DNA of 51,194 nucleotides, from NCBI GenBank assembly GCA_001941045.1, contig MSHD01000042.1, positions 18,736 through 69,929 of the forward strand. The letters run 5' to 3'. Within the stretch, counting starts at the first letter, position 1; the number at the start of each line of letters is the position of its first letter. Positions 1 through 51,194 of the stretch are shown here, one piece after another. A program made the translations under genes and the position numbers. Source of the DNA: Lachnospiraceae bacterium Zagget2. Lineage in GTDB: Bacteria; Bacillota; Clostridia; Lachnospirales; Lachnospiraceae. The notes beneath the pieces are model-generated. The model saw only the letters and a program-made list of their open reading frames with translations, had not been told where the DNA came from and made no database searches.

Positions 1-1
1 G

Positions 2-322
2 GAATCCCCGGTATGGGACGGTTATGAAAGCATGATCCTGACGTCCCTTGGCCTGACTTCTGACAATGCCAGGATCACATCCGCAGCCTGGGACGGGGAA
101 CAGTATACGCAGGACGGTTATGTGATGCGCGATGCGATCTACCGAGGCGACGTGGTGGTGACGGATTATACGGCGGTCTATGAGGGGACCGGCGAGGCCT
201 ACGGTTACAGTACGAAGGTTTTCTACCGTGCGGACGCGGAAGAGCTGGGTGCTGACGCGGCGGATACGACGACGGTGCTGCAGGTGAAAGCGATCGTGTG
301 CTATCTTCTGGTGGAGGAGTGA
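2..322 (+). CDS. C-terminal part of an unknown protein, truncated by the window edge
   Basis: The reading frame is open from base 2 and ends at the TGA at 320-322, so the 5' part lies outside the window. An internal ATG at 32 has no convincing ribosome site and is probably not the start. The visible 106 residues are acidic, rich in Tyr, Thr and Asp, and have no membrane segment. The stop overlaps the next ATG by one base (TGATG), which suggests translational coupling. The neighbours (SAF-domain membrane protein, sortase) point to a surface or conjugation operon. I do not recognise a family. Confidence 0.6.
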   Translation, partial: ESPVWDGYESMILTSLGLTSDNARITSAAWDGEQYTQDGYVMRDAIYRGDVVVTDYTAVYEGTGEAYGYSTKVFYRADAEELGADAADTTTVLQVKAIVCYLLVEE

Positions 323-1575
323 TGAAGGGCAGGAAGAATCCCCTTAATGGGACGCGGGTGATCGGCTTCGTCTATATCAACTGGAAATCGGAGAAGATCG
401 CCTGCGATCTTTATGAAGGGAACAAGATCGTCAATCCGGACGGGCGAGTGGCGAAGATCTCCGATGAGAATTATCAGAAGATGTATGAGCTCTATCTTCT
501 GGAGGTGAAAGCCGGGAACCGGATTCATACCGCAGCGGAGGCGAATGAGCGGATGCAGGTGCAGGACGTGCCTGTCTATACGGCTGACCCGCAGGCGGCT
601 GAAAAAGAATATGCGATGCGAGAGACGGAGAAAGAGGAAGAAATAACGCCGGAGCCGGAAGAATTATCGGAAAACCTACAGGAAGACATTGTAGTGGAAA
701 GGGAAGAGGCGGATGCAACAAAGGCAGCGCCAAAGATGGAAGCAGAACCAGAGGAGGCGGCGATAGCATCCAGACAGCGGAAGGGGCTGAAAAAGAAGAG
801 GCCGTCAAAAGAACCGAAAAGCAAAGAACCATCCGAAGAGGCTGTAGAAAAGTTGCCTGCGGAGGAAGGAAAAACGAAGCGTCCGAGTCCTCGCCTTTCA
901 CTTATTTTTCTGACGGTCTGGTTGCTGTTCGTGAGCGTCGCACTGGTCTGGCTTTTCTACCTTGGCTATGCCGAGGAAGGGGCGTTCATCACAGCAGAAA
1001 ATACGGAAGAAACTTCTACTGCAGCTTCCTCCGATCAGTCTGAGTATATCGTGGTCGCGCTGGCGGAAGATATCGAGATGGCGGACGCGATCGCGGAGGA
1101 TGACATCAAGGGCGTGATTGTCTCCAGAGAACAGTATGAAAGCTATCAATCCGCGACTTACGTGGATGAGGATGGGGAGGTGCAGGATACGTCGCTGATC
1201 CTGTGGGAGCAGCGCTCCGAGGTGATCGGGAAATATGCCGCAGCAGATCTGAAGGCAGGCAGCCTTCTCTATGATACGGATTTTACCTCCCTTCATGTGG
1301 TTGCGGACAAGACTTATGTGGAGGCGACGATTAACGGGGAGGATGGAAGCTATGAGGTGGACACGGACTCCCTATCCGGAAATACGAAGATCCAGATCGT
1401 GGCGGTGGTGACGACGGACGGGGAGGAGCCGGTGCAGGTGCTGCTCACGCAGATGACGCTGCAGGACCGCTCCCTTGAAAGCATTTTTGACGCCGCGGGA
1501 CAGGATATCTTAGAACAGCTTTCCGGAGCGGCAGAAGAGGAGGAAACAGATGAGGCAGCGGAAGCTGAAGAATAG
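322..1575 (+). CDS. SAF-domain membrane protein (CpaB/FlgA-like), ICE-associated
   Basis: I chose the ATG at 322 because it follows GGTGGAGGAG by two bases and overlaps the upstream stop; a start at 298 would add eight residues without a ribosome site. The 417-residue product has a charged cytoplasmic part. Residues about 75-185 are very rich in Glu, Lys and Pro and probably disordered. One membrane segment follows at about 193-215, then an extracytoplasmic region. That region (about 230-325) contains two stretches typical of SAF domains (an ALAEDIEMADAI-like strand and a later DLKAGSLLYDTDF stretch), as in pilus assembly protein CpaB. The C-terminus is acidic. Proteins of this shape sit in conjugation or surface operons of Firmicute ICEs. 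The exact function is not known. Confidence 0.6.
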   Translation: MKGRKNPLNGTRVIGFVYINWKSEKIACDLYEGNKIVNPDGRVAKISDENYQKMYELYLLEVKAGNRIHTAAEANERMQVQDVPVYTADPQAAEKEYAMRETEKEEEITPEPEELSENLQEDIVVEREEADATKAAPKMEAEPEEAAIASRQRKGLKKKRPSKEPKSKEPSEEAVEKLPAEEGKTKRPSPRLSLIFLTVWLLFVSVALVWLFYLGYAEEGAFITAENTEETSTAASSDQSEYIVVALAEDIEMADAIAEDDIKGVIVSREQYESYQSATYVDEDGEVQDTSLILWEQRSEVIGKYAAADLKAGSLLYDTDFTSLHVVADKTYVEATINGEDGSYEVDTDSLSGNTKIQIVAVVTTDGEEPVQVLLTQMTLQDRSLESIFDAAGQDILEQLSGAAEEEETDEAAEAEE

Positions 1576-2176
1576 CTGGATTTTCATCGCGGGGATAGCA
1601 GTTATCTTTGTATTGCTTATCATGATGGTGTTACGGATTCATAACTGGACGGATCAGTCAGGCGAAGGAACCGCCTCCGGTAAGAGCGCTCTTTTAGCAC
1701 TGCAGGAGGTTTCAGGAGACAGTTATGTGGAGAGCCTGGCGAATATCCGGGAGGTAAAGAAACAGGATGACCCGCTGGAATACCTTATCAGCCAGTCCAC
1801 CGTGATTCTGGATACGGAACAGATCGAGATGCTCGTGGACAGCCAGAAAGCGGGGGCGGAGTCAACGGCTCTGGCAGCAGGACTCAGCTATGAGGAACTG
1901 GTCGTAGGCGAGTGGGGATATGAAAGCGCCGAGGCTTATGAGGAGGAGTGGCGCATCGCCTATGAGGAGTTCATCACGGAGCGGCTCTGCGTCTATGAGG
2001 CGGCCAGAAAGATGCACGTCGTGATCCGGAAGACGGAGTACCAGCAGCTTCTACCCGAGTATGCACAAACGTTTGGTTATGAGGATGAAGCGTCTTTTAC
2101 AGAGGAGTGCGAGCCGGACTCCATCGCGGCGGAGATGCTTTACGATAAAGTGATCAGGAAACTTGGCGGGGACTGA
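1550..2176 (+). CDS. Small membrane-anchored protein of unknown function
   Basis: The ATG at 1550 overlaps the end of the upstream gene by 26 bases and is preceded by AGAGGAGG. The 208-residue product has an N-terminal membrane segment at about residues 9-28 after a basic start, then a long acidic, helical extracytoplasmic part with many Glu and Tyr residues. The stop codon overlaps the start of the sortase gene, so the genes are probably co-translated. The layout (one anchor plus a helical domain) resembles accessory subunits next to ICE sortases. No family was recognised. Confidence 0.55.
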   Translation: MRQRKLKNSWIFIAGIAVIFVLLIMMVLRIHNWTDQSGEGTASGKSALLALQEVSGDSYVESLANIREVKKQDDPLEYLISQSTVILDTEQIEMLVDSQKAGAESTALAAGLSYEELVVGEWGYESAEAYEEEWRIAYEEFITERLCVYEAARKMHVVIRKTEYQQLLPEYAQTFGYEDEASFTEECEPDSIAAEMLYDKVIRKLGGD

Positions 2177-3000
2177 TGATGAGAAAACTACTTAGAAAAC
2201 TGTTTTTTCTGCTGCTTTTGCTGCTGGCGCTCTGGCGTTTCCAGGCCGTCCTGTCAGAGAAGTGGGCAGAGATAGAAATCCCAGTTGTGAAGATCCTGAC
2301 TGGAGAAGAGCATGCGGAGGAGGAGCTGTCGGAGGACGAGAAGCTCCTCCTCGCCTATCAGGAGCTGAATCCAGACGTTGTCGGCATCATCCGGATTCCG
2401 GATACGGTACTCAACCATCCGGTTGTCCAGACGCCGGAAAACGAAGAATACTATTTGTATCGTGACCTGAACGGCGATTACAACAGCCATGGTGTCCCCT
2501 TTCTTTCCGCGGAAAGCGACTGGGAGAAGGAAGGGAGCAACAGCATAATCTACGGCCATAATATCCGCCTGAAGTCACGGGACGTGTTTTGCGACCTGGC
2601 CTACTATGAGGACGTGGCCTATTATAAGGAACATCCTTACATCGAGACGGTATCAGAAAGCGGGACGAGGCAGTGGGTGATCTGGGCGTACTATCTTGTA
2701 GACACATCGGATGAAGAACCGTTCCGCTACTCGGACGTGACAGAATTTCTGGCGAAGCGGGATTTTGAGGAATATGTTGAAAATATCCAGATCAGGAACT
2801 GGATTGATGTGGATATCCCGGTGAAATATGGGGATACCCTGCTCACGCTTTCCAGCTGTTCGGTGGAGCTGGCAGGGAGCGGGACGAACCGGATGGTGGT
2901 TGTAGCGAGGCTCGTAGAGGAAGGAGACGATTTTTCGGAAGCGGTCGGGCAGGCGGAAGCGGCGGATGAGCCGGTGCTGCCGGAGAAACTGACAGAGTAG
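2176..3000 (+). CDS. srtB: Class B sortase
   Basis: This is a transpeptidase that links surface or pilus-like proteins to the cell wall or to each other. A basic N-terminus and a membrane segment (about residues 6-24) place the catalytic domain outside the cell. The catalytic triad can be seen: His128 in YGHNI, Cys228 in TLSSCS, and Arg239 in TNRMVVVARL. The 274-residue length and the stretch LNPDVVGIIRIPDT fit class B sortases. Its ATG overlaps the upstream stop; a second ATG at 2179 is equally possible. It is the last gene of the operon. Class B sortases are common in ICE conjugation modules of Clostridia. The substrate is not identifiable here. Confidence 0.88.
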   Translation: MMRKLLRKLFFLLLLLLALWRFQAVLSEKWAEIEIPVVKILTGEEHAEEELSEDEKLLLAYQELNPDVVGIIRIPDTVLNHPVVQTPENEEYYLYRDLNGDYNSHGVPFLSAESDWEKEGSNSIIYGHNIRLKSRDVFCDLAYYEDVAYYKEHPYIETVSESGTRQWVIWAYYLVDTSDEEPFRYSDVTEFLAKRDFEEYVENIQIRNWIDVDIPVKYGDTLLTLSSCSVELAGSGTNRMVVVARLVEEGDDFSEAVGQAEAADEPVLPEKLTE

Positions 3001-3039
3001 TCGAGTATCTCTGAGGGATTTTGCGGGTTGGTGTAGCTC

Positions 3040-3951
3040 TCATAGTATTTTCTTTTTCTTAAAGATCAGCAGGCAGACGAGCACCACGGTTACGCTGACC
3101 AGGATGATGATCGGGTAGCCACTTTTCAGCTCCGGCATATTTTCAAAGTTCATGCCGTACCAGCCGGTGATCAGGGTCAGCGGGAAGAAGATTGTGGAGA
3201 TGATGGTCAGGAATTTCATGTTGTCGTTCTGCTTCGCGTCTGCCATGGCCTGATAGGCGTCCCGAACCTGTCGGGCGTATTCCAACAGGTAGTCGGTGCG
3301 ATCCTTCAGCCGGTCCGCACGGTCGGCGGCCGTCCCGAAATATTTCAGCTGCTTGCGGGCAAAATAGCGGTCTTCATTGTCCTCCAGTTCCCGGATCATG
3401 TCGGTGAGCTGGTCGTAGTAGCTGCGGAGGGTCAGAAGCTGTTTCCGGAGGGGCTGCAGGCGGTTCTGAAAGTGATCTGAAAGGCCTTTTGAAGCCTCAT
3501 CCTCCATTTCCATCAGGGAGCGCTCATAGGATTCCAGCACCAAGGCGTCCCTTGAAATAAATTCTGCGATAAAATTGAAAAGAAAGCGTTCGCGTGTCTC
3601 GCCCTGATGCACCTTTTTGGTGCGGATGCGTTTCACCAGCCGCAAGGTAAATTCGGTGTTGTCGATCAGGATCACATATTTATCCGTGACAAAGTACGCG
3701 ATCTGATAGCGCTTGCCCAGCACGTCCAGAAGCGGCGGGATGGCCAGCGTCCCATAGAGACAGTCCTGCTGGCTCTCCACCTTGCAGAAAAAAATTTCCC
3801 ACAGGGAGAGTTCTATCTCCGCGTGGATATGCAGGGCGTCGAGAATACGCGGACATTCATTTTCCGTCGTGATGATTACGGCGGAGGAATCGTCCGTGAG
3901 AATTGCCTCCAGCTCCGTCTCCTGGAGCTGGCTTCCCAGTTGATAGATCAT
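3040..3951 (-). CDS. corA: CorA-family divalent cation transporter
   Basis: This is a magnesium or other divalent cation channel of the CorA family. The 303-residue protein has a soluble N-terminal alpha/beta region, a long helical stalk (about 120-240), and two C-terminal membrane helices. The signature YGMNF, the GMN selectivity filter, lies between those helices at about residue 268. The C-terminus is Lys-rich, as is usual. Its ATG (3951-3949) overlaps the TGA of the Na/Pi cotransporter (ATGA), so the two are translationally coupled and co-transcribed. Magnesium balances the charge of phosphate and polyphosphate, which makes the pairing sensible; that link is inference. The gene faces the sortase gene tail to tail with about 40 bp between. 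Confidence 0.9.
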   Translation of the reverse strand: MIYQLGSQLQETELEAILTDDSSAVIITTENECPRILDALHIHAEIELSLWEIFFCKVESQQDCLYGTLAIPPLLDVLGKRYQIAYFVTDKYVILIDNTEFTLRLVKRIRTKKVHQGETRERFLFNFIAEFISRDALVLESYERSLMEMEDEASKGLSDHFQNRLQPLRKQLLTLRSYYDQLTDMIRELEDNEDRYFARKQLKYFGTAADRADRLKDRTDYLLEYARQVRDAYQAMADAKQNDNMKFLTIISTIFFPLTLITGWYGMNFENMPELKSGYPIIILVSVTVVLVCLLIFKKKKIL

Positions 3952-5639
3952 TTTCCGTCAGCTCCTGTAAAATAGGAGAAATTCATCTCATTCATGGCGA
4001 TCTCTGCCAGATTCACACAGATGTTGCCCATACGGTCGATGCAGTGCAGGATCCGCATGAAAGGCACGGACATCTTTTTATTGCATGCGCCCCGGTTCAC
4101 ACGCTGCATATGATTTTTGCGCATTTCAATGTCGAGATCCAGCACCTGATCTTTGTGCTGCAGAAGCTCATCCAGAGCTGCGGTATTGCCCACGGACAGT
4201 GCGTCCACAGCGTCACAGTACATCTTTTCAATGCTGTCCAGGCTGTTTTCCAGTTCCGTCAGCGCTTCCGGTGAATACGCGTATTTTTTCCCGGTCCGCT
4301 CTAAAAGCGCGTCCGCCATTTCTGCGGAAAGGTCGCCCATGCGTTCAATGTCGCTTAAAACGTACATCAGCCTTGCCGTCTGTGTGGCCTGCTGTTCTGT
4401 GAGTACGCCGGATGAAAACAGATCGGCGAGATACTCGTCGATTTCGATGTGAAGGGTATTGAGCGCGCTGCCCTGATCCCGGACCACCTGAAGCGCATGT
4501 ACATCCTCCGGCTGGATTGCCTGCCGGACCTGCGTCAGCATTTCCTGAACCATCTGGCTGCAGTGCAGGACTTCCTGTGCGACCAGCCGCAGAGCCGCAG
4601 CGGGCTGATTCAGCACATTTTTGTCCAAATAACGGGGCCTTGCCAGGTCTGCCTGCGCTTCTGTACCGTCCGGGATGATCCTGGTGACGAGCTTCACCAT
4701 CAATCCCAGCAGACCGATCCAGATCAGAGTCATGGTGATGTTAAAGAGCGTGTGGGCATTGGCGATCTGTCTGGAAATTACTTCTACTTCCGCTCCACTG
4801 GGGGAAATCGACCGGATCAGGGCGGCGTAGGGGTTCACAAACCAGATAAAGATCAACGCGCCGGAAATATTGAAAATGCTGTGGGCGATGGCCGTCCGTT
4901 TCGCATCCTTGGACTGTCCCACAGAGGCTAACAGAGCGGTGATGGTGGTGCCGATATTGTCGCCCAGGAGGATGGGGATCGCGCCGGTCAGTCCCAGAAC
5001 ACTGGTTACGCCGTCCGCGCCTGCCTGAGAAGCAAAATTCTGAAGTACCGCGATGGTGGCGCTGCTGCTCTGAACTACCAGGGTCATCAGGGTGCCCACC
5101 AGGACGCCCAGCACCGGGCGCTCCGCCACCTGCGCGATCATGTTCGTAAAGACCGGGCTGGAAGCCAGGGGTTTCATCACGTTTCCCATCGTCTCAATGC
5201 CGAGAAACAGAAGGCCGAAGGCAAAAATGGTTCGTCCGATATTCTGAATCCGTTCATTTTTGCAGATAAAGGAGATGATAAAGCCGACAAAAACGAAAAC
5301 ATAAATATAATCTGTGATCTTGAAGGCGATGATCTGGGCGGTGATGGTGGTGCCGATGTTGGCACCGAAAATGATGGAGATGGCCTGAGGCAGGCTCATC
5401 AGCCCGGCGCTGACGAAACCGATGGCCATGACGGTGGTAGCGCTGCTGCTCTGGAGTACGGCGGTCACCAGCGCACCGGCCAGCACGCCCATGACCCGGT
5501 TTTTCGTCAGGAGCTCCAGAATGTGCTTCATTTTTTCTCCGGCTGCTTTCTGAAGACATTCGCTCATCAGATTCATACCGTAAATGAAAATGGCGAGACC
5601 GCCAAGCAGACCGAAAATAATTTCCTGTGTACTGTTCAT
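3948..5639 (-). CDS. Na+/Pi cotransporter family protein with PhoU-like C-terminal domain
   Basis: This is a predicted sodium-dependent phosphate transporter. The 563-residue protein contains the two inverted Na/Pi repeats, each with a QSSSAT motif (about residues 62 and 190), among roughly eight to nine membrane helices. The C-terminal part (about 345-560) is a helical PhoU-like domain with many Glu, Leu and Met residues. The ATG at 5639 is preceded by AAGGAAACACACA. It lies 54 bp downstream of the NagD-like gene and overlaps corA, so nagD-like, transporter and corA form a likely operon. The PhoU-like tail may sense or limit phosphate uptake; that is known for the family only in part. Confidence 0.9.
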   Translation of the reverse strand: MNSTQEIIFGLLGGLAIFIYGMNLMSECLQKAAGEKMKHILELLTKNRVMGVLAGALVTAVLQSSSATTVMAIGFVSAGLMSLPQAISIIFGANIGTTITAQIIAFKITDYIYVFVFVGFIISFICKNERIQNIGRTIFAFGLLFLGIETMGNVMKPLASSPVFTNMIAQVAERPVLGVLVGTLMTLVVQSSSATIAVLQNFASQAGADGVTSVLGLTGAIPILLGDNIGTTITALLASVGQSKDAKRTAIAHSIFNISGALIFIWFVNPYAALIRSISPSGAEVEVISRQIANAHTLFNITMTLIWIGLLGLMVKLVTRIIPDGTEAQADLARPRYLDKNVLNQPAAALRLVAQEVLHCSQMVQEMLTQVRQAIQPEDVHALQVVRDQGSALNTLHIEIDEYLADLFSSGVLTEQQATQTARLMYVLSDIERMGDLSAEMADALLERTGKKYAYSPEALTELENSLDSIEKMYCDAVDALSVGNTAALDELLQHKDQVLDLDIEMRKNHMQRVNRGACNKKMSVPFMRILHCIDRMGNICVNLAEIAMNEMNFSYFTGADGK

Positions 5640-5693
5640 TGTGTGTTTCCTTCTCTTTCTGTATAGATGATGCCCTTTTTCAGTATTGTGCCG

Positions 5694-6494
5694 TTAAGCC
5701 GGTTTTTTCATGCGTTTCGCAGCCGCGGGAATATCGCCGACCCCGTTCAGAATCAGTCGCGGACGGTAGGGAAAGTTCAGATATTCTTCCCTGGAAGTTA
5801 CGCCGGATAAAACCAGCACGGTATCCAGGCCGGATTCAATCCCCGATACGATGTCGGTATCCATCCGGTCGCCGATGATGACGGATTCCTCTGAATGGAC
5901 GTCCAGGAGTTTTAAACCTGTCCGCATCATCAGCGGGTTGGGTTTTCCCATATAGTAAGCGTGTTTTCCGGTGGCCAGCTCGATCGGAGCGAGCAGGGCG
6001 CGGCACGCCGGAGCGATCCCTGTCTCAGTGGGACCGGTCAGATCATAGTTGGTGCCGATCAGTTTGGCGCCGCCCCGCACCAGACGGATCGCCTTTGTGA
6101 TCATGTCCAGGCTGTAGCCGGAGGGTTCTCCCACCACGACATAATCCGGATTTACTTCATTATAAGTAATGCCCGCGTCGTAAAGAGCGTTCAGGATTCC
6201 GTGTTCGCCCATCACATAGGCGCTGCATCCCGGCGCCTGACTGCTCAGAAAATGAGCGGTAGCCAGGGCGCTGGTATAGAAGTGAGATTCATCCACTTCA
6301 AGCCCCATACGTTCAAGATTTTTCTGCAGTTCCTTTGGCGTATATTGTCCGGAATTTGTCAGAAACAGATACCTTTTGTCATTCTTTTTTAACCATTCCA
6401 GGAATTCCTTTACACCCGGCAGGAGATGATTTCCGTGGTAGATCACGCCGTCCATATCGCAGATAAAGCCTTTTTTCTGTAATAATTCTTTCAT
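5694..6494 (-). CDS. nagD: HAD-IIA family phosphatase (NagD/PGP-like)
   Basis: This is a hydrolase of small phosphorylated metabolites, of the NagD, AraL or glycerol-3-phosphate phosphatase group. HAD motif I is seen near the N-terminus (CDMDGVIYHG, nucleophile Asp). Motif II is LTNSG, and motif IV is IIGDRMDTDI near residue 205. The length of 266 is normal for the family and there is no signal peptide, so it acts in the cytoplasm. It is first in a minus-strand operon with the Na/Pi cotransporter and corA. It diverges from phoH, and the shared intergenic region contains TTTAC/TTCAC repeats on both strands. The substrate cannot be read from sequence; the neighbourhood suggests recovery of phosphate from organic phosphates. 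Confidence 0.85.
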   Translation of the reverse strand: MKELLQKKGFICDMDGVIYHGNHLLPGVKEFLEWLKKNDKRYLFLTNSGQYTPKELQKNLERMGLEVDESHFYTSALATAHFLSSQAPGCSAYVMGEHGILNALYDAGITYNEVNPDYVVVGEPSGYSLDMITKAIRLVRGGAKLIGTNYDLTGPTETGIAPACRALLAPIELATGKHAYYMGKPNPLMMRTGLKLLDVHSEESVIIGDRMDTDIVSGIESGLDTVLVLSGVTSREEYLNFPYRPRLILNGVGDIPAAAKRMKKPA

Positions 6495-6542
6495 ATTCCT
6501 CCAAAAACAAAAAGATTCTTCTCTCTATCATCCTGCTTTCGT

Positions 6543-6581
6543 GTAAAATCTGAAATCGGGAAAATGTGAAATTAAGGTAAA
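6543..6581 (-). promoter_or_regulatory. Putative Pho-box-like repeats upstream of the nagD-like operon
   Basis: On the minus strand, TTTAC at 6581-6577 is followed 11 bp on by TTCAC at 6570-6566 and 23 bp later by TTTAC at 6547-6543. This spacing, one or two helical turns, matches the direct-repeat layout of PhoP/PhoB binding sites; the Bacillus PhoP site is TTAACA-like repeats about 11 bp apart. The repeats end about 50 bp before the start codon of the nagD-like gene. The -10 element is unclear. That PhoP binds here is inference. Confidence 0.45.
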
Positions 6582-6667
6582 ATAATCGAATAGGATTGGA
6601 GCTTGCCTGCCTTGCAGTATGCGTTTTGCAGAATGGGCAGTAAACAATACAAAAAACGACCATAAAG

Positions 6668-6722
6668 ATTTACCGTGATTTTACCTGAATTTCACGGCAA
6701 ACGAAGAAATGCCTGCTATAAT
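6668..6722 (+). promoter_or_regulatory. Putative Pho-box-like triple repeat and -10 element upstream of phoH
   Basis: Three units start exactly 11 bp apart: TTTAC at 6669, TTTAC at 6680 and TTCAC at 6691. A TATAAT -10 element follows at 6717-6722. There is no good -35 hexamer at the expected place, as is common for activator-dependent promoters. The start codon of phoH is 62 bp after the -10. The ATTTTACCTG at 6678-6687 recurs before the ugp-like operon at 10651. Regulation by a PhoP-like activator is inferred from the repeat geometry and the phosphate-related genes. Confidence 0.5.
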
Positions 6723-6784
6723 TCTTCCCTGATCGAACAGATCATCCTGCAAGCCAGGAAAGAAGAAAATCAGGAGGAATTCCC

Positions 6785-8158
6785 ATGGTTAAAACCTATG
6801 TTGTCGACACGAATGTTCTGCTTCAGGCACCGTATGCGCTGGAAAGCTTCGAGGACAACCGTGTAATCCTGCCGATGGTTGTGTTGGAGGAGCTGGACCG
6901 CTTTAAAAAGGCGGAGAGGGAGATCGGGGCGAACGCCAGACGCGTCATCCGCTTTCTGGAACGGCTCAGGCAGAGGGGAAGTCTTCTGGACGGTGTGAGT
7001 CTGGAAAATGGCGGCATGCTGCGCGTAGAGAAAAATTTTGTGGATGTGAAGCTGCCGGAGGATCTGCCGGAAGACTCCGCCGACAACCGGATTTTGAAGG
7101 TATGTCTGGGACTCTCCCAGACGGATGGCGGGCAGATTATACTTGTGACAAAGGATCTTCTGCTGCGTATCAAGGCCCAGATCCTGAATCTCTGCGCGGA
7201 AGATTTTACGACCGACCAGGTGCTCGCGCATGAGGAGCAGTACAGCGGCAGATGCGAGCTTTATGTCCCGGAAGAAGCTTTTGAGGGATTCAGGACGGCG
7301 GGGATCCCTGTTGAAAAAGCCTATACTGTGGACGAGCAGGGGGATATCCGCACCGCTGAACTGACAGAAAACCAGTTTGTCATCATAAAGGCGGATCAGT
7401 CTGTAAACAAAACGCAGCTCGGGCGTGTGGAGAATGGCTGGATCCGGGAACTGGAATACAGGAAATGTTCTCCCTATGGGGTATCGCCCCGGAACGCGGG
7501 GCAGTATTTCCTGCAGGAAGCGCTCATGCAGCCCGCACCCAAAGCGCCGCTTGTCATTGTAAAAGGGCAGGCCGGAACCAGCAAGACCTTCTATTCTCTG
7601 GCTGTCGGGCTGGAGAAGCTCCTGAACAATCCCACCGGGGAATACCGCCGGATTTTGGTATGCCGGCCAAACTCGCAGTTTGACGACAATATCGGATTCC
7701 TGCCCGGGAGCGAGCAGGATAAAATATCGCCGCTGATGCGCCCGATTCGGGATAACCTGGAGCAGCTGATCGACTCTAACGAAGAGAAGCGCTATGAAAA
7801 CGAGGTGGAGCTGCAGGGAAAAATCGACGAAATCTATGGCCGTGGGCTGATTCAGGCGGAAGCGCTCAACTTCATAAGGGGGCGGTCGATCGTAAACACC
7901 TACCTTATCATAGATGAAGCGCAGAATACAACGCCGGATCAGATCAAGGGGAGCATCACGCGGGCAGGAAAGAACACAAAGCTTATTCTTCTAGGAGACC
8001 CGAACCAGATCGACAGGCCGTTTCTGGATGAGAGAACCAACGGCCTGAGCTACGCATCCGAACATATGAAGGGCTGCCCGCTGTGCTGGCAGGTCACCAT
8101 GAGCGCGAAGGAGTGCGAGCGCTCCGCGCTCGCGATGGAGGCGATCAAAAGGCTGTAA
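6785..8158 (+). CDS. phoH: PhoH family protein with N-terminal PIN domain
   Basis: This is a PhoH2-type fusion, a predicted RNA helicase/ribonuclease. The ATG at 6785 follows AGGAGGAATTCCC. Residues 1-140 are a PIN nuclease domain starting with VVDTNVLLQ (Asp8), with later acidic residues. Residues about 235-457 are the PhoH ATPase with a Walker A of GQAGTSKT (261-268; Ser where Gly is usual), Walker B YLIIDEAQN, and the LLGDPNQID motif. The 457-residue length fits PIN-PhoH proteins. It is followed after 43 bp by polyphosphate kinase, a likely operon. phoH was first named as a phosphate-starvation gene in E. coli. A piece of its 3' part is duplicated after the kinase gene (see 10333). Confidence 0.92.
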   Translation: MVKTYVVDTNVLLQAPYALESFEDNRVILPMVVLEELDRFKKAEREIGANARRVIRFLERLRQRGSLLDGVSLENGGMLRVEKNFVDVKLPEDLPEDSADNRILKVCLGLSQTDGGQIILVTKDLLLRIKAQILNLCAEDFTTDQVLAHEEQYSGRCELYVPEEAFEGFRTAGIPVEKAYTVDEQGDIRTAELTENQFVIIKADQSVNKTQLGRVENGWIRELEYRKCSPYGVSPRNAGQYFLQEALMQPAPKAPLVIVKGQAGTSKTFYSLAVGLEKLLNNPTGEYRRILVCRPNSQFDDNIGFLPGSEQDKISPLMRPIRDNLEQLIDSNEEKRYENEVELQGKIDEIYGRGLIQAEALNFIRGRSIVNTYLIIDEAQNTTPDQIKGSITRAGKNTKLILLGDPNQIDRPFLDERTNGLSYASEHMKGCPLCWQVTMSAKECERSALAMEAIKRL

Positions 8159-8201
8159 TATCTGCAAAATCAGAAAAATGCTTGGAAGCGAGGAGACGGA
8201 C

Positions 8202-10340
8202 ATGAACAATGGAATTGACACACGCTACACACAGGACAGGGAGCTTTCCTGGCTGCGCTTCAACGAGAGAGTTTTGGCGGAGGCCAAGGACGAAAGCGTG
8301 CCCCTGATGGAGCGGCTGAAGTTTGCCGCGATCTTTGCCAGCAATCTGGATGAATTTTTCATGGTGCGGGTGGGATCGCTCCACGATATGAGTCTGGTGA
8401 AGGAACCGCATATCGACAGCAGGACGGGTAAAACGCCGCAGGAGCAGTTGGAAGATATTTTCCGGGCGGTCGTCCCGCTTTACAAACAGCGCGACCGGAT
8501 ACTGGAGGAGCTGGAGACGAGGTGCCGCGCCTGCAATATCTGCCGCCTGCGCTATGAGGAATTGGACAGCAGAGCGAAAAAGCAGGCCGCGGCATGGTTT
8601 GAGAATGAACTGCGCCCGATCCTTTCGCCGCAGATCGTTGATCTGCACCATCCTTTCCCACACCTGCCCAACAAGGGCCTGAGCATTATCCTGAACCTGC
8701 AGGCGGACGGAAAAGAGCTGCTCGGCATTCTGCAGATCCCCTCCTCGCTTCCGCTGTTCCTCCGGCTGGAGGAGCGCGGCGTCCACTATGTTCTGACCGA
8801 GGATATCCTGCTTGAATTTACCGATCAGATTTTTGGGCAGTTCGTAATCACGGATCAGGCGGTGATCTGTGTCACCCGCAACGCCGACATCAGCCCGGAG
8901 GACGAGGCCTACGAAGTGGATATGGATTATCGCCAGCACATGCGCAAGATTATGAAGAAACGCACCCGCCTGGCGCCGGTGCGGCTGGAAGTACAGGGAG
9001 GAAAGGACGGGAAGCTGGCGGAGATTCTCTGCTCCAGCCTTTCGCTGGATAGCGAACAGGTATTCCATATGAAATACCCGATTCATCTGAGCTATCTTTT
9101 CATGCTGGGGGATATGCTGCCCAAAGAAAGCGCCGCCGCGCTCTGCGACCCGCCCTACACGCCGGTCTATTCACCGTCCTTAAACCGGAACGAAAAAATC
9201 ATTCCGCAGATTGAACGGAAGGACGTGCTGCTCTTTTATCCTTATGAATCGATGGATCCCTTCCTGCGGATGATCTCGGAGGCGGCTTCTGATCCCGACG
9301 TCCTCTCCATTAAGATCACGATCTACCGCCTGGCTGCCCGCGCCAGGCTGGCGGAATATCTCTGCGCCGCGGCGGAGAACGGGAAGCAGGTAACCGTCCT
9401 GATGGAGCTGCGCGCCCGTTTTGACGAGCAGAATAATATCCTGTGGGCGGAACGGCTGGAGGAGGCCGGCTGCACGTTGCTCTATGGATTTGAAGGAATC
9501 AAAGTTCACTCCAAGGTCTGCCTGATTATCCGCAGGGAACGGGGCAGGGTGCGCTATATCACACAGATCGGAACCGGAAATTATAATGAAAAGACGGCAA
9601 AGCAGTATACGGATCTCTGCCTGATGACGGCGAACCAGGAGATCGGGGAGGACGCGGCCCTGCTGTTCCAGAATATGGCGACCGCGAATCTGAAGGGGGA
9701 ATATGCGCATCTGCTGGTATCGCCCTTCGCCCTCAAGGAAAAGGTCATCGCCAGCATCGACGGCGAGATCGCAAAGGGTTCCAAAGGATATATTTTCCTG
9801 AAATTAAATTCTCTGACTGACCGGAAGCTGATCGACAAGCTCTCGGAGGCCTCCCGCGCCGGGGTGGAGGTCATCATGAATATCCGCGGGATCTGTTGCC
9901 TGCTTCCCGGAATCGAGGGACTGACGGAGCATATCCGCGTATTTTCGATCGTAGGGCGCTATCTGGAGCACAGCCGCATCTACTGCTTCGGACGGGGAGA
10001 GAGCGCGAAGCTCTACATTTCCTCCGCCGATTTCATGACAAGGAATACGGAGCGCCGGGTGGAGGTGGCCTGCCCGGTGCTGGACAGGGAGGCCAGGACA
10101 AGACTACTTCATATCATAGACGGGTTGCAGCAGGACAATGTGAAAGCGAGAATCATGAGGCCGGACGGGACCTGGCACCGGATCAAGGACATGGAGACTT
10201 CCGTCAGCTGTCAGGAAGTATTCCAGCAGGAAATGCTGCGGGCGGAAGTGGAGCCGAAAGACAATAACAGAGGCAAGGCTTCAGGGAAAGGCTTGCTCGA
10301 CCGTCTATTCCGGAGATTCAGGAGGAATGTCCATGGATGA
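8202..10340 (+). CDS. ppk1: Polyphosphate kinase 1
   Basis: The enzyme makes polyphosphate from ATP reversibly. I chose the ATG at 8202 because GAGGAG lies just upstream; an ATG at 8178 would add eight residues and lacks a site. The 712 residues carry the usual four domains, beginning with RELSWLRFNERVL and the N-terminal LDEFFMVRVG stretch. The phosphorylated histidine is seen at His436 in KVHSKVCLI, and the second conserved histidine at His590 in EHSRIYCFG. YRLA and GTGNYNEKTA motifs are present. The C-terminal tail is basic. It forms an operon with phoH under the putative Pho-box promoter and would store phosphate as polyphosphate. The fit to the family is complete. Confidence 0.96.
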   Translation: MNNGIDTRYTQDRELSWLRFNERVLAEAKDESVPLMERLKFAAIFASNLDEFFMVRVGSLHDMSLVKEPHIDSRTGKTPQEQLEDIFRAVVPLYKQRDRILEELETRCRACNICRLRYEELDSRAKKQAAAWFENELRPILSPQIVDLHHPFPHLPNKGLSIILNLQADGKELLGILQIPSSLPLFLRLEERGVHYVLTEDILLEFTDQIFGQFVITDQAVICVTRNADISPEDEAYEVDMDYRQHMRKIMKKRTRLAPVRLEVQGGKDGKLAEILCSSLSLDSEQVFHMKYPIHLSYLFMLGDMLPKESAAALCDPPYTPVYSPSLNRNEKIIPQIERKDVLLFYPYESMDPFLRMISEAASDPDVLSIKITIYRLAARARLAEYLCAAAENGKQVTVLMELRARFDEQNNILWAERLEEAGCTLLYGFEGIKVHSKVCLIIRRERGRVRYITQIGTGNYNEKTAKQYTDLCLMTANQEIGEDAALLFQNMATANLKGEYAHLLVSPFALKEKVIASIDGEIAKGSKGYIFLKLNSLTDRKLIDKLSEASRAGVEVIMNIRGICCLLPGIEGLTEHIRVFSIVGRYLEHSRIYCFGRGESAKLYISSADFMTRNTERRVEVACPVLDREARTRLLHIIDGLQQDNVKARIMRPDGTWHRIKDMETSVSCQEVFQQEMLRAEVEPKDNNRGKASGKGLLDRLFRRFRRNVHG

Positions 10341-10431
10341 CCCGAACCCGATCGACAGATCGTTTCTGGATGAGAGAACCAACGGCCTGAGCTACGCATT
10401 TGAGCATATGGATGGTAGCACACCGTATTAG
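10333..10431 (+). pseudogene. Duplicated 3' fragment of phoH (32-codon reading frame)
   Basis: Bases about 10339-10411 repeat phoH bases about 7997-8069 with only a handful of mismatches, including an unbroken run through the codons for FLDERTNGLSYA. The copy keeps the phoH reading frame, starts with an ATG 12 bases after GGAGG, overlaps the last codons of ppk1, and stops at 10429-10431. It matches the region after Walker B in PhoH and cannot form a domain on its own. I read it as a relic of a duplication or recombination between the ends of phoH and ppk1. Whether the 32-residue peptide is made is unknown. Confidence 0.75.
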
Positions 10432-10461
10432 CAGACTACTATGGGTGCAGAGAATTTTGAC

Positions 10462-10499
10462 AACTTGAAGTCACTTGTTGTGACTTCAAGTTTATTTTC
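10462..10499 (+). terminator. Rho-independent terminator after phoH-ppk1
   Basis: A perfect 13-bp stem, AACTTGAAGTCAC with GTGACTTCAAGTT, encloses a 5-base loop (TTGTT) and is followed by TATTTT. It lies about 30 bp after the phoH fragment and closes the phoH-ppk1 transcript. Confidence 0.85.
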
Positions 10500-10573
10500 A
10501 GAACCATTTGGCATAGAGTGATCGAAAGAGATTGCTTTCTATTGCTTTTACAAGTTTTTCATTTAATCATCCG

Positions 10574-10673
10574 TTTTTACTTTATTTTTACTTTCACAGC
10601 AATATCCCGAAGCTAAACTTCATCTAATTTTTACCTTTAGCCTCAATCGGATTTTACCTGGCTCTGCTAGAAT
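10574..10673 (+). promoter_or_regulatory. Putative promoter with TTTTAC repeats before the ugp-like operon
   Basis: TTTTTAC occurs at 10574 and again exactly 11 bp on at 10585. It recurs at 10628, and ATTTTAC follows at 10651. The core of the last unit lies 23 bp from that of the 10628 unit. A -10-like TAGAAT follows at 10668-10673 inside CTGCTAGAAT, resembling CTGCTATAAT of the phoH promoter. The repeat block resembles the phoH and nagD upstream sites but is less regular. This 270-bp gap otherwise holds only the ppk1 terminator. Control by PhoP is inference. Confidence 0.45.
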
Positions 10674-10704
10674 AATACCTCGTAAGAAAGAGAGGAGACA
10701 GGTC

Positions 10705-11613
10705 ATGAGTACTGCATTGACAGAAGGAAAAAGCAGGAAAAAATCCGCGTGGAAAAACGCGCTGACGGTGCTGCTGTTTGTGCTGCCCGCGCTGATACCG
10801 CTGATCATTTTCTGGATTTACCCGATTCTGCGCTCGGTGTGGCTGAGCTTTACGAACTGGGATTTTATGACACCAGATTATGATGTGGTGGGGTTGAAAA
10901 ATTACATATCGCTTCTGAAGGACAGCCGTTTTTACAACGCGCTGTGGAATACCGTCGTCTTCACGGCGGGAACGCTGGTTCCGACGATCGCGGGCGGTCT
11001 GGGTCTGGCGCTGCTGCTCCGGAAAAATTTCCGCGGCAGCGGTATTTTCAAGTTTGTGCTGTTTTCGCCGTGGATCACGCCGACGGTCGCGATTTCCATC
11101 GTCTGGACATGGATATTCAAGGCGGACGGCGGTATCGCAAATATCGTGCTCGGTTTCTTCGGGCTTCCGGCGCTCAAGTGGATTAACAGCTCCAGTACAG
11201 CCATGCTGTCGGTCATCATCGTGACGGTGTGGAAGAGCCTGGGCTACGCGATGATCTTCTATCTGTCCGCTCTGGAAAAGGTACCGGCGGAGCTCTACGA
11301 GGCGAGCTCGCTGGACGGCGCAAAGCCGCTGCGGCAGTTTCTGGACATGACGCTGCCGAGTATCTCGCCGACGACCTTCTTCCTGATGATTATCACGATG
11401 GTGAATTCACTGCAGGCCTATGACCAGATCCAGATTCTGACGCAGGGAGGCCCCAGCGGAAGTACGAGAACACTGCTCTATATGTATTATCAGCTTGGCT
11501 TCCAGGAATTCAAGATGGGAGAGGCGACCGCGATCGCGGTCATCATGATCATCATCACGGTGCTGCTGTCGCTGATTCAGTTCACTGCATCGAAAAAATG
11601 GGTGCATTACTAG
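10705..11613 (+). CDS. ugpA: ABC importer permease, UgpA/MalF-like
   Basis: This is an inner-membrane permease of a carbohydrate uptake (CUT1) ABC transporter. The ATG at 10705 follows AGAGGAGACAGGTC. The 302-residue protein has six predicted membrane helices. The EAA loop that contacts the ATPase is seen around residue 195-215 (YEASSLDGAKPLRQF). The nearest named family members transport sn-glycerol-3-phosphate (UgpA) or sugars; the two cannot be told apart by eye. It starts an operon with a second permease, a binding protein, a PHP enzyme, a HAD enzyme and the ATPase. The phosphatase genes favour a phosphorylated substrate, which is inference. Confidence 0.85.
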   Translation: MSTALTEGKSRKKSAWKNALTVLLFVLPALIPLIIFWIYPILRSVWLSFTNWDFMTPDYDVVGLKNYISLLKDSRFYNALWNTVVFTAGTLVPTIAGGLGLALLLRKNFRGSGIFKFVLFSPWITPTVAISIVWTWIFKADGGIANIVLGFFGLPALKWINSSSTAMLSVIIVTVWKSLGYAMIFYLSALEKVPAELYEASSLDGAKPLRQFLDMTLPSISPTTFFLMIITMVNSLQAYDQIQILTQGGPSGSTRTLLYMYYQLGFQEFKMGEATAIAVIMIIITVLLSLIQFTASKKWVHY

Positions 11614-11626
11614 GAGGAATTTCAGG

Positions 11627-12466
11627 ATGAAAAAGATAACGCAAAAAATCGGAACCGTGCTGAAGTTCGCAGTGCTGCTTCTGGTGAGCGCCTTCACGGC
11701 CTTTCCCTTTCTGTGGATGGTCCTGAGCGCGCTGAAGACGAAGGCTGAGGTTATGGACGTGAGCTCCCTGCTTCCGTCGAGTCCGCAGTGGTCGAATTTC
11801 ATTTCCGTAATCTTTGACTCTCCGCTGCCGGGCTATATCTGGGACAGCCTGCTTGTATCCGTCATCATCGTGGCACTGCAGGTTGCCACGGGCGCGATGA
11901 TCGCCTACGCGATGGTGTTTCTGGAGTTTAAGGGCAGAAATCTGCTGTTCATCGTCGTCATGGGAACCTACATGCTCCCTGTGGCCGCGACCTACATACC
12001 TGCTTATATCATTCTTTCGCAGTGGAATCTCCTGAACACACTGACCGGTGTGGTGATTTCCAGTACCGTCAGCATTTTCGGCATTTTCCTGCTGCGGCAG
12101 GCTTTCATGCAGGTGCCGAAGGGACTGGTGGAGGCGGCCAGGATGGACGGCGGTGGACATTTCCGCATCCTGTGGGAGGTCGTCTGCCCGATGACGAAAT
12201 CGTCGTTTATTACTTTTGGATTGATGAGCTTTATTTCAGCATACAACAACTACATGTGGCCCTCCCTGATCACCAATGACTCCAGCAAATATCTGGTGTC
12301 GCAGGGACTTCGCAGCTTCTTCATCGAAGGAGGGGCTTACGGCACGGAATGGGCGCTGGTTATGGCGGGTAGTTCGCTGATCGTCATCCCGCTGTTGATC
12401 CTGTTCGCCTTCACGCAGAAATGGTTCATCAATGGAATCGGTGGAGACACCGGAATGAAAGGCTGA
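11627..12466 (+). CDS. ugpE: ABC importer permease, UgpE/MalG-like
   Basis: This is the second permease of the CUT1 importer. The ATG at 11627 follows AGGAGGAATTTCAGG, 13 bp after the upstream stop. The 279 residues include six predicted helices and the EAA loop at about 170-195 (VEAARMDGGGHFRILWEVV). The C-terminus ends in the FINGIGG stretch common in this family (QKWFINGIGGDTGMKG). It would pair with UgpA to form the channel and bind two copies of the ATPase encoded at 16111. Confidence 0.86.
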   Translation: MKKITQKIGTVLKFAVLLLVSAFTAFPFLWMVLSALKTKAEVMDVSSLLPSSPQWSNFISVIFDSPLPGYIWDSLLVSVIIVALQVATGAMIAYAMVFLEFKGRNLLFIVVMGTYMLPVAATYIPAYIILSQWNLLNTLTGVVISSTVSIFGIFLLRQAFMQVPKGLVEAARMDGGGHFRILWEVVCPMTKSSFITFGLMSFISAYNNYMWPSLITNDSSKYLVSQGLRSFFIEGGAYGTEWALVMAGSSLIVIPLLILFAFTQKWFINGIGGDTGMKG

Positions 12467-12493
12467 AAAGCCTGAAAGAGGAGGAAAAAGAAG

Positions 12494-13834
12494 ATGAAAA
12501 AAAGACTGATTACAATGCTTTTACTCTCCGCGCTGACACTGAGCGCGCTGACCGGCTGCGGCTCCGGCTCGTCGACCGCGTCTGCGGCTTCCGGAAGCAG
12601 TTCGTCTGATGGCAGCGATGCCGTGACGTCAGACGGCGCGGTGGAGGTGGAATTCTGGTACGCGGGCGGCAAGACGGCGGTGAACGTCGTGCAGGAGATC
12701 GTGGATGAGTTCAACGCCTCGCAGGATACCTACTATGTCACGACCGTGACGCAGGCCGACTACACGGAAACCTATGAGAAGCTGCAGGCGGCGATCGCGG
12801 GAAGCGTCGCGCCGGATCTGGTGCTGCTGGGAACGAGCACGGCCCGGGTGCTCTCGGACAAGAGTGTGCTGACTGATCTGACGGCCTACACGGAGGCAGA
12901 TGAAGATTACGACCGCTCGGATTATATTGACTCTTTCTTCCAGGGCGAGGATGACAACGGAAAGCTTTTCGCAATTCCGGCCTATGGAACGACGCAGGTG
13001 CTCTACTACAATATTGAAGCCTTTGAAACGGCAGGTATTGACCCTGAGAGCATCGAGACCTGGCAGGATCTGGCGGAGGCCGCGCGGAAAATCAAGGATG
13101 CAGGCTATGATTACGGCTGGGAGCCGATGTACGGCTATCAGAACCTGATCGACATCGCGATGAGCAACGGCGCAAGCGTGCTCAGCGAGGATGGCACGCA
13201 GGTCCTGATCAATTCCGAGGAGTGGGTGGAAGCCTGGGAGGCAGTCCGCGGCTGGATTCACGATGAGGAAATCATGACGGTGCACTCCGGCGGGCAGGGC
13301 TGGGAGTACTGGTACACGACGATGGACGACGCGCTGAACGGCGTGGCGGGCGGTTACACCGGTTCCTCGGGTGATCAGGCGGATCTGGATTTCAGCATTG
13401 TGGGTGCGATCGAGCAGCCTGCTTTCGATGAGGATTCCGAGTCCGCACCGCTGGCGGAGGCGCTGGTGCTCAGTGTGCTGGAGAGCTCCGGAGATGCGGA
13501 AAAACAGGGCGCATACGAGTTTATCAGGTATTTTACCTCCACGGCCAGCCAGACGAAATGGACGATGGCGACGGGCTATGTGCCGGTGAGAACCGATATG
13601 GACGAGGACGAGGATTACCAGGCCTATGTTGCGGAGAATCCGCAGGCGGCAGTGCCGGTTTCGCAGGCGACGCACGGTTCGATCTATCCCTATGACCCGA
13701 CGGGCGGCGAGATCGTTGACGCGCTGTCCATCGCGGCGGACAAGGTAGAGCTGGAGGGCATCTCCGCGCAGGAGGCGCTCGACGAAGCGCAGGCGACGGC
13801 GCAGGCCGCGCTCGATGAGGCACTGGGACAGTGA
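12494..13834 (+). CDS. ugpB: ABC importer solute-binding lipoprotein, UgpB-like
   Basis: This is the extracellular substrate-binding protein of the importer. A lipoprotein signal is clear: a KKR start, a hydrophobic core, and the lipobox LTGC at about residues 19-22. A low-complexity Ser/Gly linker follows, then a family 1 extracellular solute-binding fold (VEFWYAGG, VVQEIVDEFNAS, APDLVLLGTS). The length of 446 is normal. GAGGAGG lies just upstream of the ATG. The gene sits after the two permeases and overlaps the PHP enzyme gene by one base. The substrate is not defined; glycerol-3-phosphate, glycerophosphodiesters or another phosphorylated polyol would fit the neighbours. Confidence 0.86.
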   Translation: MKKRLITMLLLSALTLSALTGCGSGSSTASAASGSSSSDGSDAVTSDGAVEVEFWYAGGKTAVNVVQEIVDEFNASQDTYYVTTVTQADYTETYEKLQAAIAGSVAPDLVLLGTSTARVLSDKSVLTDLTAYTEADEDYDRSDYIDSFFQGEDDNGKLFAIPAYGTTQVLYYNIEAFETAGIDPESIETWQDLAEAARKIKDAGYDYGWEPMYGYQNLIDIAMSNGASVLSEDGTQVLINSEEWVEAWEAVRGWIHDEEIMTVHSGGQGWEYWYTTMDDALNGVAGGYTGSSGDQADLDFSIVGAIEQPAFDEDSESAPLAEALVLSVLESSGDAEKQGAYEFIRYFTSTASQTKWTMATGYVPVRTDMDEDEDYQAYVAENPQAAVPVSQATHGSIYPYDPTGGEIVDALSIAADKVELEGISAQEALDEAQATAQAALDEALGQ

Positions 13835-15321
13835 TGAACGAAGTAGAACTCACGTTCATGATCAGCTACAAAGCGGCTACCCGGCAGGAAGGAACCTTTG
13901 AGGTTCCTTCTGGCTGTGGCCGTCTGTGCCTGAAGCATGATCTTCCAGAAAAGTATACGCTCCTTACGTTCCTACTGGTAAAAGATCCGCAGAGACGCGT
14001 TCGCTTTTTGAAACAGCTGGGCTACAGCGAGTCGACAATTCTGATTGGACAGGAGAGCGTGGGCACGACGATTGGCGGCGTGCCGGGAGAGATTCCCGCA
14101 GGGCGCTGGAGCGTCAGCGTTTTTCTCTTCGCAGAGTATCTGAAATTTCTGGAAGGCATGCCAGACATCCTTTTTCATGTGAGCGTGTCGGATCGCTGGG
14201 AGTCGATCAATGAGGTGATCGGTGGCCGGATCTGGGCAGAGCCGGGTCTTGTCTACAGCCGCTATGATTTCTCTGAGATATACAGAAAAGGCGCGGCCTG
14301 GTACAAGGGCGACCTGCACACGCACACCCGGCTTTCGGACGGGAAGGAGACGCCGCAGGCTGCCAGCGGAAAGGCAAACCTGATGGATCTCGACTACTAT
14401 GTGCCGACAGAGCACAATACGCTGCACAGCGGCTGGCCTCTGTGTCGGACGATGATCGTGCCCGGCGTGGAGATCACGACGATGCTGGGGCACGCGAATC
14501 TCTTCGGCATCGACCGGATGCCGGGGACGCTGGAGCGTTTTCTCACTGATAAAGAGGAGGAGCTTCTGAGAGCGGACTGGAGAGAGCTTCTGAAAGAGTG
14601 CGCGGAGCGAAGCTGGCTTTTCAGCGTCAATCATCCCTTCCTCCATATCTGGAAATGGCTCCTTGCGGAGCTGCCGCTCGCGGCGGTGGACTGTCTGGAG
14701 ATTGTCAATGACCCGACTTATGAGGCGGACGCGCAGGCAGACGCACGCACAGCGAATGAGAAGGCGATTCTGCTTTCCGATCTGCTCTGGGAGGACGGCT
14801 GGCGCATCTGCGCGATAGGCGGCAGCGACTCGCACAACCGGATTGACGAGCGCTACGGTGACGCGGCGGAGCCGTCCATCGCGGGTGACCCGGCGACCTG
14901 GCTCTATATGGAGAACTTAAGTCCCGCAAACCTTCTGGACGCGCTGCGCTGCTGCCGCGCATACGTGACGCGGCACTGCGGGATCGAGAGCAGTGTGCAT
15001 TTTGGAGAGCAGCTTCCGGAGGGGACACGAAACTTCCCATACCGGATTGTGCTGAAAGGACCGCAGGAGCAGCCGGATATCTTTTTTCTTCACAACGGTC
15101 GCTTTCAAAGCTGCCCCGTGATCCGTACCGAAGACGGGAGCTGGCTGACGGAAGGCGAGGCGGAGCTTTCGGAGGAAGGCTATCACTGGCTTCGCTTTGG
15201 CGCGCGGGAGCAGAGTGGCGCGTTCCTTTTCTACGGGAATCCGGTCACGAGAGGGAGAAAGGAGCATCGTTTTTCAACATTTGGCGAGATTGCGGAGGAG
15301 CTGGAGCGGCAATGGAAATAA
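13834..15321 (+). CDS. PHP-domain metallohydrolase (CehA/McbA-like phosphoesterase)
   Basis: This is a predicted metal-dependent phosphoesterase of the PHP superfamily. The metal-binding motifs are visible: DLHTHT at residues 160-165, PTEHN about 30 residues later, VNHPFLH near 268, and GGSDSH at about 329-334. An N-terminal region of about 150 residues has no motif I recognise. The ATG at 13834 overlaps the stop of the binding-protein gene; a GTG at 13831 is also possible. It is inside a Ugp-like importer operon, where E. coli has the unrelated diesterase UgpQ. A role in opening imported phosphodiesters is inferred. There is no signal peptide, so it acts inside the cell. Confidence 0.82.
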   Translation: MNEVELTFMISYKAATRQEGTFEVPSGCGRLCLKHDLPEKYTLLTFLLVKDPQRRVRFLKQLGYSESTILIGQESVGTTIGGVPGEIPAGRWSVSVFLFAEYLKFLEGMPDILFHVSVSDRWESINEVIGGRIWAEPGLVYSRYDFSEIYRKGAAWYKGDLHTHTRLSDGKETPQAASGKANLMDLDYYVPTEHNTLHSGWPLCRTMIVPGVEITTMLGHANLFGIDRMPGTLERFLTDKEEELLRADWRELLKECAERSWLFSVNHPFLHIWKWLLAELPLAAVDCLEIVNDPTYEADAQADARTANEKAILLSDLLWEDGWRICAIGGSDSHNRIDERYGDAAEPSIAGDPATWLYMENLSPANLLDALRCCRAYVTRHCGIESSVHFGEQLPEGTRNFPYRIVLKGPQEQPDIFFLHNGRFQSCPVIRTEDGSWLTEGEAELSEEGYHWLRFGAREQSGAFLFYGNPVTRGRKEHRFSTFGEIAEELERQWK

Positions 15322-16142
15322 AGGGAATTTTATTTGACAAGGATGGGACGCTGATCGATTTTCATAAGGTCTGGGTTCCTGCGGCGAGACGTGTGGCGGA
15401 GAGTCTCTGTGGGAAGTACGGGGTTCCGGACAAGCAAGAGGAAATCCTTCTTAAGATGGGAGTGGCAGGAGAACGGGTCGACCCGGAGGGTGCATTGGCC
15501 TGCAAATCTTATACGGAAATCGCAGAGGATCTGGCAGCGGTCCTTTTCCAGGAGGAGAATATCCCGGTGGAATGTCATGATGATAGAATGCCATCGCAGA
15601 AAATGGAGTTCTGCGCATCAGAAGAGAGAGTCCGTGAGCTGTCCAATGACCTGGAACGGCTGTTTTACGCGGAAGTAGGGGAGAAACTGACTCATTATCC
15701 CACGTTCACGAATGTAAAGCAGATGCTGCGAACTCTGAAGGCGATGGGTCTTAAGGTGGGTATCGCCACTTCGGACGGATGGAAATCGACACGAAGCTGT
15801 CTTGCGTCCTTAAGGGTGCTTGGCGAGTTTTCCTTCTTCGGCGTGACCGGCGTGAACCTTCCGGAAAAGCCGGACGGGCGGCTGATTGAAATGGCTGCCA
15901 GGCAGTGGAATCTTTCCCCGGAGGAGATCGCGGTCGTCGGCGACACGCCGAATGATATGCGCTTTGCTGAAAATGGACACGCGCTTGCGATCGCGGTGTG
16001 CAGCGGCGTGGGGACGGAAAGTTCTCTTACACCGCTGGCCGATTATCTGATTGATTCCGTGGCGGATCTGCCCGCGTTCGTACATAGCGTAAACAATGAG
16101 GAGAGGAAAAATGTCGAATATCGTATTAAAGCATGTGTATAA
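15312..16142 (+). CDS. HAD family phosphatase
   Basis: This is a cytoplasmic hydrolase of the phosphoglycolate phosphatase-like HAD group. Motif I is LFDKDGTLID (residues about 6-15), motif II ATSDG near 158, and motif IV VVGDTPNDM near 217. The 276-residue length is somewhat more than usual because the cap (about 20-140) is long. The ATG overlaps the PHP gene by ten bases, and the 3' end overlaps the ATPase gene by 32 bases, so the operon is very compact. Together with the PHP enzyme it could strip phosphate from the imported compound: the diesterase first, this monoesterase second. That order is inference. Confidence 0.82.
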   Translation: MEIKGILFDKDGTLIDFHKVWVPAARRVAESLCGKYGVPDKQEEILLKMGVAGERVDPEGALACKSYTEIAEDLAAVLFQEENIPVECHDDRMPSQKMEFCASEERVRELSNDLERLFYAEVGEKLTHYPTFTNVKQMLRTLKAMGLKVGIATSDGWKSTRSCLASLRVLGEFSFFGVTGVNLPEKPDGRLIEMAARQWNLSPEEIAVVGDTPNDMRFAENGHALAIAVCSGVGTESSLTPLADYLIDSVADLPAFVHSVNNEERKNVEYRIKACV

Positions 16143-17220
16143 AAGGTATGAGAATGGTTTTGAGGCTGTGAAGGATTTTGATCTGGAGATTGAGGATAAT
16201 GAGTTCATCATCTTTGTCGGCCCGTCCGGCTGCGGGAAATCCACGACGCTGCGGATGATCGCAGGGCTGGAGGAGATCACCGAGGGCGAGCTGCTGATCG
16301 ACGGCGTCCGTATGAACGAAGTGGAGGCGAGTGACCGCGATATCGCGATGGTGTTCCAGAATTACGCGCTCTATCCGCATATGAGTGTCCGCAAAAATAT
16401 CGGCTACAGCCTGAAAATCCATCACGAGAAGAAAGAGGAGATTGAGCGCAAGGTGAATGAGGCGGCGGAGATTCTGGGGCTCACAGAGGTGCTGGACCGC
16501 AAGCCCTCCCAGCTCTCGGGCGGGCAGAAGCAGCGCGTCGCGATGGGCCGCGCGATCGTCCGCAAGCCGAAGGTCTTCCTGATGGACGAACCGCTGTCCA
16601 ATCTGGACGCGAAGCTCCGCGGGCAGATGCGCGTGGAGATTGCCCGGCTTTACCATCAGCTTAACACAACCTTTATTTATGTTACCCACGACCAGACGGA
16701 GGCTATGACGCTCGGCACAAGGATCGTCGTCATGAAGGACGGCGTCGTGCAGCAGGTGGATACGCCGGAGCGGCTGTTCCGCTATCCGGAGAACCAGTTC
16801 GTGGCCGGTTTCATCGGTACGCCGCCGATGAATTTCCTGAGTGGAAATGTGGTCTTTGAGGATGGGGCGCTTGGTATCAGGCTCGGGGAGAAAAAGGCCG
16901 CGCTGACTGTGGAGAAGGTGCGGAACATGCAGAATAAGGATGTCGTCGGAAAGGACGTTGACGTCGGCGTCAGACCGGAGCATGTGCGCCTCTGTGCGCC
17001 GGATGCGGAAGAAGCCTGCGGGACGGGTACGGTGGACGTCTACGAAATGCTTGGCTCAGAGGCGATCATCTACCTCAATCAGGATGGAACGAATGAAAAG
17101 TTGATCGTGAAGACAGGTACGGAGCAGAGCTTCCGCCCCGGAGACCGCGTTGGTTACGCCTTCAGCCTGGAGAATATTCATGTTTTCGATAAAGTTACCG
17201 GGGAGACCATCACGAACTGA
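16111..17220 (+). CDS. ugpC: ABC importer ATPase, UgpC/MsmX-like
   Basis: This is the ATP-binding subunit of the importer. I chose the ATG at 16111 (GAGGAGAGGAAAA upstream), not the in-frame ATG at 16096, which adds five residues. Walker A is GPSGCGKST (about 38-46), the signature is LSGGQKQR, Walker B is [13 protein letters not shown], and the switch His is in VTHDQTEAM. Residues about 240-369 form the TOBE-type regulatory domain of CUT1 ATPases. The length of 369 is typical. MsmX-like ATPases often serve several importers, so it may also energise others. It closes the ugp-like operon. Confidence 0.93.
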
Positions 17221-17230
17221 GGAAATCTAT

Positions 17231-17542
17231 ATGGCTTATTTATTTCTTGCGCTGGCCATTGGCGCGGAGATCGTCGGAACAACGCTTCTGAAGTATTCGG
17301 AAGGATTCACGAAGATTATCCCGACGATTTTCAGTCTGCTGGCCTATCTCGTCTGTCACGTCAGCTTTTCCCGTGCCGTCACAGGCATCAATCTGGGTAT
17401 CGCCTATGCGGTGTGGTGCGGCGTGGGCATCATCGTGACTGCGGCGATCTCATGGTTTATCTTTAGCGAAACGATTTCCGCCGCAGGTACTGTGGGAATT
17501 GGGTTGATTCTGGCGGGATGTGTGGTGATGAACTTGCTATGA
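17231..17542 (+). CDS. Small multidrug resistance (SMR) family transporter
   Basis: This is a proton-coupled exporter of cationic compounds or guanidinium. The ATG at 17231 follows TGAGGAAATCTAT, ten bases after the ATPase stop. The 103 residues contain four membrane helices. The essential Glu14 of the family is present in AIGAEIVGTTLLKYSEGF, and the GINLGIAYAVWCGVG stretch matches SMR helix 3. It may be read through from the ugp-like operon. EmrE-type multidrug and SugE/Gdx-type guanidinium members cannot be separated confidently here, though KYSEGF is EmrE-like. The broken HxlR regulator just downstream may once have controlled it. Confidence 0.88.
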   Translation: MAYLFLALAIGAEIVGTTLLKYSEGFTKIIPTIFSLLAYLVCHVSFSRAVTGINLGIAYAVWCGVGIIVTAAISWFIFSETISAAGTVGIGLILAGCVVMNLL

Positions 17543-17564
17543 GCGTGAGCGTTCCGCATGATAT

Positions 17565-17765
17565 GTGACGCTTTCCAATCAATTAAAACAGCTTGAAGAA
17601 GGCCTGGTAAAACGGACGGAATACGTCCAGATTCCTCCGAAGGTAGAATATTTCCTTACGGAGATCGGGAGAGAGTTTCAGCCGGTTCTTGACAGCATTC
17701 AGGAATTTGGAATGAAATATATTCACTATATGAAGGATAAAAGCGTTGATGAACCGGCCGGATGA
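17565..17765 (+). pseudogene. HxlR-family regulator, N-terminally truncated remnant
   Basis: The 66-residue frame contains the second half of an HxlR (DUF24) winged-helix domain: LSNQLKQLEEGLVKRTEY, PPKVEYFLTEIG, and a C-terminal helix with FGMKYI. The first 40 or so residues, with the start of the HTH, are missing, and there is no ribosome site before the ATG. It sits at the border between the chromosomal-type block and the mobile element, which fits truncation by insertion or deletion. HxlR regulators often sit beside small exporters such as the SMR gene upstream. Confidence 0.7.
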
Positions 17766-17785
17766 GTGGTCAGATTTTCCGCAGT

Positions 17786-17926
17786 TTGACATTCTTCATC
17801 CTGCTCTTATAATTTCCTTATAGACTTTAGCATCAGACACTGTAGAAAACAGAATCAACGAAATCAGGAAAAACTCATGTTGCCTCTTAACGGGGCGGGA
17901 TGAGTTTTTTTCATGCCTGTAAGTCT
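17786..17926 (+). ncRNA. Leader element copy 1: promoter, GCGAAATC-type box and terminator
   Basis: A promoter TTGACA (17786) - 16 bp - TATAAT (17808) predicts a transcript starting near ATAGAC (17820). The box CGAAATC is at 17859-17865, followed by AGGAA. A Rho-independent terminator has the stem AAACTCAT with ATGAGTTT (17871-17907) and a T run. AGACTT at 17822-17827 can pair with AAGTCT at 17921-17926 beyond the terminator. It precedes the 77-codon gene at 17970. Four relatives occur at 23023, 30758, 32328 and 35486. Confidence 0.7.
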
Positions 17927-17969
17927 GTATGAAAGTCGATGATGCGGGAGCAGGAAAGGAGAAAAAGAG

Positions 17970-18203
17970 ATGATTTTAAAACAGTATTACCGGGACGAGA
18001 TCGCGGAATATGTCCGCACTCTTCCAGAGGAGAGTTTCCGGAAAAGCGGATGGAGTCGTCCAGATGTCTTACAGGATCAGGGGATTCTGGAGCAGCTTTG
18101 GACGGCGTTTCAGAAGATGACGGAAGATTATGGCTGCGACGAAGACTGGTCGAAACAGGAAGCTGTTTGCGAAGTCCTGGGGATCGCGTGCGATGGAGTA
18201 TAG
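17970..18203 (+). CDS. Small unknown ICE protein
   Basis: The ATG at 17970 follows AAAGGAGAAAAAGAG. The 77-residue product is acidic and helical, with no membrane segment (an IAEYVRTLPEESF start, then LEQLWTAFQKMTEDYG). It is the first gene after leader copy 1 and lies 16 bp before the methylase-like gene, so it probably shares a transcript. I do not recognise a domain. Its place next to DNA methylase genes suggests a role in the maintenance part of the element, but this is only context. Confidence 0.55.
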   Translation: MILKQYYRDEIAEYVRTLPEESFRKSGWSRPDVLQDQGILEQLWTAFQKMTEDYGCDEDWSKQEAVCEVLGIACDGV

Positions 18204-18219
18204 TGAAAGGAGAAGGCAG

Positions 18220-18984
18220 ATGAAGAATAAGGTACAAGGTGTAAACAATTCTGAGGAAAAGGAATTTCTGGAACAGTTTGAACAGTTATGTAGAGGACGA
18301 AGTGCGTGGGAAGCCTGGGCGGATCTTATGGCTGCCATGGCGTGCTGGATCAGCACGGCGGCTGACCACTCGTCGGAGCATTTTGAAAAGCGCAAAAAGG
18401 AGGCAAAAACGTGTATGGAGAAGCTGGGATCGGAAGAAATCGTTCAGACAATGCTCACGATTGTCGCGGATGCGCTTGATAAAAATCCGGAGCAGGATTT
18501 TCTTGGCGGCTTGTATATGCGTCTGAATCTGGGAGACCACTGGACAGGGCAGTTTTTTACATCCTACTGTATTTCCCATTTGATGGCAGAAATGCTTATG
18601 GGAGACTGCGGAAAAGAAATCGAAGAAAAAGGCTGGACTTCCATTTACGATCCCTGCATCGGAGGAGGCGCGATGATGCTTGCGGCCGTAAACGTGATGC
18701 AGAGTAAGGGGATTGCTTATCAGAACCAGGCGCTTTTTGCAGGCCAGGATATCGACCGGATTGCCGCAATGATGGCATATATTCAGCTTTCTCTGCGTGG
18801 ATGCGCAGGATATATTGTGGTCGGCAATAGCCTTACACATCCCATGTCGGGAGATGTTCTTTTCCCACACGAAGGGGAAGGGCAGGAGCTGTGGCTTATG
18901 CCAATGTTCATGAACAACATATGGAATATGCGTAGAATCGCTGCAGTGATCGGAAATCTGGAAAGGATAGGAGACAAAGGATGA
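18220..18984 (+). CDS. N6-DNA-methylase-like protein lacking the catalytic NPPY motif
   Basis: The ATG at 18220 follows AAAGGAGAAGGCAG; an upstream in-frame ATG at 18130 overlaps the previous gene and has no site. The 254-residue protein resembles type I methylase (HsdM-like) folds. YDPCIGGGAMML (Asp144) fits the AdoMet-binding motif I, and GQDIDRIAAMMAYIQLSLRG fits the following motifs. Where the catalytic (N/D)PP(Y/F) motif is expected, the sequence reads VVGNSLTHPM. It is therefore probably not an active methylase, or it is divergent. The stop overlaps the next gene (ATGA). It might act as a subunit or a DNA-binding partner of the methylase at 19550. Confidence 0.65.
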   Translation: MKNKVQGVNNSEEKEFLEQFEQLCRGRSAWEAWADLMAAMACWISTAADHSSEHFEKRKKEAKTCMEKLGSEEIVQTMLTIVADALDKNPEQDFLGGLYMRLNLGDHWTGQFFTSYCISHLMAEMLMGDCGKEIEEKGWTSIYDPCIGGGAMMLAAVNVMQSKGIAYQNQALFAGQDIDRIAAMMAYIQLSLRGCAGYIVVGNSLTHPMSGDVLFPHEGEGQELWLMPMFMNNIWNMRRIAAVIGNLERIGDKG

Positions 18985-19538
18985 AACTGGATAAGAATAC
19001 GTTTTATATGACGGAAGACCTGTTTAACGATATCATTGCAGAAGTAAAACACTTCGGGAAATGGCCGGAGGATCTGATTGACTATGCCTGCCCCAATTCC
19101 TGGCGGCCGGCGCAGATTTGGAATTATGAGTTTGATCCGGCCTTTGTGCTGAAAGCAGGCGGGTCAGAAGGATATTATCTTGATCTTGCAATCCAGGGTT
19201 TTTATGGACCCAAAAGAGGCGAACCAGGGGGCAAAGCTCTGGGAACGATCAAAACCCTCGGCGAGAGTGAAGATACGGTTCGCAGGATGGCGGTTCTTTA
19301 TGGTGAGTGCCTGATCGCCTATGAAAAAATCATGCGTGAGAAGCTGGACGACATGACGAGGATAGGTTTCGATATCGACTGCTATATAGGTGAGACATGG
19401 GCCGGGGGATTTGCAGAGTTCAGTAAGAGGAAAGAGGCCGAAGCCAGGGCGAAAGAGCTCCTTGCAAAAAAATCGGACCTTACTCATGTGACAATTCGTG
19501 ATAATCTAAGCCGAAAAATAACAACGATCTTAAGATGA
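18981..19538 (+). CDS. Unknown ICE protein, 185 residues
   Basis: The ATG at 18981 overlaps the upstream stop by four bases, with GATAGGAGACAAAGG before it. The product has no membrane segment. It contains aromatic-rich N-terminal residues (LFNDIIAEVKHFGKWPEDL), a central YYLDLAIQGFYGP stretch and a basic, helical C-terminus (about 135-170). It lies between a methylase-like gene and a DNA methylase gene and overlaps the next short reading frame. I cannot assign a family. The tight coupling suggests a role with its neighbours. Confidence 0.55.
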   Translation: MKLDKNTFYMTEDLFNDIIAEVKHFGKWPEDLIDYACPNSWRPAQIWNYEFDPAFVLKAGGSEGYYLDLAIQGFYGPKRGEPGGKALGTIKTLGESEDTVRRMAVLYGECLIAYEKIMREKLDDMTRIGFDIDCYIGETWAGGFAEFSKRKEAEARAKELLAKKSDLTHVTIRDNLSRKITTILR

Positions 19539-19549
19539 AGGAGAACAAC

Positions 19550-20476
19550 ATGGAAGATAAAAGAAAAGGTTTTACAAGTACGCTTTTCTCCTCTCCGGAA
19601 CGGGGGACAGGCGGGAAGGCGGGCTATCGCGGAAACTGCTGCCCCGGCATCATCGAGGCGTTTATTACGCAGTATGGGATGAAGTATCTGTCGGATTATG
19701 CAGTCGGCGGTGGGACGACGAAGGACGTCTGCGAACGGTTGGGCGTGAAGGGCTTCTGGACGGATCTGCGTTTAGGCTTTGATCTTACAAAGGATGAGAT
19801 ACCGGATATTCCGGAGAATATTTTTTACCATCCGCCTTACTGGAACATGAACGGGAAGATCGTCTACTCCAATACCGAGTATGACTGGCGGGAGGTAAAA
19901 GAGCGCTATGGCTACGACCCGCGGGAGAGCGATTTATCGCAGATTGCGGACTGGGAGCAGTTCCTGCAGAAGCTGAACCAGACGGTAATGAAGCAGTACG
20001 CGGCGCTGGAACGCGGTGGTCGGATGGGCATCCTGATGGGTGACATCAAGAAAAAGGGAAGGCTGTACAGTATGCTCTTCGGCATCGCGAAGCCGGGGAC
20101 GGTGGAGCAGGTGGTGATTAAGCAGCAGTATCACTGTACATCTGACCGGACAGCTTATCGCAGCGATTCCTTCATCCCGCTCGCGCATGAGTACCTGCTG
20201 ATTTTGAGAAAGGAGCTGCCGTTTACGCTGGATTACCAGATTACCCGGACGGTGCGGCTTTCGATGCAGGATTCCCTGTCCGTGACTTGGAAGGATGTGG
20301 TTGCGGCGGTGCTGAAGGAAGAAGGGAATATTTCCCTGCAGGAACTTTACACGTGCGTCGAAGGCTTCAAAAAATGCAAAGGGAATCCATTCTGGAAAGA
20401 GAAGATCCGGCAGACATTGTACCGGTATAACTGCTTTTCAAAGGAAGAGTCGGGGTGCTGGGCGCTGTGTGCGTAG
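19550..20476 (+). CDS. DNA methyltransferase (N4/N6 amino type)
   Basis: The ATG at 19550 follows AAGGAGAACAAC; an upstream ATG at 19535 overlaps the previous stop and would add five residues. The 308-residue protein has a catalytic HPPYWN motif (94-99; a DPPY-type motif with His first) and a motif I stretch, DYAVGGGTTKDVC, near residues 50-62. The N-terminal part includes GKAGYRGNCCPGII. The last 70 residues resemble a helical add-on (SVTWKDVVAAVLKEEG). It probably methylates adenine or cytosine to protect or mark the element. No restriction enzyme gene is next to it, so it may be an orphan methylase. Confidence 0.75.
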   Translation: MEDKRKGFTSTLFSSPERGTGGKAGYRGNCCPGIIEAFITQYGMKYLSDYAVGGGTTKDVCERLGVKGFWTDLRLGFDLTKDEIPDIPENIFYHPPYWNMNGKIVYSNTEYDWREVKERYGYDPRESDLSQIADWEQFLQKLNQTVMKQYAALERGGRMGILMGDIKKKGRLYSMLFGIAKPGTVEQVVIKQQYHCTSDRTAYRSDSFIPLAHEYLLILRKELPFTLDYQITRTVRLSMQDSLSVTWKDVVAAVLKEEGNISLQELYTCVEGFKKCKGNPFWKEKIRQTLYRYNCFSKEESGCWALCA

Positions 20477-20624
20477 TGGATGTTTTTGTAGTAAATTTGC
20501 AGGGCCTGTGCTATACTGGTACATAATTCACCTGAATGAAGTAATATTTACACATTGTGGAGAGCGTGATCGGAGGTGATTTGATACGGAAAATGTAAAC
20601 CCGAATAATCCGATAGAGATCCGA

Positions 20625-20900
20625 ATGACCGGGATGAAAGCATTGATGGAGGCGCTTGGTTCTATAGGGGTGGCGAAATTTATGCAACAGTATAATATTG
20701 ACTATGGAGATTATACAATGGAAAAACAGAAGAAACCGGATATCAGCTTTGATGAGATTGATAGATGCCAGAAAACCGAAGAAAGTAGGGCTGCATTGAG
20801 AGAAATGCAGAACCTGTTTGCGGATGATAAAGGTTGGGGTTCTGAGGAAGAAATGCTGACGGACATGGCAGCATCCAGAAGGGAACACCAGACGTTGTGA
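20625..20900 (+). CDS. Small unknown protein, start uncertain
   Basis: The reading frame encodes 91 residues with a helical N-terminus (MKALMEALGSIGVAKFMQQYN) and an acidic C-terminus (SFDEIDRCQKTEESRAALREMQ). The ATG at 20625 has no clear ribosome site. A GGAGGTGA at about 20574 lies further upstream and is followed in another frame by a tiny reading frame of five codons, so the start or frame may be disturbed. A -10-like TATACT occurs near 20511. Helical proteins of this kind often sit beside toxin genes in Clostridia, but I cannot assign it. It runs tail to tail with the toxin-antitoxin pair that follows. Confidence 0.45.
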   Translation: MTGMKALMEALGSIGVAKFMQQYNIDYGDYTMEKQKKPDISFDEIDRCQKTEESRAALREMQNLFADDKGWGSEEEMLTDMAASRREHQTL

Positions 20901-20941
20901 AAAAGAGGAGAACTTTTAACAAATTTCTTCTTATTGGGAAA

Positions 20942-20962
20942 GGGGACTCGGCGGAGCCCCCC
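20942..20962 (-). terminator. Probable terminator of the HigBA-type operon
   Basis: Read on the minus strand, GGGGCTC-CGCC-GAGTCCCC forms a GC-rich hairpin with one bulge, followed by TTT. It lies about 35 bp after the antitoxin stop codon and also sits in the convergent gap with the gene at 20625. Confidence 0.5.
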
Positions 20963-20995
20963 TTCTCAGGCCATGAGACGGTCATTACACCATTG

Positions 20996-21283
20996 TCATA
21001 CTCGTGTCATCGGCTGAAACTCTATTTTTACTCGCATACCCAGCCCGGCAGCTAAGCGCCGTAAAGTTTTTATGGACGGATTACCGCCGCCGCTTTCAAA
21101 TTTGCTTATATCGCTTTGGGATATGCCGGTTTTCTCCGCGAGCTGTTTCTGCGTTATTCCGGTTTCACGCCGCGCATCAATCATTGCCTGCATGAAAGAA
21201 AACTCCGGTTCCAGTGCATCATACTCTGCCCTAAATTCAGGGTCTTTCATCTGCTCATTCAAATAATCATCAAAGTTCGTCAT
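20996..21283 (-). CDS. higA: HTH antitoxin (HigA/XRE family)
   Basis: This is a DNA-binding antitoxin of 95 residues. An XRE helix-turn-helix is clear at about residues 35-90 (ETGITQKQLAEKTGISQSDISKFESGGGNPSIKTLRRLAAGLG). The N-terminal 30 residues (YLNEQMKDPEFRAEYDALEPEF) are typical for antitoxins beside Gp49-type toxins. The gene overlaps the toxin gene by 14 bases and lies downstream of it, the toxin-first order of higBA. It should bind the palindromes before the toxin and repress the operon. Confidence 0.88.
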   Translation of the reverse strand: MTNFDDYLNEQMKDPEFRAEYDALEPEFSFMQAMIDARRETGITQKQLAEKTGISQSDISKFESGGGNPSIKTLRRLAAGLGMRVKIEFQPMTRV

Positions 21284-21635
21284 GATCTTCCATCCTTTCT
21301 AAAAATTCCGCCCGGTATCGTTTTGCCCTGTCAATCTCGCCTGGTGGTGTCTTTTGCGTTTTCTTCGTGAAGCCGTTTGTTAAGATTGCCCTGTTGCCAA
21401 TGAAAAAGAAATATAGTACCCGCGTTATATTATTTCCCATCTGCGCCCGTAATTCAAAAATTCCATCTCCAAGAGACTTTGATACTGGATCCCGTAATTC
21501 GTTTCCGTTATCCCTTAATAAACTGATTGTCCTGACCATTTTTGCTTTCATTTTTAGGTCCAAACTGTCCAGAAATTCCCGCACTGGTTCTTTCCCGTCT
21601 GGTGTCTCGTAAAAATATACTTCTATTTTCCCCAT
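21270..21635 (-). CDS. higB: RelE/ParE-superfamily toxin (HigB, Gp49-like)
   Basis: This is a 121-residue toxin of the phage-derived Gp49-like/HigB group, predicted to cleave mRNA on the ribosome. Recognisable parts are VYFYETPDGKEPVREFLDSL at the start, LGDGIFELRAQMGNNITRVLYFF in the middle, and ILTNGFTKKTQKTPPGEI near the end. It is the first gene of a two-gene operon on the minus strand, against the direction of its neighbours, so it is an independent module. It may stabilise the element after integration or transfer. Confidence 0.88.
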   Translation of the reverse strand: MGKIEVYFYETPDGKEPVREFLDSLDLKMKAKMVRTISLLRDNGNELRDPVSKSLGDGIFELRAQMGNNITRVLYFFFIGNRAILTNGFTKKTQKTPPGEIDRAKRYRAEFLERMEDHDEL

Positions 21636-21651
21636 GTGAGTATTCTCCGCT

Positions 21652-21701
21652 TATCGGTTTTATCCGATATTTATTATATCGGTTTTATCCGATATTGTCA
21701 A
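21652..21701 (-). promoter_or_regulatory. Toxin-antitoxin promoter with two palindromic operators
   Basis: On the minus strand TTGACA (21701-21696), a 17-bp spacer and TATAAT (21678-21673) form a consensus promoter. The palindrome TATCGG-TTTTA-CCGATA occurs twice. One copy fills the spacer and the other lies directly after the -10. Binding by the antitoxin would block RNA polymerase at both places. This is seen in the sequence; the binding itself is inferred. Confidence 0.85.
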
Positions 21702-21777
21702 TATATATCTACCGCTGTTTGACTTCTCTTTCTCATACTCTATCATGGAAATAATAATGGAGAAAGCAGGTGAAAAC

Positions 21778-23001
21778 ATGAAGGAGAAGCACAGGCGGAT
21801 TCTGGCTGCGGTTATCGCAGTGTTTTTATTCCTGATTGCGGCGGGGCAGGTAAGAAAGTGGTATATCCTCCGCGGCATGACAGAGGAGGAGCGGGAGATC
21901 TATTATGAGGTGAAGCAGGAGGAGAAGGATGGCTATCGACGTCTCTCCTCCCATCAGCTTGACGAGGTGGAGGAAGCGCTGAAAAGCCTGTATCAGGCAC
22001 TGAAAAGTGGTGATACGAAGGCTTCCTGCGATGCGATGGGCGTGCCGGATACCTTTGATGCAGAGACATATTCGCAGTGGCTTACAGATACCGGCTTTGA
22101 AAGCCTGCTTTCGCTTGCGGAGGATGAGGTCGGCATCCTGGATCGGGAAGAGCAGGTCCAGATGAAACAGGGATTTAATACCCAGACCTATATAGAAGAC
22201 GCGTACTACCTGTTTGATACGGACGACCAGTCCAGGAACGTCCGCCTGGTTTTTGAGGATGGATATTTCACACCGGACGGCGGCCTGGTGGGGGATTATA
22301 CGCTGCTGGCTCCGTCTGCCCGGCTTTATGAGTACAGCACGGACTTAAGTTCGGAGGATGCCGCTGATCTGAGTGTATACATCACCTGTTCTGTGGACGA
22401 ACCTTATCAGACGTCGGAGAACTGGGTCAGCGTCTGGTATCAGTACGACTTCCCGCGTTTTCTGAATACAGAGCCGCATTTCCAGATCCATTCAGACATT
22501 GGCAATTTCGATTCTTTTTATCTGGAACTTACCGAAGGTGTGCATACAGTTCTGGCGGATATCCAGGAGGAAGATGTGGAGGCGTATGTACAGACTGCGG
22601 AGGATCTGCTGAAGCATATTTTCTCGCTGCTCCAGGCGGGAGCGTCCGATGCAGAAATCGGGGAATATTTATTGTCGAGCGAACTGCTTTCGATCTGTTC
22701 CCCATCCGGAAGCAACTGGGAGATAGTCAGTTCCGGCATCGAAAGCGTGGAAGAACTGGAATTATATCTCAATACCGACGCGGAAGGCGTTCTGCCCGCG
22801 TCCTATAACTGCCGCCTTACGGAAGAGGACGGCGTTGTCCTGAAGGTGAACGCGCTGCTGCGGACGACAGAAGGGGAATGCCGGCTCACCACGACGCTCT
22901 ATATCCGCTGCATGGACGGGGAGTGGAAGCTGATCGCGATGGACCGCTCCCAGAATAACAGCCTGTTCGAGAATATTTCCATCTATGACCCGCAGTGGTA
23001 G
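21778..23001 (+). CDS. Unknown membrane-anchored protein, 407 residues
   Basis: I chose the ATG at 21778, preceded by GCAGGTGAAAAC; in-frame ATGs at 21745 and 21757 are possible. An N-terminal membrane segment (about residues 6-22, ILAAVIAVFLFLIAAG) follows a basic start. The rest is extracytoplasmic and acidic, with many Asp, Glu and Tyr residues. It has a helical part (about 35-75, EEREIYYEVKQEEKDGY) and a C-terminal beta-rich part ending in WKLIAMDRSQNNSLFENI. There is no lipobox. Leader copy 2 begins about 20 bp after its stop. I recognise no family. It may be a surface factor of the element. Confidence 0.55.
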   Translation: MKEKHRRILAAVIAVFLFLIAAGQVRKWYILRGMTEEEREIYYEVKQEEKDGYRRLSSHQLDEVEEALKSLYQALKSGDTKASCDAMGVPDTFDAETYSQWLTDTGFESLLSLAEDEVGILDREEQVQMKQGFNTQTYIEDAYYLFDTDDQSRNVRLVFEDGYFTPDGGLVGDYTLLAPSARLYEYSTDLSSEDAADLSVYITCSVDEPYQTSENWVSVWYQYDFPRFLNTEPHFQIHSDIGNFDSFYLELTEGVHTVLADIQEEDVEAYVQTAEDLLKHIFSLLQAGASDAEIGEYLLSSELLSICSPSGSNWEIVSSGIESVEELELYLNTDAEGVLPASYNCRLTEEDGVVLKVNALLRTTEGECRLTTTLYIRCMDGEWKLIAMDRSQNNSLFENISIYDPQW

Positions 23002-23022
23002 AGGCTACTGCATTTCCGTTGC

Positions 23023-23154
23023 TTGCTTTGAATCCTGCCGGAAATATAATGATTACATAGACTTGGTATCACTTGAGAACAGCGAAATACAGAAGGACCG
23101 ATTGACCGTAGACGTCAACTGGTCCTTTTTTTGCGTCCAGGGATCGGAAAGTCT
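23023..23154 (+). ncRNA. Leader element copy 2: promoter, GCGAAATAC box and terminator
   Basis: A promoter TTGCTT (23023) - 16 bp - TATAAT (23045) predicts a start near ATAGAC (23057). The box GCGAAATAC is at 23082-23090. The terminator has the stem AAGGACC with GGTCCTT (23093-23127), an inner TTGAC/GTCAA stem and seven Ts. AGACTT (23059-23064) can pair with AAGTCT (23149-23154) after the terminator, as in copy 1. It precedes the gene at 23192. Confidence 0.7.
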
Positions 23155-23191
23155 GAATATTTGCCCCGGATGGGGAGGAAAGGAGCGTTGA

Positions 23192-24358
23192 ATGGACGTC
23201 AGGGAACAGAAAATGTTGTTTATGAAGGACTCCTACAGTGCGAGGGTGGCAGACAGCCAGGAATTTATGGAGCTGCTCACGAAGATGGAGGAGACAGGAA
23301 CGTGGATTCGGGACGTGCCGCTTGACAAGCTGTATGTCAGGCCGGTATCGAAAGAACCGGAGGAGGTGGCAGAGGATTATCACATGGAGCCGGAGACGGT
23401 GGCGGACACGTCACGCAATAGCGGCCTGTTCCTGGTGTTGCGTGGTGGAGAGGCATACTGCCTCCGTTCCCAGGGAATCCGGTCACTGCATGAGCGCGCA
23501 GGGATCAGCGGCGCGGCTTACGCAAAGCTGCCGAAGGAAACAGAAGCCAGGCATCTGAACGATGGCTTAAAGGCCATGGGCGGGACAGGCATCCTGCGGA
23601 TTATCGGGGATAAGTGCCTGGGAATCCACAGCTCATCCTACAATCCGTTCAGTATGTCGGAGGCGTATGGGGAAGCGATGGACTTTTTCGCAAAGGAATT
23701 TCCAGAGGCAAAGATGCTCCGGGCGCAGATCCGCTATGAGGGCGTACAGGTATGGTTCGATTTCAGTGCGTATAATGAAGAATTGTTTTCCGATCTTCAG
23801 TATGCGTTGGGAACAAGGAGAATCCGTCCAACCCTGCTGCTCGGCATGGGAGACGCGGCACTCAGCAGTATCTCTCTTTGCCCGCAGTGTGAATCGGATG
23901 GCCTGCGTATCCCGCTCGGCGGGAAAATAGAACTGCGCCATCGCGGGAAGGAGGATCTCATGCCCCGGTTTAAGAGGCAGCTGAGTCTGATCGAAGGGCA
24001 GTTTGAGCGGCCCGCCCGGCAGATGGCGCGGATGAAGAACGGGAATCTTGTATATCCCTGCGACACCTTTTTAAATGTCGCGGCAGAGTGCGGACTTCTG
24101 AAGAGCTTTGCGAAAGCGACGAACCAGGCCTGCGAGATGTTTGAGATGCTGACGGCTCTTCCCTACAGAAGGGAAGGTCGGGAAGTGACGCCGCTGGATG
24201 TATACCTGGGGCTTTGCAGGATCATTTCTTTTGTAGGTGACAGGAAGGAGACTGGAGAGAAAGCCGCGCTGAAAGCCTCCCAGATGGTGGAGCGGGCGCT
24301 TGGAAACTTTAACTGGGCGTCTTTCGATTATCCAAGGATGGGAGGGAAAAGGACGTGA
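23192..24358 (+). CDS. Unknown ICE protein beside the YqaJ exonuclease
   Basis: The ATG at 23192 follows GGGAGGAAAGGAGCGTTGA. The 388-residue soluble protein has an N-terminal part around TWIRDVPLDKLYVRP. A central region (NPFSMSEAYGEAMDFFAKEF) follows, then SLCPQCESDGLRIPLGGKIELRH with a Cys pair, and a helical C-terminus. The GTG of the YqaJ gene overlaps its stop, so the two proteins are probably made together. In phages a YqaJ/Exo nuclease is usually paired with a single-strand annealing protein; this gene is in that position. No annealing-protein motif is recognisable, so the role is a guess from context. Confidence 0.5.
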   Translation: MDVREQKMLFMKDSYSARVADSQEFMELLTKMEETGTWIRDVPLDKLYVRPVSKEPEEVAEDYHMEPETVADTSRNSGLFLVLRGGEAYCLRSQGIRSLHERAGISGAAYAKLPKETEARHLNDGLKAMGGTGILRIIGDKCLGIHSSSYNPFSMSEAYGEAMDFFAKEFPEAKMLRAQIRYEGVQVWFDFSAYNEELFSDLQYALGTRRIRPTLLLGMGDAALSSISLCPQCESDGLRIPLGGKIELRHRGKEDLMPRFKRQLSLIEGQFERPARQMARMKNGNLVYPCDTFLNVAAECGLLKSFAKATNQACEMFEMLTALPYRREGREVTPLDVYLGLCRIISFVGDRKETGEKAALKASQMVERALGNFNWASFDYPRMGGKRT

Positions 24359-25530
24359 CAGGGAAAAAGCCGATGATCGTTGGTGACACGAAAGGCATGA
24401 CACAGGAAGAATTTGCGCGTTCCCGCATTGGGATCGGAGGAAGTGACCAGGCTACACTGGCCGGGCTTTCCCCGTGGAACTCACTGTATGGTCTGTGGAG
24501 CAGGTGCCGGGGTAAGAAGCGGACGGTATTCAAGCCGGACGAAGAGGAAGACTACCGGATGGAAAAGGGACATCTTCTGGAACCGCTGGTAGCCGAAGTC
24601 TTCCGCAGGAAGACCGGGTTTCGCGTATTTGACGATACTTCCATCTTTGCGCATGCGGATTATCCGTTTTTGCGGGCCAATATCGACCGTTTTTACGAGC
24701 GGGAGAGCTTGGATGCGTCGGGAAAGAAGTGTACAGTGCGCGGGATACTGGAGCTGAAAACCACGTTCCCGGAAAGTCAGGATGTATGGAATCTGTGGAA
24801 AAAAGGGGTCTGCCCGGAACACTATCGGCTTCAGGTCCTTTTTTACATGATGGTGCTGGATCTTGACGAGGCATATGTCGCCTGCATGTGGGGCTTTGAT
24901 GAGAAGAAGGACTATGTGCACATCCGGATTGAGCGGGACATGGAGGAGGAAGCGGAGCTTCTGAAAAGGAACGTGGATTTCTGGGATCAGTATGTGATTC
25001 CCGGGAAGAAACCGCCCCTTACGTTTTCTCGGAAACCGGAGGTGGTGATCCGTGACATCCGGGCCTATACCGGATTTGCCGATCCGGAAGCGCCCTGCGT
25101 GATCTTCCAGAGCGATTATCTTGACGACGTGCATGAGATCGAGGCGATCGACCGCGAGATACAGAGCCTGAAGAACAAGATGGACGGCCTTGCGGAGATG
25201 AAGAAAAAGCTGCAGATCCCTTTTGTGGAAGCGATGGGAAACTCGGTGACCGGTATCCTGGCGTGCGGCGACGGGGACTATTATGAGGTTGCATATAAGC
25301 CGCGCGCAAAAAGCGTGGTGCCGGTGGCGAAGCTTTTATATGGCTATCCCGATCTTGTCGAGAAGTACACAAAGGTACTGGTGACAGACCTGCGCGCGGA
25401 TTATCCGGCAGTGTTTGAAAAGGTGAGTGAGAAGGTCGGGGAGGATTCCCGGCAATTCACGATCCGTAAGAAGAAATTTAACGAAAAAAGCCGCTCGGCA
25501 TATGAGCGGAGATTAAAAGAAATCAGTTGA
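24355..25530 (+). CDS. YqaJ-family recombination exonuclease
   Basis: This is a nuclease of the lambda Exo/YqaJ (PD-(D/E)XK) family that prepares 3' single-stranded ends for recombination. The GTG start at 24355 overlaps the upstream stop, with GGGAGGGAAAAGGAC before it; an ATG at 24373 is an alternative. Signatures are RIGIGGSDQATLAGLSPW (about 25-42), a conserved Glu in MEKGHLLEPLV, an Asp in RANIDRF, and GILELKTT (E-x-K) near 130. The 391-residue protein continues with a helical region that may help with oligomers. It belongs to a recombination set with the RecD2 helicase, SSB and the primase-like protein. Confidence 0.85.
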   Translation: MTGKKPMIVGDTKGMTQEEFARSRIGIGGSDQATLAGLSPWNSLYGLWSRCRGKKRTVFKPDEEEDYRMEKGHLLEPLVAEVFRRKTGFRVFDDTSIFAHADYPFLRANIDRFYERESLDASGKKCTVRGILELKTTFPESQDVWNLWKKGVCPEHYRLQVLFYMMVLDLDEAYVACMWGFDEKKDYVHIRIERDMEEEAELLKRNVDFWDQYVIPGKKPPLTFSRKPEVVIRDIRAYTGFADPEAPCVIFQSDYLDDVHEIEAIDREIQSLKNKMDGLAEMKKKLQIPFVEAMGNSVTGILACGDGDYYEVAYKPRAKSVVPVAKLLYGYPDLVEKYTKVLVTDLRADYPAVFEKVSEKVGEDSRQFTIRKKKFNEKSRSAYERRLKEIS

Positions 25531-25545
25531 GAGTGGAGGTACAAT

Positions 25546-26466
25546 ATGACAACACATGAGGTAATAGCAGAGGAACTGGCAAAGAAAATTAGGTTTATCC
25601 TGAAAGATGAGGAAAACATAACTGGAGTCCGTCCAATTACAGTGACGAAAAACAACCGCAAGGAAGAAATAGGATTAGCCGTAAAAATGGCGGACACTCC
25701 GGTGGAAATGATTGTACATCTGCCGGGGTATATCCCGCGGGTCATACGGGGCAGTCTGAGCATGAATGACTGTGCGGAAGAGATGGTTTCTGTTATCCGG
25801 GAAAATATGAAAAATGAAGAGTATAAAAACCTGGTTCCCCCAATGGAGTGGGATTACTGGAAAGAACGTATTATTTTTTGCGTGATAAACAGAAAGGAAA
25901 ACGAGGAAATGCTGAAGAAAATTCCGCATATTCCATTTCTGGATCTTGCGGTAATCTTCCGTCTGGTTATCGAACCGGGCTATGCAACAGCGGTGATAAC
26001 GAATACAGTCATGGATCGTTTTGATATACGTCTTGTGGATCTGATCCGTGCGGCGGAGTCACAGTATGCGGAAAAGAATAACTTCGGATTTGAGCCAATG
26101 GATGAAATTCTTGCAGATTATCGGGCAGAAACAGAAAATCCGAAAAATGAGAATGTGATCAGGGAAGCAGAAAATCTGATGTGGGTTCTCAGCAACCGGG
26201 AAAAGGAGTTTGGAGCCGGATTGATAGCGGATCGTGCCGCCATGGAGAAGGTTGGGGAGATTCTGGACGATGATTATTACATCCTTCCGAGCAGTATTCA
26301 TGAGCTGATCGTTTTGAAAGCGAGCTGCTCAGGCGTACCAGAAAGATACATGGTGGATATTGTGAAGCAGGTGAACAGGACGGCTGTCTTGGAGAAGGAC
26401 TGGCTTTCCGATCATGTTTATTATTATTCCCGTAAACAGAAAAAAGTTTCCCTTGTAGAAGTGTAG
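25546..26466 (+). CDS. DUF5688-family protein
   Basis: The ATG at 25546 follows GTGGAGGTACAAT. The 306-residue soluble protein matches the layout of the DUF5688 family as I know it: an N-terminal variable region, a middle ATAVITNTVMDRF stretch, WVLSNREKEFGAGLIAD (about 211-227), and DDYYILPSSIHELIVL (about 240-255). The function is unknown. It lies between exonuclease and helicase genes in the same direction, with base composition slightly richer in A/T than its neighbours. DUF5688 genes are common in Lachnospiraceae mobile elements. Confidence 0.75.
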   Translation: MTTHEVIAEELAKKIRFILKDEENITGVRPITVTKNNRKEEIGLAVKMADTPVEMIVHLPGYIPRVIRGSLSMNDCAEEMVSVIRENMKNEEYKNLVPPMEWDYWKERIIFCVINRKENEEMLKKIPHIPFLDLAVIFRLVIEPGYATAVITNTVMDRFDIRLVDLIRAAESQYAEKNNFGFEPMDEILADYRAETENPKNENVIREAENLMWVLSNREKEFGAGLIADRAAMEKVGEILDDDYYILPSSIHELIVLKASCSGVPERYMVDIVKQVNRTAVLEKDWLSDHVYYYSRKQKKVSLVEV

Positions 26467-26484
26467 AAAAAAGTGGAGGAAAAG

Positions 26485-28731
26485 ATGGAACGTATGGTTA
26501 CACTGCGTGCTTCCTACGCCGGGTTCATTATCTATGAATCCGGCGATTTCTCCATCTCCATGTGGGATACTTTGGAGACGGAAGAACTTCCGGCGTCTAT
26601 TAGGGCGTCAAAAGGAAGGAAGGCACGGTTTTCAGTAAAAGGCTATCGGCTGCAGCTGTTGAAAGGGGTCACCTGTATTCTGCAGGGGAGTTGGCAGGCA
26701 TCCGAAAAAGGATACCTAAACTTTGCGGCAAAATCTGCGATCCCGGTTGAACCAGATGAGCATGATACGGCCGGGGCGCGGGTTGCCTATCTTTCCAGCG
26801 GCCTGATCAAGGGGATTGGGAAGAAGCACGCGCTGGCGATCGAGCAGAAATTCGGCGCGGATTCGTTTGAGGTGATCCGCGATAATCCGGAGCTGCTCCT
26901 TGGCATCCCTGGCATCGGTATGAAACGGATGAAGAGCATAGCGGAATCCTACCGTCAGACACATTTCATTCAGGAGCTTCACGCGATGATTGGAAATGAC
27001 GAGATTTCGCTGCAGGCTGCCGGGAAGATTTATGACGTACTCGGAACGAAGGCGGGGACGCTCATCAAAGGGAACCCGTATCTTATGACGACCGCAGCGG
27101 GGCTGCCCTTCCCAGTGGTGGACCGCGTAGCGGAAAAGCTGGGCGCTTCTCCGCTGATGGAAGAGCGCTTCGAGGCGGCCTTTTCGCATGTCTTCGCGCT
27201 CTATCGGAGGCAGGGGCATCTATTCCTGCCAAAGGCGTTTCTTCTGAAGGAGACAGGAAAGCTTTTAGAACAGCGGAAACCAGAAGCTCTCTCTGGAGAT
27301 ATGCTGGAGTGCAGGCTGGAAAGCCTGATAGCGGAGAAAGCTCTGGATGATGAGGGTCACGGGCGGATTTATCCGGCCCATTACGCGGATGTGGAAAAGG
27401 AGACAGCGGGAAAACTGATCCGGATGAAATGGAGCGCGCTGCCATATGACAAGGAGCGCTATGCAAAGACGGTCAGGGAATTTATTTTAAGCCAGCCTTT
27501 TCGCCTTTCGGAAAAGCAGATCGCAGCGATCACCTGGGCGCTTGTCAGCCGCGTGCTGATTATCACCGGTGCGCCGGGGAGCGGCAAGACGACGATCATC
27601 AAGGGAATCGTTCAGTGCTGGAAGAGCTTAAATCCGAAAAAGAGCCTGTATCTTCTGGCTCCGACCGGGAAAGCGGCGCGGAGGGCTTCCATGGTGACGG
27701 GAGAGCTGGCCTGCACGGTGGACCGGATGCTGCTGATGCTGAAAGATACGGAGAATAAAGAACTTTCTGATTCTTTCCGGAGCGGTCTGGTCTTGTGTGA
27801 CGAGATGAGCATGGTGGACGCCGTAAAACTGCATGCGCTTCTGTCCCATATGGGCGAAACCGGCCAGTTTATCATGGTTGGGGATGCAGACCAGCTCCCC
27901 AGTATTGAGGCGGGGGATACCCTGCGGCAGATGATCGTATCCGGTTCCATTCGGACGATTTGCCTGGACGCAGTCTTCCGGCAGGGGGAGGATTCCCTGA
28001 TTACCGGGAATGCGAGGCGGATCAACCAGGGTGAGAAAACACTGGAATATGGCGAAGGTTTTCGCTTTGTGGAGACGGATACGGACGAGAAGACAAAGAC
28101 AGTGATGCTGGAGCTCTATCAGCGCTATATAAAGGAGTGCGGGTTCCAGAACGTTGCGATGCTGACACCCAGGAGGGTGAAATCCATCATCGGGTCGGAT
28201 CATCTGAACCAGGCTGTGATGGAACGTCTGTCCGGACGAGGGCGCGGCGCAAAGCATGTCCACGCGAACGGAACGGATTTTTACGTGGGCGACCGTGTGA
28301 TGGAGAACCAGAATAACGTGCGGGCGAACAATGGCGATGTCGGAACGATCATCGGGATAGCAGCCTGCTCGGAGGACGACCAGCTGAAGTATAAGGTGCA
28401 GATCCGGATGGACGGCTCGGAGGAACCCGTCGTTTACACGGAAAGTGACATGGCATCGGTTTCTCCCGGCTATTGCTGTACAATCCACAAATCGCAGGGC
28501 AGCGAATATCCGGTGGTGATCATTCCGGTTACGGAGAGCTGCAAGGTGATGCTGAAGCGGAACCTGCTCTATACCGGCATCACGCGGGCAAAGGAACAGG
28601 TAATCCTGGTCGGGCAGAAGAAGATGCTGGACTACGCGATCGACAACGTAGATACCGGGCGGCGGAATACAATGCTGGCAGAATTTTTAAAAAGAGAAGA
28701 TACGAAAATGGAGGAGAAAAAAGATGCGTAA
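26485..28731 (+). CDS. recD2: RecD2-like superfamily 1 helicase
   Basis: This is an ATP-dependent 5'-3' DNA helicase. I chose the ATG at 26485 because GTGGAGGAAAAG precedes it. Domains in order: an OB-like N-terminus; helix-hairpin-helix stretches around residues 110-165 (GLIKGIGKKHALAIEQ, GIPGIGMKRM); and the helicase core. The core has Walker A ITGAPGSGKTT (about 360), Walker B LCDEMSMVD, motif III VGDADQLPSIEAG, motif V CCTIHKSQGSEYP and motif VI LLYTGITRAKEQV. The 748-residue length fits RecD2. It forms an operon with the DUF5688 and YqaJ genes and overlaps the next gene by eight bases. It probably unwinds element DNA during recombination or replication. Confidence 0.92.
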   Translation: MERMVTLRASYAGFIIYESGDFSISMWDTLETEELPASIRASKGRKARFSVKGYRLQLLKGVTCILQGSWQASEKGYLNFAAKSAIPVEPDEHDTAGARVAYLSSGLIKGIGKKHALAIEQKFGADSFEVIRDNPELLLGIPGIGMKRMKSIAESYRQTHFIQELHAMIGNDEISLQAAGKIYDVLGTKAGTLIKGNPYLMTTAAGLPFPVVDRVAEKLGASPLMEERFEAAFSHVFALYRRQGHLFLPKAFLLKETGKLLEQRKPEALSGDMLECRLESLIAEKALDDEGHGRIYPAHYADVEKETAGKLIRMKWSALPYDKERYAKTVREFILSQPFRLSEKQIAAITWALVSRVLIITGAPGSGKTTIIKGIVQCWKSLNPKKSLYLLAPTGKAARRASMVTGELACTVDRMLLMLKDTENKELSDSFRSGLVLCDEMSMVDAVKLHALLSHMGETGQFIMVGDADQLPSIEAGDTLRQMIVSGSIRTICLDAVFRQGEDSLITGNARRINQGEKTLEYGEGFRFVETDTDEKTKTVMLELYQRYIKECGFQNVAMLTPRRVKSIIGSDHLNQAVMERLSGRGRGAKHVHANGTDFYVGDRVMENQNNVRANNGDVGTIIGIAACSEDDQLKYKVQIRMDGSEEPVVYTESDMASVSPGYCCTIHKSQGSEYPVVIIPVTESCKVMLKRNLLYTGITRAKEQVILVGQKKMLDYAIDNVDTGRRNTMLAEFLKREDTKMEEKKDA

Positions 28732-29017
28732 AAAGAGAAGGATGATAGGAATACTGATACTGGCGGTCGGAGCAGGAACCCTGCTTGCGGCAGGTATCTG
28801 GTGGAGTATTCCGCTGATGCCTGTCGTTTTGAGGATAATCGCGAGGGTTTTATTTGTGATCGGCGCCATTGTCTTCTTGCTGCATGTACATTACGGAATG
28901 CTGCCATATCTGAAGGAAGATGCGGAGACGCCGGATTCTGAGGCGGTGCCGCGATACTTTGTAGCCAGTATCCTGCTCATGGTGATAGCTGTGGTGATTC
29001 TATATCTGGCCAGATAA
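28724..29017 (+). CDS. Small membrane protein, three predicted helices
   Basis: The ATG at 28724 follows GGAGGAGAAAAAAG and overlaps the helicase stop. The 97-residue product has hydrophobic stretches at about residues 8-25, 34-54 and 78-95, with a basic start (RKKRR), so it is an integral membrane protein. A charged loop (KEDAETPDSEAVPR) separates the second and third helices. I recognise no family. It is the last gene of the YqaJ-helicase operon; a short AT-rich gap follows. Confidence 0.55.
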   Translation: MRKKRRMIGILILAVGAGTLLAAGIWWSIPLMPVVLRIIARVLFVIGAIVFLLHVHYGMLPYLKEDAETPDSEAVPRYFVASILLMVIAVVILYLAR

Positions 29018-29173
29018 AAAGAAAGCTAGGGTAAAGTTTTTGTAGATAATATGAAATAGACAAAAAAGAAAAGTTCGGTTGAAGTCCATGTAAAAATGAT
29101 TTATGATAAAAAAAACGTTATAAATCAGCATGTGACATTTACGAAGCTTTATGATGAGCTGGAGGTTGTCGTG

Positions 29174-29362
29174 ATGAAGTTGTTTGATGATGAATATATT
29201 TTTAGAACCTATATAGCGAGTGAAAAAAGAGAAGCTGTAGAGGAAGCTGCAAAGAAAATCACACACAATCTGTCAGAGATGGGGATGTCTGTGGAGAATA
29301 TTGCGAAAGCCGTGAGTGTGCCGGTGAAACAGGTAGAAGAATGGTCTGGGCTTTTGCAATAA
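29174..29362 (+). CDS. Short helical protein, possible remnant of an Rpn-type gene
   Basis: I chose the ATG at 29174, which has GGAGGTTGTCGTG just before it; the frame is open from an ATG at 29096. The 62-residue product has a helical first half (YIASEKREAVEEAAKKITHNL) and a final EMGMSVENIAKAVSVPVKQVEEW. That ending resembles the C-terminal tail of Rpn (PD-(D/E)XK transposase-like) proteins. Without the catalytic part it would be a fragment. The DNA here is richer in A/T than the neighbours. The call is weak. Confidence 0.4.
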   Translation: MKLFDDEYIFRTYIASEKREAVEEAAKKITHNLSEMGMSVENIAKAVSVPVKQVEEWSGLLQ

Positions 29363-29383
29363 TGAAAGGAAAATGGTGGATTC

Positions 29384-30739
29384 ATGGATCTGAAACGAAA
29401 TATATATAAAAAACTCCTTGAATGGAAAGAGGACAGCAGCAGGACTACGCTGGAGGTCAGCGGGGCACGGCAGGTGGGAAAGACTTATCTCATCAACAAA
29501 TTTGCAGATGAGTGTTTTAAGCGTAAAATTTACATCAACCTGTTCGAGCTGAGCGGGAAACAGTTCATGGAATGCTACAAAAAAGCAGTGGAGTGGACGC
29601 CGGGAAACCAGCGTCCGCTTAGCCCGCTTAAGGAGGCGTTCCGACTGTACGAACCCGGGTTTGTGGATGATGAGGAGACCGTCATTATAATTGATGAAAT
29701 CCAGGAATCATCGGAGATTTATAATCGAATCCGGGAATTTACCAGGCAGTTTCGCGCGCGCTTCATCGTGACCGGAAGCTATCTGGGGCGCACTTATGAT
29801 CCTGATTTCCGGTTTTCGAGCGGGGATGTAACGAAGCTTGTTGTTTACACGCTGTCGTTTGATGAGTTCCTGCAGGCGTATGATATGGAAACATATGAGA
29901 AATACAGGATGATAAGGGAATGGCCGCTGGATGAGGTGCTGCATAAACGGTTGGGAGAGATTTACGATATTTATTGCCAGATAGGCGGCTATCCCAAAGT
30001 GGTAGAGAACTACATCCAGAATCATGATATGGAGAAGGCCGAGGGCGAGCTGGTGCGGATTATCGACACCTTCACGAACGAGTCCATCCGTTACTTCACG
30101 GATATTCTGGACACGGCGGTATTTACCCAGATCTTTCTCAGTATATGCAGGATTTTAAACCGCGAGAAAAAAGGGCTTGCCGAGGACAGTATCAGCGAGG
30201 GACTTCAGAAGCTTGTGAAGAATGACTATTCCAGCAACATTTCAAAAGCGACCTGCAACCGCGCGATCAGCTGGCTGAAATCTTCGGGGATTATCGGTTT
30301 CTGCGGAAAGATTACGGAACTTGATATTCTGAATTTTAAAGCGGCGAGCAGATGCTATTTTATGGACTGTGGTCTGGCCAATTATTATCTGAGGCGTACC
30401 GGCACTGATCCGAGGGAACTGGCGGGGACGCTGAATGAGACTTATGTGTATATCAATCTGAGCAAGCGCATTGACCATCCGGCTGAGATCGCGTTTGAGT
30501 CTCCCGCTTTTGCAGTTTATAAAGGGGGCGAGATTGATTTTGTCGTACAGGGGCTGAAAACCGGCAGGCGGTATCTTCTGGAGGTGAAATCTGGAAAAGG
30601 AGACGCGCCGACGGCAAAGAAGGCTCTGGAACAGGGAAAGGCGGATCGTCTGCTGTACCTGAAGAGGGACACCAGAGGCGGAACGGCCGGGAAAACGGAT
30701 ACGCTTCCGATATACCTTCTGGAACAATATCAGTTTTAA
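29384..30739 (+). CDS. ATP-binding protein, AAA_14/DUF4143 family
   Basis: The ATG at 29384 follows GAAAGGAAAATGGTGGATTC. The 451-residue protein has a P-loop GARQVGKTYLI (about 26-36), Walker B TVIIIDEIQES (about 104-114) and a sensor stretch ARFIVTGSYLGR. The C-terminal half is the DUF4143 region, with YFMDCGLANYYLRR and KGGEIDFVVQG near its end, followed by a YLLEVKSGKG stretch that resembles a nuclease-like (E-x-K) core. Its cellular role is not known. It is often a free-standing gene carried by mobile DNA. It lies just before leader copy 3. Confidence 0.85.
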   Translation: MDLKRNIYKKLLEWKEDSSRTTLEVSGARQVGKTYLINKFADECFKRKIYINLFELSGKQFMECYKKAVEWTPGNQRPLSPLKEAFRLYEPGFVDDEETVIIIDEIQESSEIYNRIREFTRQFRARFIVTGSYLGRTYDPDFRFSSGDVTKLVVYTLSFDEFLQAYDMETYEKYRMIREWPLDEVLHKRLGEIYDIYCQIGGYPKVVENYIQNHDMEKAEGELVRIIDTFTNESIRYFTDILDTAVFTQIFLSICRILNREKKGLAEDSISEGLQKLVKNDYSSNISKATCNRAISWLKSSGIIGFCGKITELDILNFKAASRCYFMDCGLANYYLRRTGTDPRELAGTLNETYVYINLSKRIDHPAEIAFESPAFAVYKGGEIDFVVQGLKTGRRYLLEVKSGKGDAPTAKKALEQGKADRLLYLKRDTRGGTAGKTDTLPIYLLEQYQF

Positions 30740-30757
30740 GCTTTTCGTTTTCATTGC

Positions 30758-30880
30758 TTGATTTCGCCGTGAGACCGGCTATGATGGGCATATAGACACA
30801 GTACAGTAAGAAAAGCGAAATCCGGAAAGGATCTATTGGCATGAAGAATGCCCGTAGATCCTTTTTTTCGTGCTGTGTCT
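30758..30880 (+). ncRNA. Leader element copy 3: promoter, GCGAAATC box and terminator
   Basis: A promoter TTGATT (30758) - 16 bp - TATGAT (30780) predicts a start near ATAGAC (30792). GCGAAATC is at 30815-30822. The terminator stem AGGATCTA with TAGATCCT (30828-30862) holds an inner GGCAT/ATGCC stem and is followed by seven Ts. AGACACAG (30794-30801) pairs perfectly with CTGTGTCT (30873-30880) after the terminator. It precedes parB. From the -10 onward it is almost identical to copy 4. Confidence 0.75.
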
Positions 30881-30933
30881 GTTTTACATAGATGCAGCCC
30901 GAAAACCAAATCACAAGTAGAGAGGAGATCAAA

Positions 30934-32331
30934 ATGAGTAGCAAAGAGATAATGCATGAGGATGGCCGGAAAATAGTCTACATAGGAGAGGAGCATATCC
31001 GTCCGCATCCCCAGAATCCAAGGAAAGACCTTGGTGACCTGAAGGAACTGGCAGAGTCCATCCGCAAAAATGGGATTCTGCAGAACCTGACGGTGATACC
31101 CGTAGAGGGTGAACCCGGTGAGTATATGACGGTCATCGGCCATCGCAGAATCGCCGCGGGAAGGCTTGCCGGGATTACAGAATATCCGTGCCAGATCATC
31201 GAAGGCTTAAGTGAAAGAGAGCAGCTTTCGATGATGCTGGAGGAGAATATGCAGCGGGGCGACCTCACGATCTGGGAACAGGCAAACGGTTTTCAGCTTA
31301 TGCTGGATCTGGGAGAGACGGAAGACAGCATAGCCAAAAAGACCGGCTTTTCAAAGAGCACCGTCCGGCGGAGGCTGAATATCGCGAAGCTGGACCAGAA
31401 AGTATTGAAGGAGAAGGAGGAGAAACGAGGCTTTCAGATGAGCCTGACCGATCTGTACGAGCTGGAGAAGGTTGAGGATATTGAGACCAGGAATGAGATC
31501 CTTAATAAGGCGACCGATTCCAGAAACCTGGCTTATCTTGCAAGAAATGCCGTTGAACAGAGGAAGAAAGAGCAGATAAAAGCCCTCTGTATCGAGAAAC
31601 TTGAGAAGGCCGGTGTGAAGCCTGCCCCGGAGGAGATGGCGTATCAGCTTTATAGCGGGAAGTGGGAAATCGTAAAAAGCTTTCCGTATGATAAAACTCC
31701 GGAAGAGTTTTCCGGCCTGGAAGAAGAAAAAAGTGAGTTCTTTTATCTGGAGAGGTATAACTGCCTGAATGTGGTCCGGCGCGCGAAGAAGGTGAAGAAG
31801 GAACTGACTCCTGCGGAACTGGAACAGAAGCGCAAGGAGCGGAATAAGAGACAGCTGAAAGCGATCTGGAAAGGGATGGCGGTCACCAGAAGGCGGTTTA
31901 TCGAGGACATTGTATCCGGTAAAGTACCGCCGCTTAAAGATGTCACTGATCTGGAAGCGGAGCTTTTCGACTTGCTTCTCTGGTATTCTCCCTTGATTTC
32001 GGAAAACCCGTTAAGGGATTTCTTTCTGGGAAAGGATTTTTACAAGGCCGACGAAGCGGAGGTTCGGGAAGCAGAGGAGAAGGTAAAGGGGCTGAGTCTT
32101 CTGCATAAGCTGCTGGGCCTTGTGTCCATACAGGTGGCGCAAAGCGAACTGATGGATTACAGGTTTGCCTACTTGGAGGAGAACGGAAAAAAGGCGCTGA
32201 AGTTTTATGACATCCTCAAGAAGTATGGCTTCTCATTCACAAGTGAGGAAGAGCAGGGTGTCGCTGATGGAAGCAGTGAACTTTATGAGAAAAAGAGTCC
32301 TGCATCTTTCGCGGCCGTTTCCGTTGCTTGA
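30934..32331 (+). CDS. parB: ParB/RepB-family partition protein
   Basis: I chose the ATG at 30934, preceded by AGAGGAGATCAAA; an in-frame ATG at 30892 has no site. The 465-residue protein has a ParB N-terminal nuclease-like fold: VYIGEEHIRPHPQNPRKDLGDL, LAESIRKNGILQNLTV and VIGHRRIAAGRLAG (GHRR is the CTP-binding box II). Then comes an HTH (about 135-160, SIAKKTGFSKSTVRRRLNIAKLD). A long, poorly conserved helical C-terminus follows. No parA is adjacent, as is common in ICEs. It may segregate or regulate the excised element, or bind the repeated leader DNA; the last idea is only a suggestion. Its stop codon lies inside the -35 of leader copy 4. Confidence 0.9.
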   Translation: MSSKEIMHEDGRKIVYIGEEHIRPHPQNPRKDLGDLKELAESIRKNGILQNLTVIPVEGEPGEYMTVIGHRRIAAGRLAGITEYPCQIIEGLSEREQLSMMLEENMQRGDLTIWEQANGFQLMLDLGETEDSIAKKTGFSKSTVRRRLNIAKLDQKVLKEKEEKRGFQMSLTDLYELEKVEDIETRNEILNKATDSRNLAYLARNAVEQRKKEQIKALCIEKLEKAGVKPAPEEMAYQLYSGKWEIVKSFPYDKTPEEFSGLEEEKSEFFYLERYNCLNVVRRAKKVKKELTPAELEQKRKERNKRQLKAIWKGMAVTRRRFIEDIVSGKVPPLKDVTDLEAELFDLLLWYSPLISENPLRDFFLGKDFYKADEAEVREAEEKVKGLSLLHKLLGLVSIQVAQSELMDYRFAYLEENGKKALKFYDILKKYGFSFTSEEEQGVADGSSELYEKKSPASFAAVSVA

Positions 32332-32448
32332 TTTCAGCGCGGGGGCGGTTATGATGGGCGTATAGACACAGTACAGTAAGAAAAGCGAAATCAGGAAAGG
32401 ATCTATTGGCATGAAGAATGCCCGTAGATCCTTTTTTGCTCTGTGTCT
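32328..32448 (+). ncRNA. Leader element copy 4: promoter, GCGAAATC box and terminator
   Basis: A promoter TTGATT (32328, overlapping the parB stop) - 16 bp - TATGAT (32350) predicts a start near ATAGAC (32362). GCGAAATC is at 32385-32392. The terminator stem AGGATCTA with TAGATCCT (32398-32432) is followed by six Ts. AGACACAG (32364-32371) pairs with CTGTGTCT (32441-32448). It is nearly identical to copy 3, 1,570 bp upstream, through 32472. It precedes the gene at 32498. Confidence 0.75.
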
Positions 32449-32497
32449 GTTTTACATAGATGCAGCCCGGAAACCAGTACCAGAAAGGAGAACAGAG

Positions 32498-33408
32498 ATG
32501 ATCAGTAACCAGATAACAAAATTCCAGAACAGCAAAAAGTTGATTGAGTTCGTGGACAAGCTTACACCGGCAGACCCGAGCGCGTATGCGCACCTGCATG
32601 CAGGTATGGAAGATCTCGAAAAGGGAGAGTCGAAGAAATACTCCCTGATCGGGATCAACATCCTCGACTACACGGCGGGGAAGGGCGACGCTTCCGTGTT
32701 CGCTTCCTTCAACCTCTCGCCCTGTGAGATTCAGCAGATTGCGGTCAAAATACCGCGGGAAATAGAGCACTGTGCGGATAAGAAGCTGCTGCAGCTGCTC
32801 GATAGCAAGGCATCTATTACGATGGCTGTGGCCTGCAATGCAGTTCAGCATTACGATGACCTTATGGGGGATCTGTTTTATTTCCTCTCGGAAGCCTATC
32901 CGGACAAAAAGGTTTTTCTGGATTACAAGATGATGGAAATGGATACCGAGGGAATCAGAAAGAAGCTGGCCACGCACTATAAGCTGGATGACAGGCTTGT
33001 ATACAGCGCGGAAAAGTTGGTCGCAAAGCGGCTGGACAAGGACGGCTACGCAGCGATGAAAAAGTTTATGGTCAGACGCTGCGAGAAGGACCGCGACGGA
33101 AATGACCGGCGCTCACCCTGGCAGATTTTTATCGACAATGGGAAGGCAATCCCTGTGGAGCTGGAGAGCGGAGCAAAATGCGCGAAGAAGGATTCCTACA
33201 TTTCGGAAAATCGGCGTCGGTATGGCTCTCTGACGACGAGATTGAAAAGCTGTTCCGTTCGGTGTGCAGCTACATCCGCGTTTTCGAGAATACGATGTGC
33301 TATCCGGCGATCCGCGAAGGACGCAGCGCCTACGCGCAGGAGCAGAGCCGGAAGTGGGAAGAGAGGCGCGCAGCATGGGGAGGTGACATATATGAAGAGG
33401 CTTCTTGA
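32498..33408 (+). pseudogene. Unknown ICE protein interrupted by a -1 frameshift near 33175
   Basis: The ATG at 32498 follows AGAAAGGAGAACAGAG. The first 227 codons (soluble, with YSLIGINILDYTAGKGDASVFASF and a PREIEHCADKKLLQLL helix) look fully coding. After an AAAA run at 33175-33178 the good coding sequence moves back one base. It continues from 33178 as REEGFLHFGKSASVWLSDDE to a stop at 33408. In the original frame the sequence becomes Arg-rich nonsense and then merges, without a stop, into the next gene. One missing A would explain it. It could be a mutation, an assembly error at a homopolymer, or less likely a programmed shift. No family recognised. Confidence 0.65.
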
Positions 33409-34282
33409 TGATCTTTCTTACGAGGATTACCTCAGTGTACTGGCACAGTCCATGGAAATCCGGGATGGCAGGCCGTCCTTTTCGGTGACCAGCCGTCTGG
33501 AGGCATTAAAGAAAAGCCTGGATGAAAAGGAGACGCTGGAGATCAAAAGCAGTGTGGGGGCCGCAGATAATGCAGATTCCGTTACCGTGTGCGTCGAGCT
33601 TACGATTTTTGACGGAGAGCATGAGCCGGTCAGGAGCGTGGAGGCGTGTTCACGCGCTTTCATGGACGTCAATACGGGTTCCTATTATGATTCGAGAAAC
33701 TATGCCTATAAAAACGCTTATTTTGGGGCGCTGGAGATTGCAGTCTCCCTTCTCGGATTTTCCAGTGAGCTGATTCTGCAGGAAATTCTGACGGGTGGCA
33801 TGCTCTCAGGGAAAGAACTGGATGACAGGGTTCGCTCCGCAGGGATTCCGATGGAAAGCGCGGAACTGATCACCGGGGAAACCCGCCTTGCGGTGAAGGA
33901 AAAGATGGTGAAGGAAATGGAACCGCAGGAAACTGAGAAGCCGACAGATACAGCAACAGTCTCACCGGAGCCGTTGAAGGCGGTGTTGGCGGAAGAAGAG
34001 CCGAAGACGGTTTTGCCAGAAGAATCCAAAGAGGCCTCGATGGAGGAAACGAAAGAACCGTCCGCTGACCGGTCGTTAGAGGAAGAGTATGAAAATGCCC
34101 TGGAATACCGGTTGAGCGCAACGACCTGCAGGGGGAAGTCCCTGCGGGAGCTTCTAAGTGAGAACGGGGAAAACGGACTTATTTCCATCTGTCGGTTCAT
34201 GCTGGAGCGTTATGGCAGGTCCGACCCAGGCTATGAAGCCTATCAAACGGTGTTGAAGAAGCTCGAAAAGAAAGCCGGCTAG
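33392..34282 (+). CDS. Unknown ICE protein, possibly DNA-annealing or DNA-binding
   Basis: I chose the ATG at 33392, preceded by GGGGAGGTGACATAT. The 296-residue protein has an N-terminal domain of about 165 residues (DGRPSFSVTSRLEALKKSL; AFMDVNTGSYYDSRNYAYKNAYFGALEIAVSLLG). An acidic low-complexity linker rich in Glu, Pro and Lys follows (about 180-235), then a helical C-terminal domain (ENALEYRLSATTCRGKSLREL). The Ala/Tyr-rich middle recalls annealing proteins in shape only. It lies 14 bp before the primase-like gene. The function is not established. Confidence 0.6.
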   Translation: MKRLLDDLSYEDYLSVLAQSMEIRDGRPSFSVTSRLEALKKSLDEKETLEIKSSVGAADNADSVTVCVELTIFDGEHEPVRSVEACSRAFMDVNTGSYYDSRNYAYKNAYFGALEIAVSLLGFSSELILQEILTGGMLSGKELDDRVRSAGIPMESAELITGETRLAVKEKMVKEMEPQETEKPTDTATVSPEPLKAVLAEEEPKTVLPEESKEASMEETKEPSADRSLEEEYENALEYRLSATTCRGKSLRELLSENGENGLISICRFMLERYGRSDPGYEAYQTVLKKLEKKAG

Positions 34283-34296
34283 GAGGAAGGAGGCAT

Positions 34297-35469
34297 ATGG
34301 CGAAAGAGTTCACCTTTGATGTGGCGTTTGTGCTGGACTACCTTGGTGTGGCACACCCGGGCCGGGGCTTTGGCGATGCAGCCTACATTGACTGTCCGGT
34401 TTGCCATGGAAAGCGGAAGATGCAGGTGGTCTACAGCAAGAACCTGGTGCGCTGCAACAAATGCGGCGCGGGCGGCGGAATGCTCGCGCTCGCAAAAGAA
34501 ATGCTGGGCGTGGAAAGCCGCAGCGAAGCTGCCCGTATCCTGGGTGCTGCGCAGGGGAGTACTTCTTTTCGCTGTGTGCCGCAGCCATCGGAGGATCCCC
34601 GGAAGTATCAGGGCTGGGAGGCACAGTATAAGGCAAAGACGCTCAGTGTGGAAGTGCGGGATCATACATATACCCATTACCTTCATTACCTGACGCTTTC
34701 CGACGACCATTTCCAGCAGCTTACGAAAGTGCGGGGGCTTACGCCTCCGCAGATCGAAGCGTTCGGATTCAAAAGCGTGCCGATGATGGGAAAGCGGACA
34801 ATACCGGAAGCCCTGCAGGATGAGGGTTGCCGGCTTCTGGGCGTCCCGCTCTTTTATCAGAAGGATGGCTGTGTACTGGCGAACCTGGGACAGGGGAAAG
34901 GCTTTTATATCCCTGTGCGGGATCTGGGTGGCCGTATCCTCGGTCTTCAGATCCGGCTCGACGAAGGGAAGACGCGGTATATCTGGGTGACTTCCTGGAG
35001 CGATCGCTACCTTATGAAAGCGGGGAGCAATCTCGCCGGTATCCCCAAATTCCATCATGTGGGCTTTGCAGAGGCGCGGAAGGCGGGAACGGTTCCGGTT
35101 TTCGGGCTTACGGAAGGGCCTCTTAAGGCGGACATCTGTACGTCCTTGGGCTATCCGTATCCGATGATCGCCCTGTGCGGGCTCAGCAACCAGCTCGGTC
35201 TGTATGAAGAGCTGAAGCGGCTGCGGGATGAGTATGGCTTAAAGACGGTGCAGGATTTCACCGACATGGACAAATTCGCCTTGCCGCGGCCGGGTGAGAA
35301 GAACTATGTAAAAGAGCATTGTGATACGATCTGCAGGAAAATCAGGGAGCTTGGCCTTCGCATAGAGCGGTATTCGTGGGATCAAAGGTATAAGGGATTC
35401 GATGATTTCCTCCTTGCGTTAAAGCGGGGAAACGCGGATGAAAAAAGCCTGCAAGTGTGGCAGCGGTGA
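34297..35469 (+). CDS. Primase-like protein with CHC2 zinc finger and TOPRIM-like domain
   Basis: This protein probably makes primers for replication of the element. The ATG at 34297 follows AGGAGGAAGGAGGCAT. An N-terminal zinc ribbon has Cys33 and Cys36, then Cys53 and Cys56, followed by GAGGGMLALA, as in DnaG-type CHC2 fingers; here all four ligands are Cys. A TOPRIM-like segment includes Glu273 in GLTEGPLKAD and Asp323/Asp325 in FTDMDK. The 390-residue length is short for a full primase and no DnaB-binding domain is seen. It is followed by leader copy 5 and an SSB gene, a coherent replication set. Confidence 0.8.
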   Translation: MAKEFTFDVAFVLDYLGVAHPGRGFGDAAYIDCPVCHGKRKMQVVYSKNLVRCNKCGAGGGMLALAKEMLGVESRSEAARILGAAQGSTSFRCVPQPSEDPRKYQGWEAQYKAKTLSVEVRDHTYTHYLHYLTLSDDHFQQLTKVRGLTPPQIEAFGFKSVPMMGKRTIPEALQDEGCRLLGVPLFYQKDGCVLANLGQGKGFYIPVRDLGGRILGLQIRLDEGKTRYIWVTSWSDRYLMKAGSNLAGIPKFHHVGFAEARKAGTVPVFGLTEGPLKADICTSLGYPYPMIALCGLSNQLGLYEELKRLRDEYGLKTVQDFTDMDKFALPRPGEKNYVKEHCDTICRKIRELGLRIERYSWDQRYKGFDDFLLALKRGNADEKSLQVWQR

Positions 35470-35485
35470 CGGCTTTTTCCGTTGT

Positions 35486-35596
35486 TTGACTTGGTAAGGC
35501 AGCCGCTTTATCATGAAAGCATAGACTTTGGATCATGTAGAGCAAGCGAAATCAAGGAAGACCTGTGAAGCCTTATGGCGGCATGGGTCTTTTTTG
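35486..35596 (+). ncRNA. Leader element copy 5: promoter, GCGAAATC box and terminator
   Basis: A promoter TTGACT (35486) - 17 bp - TATCAT (35509) predicts a start near ATAGAC (35521). GCGAAATC is at 35546-35553, followed by AAGGAAGACC. The terminator stem AAGACC with GGTCTT (35558-35591) has an inner GCC/GGC stem and six Ts. Unlike the other four copies, I do not see a clean partner for AGACTT after the terminator. It precedes the SSB-like gene at 35659. Confidence 0.65.
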
Positions 35597-35658
35597 CGTG
35601 GCCCATGAGCCGGAGTAAATAAAAAAATGCCTTGCCAGGCATGGAAAGAGAGGAAACT

Positions 35659-36183
35659 ATGGCAGAGAGAAGTTACACAACTTTCATGGAGAAGAACGTG
35701 GAAGGCAAAAACGGAGAGGTGAAGATCGTCTATATGGAGGGCTTCATCCGGACACTGAAGGACGGGAGTATCCTGAATGTGAAGAATGTCACACGTCAGG
35801 ACGGCACAGAGCTTCTGGTGGCGACGCTCAACATGTCCGTTGTACTCGGAGATAAGAGGGCGGAACGGATGCTGGGCTATATCAACCAGGAATACGGCTC
35901 CTATTTTGTGCGGGTGAGCCTGTTCGGCATGGCGGCAGAACGTATTAAGAAGTATGATCCGGAGAAGAACCAGATCATGGGTTTCTTCGGCGAACTGAAG
36001 GTGAATACCTACGAATCAGCTACCGGCCCGAAAAAATCACTGGAGCTAGCAGCAACTGATTTCAAGGTAATCAAAAAGAAAACAGGGAACGAGAAGGGCG
36101 GTTCTGCATCGGAGGCAGTGCAGCCATCCGGAGGAGGAAAGTATATGCCGATGGATCTGGATCTTCCGTTCGCAGTTGACTGA
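35659..36183 (+). CDS. Single-stranded DNA-binding-like (OB-fold) protein
   Basis: I chose the ATG at 35659, preceded by AGAGAGGAAACT; an in-frame ATG at 35632 lacks a site. The 174-residue protein has a beta-rich core consistent with an OB fold (VEGKNGEVKIVYMEGFIRTL; SYFVRVSLFGMAAERIKKY; IMGFFGELKVNTYES). A Gly-rich linker (about 145-165) and the tail PMDLDLPFAVD follow. The tail matches the acidic DLPF tip by which SSB recruits partners. The fit is by architecture rather than a signature motif. It would protect single strands made by the exonuclease and helicase of the element. Confidence 0.72.
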   Translation: MAERSYTTFMEKNVEGKNGEVKIVYMEGFIRTLKDGSILNVKNVTRQDGTELLVATLNMSVVLGDKRAERMLGYINQEYGSYFVRVSLFGMAAERIKKYDPEKNQIMGFFGELKVNTYESATGPKKSLELAATDFKVIKKKTGNEKGGSASEAVQPSGGGKYMPMDLDLPFAVD

Positions 36184-36189
36184 GAAAAA

Positions 36190-36217
36190 GGGCAGGGCAT
36201 GAAACATGTTCCTGCCC
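36190..36217 (+). terminator. Hairpin after the SSB-like gene
   Basis: GGGCAGG pairs with CCTGCCC around an inner CATG-AAA-CATG. It is followed by CTTCTTAT, not a clean T run, so it may be a weak terminator or an RNA-stability hairpin. It lies six bases after the stop codon. Confidence 0.5.
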
Positions 36218-36235
36218 CTTCTTATGGAGGAAAGG

Positions 36236-36477
36236 ATGGGCTGGTATAGAGAAAATTTTAGAAGCATCAATGAGGCGCTCCTCAATATTCCCTGGCATCT
36301 TACACGGATGGCGGAAAATATGAAGGCGCCGTTTTGCTGGAAAACCTGATCGAAATCCCGGAATAGGAAGAACCGCGGGAGATTGTAAAGGAGCTCCGGC
36401 GCGACGGGATGGATGCCGGGCTTGATGCGGAAGGAAGAATCAAGATTATATATCGGAAAGGGACGAAAGAATGGTAA
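36236..36477 (+). pseudogene. Small broken gene with frameshift and in-frame TAG
   Basis: An ATG at 36236 with TGGAGGAAAGG before it opens a 37-codon frame (MGWYRENFRSINEALLNIPW) that ends at 36349. In a second frame, coding-like sequence runs QYSLASYTDGGKYEGAVLLE from about 36283. It meets TAG at 36364-36366 and continues as EEPREIVKELRRDGMDAGLD, then EGRIKIIYRKGTKEW, up to a TAA at 36475-36477. That stop overlaps the start of the AAA gene. The two halves look like one ancestral protein of about 75 residues broken by a frameshift and a nonsense codon. The function is unknown. Confidence 0.5.
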
Positions 36478-38387
36478 AAGCTATTTTCAGTAATTTTTTC
36501 AGCGGCAAGGTGGATGTGTTCCCGCCGTTTAAAAATGAAATAGAAATGAACACCGTTGCAAAGAAGTATGGCGCGGCGACGCTCAGTAAATATGCTGCGA
36601 GGGCGTATAAATGCAAGCCTTCCTATGGAAAGATCATTCCGGGGGCGGTGAATGCGATCATCACATATAGCCGGATGCTCCTCGAATTGGCTGATGAGCG
36701 GACGCACGGGTACGCGGTGCTGGGAATCACCCCGGAAGGGGACTATCTCGGCGAATATCCGGAAGAAAGCGGCCTTGTCACTCTGTGTGTGGCGAGCCGG
36801 AATCCGTCCGGCGCGTTTTCCTTCCGTGCAACTGCGCTGTTGCCGACTTCCAGTGCGAAGTCCGGTGCGACTTATGAGCTGGATGATGACAAGGAGCACG
36901 GGGAAGCATTGATTTTCACGATCCTGCCGGCATTTATGAAGGACAGCGAGTTTCGCGAGACGTTTTTAAAATTCCATGGCATGTACAGTGAGTGGGAACG
37001 GACGAAAAATGTGGAGGACAGGCATGAGATGATTAAGTGTATGGCGCTCCTGTGCGACAACATGTACCGCCGGACGACGTATCCAAAGGAATGCGAGCTG
37101 ATTGAGGCGGGAGGCGGACTGCCTGTCCAGGCGATGTACAATGCCCCAACCCAGACGCTTCTGGATGAGGATTTCACATCCGGCAGGTATACGGTGGAAA
37201 AGAACCTGGCGAAGACGCCGTTCCGGTTTTTTGGAGCGCGCACCAGAGCCGCGCGTAAATCCCGCACTTCCGAGACGAAGCTTTTCCTGCGTAAAAAGTG
37301 GAAGATGTCCGAGCTCGAAAGGAAGTTTCAGCGTAATCCGGAGCGCAGCCTGAGTGAAAAGGAGGCCCATATGCTGGAGGATACGAAAGCCCGCCTTGGA
37401 GACTGGTATATTGTCCCACAGCAGCTTATAAAAGCGGCGATGGCGGCGAAGGAAACCTATGGCAAGACGATCCAGTTCTCCAATTTTTATTTTTACGGGG
37501 AAGCGGGAGGAGGAAAATCCTCCGCGGCCATGGCGCTTGCGGTGGCGCTCGGGATTCCTTACACGCACCTGACCTTTTCGGCGAACACAGAGATCATGGA
37601 CGTATTGCAGAGCATCTCGCCGGAGACGGTGGATGAAGAAGGCGAAACCATAAAGATGCAGGAAATCCTTAAGAAGTATCCGGATTCCATGAGCATTGCC
37701 ATGGACCCGGCAAAGGCATATCTGGATGTGACAGGAATAACGAAGGCGGACGCACTTCCGGAAGAAGTCCATGCGGCAATCTATCAGGATATCGCGGAGC
37801 AGATGGACAGGAAAGGGCAGCGATTCCGTTATGTGGACTCACCACTTGCACAGGCCTTCCGTTATGGATATCTGTGTGAACTGCAGGAGCCGAATATCGT
37901 GACGAACCCGGGTGTCCTGGTGGGCATCAACGCGCTTCTGGACCGGACGGCAACTATGGTGTGCGCTAATGGAGAGATTGTCCGCAGGCATCCGGATTTT
38001 ATTGCGGTGGATACGACGAACCGTTCGTATGCGGCCTGCCGTGACGTCAATGCTTCCCATCTCAGCCGGTTTCACATGGCGCTGCGCTTTGATAAACCCG
38101 GGAACGAGGAGCTGATGGAACGGATCAGGGCAAATACCGGTTTCTCGGACGAATCTGTCCTGCTAAAAATGCTCGACGTGATGAACTCCATGTGCGACGT
38201 ACTGCGCAGCAGCGGGGAAGAAAACTATTCCTGCGGCACCAGAGAAATATGTAACTGGGTCACCTGGTATCAGATTCTGGGCGACCCTGTGGACAGCGCG
38301 ATGGATACGATTGTGCCGCTGGCTACGCAGAATGAGGAACTGATCGACCAGCTGAAGACCTGTGTGCTCACGGAATTTTCAGCATGA
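36471..38387 (+). CDS. MoxR/CbbQ-like AAA ATPase
   Basis: The ATG at 36471 follows AAAGGGACGAAAGA. The 638-residue protein has an N-terminal region of about 320 residues of unknown type and a C-terminal AAA domain. Walker A is YGEAGGGKSSAAM (343-350), and a FRYVDSPLAQAFRYG stretch is followed by Walker-B-like YLCELQEPNIV. The substrate-ring segment RRHPDFIAVDTTNR resembles MoxR/CbbQ proteins (RxxpdFrviaTxN). It is followed ten bp later by a VWA gene, the usual MoxR partner. Such pairs remodel or insert metal into other proteins; here the client is unknown. Large N-terminal extensions are unusual for MoxR. Confidence 0.8.
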   Translation: MVKAIFSNFFSGKVDVFPPFKNEIEMNTVAKKYGAATLSKYAARAYKCKPSYGKIIPGAVNAIITYSRMLLELADERTHGYAVLGITPEGDYLGEYPEESGLVTLCVASRNPSGAFSFRATALLPTSSAKSGATYELDDDKEHGEALIFTILPAFMKDSEFRETFLKFHGMYSEWERTKNVEDRHEMIKCMALLCDNMYRRTTYPKECELIEAGGGLPVQAMYNAPTQTLLDEDFTSGRYTVEKNLAKTPFRFFGARTRAARKSRTSETKLFLRKKWKMSELERKFQRNPERSLSEKEAHMLEDTKARLGDWYIVPQQLIKAAMAAKETYGKTIQFSNFYFYGEAGGGKSSAAMALAVALGIPYTHLTFSANTEIMDVLQSISPETVDEEGETIKMQEILKKYPDSMSIAMDPAKAYLDVTGITKADALPEEVHAAIYQDIAEQMDRKGQRFRYVDSPLAQAFRYGYLCELQEPNIVTNPGVLVGINALLDRTATMVCANGEIVRRHPDFIAVDTTNRSYAACRDVNASHLSRFHMALRFDKPGNEELMERIRANTGFSDESVLLKMLDVMNSMCDVLRSSGEENYSCGTREICNWVTWYQILGDPVDSAMDTIVPLATQNEELIDQLKTCVLTEFSA

Positions 38388-38396
38388 GGAGGGGAA

Positions 38397-40625
38397 ATGG
38401 ATATTTTAAAAGACCTTGAGAGGAAAATAGCCAGGAATGTAAGAGGTATGGATGCAGGAACCTTGTTCCGGCACCCGGTATTCCGAAAATATGTGGATGA
38501 CACCGTGACCGGAATCCTGAATGTCTGCTACCGAAAATGCGGAAGGAAAAACCCGCCGCAGATCAGCATCAGGCTGCTGCATGACGGGAAAAGCGAAGTG
38601 ACGGCGATGACTGACTCTAGTACCGAGATTATCCTGAATACGGCAAATACCATTATCCAGAACGGGAAGACCCTGCAGATCCAGTTTCAGTGTGCGCTTG
38701 GCTGTGTGGCTCATGAGATTTCACATATTTTGTTCTTGGATGGGCCAGGCTGGGTACAGTTCCTGACGCAGATGAGGAATACCGGCGATATTCCGGAGAT
38801 GAGCTTTGCAGATTCGACGCTTCGGGCTGCTTACGAAGAAATGAAAGAAAACCTTCGGGGTAAGGAGGAGGCGCGGGTGCTACTGGCTCCGCAGGCAAAA
38901 TGGCTTGGCAATGCCCTGAACGATGCAGTCGATGAATATCTGCTCTGCCGCCTGATATCGGGATACTATAAAAAGTGCCTGTATATGGTGAGAAGCGTGA
39001 TTTTCTCCGAAGCGGTATCGCTTGAGGAATCGGAAGCAGACTTAAAGGGCCTGTCACCATCCGGGAAAGCGATGGGCTTTGTCGTCCTTCTTATGAATCA
39101 GGTACTCTTGTATGCGAAACACGGGAAAATGAAGCTGGGTAGTTATGATGGCGTTCTTTTGCCGGATTTGTCGCTGATTCAGGATATGATTGACCGATGC
39201 CGTTACAGTAATGAGACAGTGGAGCTGCAGAAATGCGTGGTCAGTATTCTGACCGTTCTCTGGAAATATAACCGCGAAGTGTTGAAGGAGTATGAAAAGA
39301 GCACGGAAACGGAGGATGGAGAAGAAGATAAAAGCGTAGAAAGCTCCGAAGAAGAAAAACCTGCAGGCAGGGATGCGGACAGGAAAACAGAAGAGAAAGA
39401 ATCGGACACAAAGCCAGAGGATGGGAAAGAGAAAGAAACGAAATCGTCGCTGGAGGATCTTGTAAAGAGAATGGCGGAATCCTGCGGTGCGGACGAGTAC
39501 ATGCCGGATGACTCCTGCGGTGAACTGGCGCGGGAAGAACCTGTGGATGGAATCTCTTCTGGTGCAGAACTACCAGGGGAGGAAGCCATCGCCGCCGCCC
39601 GTGATGGAGAAATTCTGATGCCAGAGGAGTCGATGGACAGCAATGAGGAGAGCGGCGAATCCGGACGCGATCCGGAACTGGAGCGCCTGATAAAGGGCGC
39701 TGCAAGGGAACTGGCGGTTGCCGATACGGAAAGGGGGCGCGCTTCCAGGCTTGCGATGGATGCGTGTATCTTTAAGGAACGGCTGGATGCGGAACATGAT
39801 TTTCACAGGGACATCAACCTGAAGGTGATCCGCGCCGCCGCGGCGACTGCCAGAAACCGCGACGCTTACGAAAGGCTGTACAGGGAAGTCGGTCCGGTTG
39901 CAAAGGCCTGCTCGCGGAGGCTCAGTCATGAGATCCGGGAAAGGAAGGAGACAGAGAGGCGGAAAGGACTATATTATGGAAGGCTTGATCGCGGAAGCCT
40001 GCTGCGGGAGGATGGAAAGAATTTTTACCGGAACTCCACCCCGTTCGACAGGATTGACCTCTGCGTATGCCTGCTGCTCGATGAGTCGGGTTCGATGGAA
40101 AGTTTTGGCAGGATACCGGCGATGAAAAAGATGGCGGTGGTTGTCGACGCTTTTGCCAGAGAACTTGCGATTCCCTGCCTGATTGCAGGGCATTCCACGG
40201 ATAACGCCCTGCAGATGGAGATCTATGATTACCGGGAGTTTGAATCCCTGTCAAAGCAGGATTCTTTCCAGATTATGAAGACGCAGGCCAGAAACCAGAA
40301 CAGGGACGGCCTTGCGATTGAATACTGCGTGCACCGCCTGCAGGAGAGGACGGAAAGAAACCGTCTGCTGATCGTTGTCAGTGATGGGGAACCTTTCGAT
40401 CCATGTGGCAGATATCCCTATACGGGAGAGGCGGCTGTAGCCGATATGAAGCGTGTGATAAAAAAGGCGCGCGTATCCGGTATCCGTGTGGTTGGCGCTG
40501 CGATCGGAAGCGATCGGGAGCGCATCCGGGAAATCTATGGGAAACAGTACTTTCTGAACATCGATGATTTGGACACGATGCCGGGGGCGATCGTGTCCCT
40601 GATTAAAAATTATATTGTGGTGTAA
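38397..40625 (+). CDS. VWA-domain protein with HExxH motif (CobT-like)
   Basis: The ATG at 38397 follows GAGGAGGGGAA. The 742-residue protein begins with a metallopeptidase-like region holding HEISH (106-110) in CVAHEISHILFLDG. A very acidic low-complexity linker follows at about 300-440. The C-terminal VWA domain has the MIDAS motif DESGS at 562-566 (LLLDESGSMESF) and VVSDGEPFDP near residue 660. It matches CobT/VWA partners of AAA ATPases and lies directly after one. The acidic linker resembles that of CobT and midasin-type proteins. The HExxH motif suggests zinc binding or proteolysis, not proven here. Confidence 0.8.
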   Translation: MDILKDLERKIARNVRGMDAGTLFRHPVFRKYVDDTVTGILNVCYRKCGRKNPPQISIRLLHDGKSEVTAMTDSSTEIILNTANTIIQNGKTLQIQFQCALGCVAHEISHILFLDGPGWVQFLTQMRNTGDIPEMSFADSTLRAAYEEMKENLRGKEEARVLLAPQAKWLGNALNDAVDEYLLCRLISGYYKKCLYMVRSVIFSEAVSLEESEADLKGLSPSGKAMGFVVLLMNQVLLYAKHGKMKLGSYDGVLLPDLSLIQDMIDRCRYSNETVELQKCVVSILTVLWKYNREVLKEYEKSTETEDGEEDKSVESSEEEKPAGRDADRKTEEKESDTKPEDGKEKETKSSLEDLVKRMAESCGADEYMPDDSCGELAREEPVDGISSGAELPGEEAIAAARDGEILMPEESMDSNEESGESGRDPELERLIKGAARELAVADTERGRASRLAMDACIFKERLDAEHDFHRDINLKVIRAAAATARNRDAYERLYREVGPVAKACSRRLSHEIRERKETERRKGLYYGRLDRGSLLREDGKNFYRNSTPFDRIDLCVCLLLDESGSMESFGRIPAMKKMAVVVDAFARELAIPCLIAGHSTDNALQMEIYDYREFESLSKQDSFQIMKTQARNQNRDGLAIEYCVHRLQERTERNRLLIVVSDGEPFDPCGRYPYTGEAAVADMKRVIKKARVSGIRVVGAAIGSDRERIREIYGKQYFLNIDDLDTMPGAIVSLIKNYIVV

Positions 40626-40637
40626 AGGAGAAGAAAG

Positions 40638-40931
40638 ATGATTTACAGAGTGATAATTTTGGAAACCGTAACTGTTGTGGCGCTTTGCCTTTCTGCTATT
40701 TTTATGGACTGGGCAATGCGGATGAAAAATAAAAAAAGCAGGAAACGGAAAGGGCTTCCGACAGTAGAGAGCAAGCAGTATGCGTCGGTATATACCAGGC
40801 TGTATATACGGCTTTTGACACTTCGCCTTGCAGCATGTGAGAAGCTGGCCAGCGCCATGGGAGGCCTGGCAATCCGTTATTCCTGTGATGTGATCGCGGC
40901 GAGAAAAAGATTGATGGAATCGGAGCTGTAA
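40638..40931 (+). CDS. Small membrane protein
   Basis: The ATG at 40638 follows GTAAAGGAGAAGAAAG, 12 bp after the VWA stop. The 97 residues have one membrane segment at about 5-24 (ILETVTVVALCLSAIFMDWA), a basic stretch (KNKKSRKRKG) and a helical C-terminus. It looks co-transcribed with the AAA and VWA genes, and its transcript ends at the strong terminator just after it. I recognise no family. Confidence 0.55.
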   Translation: MIYRVIILETVTVVALCLSAIFMDWAMRMKNKKSRKRKGLPTVESKQYASVYTRLYIRLLTLRLAACEKLASAMGGLAIRYSCDVIAARKRLMESEL

Positions 40932-40935
40932 TTGT

Positions 40936-40983
40936 AAGGAAGGGCTGTTTTACAACGACGTGAGTGTAAAACAGCCCTTCCTT
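40936..40983 (+). terminator. Very strong Rho-independent terminator
   Basis: A perfect 19-bp stem, AAGGAAGGGCTGTTTTACA and its complement at 40965-40983, encloses a 10-base loop and is followed by TTTAC. It closes the long AAA-VWA transcript and separates it from the regulatory module of the element. Confidence 0.9.
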
Positions 40984-41212
40984 TTACACTAATTTTGTGT
41001 AAAACCACATGTAATTAAAACAGGATATCTTTGGTTGAAAAAATTTATTTAAAATCCTTTCCAATTACCCGAACATTTTGGATTTCCATTTGGGAGATAG
41101 AGTGAAAAGGGAATGTGACGCGCATTTTTTCACTGTTCGGGAGGAGGGGATTTTATGGGGAGGGAAAGCCTGGCCGTGATGAGTTGACGGTCCGGCATCA
41201 ATTTGACCGACT

Positions 41213-41611
41213 TTGCTGCATGGCTTGAAAGGGGAGCTTGCGAATTACATCAGGGAGATCGAGTATCGACAGAAGCATGAAATCAGTTTTTCACAACTAT
41301 CAGAGGAAGAAATGCTGCACTTGAGTGTGGAGCTGGAGTCTACGGAAGGAAAATGGTTTCAGGTTCTTGGTTATGACATTTTTGTGAGGGACATTCTGCT
41401 GGCGGAGGCTCTCGAATGTCTTAACGAGAGAAGGCTGAGCGTGACGCTCATGTCGTATTTTCTGGATATGAGCGACGCGGAGATTGGAAGGACACTGAAT
41501 GTAGTGCGCAGCACCGTTTATGAGCACAGGAAGAAATCACTGGAAATATTGAGAAAAAAGCTGAAGGAGGGCATGGATGAGCAGGGGGAAGAAAAAGCAA
41601 CAGGAGGATAA
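41213..41611 (+). CDS. Sigma-70-like regulator, N-terminus apparently frameshifted
   Basis: The 132-residue frame opens with TTG at 41213 without a good ribosome site. A sigma region 4-like HTH lies at about residues 75-120 (LNERRLSVTLMSYFLDMSDAEIGRTLNVVRSTVYEHRKKSLEIL). The N-terminal region has KGELANYIREIEYRQKHE, which resembles the start of ICE sigma-like proteins. These usually begin with a HQFD-LC segment. That segment (TVRHQFDRLC) is present at 41184-41216 but in another frame, after a possible TTG at 41184, so one or two bases seem changed near 41216. It overlaps the HTH gene. It likely controls excision or transfer genes. Confidence 0.65.
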   Translation: MLHGLKGELANYIREIEYRQKHEISFSQLSEEEMLHLSVELESTEGKWFQVLGYDIFVRDILLAEALECLNERRLSVTLMSYFLDMSDAEIGRTLNVVRSTVYEHRKKSLEILRKKLKEGMDEQGEEKATGG

Positions 41612-41825
41612 TCTGCCTTCGTATCACACAATATGCAGGGCTTCCGAGGGTGACCCGGAAGCGATTCAGGAGCTGCTGAATCATTATAGGAACTATATCC
41701 TGAAACTATCTACCAGAAGGCTCTGGGATGAATATGGGCAGCCATATTACGGCGTAGATGAGACGCTCAAAAATCGTCTGGAAATGAAACTGATCACAGT
41801 AGCCGTTAAATTCAAAGTCGCGTAA
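41577..41825 (+). CDS. HTH_16-type regulator of Tn916/Tn1549 elements
   Basis: The ATG at 41577 follows GGAGGGCATGG and lies inside the end of the sigma-like gene. The 82-residue protein has the compact stretch YHTICRASEGDPEAIQELLNH and ends with RLEMKLITVAVKF, the pattern of the small helix-turn-helix proteins found before excisionase and integrase genes in Tn1549-type elements. It is usually taken as a regulator of transfer or excision. With the sigma-like gene it forms a two-gene regulatory unit. Confidence 0.85.
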   Translation: MSRGKKKQQEDNLPSYHTICRASEGDPEAIQELLNHYRNYILKLSTRRLWDEYGQPYYGVDETLKNRLEMKLITVAVKFKVA

Positions 41826-41852
41826 GTTCTAAGCGAAAATTCCCTTTTCACT

Positions 41853-42192
41853 GCACATTGACAATTTCATATCCCCTGCGGGACGTAATGGAACAGCGGA
41901 GCGGGACAACCGGTACGCCATGACTGCCTGTGCATAAAACTTTGTGACATTGTGACGCAAAGCTGGCGGCATAAACGATGAGGAAATACAGTTTGTATGG
42001 AAATCCAAGGCACGAGCGATATCTGCCGGTCGGTCAGCAGAATCTCGGGGATTCTTGTGCGAGGATACTGTTCCTGATAATGATACTTCCGGAGAAAATC
42101 TCCGGTCCGTGATGGATGGTGAAATACCAATGCAGCCGTATCCCGGCGGCTGACCGCAGGGTTTTTAAAACTACAGGACAAGGGGAGATTGC
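41853..42192 (+). other. Gene-free, hairpin-rich region before the excisionase gene
   Basis: These 340 bases hold no convincing reading frame. Several stems can be drawn, for example CCGGAGA-AAA-TCTCCGG near 42090 and CAGCCG with CGGCTG near 42135-42155. A TTGACA is present near 41858. The position, between the regulators and xis, suggests a structured leader, an integrase/excisionase binding region or a transfer-control site. I see no proof for any one of these. Confidence 0.45.
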
Positions 42193-42384
42193 ATGATACA
42201 GAAGGCAAACAGAAAACGCTTTGTGAGGTATAAGGAAGGTGCGGAGCTATACAGTATGTGTCAGAGTAAGTTTGAGCAGGTGGCAAAAGATGCAAAGGCC
42301 ATATATAAGATTGATAAGCTTGTACTTGTAAACTGCGATATTTTGGATGCATATCTGGAGACCTTTCGGGTAGATGGACAGTGA
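42193..42384 (+). CDS. xis: Excisionase-like protein (DUF6462 type)
   Basis: The ATG at 42193 follows AAGGGGAGATTGC. The 63-residue protein has the fold signature of small excisionases in this ICE group: RYKEGAELYSMCQSKFEQVAKDAKAIYKIDKLVLVNCDILDAYLETF, a MerR-like winged helix. It lies upstream of the integrase in the same direction, as in Tn916-type elements. It would bind the element ends and turn the integrase toward excision. Confidence 0.85.
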   Translation: MIQKANRKRFVRYKEGAELYSMCQSKFEQVAKDAKAIYKIDKLVLVNCDILDAYLETFRVDGQ

Positions 42385-42408
42385 TTACAGAGATTTTGCA
42401 GATAATGC

Positions 42409-42436
42409 TTGACTTTTCGTATACAGAAAATATAAT
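42409..42436 (+). promoter_or_regulatory. Promoter for the ribbon-helix-helix and integrase genes
   Basis: TTGACT (42409), a 16-bp spacer and TATAAT (42431) give a good sigma-70-type promoter. It lies between xis and the next gene, so the integrase can be expressed separately from the excisionase. Confidence 0.75.
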
Positions 42437-42467
42437 AAAAGGTAGAAGTGATTGGAGGTGCATAGGA

Positions 42468-42662
42468 ATGGCGAGAACTGGCAGACCGAAATCCGATTCA
42501 CCCAAGCAGACTACGTTAAGCTTACGGGTGACGGATGAGGAATGGCACAGGCTGAAAGAATATGCGGACAGTCACGGAATGACCATAACACAGTTATTGC
42601 ATACGGGGGTCGAGTTGTTGCTTCAGACACCGGATGAGGAGGTGCAAAATCTCTTTCCTTGA
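42468..42662 (+). CDS. Ribbon-helix-helix protein (CopG-like)
   Basis: I chose the ATG at 42468 after GGAGGTGCATAGGA; the frame opens at 42381, but that part overlaps the promoter. The 64-residue protein reads ARTGRPKSDSPKQTTLSLRVTDEEWHRLKEYA and ITQLLHTGVELLL, a CopG/Arc-type fold. It overlaps the next frame and is probably co-transcribed with int. It may repress its own promoter or assist the recombinase. Confidence 0.78.
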   Translation: MARTGRPKSDSPKQTTLSLRVTDEEWHRLKEYADSHGMTITQLLHTGVELLLQTPDEEVQNLFP

Positions 42663-42676
42663 TGAAAGGAGTGGAG

Positions 42677-43915
42677 ATGGCAAAAGCACGAAAAGACAAC
42701 AAAGGCAGAGCTTTGCGAAAGGGGGAATCCCAGCGGGCGGATAGTACCTATGTTTATACTTATACTGATCCGTTCAAGAAAAGAAGATTTGTTTATGCCA
42801 GAGACTTGCAGACACTCAGAGAGAAAGAAAAAGCGCTGGTGAAAGACCAGCTAGATGGTTTGGATACTTACCTGGCAGGCAAAGCAACCTTGAATTTCGT
42901 CTTTGACAGATATATGTCGACAAAATATGATTTGCGCAAATCAACCCGGGCGAACTATACCTATATGTATGATCATTATGTTCGAGAGGGGTTTGGACAG
43001 CGTTTAATATCTGAGATACGCTATTCGGATGTGCTATATTTCTATTATTATCTGTTGAATGAGAGGCATTTGCAGGCGAACACCGTGGATACAATCCATA
43101 CCGTCCTGCATCCGACCTTTCAGATGGCGGTGAGGGACGAGATTATCAGAAACAATCCATCGGAGGGTGTCATGGCGGACATAAAAAGAAAAGCAGGGAA
43201 GAATAAGGGTATCCGACATGCTTTGACGCTTGAACAACAAAGAGCTTTCATGAACTACACGGCGAACAATCCTGTTTTTTGCCACTGGCATCCGCTGTTT
43301 ACAGTATTACTGGGAACCGGCTGCAGGATCGGTGAGGTGATAGGGCTGCGCTGGGAAGATCTGGATTTTGAGAAAAGGGTCATAAGCATCAATCATAGCG
43401 TTGTATACTATGCATTGGAGGGTGCTGAAACGAGAAAGAGCGTTTTTCATGTATCGCTTCCCAAGACGGCGGCAGGTATACGGACAATCCCTATGATGGA
43501 CGCAGTTTATGATGCGTTTCAGGAGGAATACGAAGCTCAGAAGGAGAACGGGTTTAACAGTACCATAATCGACGGTATGACAGGGTTTATATTCTGTAAT
43601 CGCTTCGGTAATCTTCATAATCCGCAGACCATAAATCGAACCATCAGAAGGATTTTAGAAACCTATAATATGGAAGAAACGATACGGGCAAAGAAAGAAA
43701 AGCGCCCGCCGGTTATCATTCCTTATTTCTCCTGTCACCATTTACGGCATACCTTTTGTACGAGGTTCTGTGAACAGGAAACAAATCTAAAAGTTATTCA
43801 GGCTGTTATGGGGCATGCAGATATAGAAACGACAATGAATATATACGCAGAAGCCACAGAAGCAAAGAAGAAAGAAGCAATCGAGAACTTGTCACATAAT
43901 TTAAACGTATTTTAA
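42677..43915 (+). CDS. int: Tyrosine recombinase/integrase, Tn916 family
   Basis: This enzyme integrates and excises the element. I chose the ATG at 42677 (GAAAGGAGTGGAG upstream), giving 412 residues. The N-terminal arm-binding domain (about 20-65) is followed by the core-binding domain (about 70-180, LNFVFDRYMSTKYDLRKSTRANY). The catalytic domain has Arg217 in GTGCRIGE, HHLRHT (His355-Arg357), His380 in VMGHADIETT, and the nucleophile Tyr390 in NIYAEA. All catalytic residues are present, so it should be active. It is the last gene of the element on this side, and arm-site-like repeats follow it. Confidence 0.95.
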   Translation: MAKARKDNKGRALRKGESQRADSTYVYTYTDPFKKRRFVYARDLQTLREKEKALVKDQLDGLDTYLAGKATLNFVFDRYMSTKYDLRKSTRANYTYMYDHYVREGFGQRLISEIRYSDVLYFYYYLLNERHLQANTVDTIHTVLHPTFQMAVRDEIIRNNPSEGVMADIKRKAGKNKGIRHALTLEQQRAFMNYTANNPVFCHWHPLFTVLLGTGCRIGEVIGLRWEDLDFEKRVISINHSVVYYALEGAETRKSVFHVSLPKTAAGIRTIPMMDAVYDAFQEEYEAQKENGFNSTIIDGMTGFIFCNRFGNLHNPQTINRTIRRILETYNMEETIRAKKEKRPPVIIPYFSCHHLRHTFCTRFCEQETNLKVIQAVMGHADIETTMNIYAEATEAKKKEAIENLSHNLNVF

Positions 43916-43946
43916 GGAAGAGTCCTTGAAATGCGAATGTGTGAAG

Positions 43947-43986
43947 TACTACAAATGATTCAAAATACTACAGTTTTACTACAAAT
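43947..43986 (+). repeat. Three TACTACA repeats, possible integrase arm-binding sites
   Basis: TACTACAAAT at 43947, TACTACAGTT at 43966 and TACTACAAAT at 43977 are direct repeats just after int. Tn916-type integrases bind short direct repeats near the element ends. An AT-rich tract with TAATACCGC and GCGGTAATAC follows (about 44000-44060) and may hold the right end. The exact attachment site cannot be fixed without the other end. Confidence 0.55.
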
Positions 43987-44118
43987 TTGCTTTTTATAAT
44001 ACCGCATAATACTTGATAATACATTTAATAAAGAAAGCAAATACGCGGTAATACAGAATAATAAGACTGCTTGGTCCGTCCTGTTTGCTGTTCCCGACGA
44101 TGAAAAGTTTAGAGAGAT

Positions 44119-44170
44119 AGGCAGGACAGACAGGACAGGCGGAAAGTCTGTCCTGCCTGTCCTGTTTTTT
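44119..44170 (+). terminator. Rho-independent terminator beyond the integrase
   Basis: AGGCAGGACAGAC pairs with GTCTGTCCTGCCT across a 14-base spacer and is followed by GTCCTGTTTTTT. The stem region also contains direct repeats of GGACAG. It closes transcripts from the integrase side. Confidence 0.8.
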
Positions 44171-44270
44171 GTATCTGAGATTATTCAGATGTCAACGCGA
44201 GGACTGCCGTAAAGGCAAACAGAACTGTCAAAGGCAGGTGTGTATAAGTCAATGGAAGGAGTAAAGAAAT

Positions 44271-44525
44271 ATGTGTCAGATAGCTGTCAGTATACAGGAT
44301 GAAGTGCTTTATGATACAAAGATGAACATGGAAGATGCAAGCAGTTTTGCCAGAAAAGCTGTAGCTCTTGGATACTATACGCAGAGTGGAGTGTCTTTGG
44401 GATATTGTGCTCAGATTGCCGGGATGCAGGAAGAGGATTTTATCACCTATCTTGGTCAGAATCACATATCTATTTTCTGCTTTGATGACAAAGAAGAGTT
44501 TCTGGAGGAACTGAATAATGCGTAA
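44271..44525 (+). CDS. UPF0175-family antitoxin
   Basis: The ATG at 44271 follows GGAAGGAGTAAAGAAAT. The 84-residue protein has a UPF0175 pattern: YTQSGVSLGYCAQIAGMQEEDFITYLGQNHISIF, a small HTH-like fold found beside PIN-domain toxins. It overlaps the PIN gene by eight bases. It would bind and neutralise the toxin. Since the toxin is frameshifted, this may be an orphan antitoxin now. Confidence 0.78.
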   Translation: MCQIAVSIQDEVLYDTKMNMEDASSFARKAVALGYYTQSGVSLGYCAQIAGMQEEDFITYLGQNHISIFCFDDKEEFLEELNNA

Positions 44526-44999
44526 AGTGGCTGTAAATTCTACACCTCTGATTGTGCTTTGTGGTATAGGCCGGCTGGAACTTTTAAAAGGACTGTACGG
44601 AGAAATATATATTCCGAGTGCAGTATATCAGGAGGTTACGGCTAAAAGGGATTCAGCCTGCACACAAATAAAAATGCAGTCAGTTGGATTCATGTTGTTG
44701 AGATCATGGATTCGAGTGAAAAGAAAATGTACAAGGCCAAATTGCATGACGGTGAAGTTGAAGTCATGATTATGGCTCAGGAGCAAAAGGCAGATTTGGT
44801 GATTCTGGACGACAATGCAGCGAAGAAAACGGCAAAATATCTTGGGCTTACGGTCTCTGGTACGTTAGGAGTACTGTTAAGAGCGAAGCGTGAAGGGTTG
44901 ATTCAGGAAGTAAAACCATTACTATCAGAAATGAAAAGAAAGGGATTTTACGTCAGCAATATGGTCGAAAGACTGGTGTTGGATCAGGCTCACGAATGA
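44518..44999 (+). pseudogene. DUF3368-type PIN-domain toxin, frameshifted
   Basis: The gene starts at the ATG at 44518 (RKVAVNSTPLIVLCGIGRLELLKGLYGEIYIPSAVYQEV), with the first Asp replaced by Asn in VNSTPLI. After an A run at about 44670-44674 the coding sequence moves back one base. It continues as NAVSWIHVVEIMDSSEKKMY, LHDGEVEVMIMAQEQKADLV, ILDDNAAKKTAKYLGLTVSG, ending at 44999. The two halves match one DUF3368 protein of about 160 residues. A one-base loss or an assembly error at the A run explains it. If real, the toxin is dead. Confidence 0.78.
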
Positions 45000-45053
45000 G
45001 ACTAAGTTCTGTACCAACCTTGTACCGGTTTTGCACCAAAATTTCGAAAATAT

Positions 45054-45200
45054 ATGCAGAATTATGAAGAGTATCCGCAGGGCAGAGAGATAATCTATCC
45101 TGTGGATTTTATTGTAGAAGAACGGGCATATGTCAATGCATATTTGGACGATTTCCGGTACTTGAAGGGACACCGTCCCATCGAGAAGAAAACTGATTGA
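45054..45200 (+). CDS. Short unknown reading frame
   Basis: An ATG at 45054 opens a 48-codon frame (MQNYEEYPQGREIIYPVDFI, then VEERAYVNAYLDDFRYLKGH). There is no good ribosome site. Composition looks protein-like (many Tyr, Glu and Asp residues in helical order), so it may be the tail of a lost gene. I cannot name it. The rest of 45000-45270 holds nothing else that I recognise. Confidence 0.3.
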   Translation: MQNYEEYPQGREIIYPVDFIVEERAYVNAYLDDFRYLKGHRPIEKKTD

Positions 45201-45269
45201 CAGGCTGAGACGCCGTTTTGCAAAGGGAACAAAATAATATTTTGAAAGCGTACTAAAGTCACGGATTGC

Positions 45270-45513
45270 CTGTATTCCATGCCCTTCGCCTTTCTTTATC
45301 TGGAGAATCAGGTGAAGACTGCGGTATCCGTTTGGCTTCGGGTAGGCAAATATAATCCTTTTTAGCTGCCATCTCAAATTCCGATCGGCTGCTCAGCCAG
45401 TCTGCAACAGCATAGACATCGTCTACAAAGGAACAGACGATGCGGATCCCCACCGCATCGTGCATGTATTGAAGGGCAGTATTTTTGTCTGGAGGCAGGT
45501 AGTAGTTCTCCAA
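45270..45513 (-). pseudogene. Small alarmone synthetase (RelA/SpoT domain) fragment
   Basis: Read on the minus strand, the frame gives NTALQYMHDAVGIRIVCSFVDDVYAVADWL, then FEMAAKKDYI. In another frame it gives YPKPNGYRSLHLIL. These are consecutive motifs of ppGpp synthetases (the DxxGxRI box and the PKxNGYRSLH box). They are out of frame with each other, and both ends of the gene are missing. It is a remnant of a small alarmone synthetase. The DNA around it is a patchwork of fragments. Confidence 0.75.
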
Positions 45514-45612
45514 CCGAAAAACAGAGCGAAGTCGGTTGATAAATAGCTATATTGAATCGAGGGGGAATACATATCTTTTCCTGACTTTGGACCCTGTCTT
45601 TTGAAATCAAAC

Positions 45613-45661
45613 TTGACATTTCCTGTATGGTCACGCTAATATACAGATATCCCTATGGGTA
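45613..45661 (+). promoter_or_regulatory. csoR promoter with CsoR-type operator
   Basis: TTGACA (45613) is followed by TAATATACA at the -10 position (about 45637-45645). The near-palindrome TATCCCTATGGGTA (45648-45661) resembles CsoR operators (TACCCC-N-GGGGTA type) and would give autoregulation. Two better copies lie at 46065 and 46090. Confidence 0.65.
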
Positions 45662-45677
45662 CAAGGAGGACGATGAA

Positions 45678-45953
45678 GTGAAACAATGCATGGACTCTGA
45701 AAACCTGCATCGCAGGCTGAAAAAAATCATTGGACAGGTGCAGGCGATTGACCGGATGGTAGATGAAGATATTCCCTGTGAGGATATTCTGTCGCAGATC
45801 AACGCCGCCAAGGCCGCGTTGCACGGCTGTGGTAAAGTCGTCCTGGAAGGACATATTCAGCACTGTGTGCGCGATGGGATCGAGCACGGGGACGCAGATA
45901 AGACGATTGCTGATTTTACAAAAGCAGTAGAGCGTTTCGCTAATATGGGTTAG
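45678..45953 (+). CDS. csoR: CsoR-family metal-sensing repressor
   Basis: I chose the GTG at 45678, eight bases after AAGGAGG; the frame opens earlier at 45627, but that part covers the operator. The 91-residue helical protein has the CsoR pattern LHRRLKKIIGQVQAIDRMVDE, then a Cys in DIPCEDILSQINAAKAAL. The His and Cys of GHIQHCV complete the Cys-His-Cys copper site. It should release DNA on binding Cu(I) or a similar thiophilic metal. The operators beside it and before the next operon are consistent. A terminator follows. Confidence 0.88.
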   Translation: MKQCMDSENLHRRLKKIIGQVQAIDRMVDEDIPCEDILSQINAAKAALHGCGKVVLEGHIQHCVRDGIEHGDADKTIADFTKAVERFANMG

Positions 45954-45983
45954 AAGCCTTTATCATTTTATGATGATTTCTTT

Positions 45984-46010
45984 AAAGCAGCCTGATCGGG
46001 CTGCTTTCTT
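45984..46010 (+). terminator. Rho-independent terminator after csoR
   Basis: AAAGCAGCC and GGGCTGCTTT form a stem around TGATC, followed by CTT. It sits 30 bp after the csoR stop. Confidence 0.8.
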
Positions 46011-46054
46011 CAACAAGTAATTTGTAAGCACCACCTAATCTTAATGCCATAACA

Positions 46055-46107
46055 TTGACATTCATATACCCCCATGGGTATAATAACAGTATACCCGCGG
46101 GGGTATA
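46055..46107 (+). promoter_or_regulatory. Promoter with two CsoR-type operators before the metal operon
   Basis: TTGACA (46055), an 18-bp spacer and TATAAT (46079) form the promoter. TATACCC-CCAT-GGGTATA (46065-46082) fills the spacer and runs into the -10. TATACCC-GCGG-GGGTATA (46090-46107) covers the start of transcription. Both have 7-bp perfect arms. A repressor of the CsoR type should switch this promoter off when metal is absent. Confidence 0.85.
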
Positions 46108-46122
46108 TGTGAGAGAAAATAT

Positions 46123-46407
46123 ATGGAACAGAGGACGCGTATGAACGATATCCAGAAGAACCGGATGAAACAGATCCGCAGGGAATCCCGTGAAGATTAC
46201 CTGGAGGCCTTGCTTTTGCTACAGGAGCAGATGGAGGAGATACGCTCCTCTGATCTGGCCGCTTACATGGGTTTCTCCAGAGCCAGCGTCAGTCAGGCGG
46301 TTCTGTCCCTGGAAAAAGAAGGTTTCCTTGTCATGGATGAAAAGTACTGTCTGCATCTGACGGAGGAGGCGTTATATCGCGATGAAAAAACAGATTCCAA
46401 AGCTTGA
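46123..46407 (+). CDS. DtxR/MntR-like HTH protein, short form
   Basis: The ATG at 46123 is weakly preceded by GAGAGAAAATAT; a second ATG at 46141 follows AGAGGACGCGT. The 94 residues contain a winged HTH of the DtxR/MntR kind: EDYLEALLLLQEQMEEIRSSDLAAYMGFSRASVSQAVLSL, then LTEEALYRDE. The metal-binding and dimerisation domain is missing; proteins of this family are usually 130-230 residues. It overlaps the ATPase pseudogene. It may be a truncated regulator or a naturally short one. Confidence 0.7.
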   Translation: MEQRTRMNDIQKNRMKQIRRESREDYLEALLLLQEQMEEIRSSDLAAYMGFSRASVSQAVLSLEKEGFLVMDEKYCLHLTEEALYRDEKTDSKA

Positions 46408-47331
46408 GCGTCTGCTGGAACTGGGCGGAGTGAAAAAAGACATTGCCTGCCTTGTTGCCTCCGGAGCGGCGATTCTGTGCAGTCTGGCAGGGCTGTCGCC
46501 CTTTCCCTTCGACGTGGCATGGGTTGCGATCATCCTCTGTGGCATTCCCATTATCATGGAAGCTGTGATTGGGCTTGTGACGGAGTCCGATATGTCGGAT
46601 GACGATGTCTATCGTTTCTGCGCGGCAGCGGAACAGCTTTCAGAGCATCCGCTGGGGAAAGCGATTGTAAAGAGCTATCAGGCAGAAACGGGAATATCGC
46701 TGCCGTCCTGCGAGCAGTTTGTCATGCTGCCGGGACGCGGTGTATTCGCGGTGGCCTGTGGGAAACAGGTTTTTGCCGGAAATCTGGAATTGATGGCGGA
46801 CAAGAATGTTCTGGCTGCGGGAGAGACCTTCACGGAAACGGAAATCTACCTGAAGCAGGGCTGTACGGGGATCATGAAGAGGCAGCTGCTTCGATTGCCA
46901 GACGGCTTCAGATCAGGGAGATTCATGCCGGATGCAGCCCGGAGGACAAACTGAGGTGGATCGGCTCGTATCAGGAAAGACAGGAGATTGTCTGCATGAT
47001 CGGCGACGGCGTGAATGATGCACCGGCGCTGAAAAAAGCGGATGTCGGCATTGCCATGGGCGGCATTGGAAGCGATATTGCGGTGGACGCCGCGGATATC
47101 GCACTGGTGGATGATAAGGTGGAAGAGCTTCCTCATCTGGTAGCGCTCTCTAAAAGGATGATGAGAACCATTAAGCTGAATATGACATTTTCCCTGACGC
47201 TGAATTTTATCGCAATCACCCTTGCGATCACCGGTATATTGAATCCGGTCATGGGTGCGCTTGTCCATAACGCAGGTTCCGTTATCGTGATTGGTAATTC
47301 TGCACTTTTATTAAACTGGAAACGGAGGTGA
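46382..47331 (+). pseudogene. Heavy-metal P-type ATPase with large internal deletions
   Basis: The N-terminal part (KKQIPKLERLLELGGVKKDI and two hydrophobic segments to IGLVTE) is intact. It then jumps to SDMSDDDVYRFCAAAEQLSE HPLGKAIVKS of the nucleotide-binding domain. The membrane helices with the metal-binding CPx-type site and the phosphorylation DKTGT motif are therefore missing. Near 46868 the frame shifts: HEEAAASIARRLQIREIHAG, CSPEDKLRWIGSY and MIGDGVNDAPALKKADVG follow in another frame, to 47331. The protein cannot transport metal. The rest fits Zn/Cd/Cu exporters of group IB. The intact operators upstream show it once was metal-induced. Confidence 0.82.
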
Positions 47332-47336
47332 AAAGT

Positions 47337-47510
47337 ATGATCTGGAGTGTAATATTTCTGGTGATCGGTATCATGGTTCTGGCTGCAGGGCTGTATTATT
47401 TCCTGAAAGAGAAAAATGACCCGGAGTCCAGAAAAATTTATGGGATCATCAGCGTGGCTGGGGCTGTAATTGTGGTTTACACAGCGGTGAAGCTGCTTGC
47501 TGGTTTTTAA
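47337..47510 (+). CDS. Small membrane protein after the ATPase
   Basis: I chose the ATG at 47337, preceded by GGAGGTGAAAAGT; a GTG at 47328 is in frame. The 57-residue protein has two membrane segments (about 3-22 and 36-54) joined by a charged loop (LKEKNDPESRK). It overlaps no other gene, and its ribosome site lies in the end of the ATPase frame. Small membrane proteins of this kind accompany metal ATPases in Firmicutes, but I cannot name it. It may still be expressed. Confidence 0.5.
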   Translation: MIWSVIFLVIGIMVLAAGLYYFLKEKNDPESRKIYGIISVAGAVIVVYTAVKLLAGF

Positions 47511-47619
47511 CGGATGGCCTTGCCGCGCATTATATTCAAGCACCCACTGCTCAAATGCTATGTATTTGTTGTTTTTACCTGTAGAAAAGTTACGCCTTTA
47601 AGGTGGGGATTCCAGGCAT

Positions 47620-48219
47620 TCAGCAGTGAGTGCCTGGGTCTCCCGTTCTTGATGGTGAGGTGTCTGTTTTCCAGTAGGCATTGCCAATACCATGTTGAAT
47701 TAAATTTAACATTTGCGCTATTACAACGTTGACATCCTCGCTTTGTCCTTCAGAATGCCATTTACATAAACTGCCTATGATTCCATCAATGTAGAACTCA
47801 AAGGAATATTCAAACGATGTAACGTTTGCCGGAGCGTACTGGGAGTATATCATTTTTCGGATACTATCTTTCATCTTCTCTTCATATTTGCTGTATGCCC
47901 TGTTATTTAACAGCGTAAATACCTTATCTCCATTCTCTATGTAATAGTTGGACAGCGTAAGGAATAATTCATTGGAGGAAGACAAATCAGGGACATGGGC
48001 TGCGTGGATCTGCCATTTCTCCACAAGCAGATCCTCTTCCTGCTCCAGCAGGTCAAGGATATCAACGAAATGCAGATAAAAGGTGCTTCGATAGACGCCT
48101 GCCCTGTCCGTTACATCCTTGATTTTTATCTTGTGCAGTTCTTTCTCTCTTGTTAATTCCCAGAAGGCGTTGACAAGTGCTCTCTTTGTATTTTGTGATT
48201 TTATCTCAAATTTGTTCAT
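47620..48219 (-). CDS. TetR/AcrR-family regulator
   Basis: I chose the ATG at 48219 (MNKFEIKSQNTKRALVNAF); the frame opens upstream at 48264. The 199-residue protein has a TetR HTH at about residues 12-55 (ELHKIKIKDVTDRAGVYRSTFYLHFVDILDLL) and a helical ligand domain. It runs divergently from the HXXEE gene, with 143 bp between, so it probably represses that operon. The C-terminal tail (about 185-199) is Ser/Pro-rich. Confidence 0.85.
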   Translation of the reverse strand: MNKFEIKSQNTKRALVNAFWELTREKELHKIKIKDVTDRAGVYRSTFYLHFVDILDLLEQEEDLLVEKWQIHAAHVPDLSSSNELFLTLSNYYIENGDKVFTLLNNRAYSKYEEKMKDSIRKMIYSQYAPANVTSFEYSFEFYIDGIIGSLCKWHSEGQSEDVNVVIAQMLNLIQHGIGNAYWKTDTSPSRTGDPGTHC

Positions 48220-48263
48220 AGGATTTCTTTCCGAATTGCGCGACATTAAAAAAATACTGCGCA

Positions 48264-48292
48264 TTGATTTCTGCCTGCCCTATGCCTACAAT
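48264..48292 (+). promoter_or_regulatory. Promoter of the HXXEE-DHFR-like operon
   Basis: TTGATT (48264), a 17-bp spacer and TACAAT (48287) form a promoter in the divergent gap. AT-rich imperfect palindromes (for example GTATACTATAC near 48319) follow and could be the TetR operator; this is a guess. Confidence 0.5.
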
Positions 48293-48362
48293 ATGAATAT
48301 ACGACAGACTGTTGTGTAAGTATACTATACAAATGGCGATAAATCAAGAGAGGGGAGGCATT

Positions 48363-49082
48363 ATGACACTGACAAGTTTCTATTATCTTGTGTGGCCATG
48401 GATCGGCCTTGGAGGCGCGGCAGTGATCCTGATTCTGCTGTTCGGCACAGATTTTTTAAGGAAAGATATGGACAAATCACGCTGGAGGGACGGAGCCTGG
48501 CTTGCCTGGCTGTCTACCACGGCGTATCTGTTACATAATGTGGAAGAATATGGGATTGACCTGTTTGGAAATCTTCACCAGTTTCCCAACACGATGGTGG
48601 AGATGATGAACACGAATCCGCCGGAAGCCTTTTATATGGCGGTCAATATTTCCATGTTCTGGATAGCATCGCCCATCGCCGCGAAGCTGGCCAGGAAGCA
48701 TCCGCTTGTTGCAACGGGAATGGCCTGTGAGGAACTCATCAATGCCCTGTCGCATATCGCTCCGTTAGTGGGAGGAACGGGATATACAGCCGGAACATTA
48801 ACAGCATGTATTATTTTCCTGCCGGTATCGCTCTGGACATTTTATGCGTGTTTTGGGAAGGGAAAGTTGAGTTATAAAGGGCTGGCGGCCAATGTCGTAA
48901 TTGCGATTGTGAACCACCTGATTCTCATGCTTACGATTAAGCTGCATGTGGCGGGGGCGGTCAATACGCCTGTTCTTGTAATTATGGAAATTGTTAACGC
49001 CTGTCTGGCAGTTGCGCTGTGGATGTGCGCGGATCATTTTCTGGTTCATGATAAAAATAATACGGCAGGAGGCACAAAATGA
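48363..49082 (+). CDS. HXXEE-domain membrane protein
   Basis: I chose the ATG at 48363, preceded by GGGGAGGCATT. The 239-residue protein has about six membrane helices. The namesake motif HNVEE is at about residues 59-63 (YLLHNVEEYGID), and a later stretch EELINALSHIAPLVGG carries conserved charged and His residues. The function of the family is unknown, though it is usually linked to TetR regulators. Its stop overlaps the start of the next gene (ATGA), so the two are co-translated. Confidence 0.82.
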   Translation: MTLTSFYYLVWPWIGLGGAAVILILLFGTDFLRKDMDKSRWRDGAWLAWLSTTAYLLHNVEEYGIDLFGNLHQFPNTMVEMMNTNPPEAFYMAVNISMFWIASPIAAKLARKHPLVATGMACEELINALSHIAPLVGGTGYTAGTLTACIIFLPVSLWTFYACFGKGKLSYKGLAANVVIAIVNHLILMLTIKLHVAGAVNTPVLVIMEIVNACLAVALWMCADHFLVHDKNNTAGGTK

Positions 49083-49561
49083 AAGTAGAGTTAATTGCAA
49101 ATGTATCTGTCAACGGACAGCTTATCCTCGCTGAGCAGTCCAGTGTTTATCAGGCGCCACAGCAGATATCCGGAATGGGTTTTGCCAGGGCAATGCAGGC
49201 CGGAAATCTGATCATGGGAAGGGCAACCTATGAAATGTTTGCCCCTATGATAAAGGATATGTCGAAAGATTTTGCTGTTGTTGTATTAACGGCAAAGACG
49301 ATTGAAGGAGTAAAATGTGTGCGGTCAGCGCAGGAAGCGGTTGAATATCTTGAAAACGGGGGATATGAGACTGCATGCGTAGTTGGCGGTACAAAGACGT
49401 ACAATGCCTTTATGGAAAGCGGCCTGGCTGACGATTTGTATTTCAATCTCTTTCCGGTCCTAATAAACGGTGGAGGTGTTTTGCAGGGCAAAATTGTGGA
49501 GTATAAATTGAAGGAGTCAAGCGTCAACGAAGGGGTAGTTTGCCTTCATTACGAAAAATAG
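49079..49561 (+). CDS. Dihydrofolate reductase-family (RibD C-terminal-like) protein
   Basis: The ATG at 49079 overlaps the HXXEE stop. The 160-residue protein has the DHFR/RibD-C fold: LIANVSVNGQLILAEQS at the start, GNLIMGRATYEMFAP, and VVGGTKTYNAFMESGLADDLYFNLFPVLINGGGVL. GGTKTYNAF matches the NADPH-binding GG motif. It probably reduces a small pteridine- or pyrimidine-like substrate or acts as a resistance-type reductase. Regulation by the divergent TetR is likely. The actual substrate is unknown. Confidence 0.82.
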   Translation: MKVELIANVSVNGQLILAEQSSVYQAPQQISGMGFARAMQAGNLIMGRATYEMFAPMIKDMSKDFAVVVLTAKTIEGVKCVRSAQEAVEYLENGGYETACVVGGTKTYNAFMESGLADDLYFNLFPVLINGGGVLQGKIVEYKLKESSVNEGVVCLHYEK

Positions 49562-50105
49562 AAAAGACGAATCCCTATATTTTTCTTGCTCTCGGAACGC
49601 ATTTTGCGATCGCGATTGCCCTGCTGCGTATTCTGGTCCCTGGGGATCAGAATACGCTTGCTGTATGAAAGTGTTTCTACGGGAAAGCAAAGAAGCTGTT
49701 AAAAAAAGCGCTTTGATAAGCAAGAAGATCATGATGATCCAGACAAGGAATAAAGCTCTGTGATTCTGGTAGACAAAATTGCTGATGATCACATAGCCTT
49801 GTGCCTGCAGGCGGTTCATGGAGATTTCAAAACCGGTTACGCCGCCTTTTCTGTAATCTCCCTCACAGGAACAACAGCAAAGAAAAAAGAGGGAAATGGA
49901 TTTGTCATGAGCAAGGTGATTTGCGTACAGGGTGCCGGTGGCACTCTGTACTGCAATGTAACCATATGAAAAATTCCAACAGATTGAAATTCTCTCACTT
50001 GATATGAACTGTGAATTACTCGACATTTTTCAAAAACGTGTTGTTCATTTGAAACAGAGCGGATGATAGGATAAACGCATAAAATATGAAAGAGAGGTTC
50101 TGGAC
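49562..50105. other. Gene-poor 540-bp stretch with a long hairpin
   Basis: I see no confident gene here. A short plus-strand continuation (NPYIFLALGTHFAIAIALLR) ends at about 49667. A minus-strand frame (49517-50026) contains a hydrophobic stretch (LVWIIMIFLLIKALFLTASLL) but has no ribosome site or family. A long hairpin lies at 49626-49657: GCGTATTCTGGTCCC faces GGGATCAGAATACGC with one G-T pair. No T run follows, so it is not a standard terminator. The stretch may be recombined remnants. Confidence 0.45.
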
Positions 50106-50465
50106 ATGAACACAGACAAAATTTATGCAGAGTCAATCGCTAACGAGTATTCCGTAAAGGAAACATCCAAGGTAGTCGCTTTGAAAAAACTGGATCGTAA
50201 GGCAAAAAGCGCAGCAAACATTTTCGCGTATACATTTGGAGTTGTATCTGCTTTGGTGCTTGGAATAGGCATGTGCCTTACGATGGAGGTGATAGGCAGC
50301 GGTACACAGATGAGCTTTATCTGTGGTATAATCATTGGCGTGATTGGTATTGCCGGAGTCAGCGTCAATTATCCAATCTATAAAAAGCTGAAGAAGCACG
50401 GGATGAATAAATATGCTGGTGATATTATCAGACTCGCGAATGAGATCAGCGAAAAGAATGAATAA
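50106..50465 (+). CDS. Small membrane protein, family often annotated dihydropteridine reductase
   Basis: The ATG at 50106 follows GAAAGAGAGGTTCTGGAC. The 119-residue protein has a helical start (MNTDKIYAESIANEYSVKE; TSKVVALKKLDRKAK) and two membrane helices at about 41-60 and 69-89. A basic segment YPIYKKLKKHGMNKYAGDII follows. Proteins like it are often labelled dihydropteridine reductase in Clostridia, but there is no nucleotide-binding motif, so I regard that name as unsupported. It is 35 bp upstream of a TetR gene and probably co-transcribed with it. Confidence 0.7.
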   Translation: MNTDKIYAESIANEYSVKETSKVVALKKLDRKAKSAANIFAYTFGVVSALVLGIGMCLTMEVIGSGTQMSFICGIIIGVIGIAGVSVNYPIYKKLKKHGMNKYAGDIIRLANEISEKNE

Positions 50466-50500
50466 CACAAATATATGAGCGATCAAGGGAGGTGATTTTA

Positions 50501-51094
50501 TTGAATAAGTTCGAAAGTAAATATTATGATACAGCGATTCGAATGGTAAAAGCATTCCTTGATATTCTTGAAACAAAAGATTTTGAATATATAACTGTCA
50601 AAGAAATCTGCATGAAAGCTGATGTAAACCGATCGACATTTTACCTTCATTATGAGACAATGGGCGATCTGCTCAAAGAGAGCGCGGAGTATATTTCAAA
50701 TACCATGGCTGAATATTTTGATCAGGAAGCATGTATTCAGGATGTCTCCGTTATGGACGAAAAAGATTTATACTTTATCAATGCTGAGCATTTGCTTCCC
50801 TGGCTTACTTCTATAAAGGAAAACCGGAGATTATTTCAGACGGCGTTGAAGAAGGGCCACACAATAGGCATGGATAGATATACAGACGCATTGAAAAAAG
50901 ATGTTCTTGAGCCGGTAATACAGAGACATGGCTTTGCGAAAGAAGACACAGAATATATGATAGCTTATTACCTGGAAGGTATTCTGGCGATGGTAAACGT
51001 GTGGGTTAAAAATGACTGCAAAAAGGACATAGGGGATATGGTGGATTTGATTATGATGTGTGTTGACAGGAAAGAGGAACCCAATGTTGAATGA
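50501..51094 (+). CDS. TetR/AcrR-family regulator
   Basis: I chose the TTG at 50501, eight bases after GGGAGG; the frame opens with a GTG at 50492 that lies inside this ribosome site. The 197-residue protein has a TetR HTH at about residues 10-55 (VKAFLDILETKDFEYITVKE; ICMKADVNRSTFYLHYETMG) and a helical C-terminal sensor domain with YYLEGILAMVNVWVKND. It is probably co-transcribed with the small membrane protein upstream and may regulate it. After its stop, the last 100 bases of the window hold no feature I can support. Confidence 0.85.
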   Translation: MNKFESKYYDTAIRMVKAFLDILETKDFEYITVKEICMKADVNRSTFYLHYETMGDLLKESAEYISNTMAEYFDQEACIQDVSVMDEKDLYFINAEHLLPWLTSIKENRRLFQTALKKGHTIGMDRYTDALKKDVLEPVIQRHGFAKEDTEYMIAYYLEGILAMVNVWVKNDCKKDIGDMVDLIMMCVDRKEEPNVE

Positions 51095-51194
51095 AAATAA
51101 AAATCTGTAATTGTTGCAGAAAAATCTTTTTCCTTCCGGCATGGCTGACGGTACTAATCGCTGTGCCATCTTTCGCCGTATTGATTCTTTCATT

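Follow-up and report, generated by a model that had tools for sequence, protein, structure and literature searches.

We propose that five short leaders in a mobile element of Lachnospiraceae bacterium Zagget2 are attenuators, at which transcription would terminate by default and which an antitermination step specific to the element would open jointly, and we consider this reading moderately probable. It draws on the constant geometry of the five copies (from the -10 to ATAGAC and from CGAAAT to the U-run), on terminators that are all intact and differ in sequence while having the same shape, on a conserved and mostly unpaired box, on pairing in the read-through transcript that exceeds shuffles in four of five copies and not in the leaders of a second family tested in the same way, on a promoter motif nearly confined to the element, on the leaders of that second family before counterpart operons of related elements, and on experimental precedent in mobile elements (canT and conAn). 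The promoter, the box, the predicted terminators, the copy number, the complementarity and the same-plan leaders at counterpart operons were all read from the sequence.

The window, that is, the whole stretch of 51,194 nucleotides analysed, contains the left boundary of the element at 17535..17548 (no strand given), where the alignment to five congeners breaks off at 17535-17547. The right boundary was not found; the window to the right of 17547 had no match in the stretches of the five congeners. All five leaders, c1 to c5, are on the + strand. Leader c1 (17776..17931) has an upstream element with the -35, a -10 at 17808-17813, a predicted 5' end ATAGAC at 17820, a box at 17858-17865, a terminator U-run ending at 17911 and a 3' arm AAGTCTGTAT, and precedes the ORF at 17970 and an N6-methylase set. 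In c2 (23013..23157), the -10 is at 23045-23050, the 5' end at 23057, the box at 23082-23089, the U-run end at 23132 and the 3' arm is AAGTCTGA; genes for a 388-aa protein, YqaJ, DUF5688 and RecD2 follow. Leader c3 (30748..30883; -10 30780-30785, 5' end 30792, box 30815-30822, U-run end 30868, 3' arm GTGCTGTGTCTGT) precedes parB, whose start was placed by eye at 30934. Leader c4 (32318..32451; -10 32350-32355, 5' end 32362, box 32385-32392, U-run end 32437, 3' arm CTGTGTCTG) precedes the genes of a 594-aa protein and a DUF3854 protein, the latter called a primase in the first-pass annotation. Leader c5 (35476..35616; -10 35509-35514, 5' end 35521, box 35546-35553, U-run end 35595) lies before an SSB-like, AAA and VWA set. 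A sixth promoter on the same strand (21712..21746) has the same element over its -35 and a TATCAT -10; no ATAGAC, box or terminator was seen there.

The first-pass annotation had described five gaps with one plan of promoter, ATAGAC, box and terminator, and this description held. We observed that the pattern ATAGAC-N8..38-CGAAAT occurs five times in the window against 0.26 expected, and five or more matches were reached in none of 100 shuffles. ATAGAC begins 6 nt downstream of a TATNAT -10 in every copy, and the best -35/-10 spacers of c1 to c5 are 16, 16, 16, 16 and 17 bp, in agreement with the 16-17 bp given earlier; the -35 of c2 is poor, with three mismatches. A shared element, TTTCCGTTGCTTGA, from which c1 and c3 deviate, overlaps the -35, and the box reads RCGAAAU(C/A). 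The idea that the box repeats the promoter element in inverted form was dropped on inspection by eye; only the c3 and c4 promoters show this correspondence.

As judged from their 91% identity over 122 nt, and likewise over the adjoining 45 nt, c3 and c4 are recent duplicates, and therefore the five copies represent four lineages. This duplication is what favours regarding all the copies as recent segmental duplications devoid of function. However, c1, c2 and c5 diverge almost everywhere outside the promoter, ATAGAC and the box and have nonetheless kept the shape of the terminator, which had already made that explanation unlikely; we regard it as extremely improbable.

A promoter motif built from these copies had six matches in the 3.34-Mb genome, five of them in the element, namely four leaders (c3 deviates) and the sixth promoter, while the reversed motif, run as a control, had none. 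Within its own genome, this promoter type is nearly confined to the element. Such confinement would also be expected if the regulon were controlled at the DNA level, by one activator or repressor bound to the element over the -35, with leader and terminator merely insulating; that element is common to the five copies and, as CCGCTGTTTGACTT, to the leaderless sixth promoter. However, control of this kind would leave the conserved box past the start and the fixed distance from box to terminator unexplained, and attenuation and shared promoter control can coexist. We consider it quite unlikely as the explanation.

In all five leaders, an intrinsic terminator is predicted between the promoter and the first gene, as a strong hairpin with a U-run; under the terminator criterion that is also applied below to the second family, the energies are -17.5 to -22.3 kcal/mol. 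The earlier claim that the terminators differ in sequence and are all intact is thus borne out by prediction in 5/5 copies, c3 and c4 being similar. Their predicted shape is common to all, with a long lower stem, a 1x1 mismatch (2x2 in c5) and a short upper stem, and the U-run begins 43-46 nt from the first base of CGAAAT. Upstream of the terminator, little structure was found: the best nascent folds reach 0 to -3.2 kcal/mol with no stable hairpin, and the box has a predicted unpaired probability of 0.62-0.94 across the leaders. Alternatively, terminators in such a position, just downstream of a promoter, could serve simply as insulators.

The terminated RNAs are predicted at 75-92 nt with a mostly unpaired 5' part, as might suit small RNAs acting in trans, the downstream genes being incidental; all five leaders, however, lie in the gap before an operon, and we hold this explanation to be highly improbable. 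Coupling to translation also deserves mention: ribosomes that translate a short ORF in the leader, served by a Shine-Dalgarno-like site right after the box, would enter the terminator and open it. In 5/5 leaders, an ATG, GTG or TTG lies 4-12 nt downstream of an AGGA/GGAA-type sequence and ahead of the U-run (a chance of about 1-2% over four lineages by rough arithmetic), and the c4 leader ORF shares its reading frame with the gene. Yet the leader peptides are not conserved (8 codons in c1, 16 in c3, fused to the gene in c4), c2 and c5 would use TTG and GTG starts, and the purine stretch doubles as one side of the terminator, so that we consider this mode very unlikely.

A long-range stem between the 5' end and the region beyond the terminator had been proposed, and part of this proposal stood. 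The duplex energies of c1 to c5 are -14.6, -12.6, -20.3, -14.6 and -14.8, with shuffle p values of 0.0095, 0.13, 0 of 2000, 0.0025 and 0.0095; the pairing thus exceeds shuffles in four of five copies and is not significant in c2. The stem of c5, overlooked before, has a shifted register (ACUUUGGAUCAUG/CAUGAGCCGGAGU) and ends at 35616. Comparison of cognate with non-cognate arms gave weak specificity for c1, c2 and c5, and the 3' region of c2 pairs equally well with the 5' arm of c5. The further claim, that covariation supports a real RNA structure, was not borne out as stated. Because of the c3/c4 duplication, the two kinds of stem reduce, by eye, to roughly a single compensatory change that spans two columns, and true covariation, so judged, is thin.

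We also searched for this family, R1, outside the element. No convincing copy was found in 396 other family genomes, in 391 other genomes of the order or among 30 IMG/VR pattern matches, so that the wider family once expected in Lachnospiraceae did not appear as far as searched, and conservation across species cannot serve as evidence. The strict pattern had four matches outside the own genome in 299 family genomes (own included). One of these, in genome G165, has a box, a T-run and a hairpin that is weak by eye (R1 model E 4.4e-4), and may be a diverged single copy of R1. With stricter filters over 397 family genomes, the R1 model matched 89 of the 396 others weakly, at E <= 0.1. The best match (genome G281, E 3.8e-5, against an expectation of about 0.015 for all 397 genomes) showed no terminator U-run downstream, and after five such loci had been read the weak matches were treated as chance. 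Over 392 genomes of the order, at E <= 0.001, only the own copies were recovered. Among 25 other sources, the R1 model at E <= 5 gave a single 12-bit match outside the window. In IMG/VR, the strict pattern had no match, and none of the 30 matches to a looser pattern had four of six -10 bases at the right place. Megablast of 17750-42600 gave no plasmid match and one 86-nt match to a phage record. Distant BLAST with c4, one of the five copies, gave no plasmid match and six weak phage records, one of which was followed up and rejected. No close relatives of the element emerged from two contig scans or from viral scans in which the 594-aa, AAA and YqaJ proteins served as queries; ParB as query led to two distant contigs with no leader seen in either, and distant ParB-domain matches occur in 39 of 80 relatives, a count that includes the own genome. 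Rfam 15 covariance models gave no leader match in the window at the gathering score, which agrees with the first-pass view of a coherent five-copy family before maintenance operons that corresponds to no described family. The only Rfam 15 match in the window is a pemK RNA at 42077-42133, outside the leaders.

Before counterparts of two operons of the window, YqaJ-RecD2 (behind c2) and SSB-AAA (behind c5), related elements carry a second leader family, R2, whose plan is that of R1 but whose sequence is unrelated. For the c2 operon, the counterparts are L206 proteins at 24% and 33% identity and an L204 protein at 32%; for the c5 operon, the AAA homologue reaches up to 36%, and VWA was found only in record L084. 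Of 397 family genomes, 25 contain R2, and 18 of these have at least two copies; five of the six sequences used to build the model come from genomes searched later, and those match by construction. From 28 matches, two duplicates and four lacking the box (among them one of five in G028) were dropped, and a further two lacked 5' sequence for the test of the P1 hairpin. P1 formed in 20/20 folded copies, in a run without shuffle control, with compensatory changes between a UGUG type (14), UUUAUGC/GCAUAAG (4) and GUUAUCC/GGAUAGC (2).

The R2 box is GUUUARGUUUG, and a terminator U-run lies 41-52 nt beyond it in 18 of 22 loci, counted from the box end and not, as in the window leaders, from the first base of CGAAAT. 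These 22 loci include L174, which duplicates L173 in the region of the box, and L168, which has no terminator by the criterion. At least two terminators stand ahead of the gene in 11/22 loci, which argues for a relief able to pass several terminators. In contrast to R1, R2 thus has a P1 hairpin, another box and frequent tandem terminators, and the 5'/post-terminator pairing was not significant in 15 R2 leaders (p 0.06-0.86, with the 5' end assumed). The R2 model had no match in the own genome (G000) at E <= 0.01. Against Rfam, five loci of relatives gave nothing at the gathering score, and seven loci carrying R2 gave one match at E <= 1 (E 0.62), on the other strand and outside the leader. R2 is not at every such operon, since L051-L053 carry a third leader type; of the 17 genomes that encode the AAA protein, counting the own genome, 5 gave no match to R2. 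Different leader families at corresponding gene sets suggest that a common strategy switches such genes on jointly, and they strengthen the earlier proposal, which we find plausible, that a single factor controls the five window operons.

Termination itself, its relief, the factor and a role in mRNA stability are the parts of the attenuator reading that we infer. RNA polymerase would start at ATAGAC, and most transcripts would end at the terminator after 75-92 nt by default. Upon activation of the element, an antitermination factor particular to the element, most probably a protein but possibly an RNA, would recognise the single-stranded box, which lies directly upstream of the terminator hairpin, perhaps along with the conserved 5' end. 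Polymerase would then pass the terminators, and the DNA modification, recombination, partition, primase-like and SSB operons would be expressed jointly. In the read-through mRNA, pairing of the 5' end beyond the terminator would hide that end and could stabilise the message. Scans with Pfam, NCBIfam and PHROGs named no antiterminator among the element proteins scanned (small ORFs covered in part). The NusG domain PF02357 has a single match in G000, and therefore no LoaP-type paralogue was found; G028, G035, G102, G104, G191 and G232 have one each, G046 two and G013 four.

Relief might instead need no factor. As with put, EAR and canT, the nascent leader itself could modify the polymerase that started at its own promoter, which would then always read through, and the terminators would insulate against polymerases from outside. 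The canT of Tn916 is reported to cause processive antitermination in cis, most likely as an RNA, and to be accompanied by a terminator that insulates (PMC11658703); the R2 leaders have a hairpin and box followed by one or more terminators, and ATAGAC at the predicted 5' end could mark transcripts of the own promoter. However, the window leaders are little structured before the terminator, while known RNA antiterminators are described as all having predicted stem-loops (PMC11658703), and the box would be transcribed by polymerases from upstream as well. We judge such an RNA-only licence unlikely.

The attenuator reading has parallels in known systems. Like the window leaders, canT belongs to a Gram-positive mobile element, with terminators between promoter and operon that shield element genes from host transcription and with relief encoded by the element, which for the five leaders is a proposal. 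However, canT is long, most likely a processive RNA in cis, and the sequences of 341 and 452 nt reported as active are regarded as a single antiterminator (PMC11658703), whereas here five short leaders each have their own promoter and terminator. The conAn system of pLS20 (ConAn1 protein and conAn2 RNA) likewise acts on a Gram-positive conjugative element, where terminator-bearing operons are expressed only from the right promoter; by its description it is located where a single conjugation operon begins, which contains more than 20 terminators (PMC8955417), whereas dispersed attenuators at five maintenance operons are proposed here.

LoaP resembles the proposed system in that a recognition element in a 5' leader (the dfn/mln leader hairpin) precedes an intrinsic terminator and one factor serves two gene clusters, but it is a NusG paralogue that binds a UNCG hairpin, and no stable hairpin precedes the terminators here. 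In ANTAR target RNAs of the EutV type, an RNA-binding protein relieves terminators as well. These targets are two-hairpin elements, which were not seen in the window leaders.

It is possible, and we put it forward tentatively, that the main DNA-maintenance operons of related elements in this bacterial family stand behind short element-specific attenuators that a cognate antitermination factor opens jointly, the leader family being swapped wholesale while the operon positions stay, so that each element would have a private "password". Such a control layer across related elements was not found in the literature searched. If true, element genes would be silent without their own factor, and co-resident elements would not activate each other. 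The authors of the canT study suspect similar mechanisms in other ICEs (PMC11658703), and the window leaders are candidates for these. Antitermination on conjugative elements is known so far at single long operons (canT and conAn); a dispersed regulon of short attenuators, together with unrelated leader families at counterpart operons, would, if true, supply compact recognition sequences for the hunt for new antitermination factors and make silencing by termination a recurrent design of such elements.

The same leader recurs in five (+)-strand gaps of the window (copies c1 to c5), all of which lie rightward of the left end of a single mobile element. According to Pfam, the genes behind the leaders are ORF 17970 with the methylase set (c1); a 388-aa protein, YqaJ, DUF5688 and RecD2 (c2); parB (c3); a 594-aa protein with a DUF3854 gene (c4); and a set of SSB-like, AAA and VWA genes (c5), whose SSB label is weakly supported by NCBIfam (E 0.0078). 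All copies share TTTCCGTTGCTTGA over the −35 region, a TATNAT −10 region followed exactly 6 nt later by ATAGAC, then the box RCGAAAU(C/A) and, by prediction, an intrinsic terminator. The ATAGAC–box pattern was found five times in the window against 0.26 expected, with none of 100 shuffles reaching five. The five-copy leader described in the first-pass annotation is borne out. R1, a model built on the leader sequence only, scored the copies at 55–74 bits and matched nothing else in the window.

Fold prediction gave each terminator a long lower and a short upper stem with a small internal mismatch, and energies of −17.5 to −22.3 kcal/mol by one criterion for all. The purine-rich side of the lower stem also faces the U-run, which starts 43–46 nt past the first base of CGAAAT. 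Stem sequences vary among the copies (c3 and c4 are alike); the shape is kept. The RNA ahead of the terminator is predicted to be mostly open, and the computed unpaired probability of the box was 0.94, 0.62, 0.92, 0.94 and 0.63 for c1 to c5. We also observed that, behind c4, the reading frame of the 594-aa protein extends back to an ATG in the terminator loop (32411–34282), so a read-through mRNA could encode a form longer by 29 residues.

The first 10–20 nt of every leader are complementary to sequence just past the U-run. Four of the five stems stood out when compared with shuffled 3′ regions (p = 0.0095 for c1 and c5, 0.0025 for c4, 0 of 2000 shuffles for c3; c2, p = 0.13), including that of c5, which is in a shifted register and had been overlooked. 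The pairing claimed earlier exceeds shuffles in four copies, but the claimed covariation is thin: judged by eye, strict two-sided change is confined to roughly two columns and a single event, c3 is a duplicate of c4, and comparison of cognate with non-cognate arms gave weak specificity for c1, c2 and c5. As this stem is possible in read-through RNA only, it cannot be the switch; it may instead protect the 5′ end of the read-through mRNA.

Within its own genome, c1 to c5 are the sole copies; a looser leader pattern gave eight further matches elsewhere in it, where the reversed control gave 17. The promoter motif CCGNNGNTTGNNNT-N14..17-TATNAT, derived from the copies themselves, matched the genome six times (reversed control, 0). 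Five of these matches lie in the element, four of them at c1, c2, c4 and c5 and one at 21712, a sixth promoter without a leader; c3 deviates. Beyond the element, where further copies had been anticipated, R1 found no convincing one in 396 other family and 391 other order genomes (overlapping sets), and none of 30 pattern matches in IMG/VR resembled a leader. Two weak candidates came up in these searches. A single site in genome G165 (L090, 1501–1545) has TATTAT-N6-ATAGAC..AAGCGAAAT and then a T-run, with an R1 E-value of 4.4e-4; it may be a diverged leader or due to chance.

The left end of the element is set by five congeners, whose alignment to the window breaks off at 17535–17547; no right end could be located. 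A Tn916-type integrase (42659–43915) may or may not belong to it, and a pemK RNA (RF02913, 46.9 bits) lies upstream of that region at 42077–42133. The term ICE is an assumption, conjugation genes having been sought by Pfam scans only. A small protein at 41213–41611 with similarity to sigma-70 region 4 (Pfam E 6.6e-5, under the cut-off) is a conceivable reader of the −35 motif. Two identical 20-nt repeats, TATCGGTTTTATCCGATATT (21652–21696), lie beside two (−)-strand ORFs (20996–21283 and 21270–21635), and together these read like a toxin–antitoxin pair with its operator.

Homologues of the window AAA protein (29–36% identical) occur in 16 of 249 other family genomes, and among the loci read the gap before their operon often held a different leader, R2, unrelated in sequence to the window leaders. 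At E ≤ 1e-6, R2 gave 55 matches in 25 of 397 family genomes, 18 of which had at least two, often but not always on a single contig. Repeated matches on single contigs were seen in G035 (four within 48 kb), G104 (three within 40 kb) and G028 (five, one without a box). The R2 loci are L044, L045, L046, L047, L050, L061, L167, L168, L171, L173, L175, L177, L180–L185, L187, L199, L211 and L212. The genes behind R2 copies are the SSB-like/AAA set, the 388-aa–YqaJ–RecD2 set, an NAD-dependent DNA ligase set and a gene for ~280 aa, several of these operons being assigned by eye from sequence letters and eight proteins by Pfam. The window 388-aa and YqaJ proteins are 24% and 33% identical to those behind a weak R2 match in G013 (L206), and the window RecD2 is 32% identical to a protein behind R2 in G191 (L204). 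Operon positions are thus retained, with a different leader in front of them. Other elements (L051, L052, L053) carry a third leader type (TTGACTATTGAAGCTGCATATGCTATAAT, terminator GTGTCA..TTGGCAC) upstream of the operon that encodes the AAA homologue.

R2 begins with a promoter that has CTATATATAGTG-like sequence between its −35 and −10 regions; hairpin P1, the box GUUUA(A/G/U)GUUUG and one or, often, two terminators follow. Rfam gave no R2 match in the loci scanned. P1 was predicted to form in 20 of 20 copies folded, without a shuffle control (UGUG-type closing in 14, UUUAUGC/GCAUAAG in four, GUUAUCC/GGAUAGC in two). From the box end, the first terminator U-run found lies at 41–52 nt in 18 of 22 loci and farther in three; none was found in one. 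At least two terminators are predicted in 11 of the 22, and such tandem arrangements before genes would argue for a relief able to pass several terminators. For 15 R2 leaders whose 5′ end was assumed, the long-range stem test returned p values between 0.06 and 0.86. The sequence CTATATATTGTG / CTATATATAGTG between the −35 and −10 regions of R2 promoters (e.g. L050, L168) resembles the NrdR box; it could place these operons under a host regulator of DNA precursors, or it could be an operator of the element.

We favour attenuation, relieved by a putative element-specific factor that would act on the nascent RNA at the box. This factor is unlikely to be a LoaP-type NusG paralogue, since one NusG-domain match was found in the own genome and in six of eight others tested. 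Experiments show terminators with antitermination in elements of Gram-positive bacteria for canT of Tn916 (PMC11658703) and conAn of pLS20 (PMC8955417), and LoaP combines a leader hairpin, a leader terminator and a single factor for two gene clusters (PMC12691694). Their plan is like that of the present leaders; however, every specific membership test made for canT and LoaP placed our leaders outside those systems, conAn being compared by description. In the literature searched we found no report of such an arrangement, and what appears to be new is the dispersal of multi-copy leaders, together with the replacement of one leader family by another before corresponding operons.
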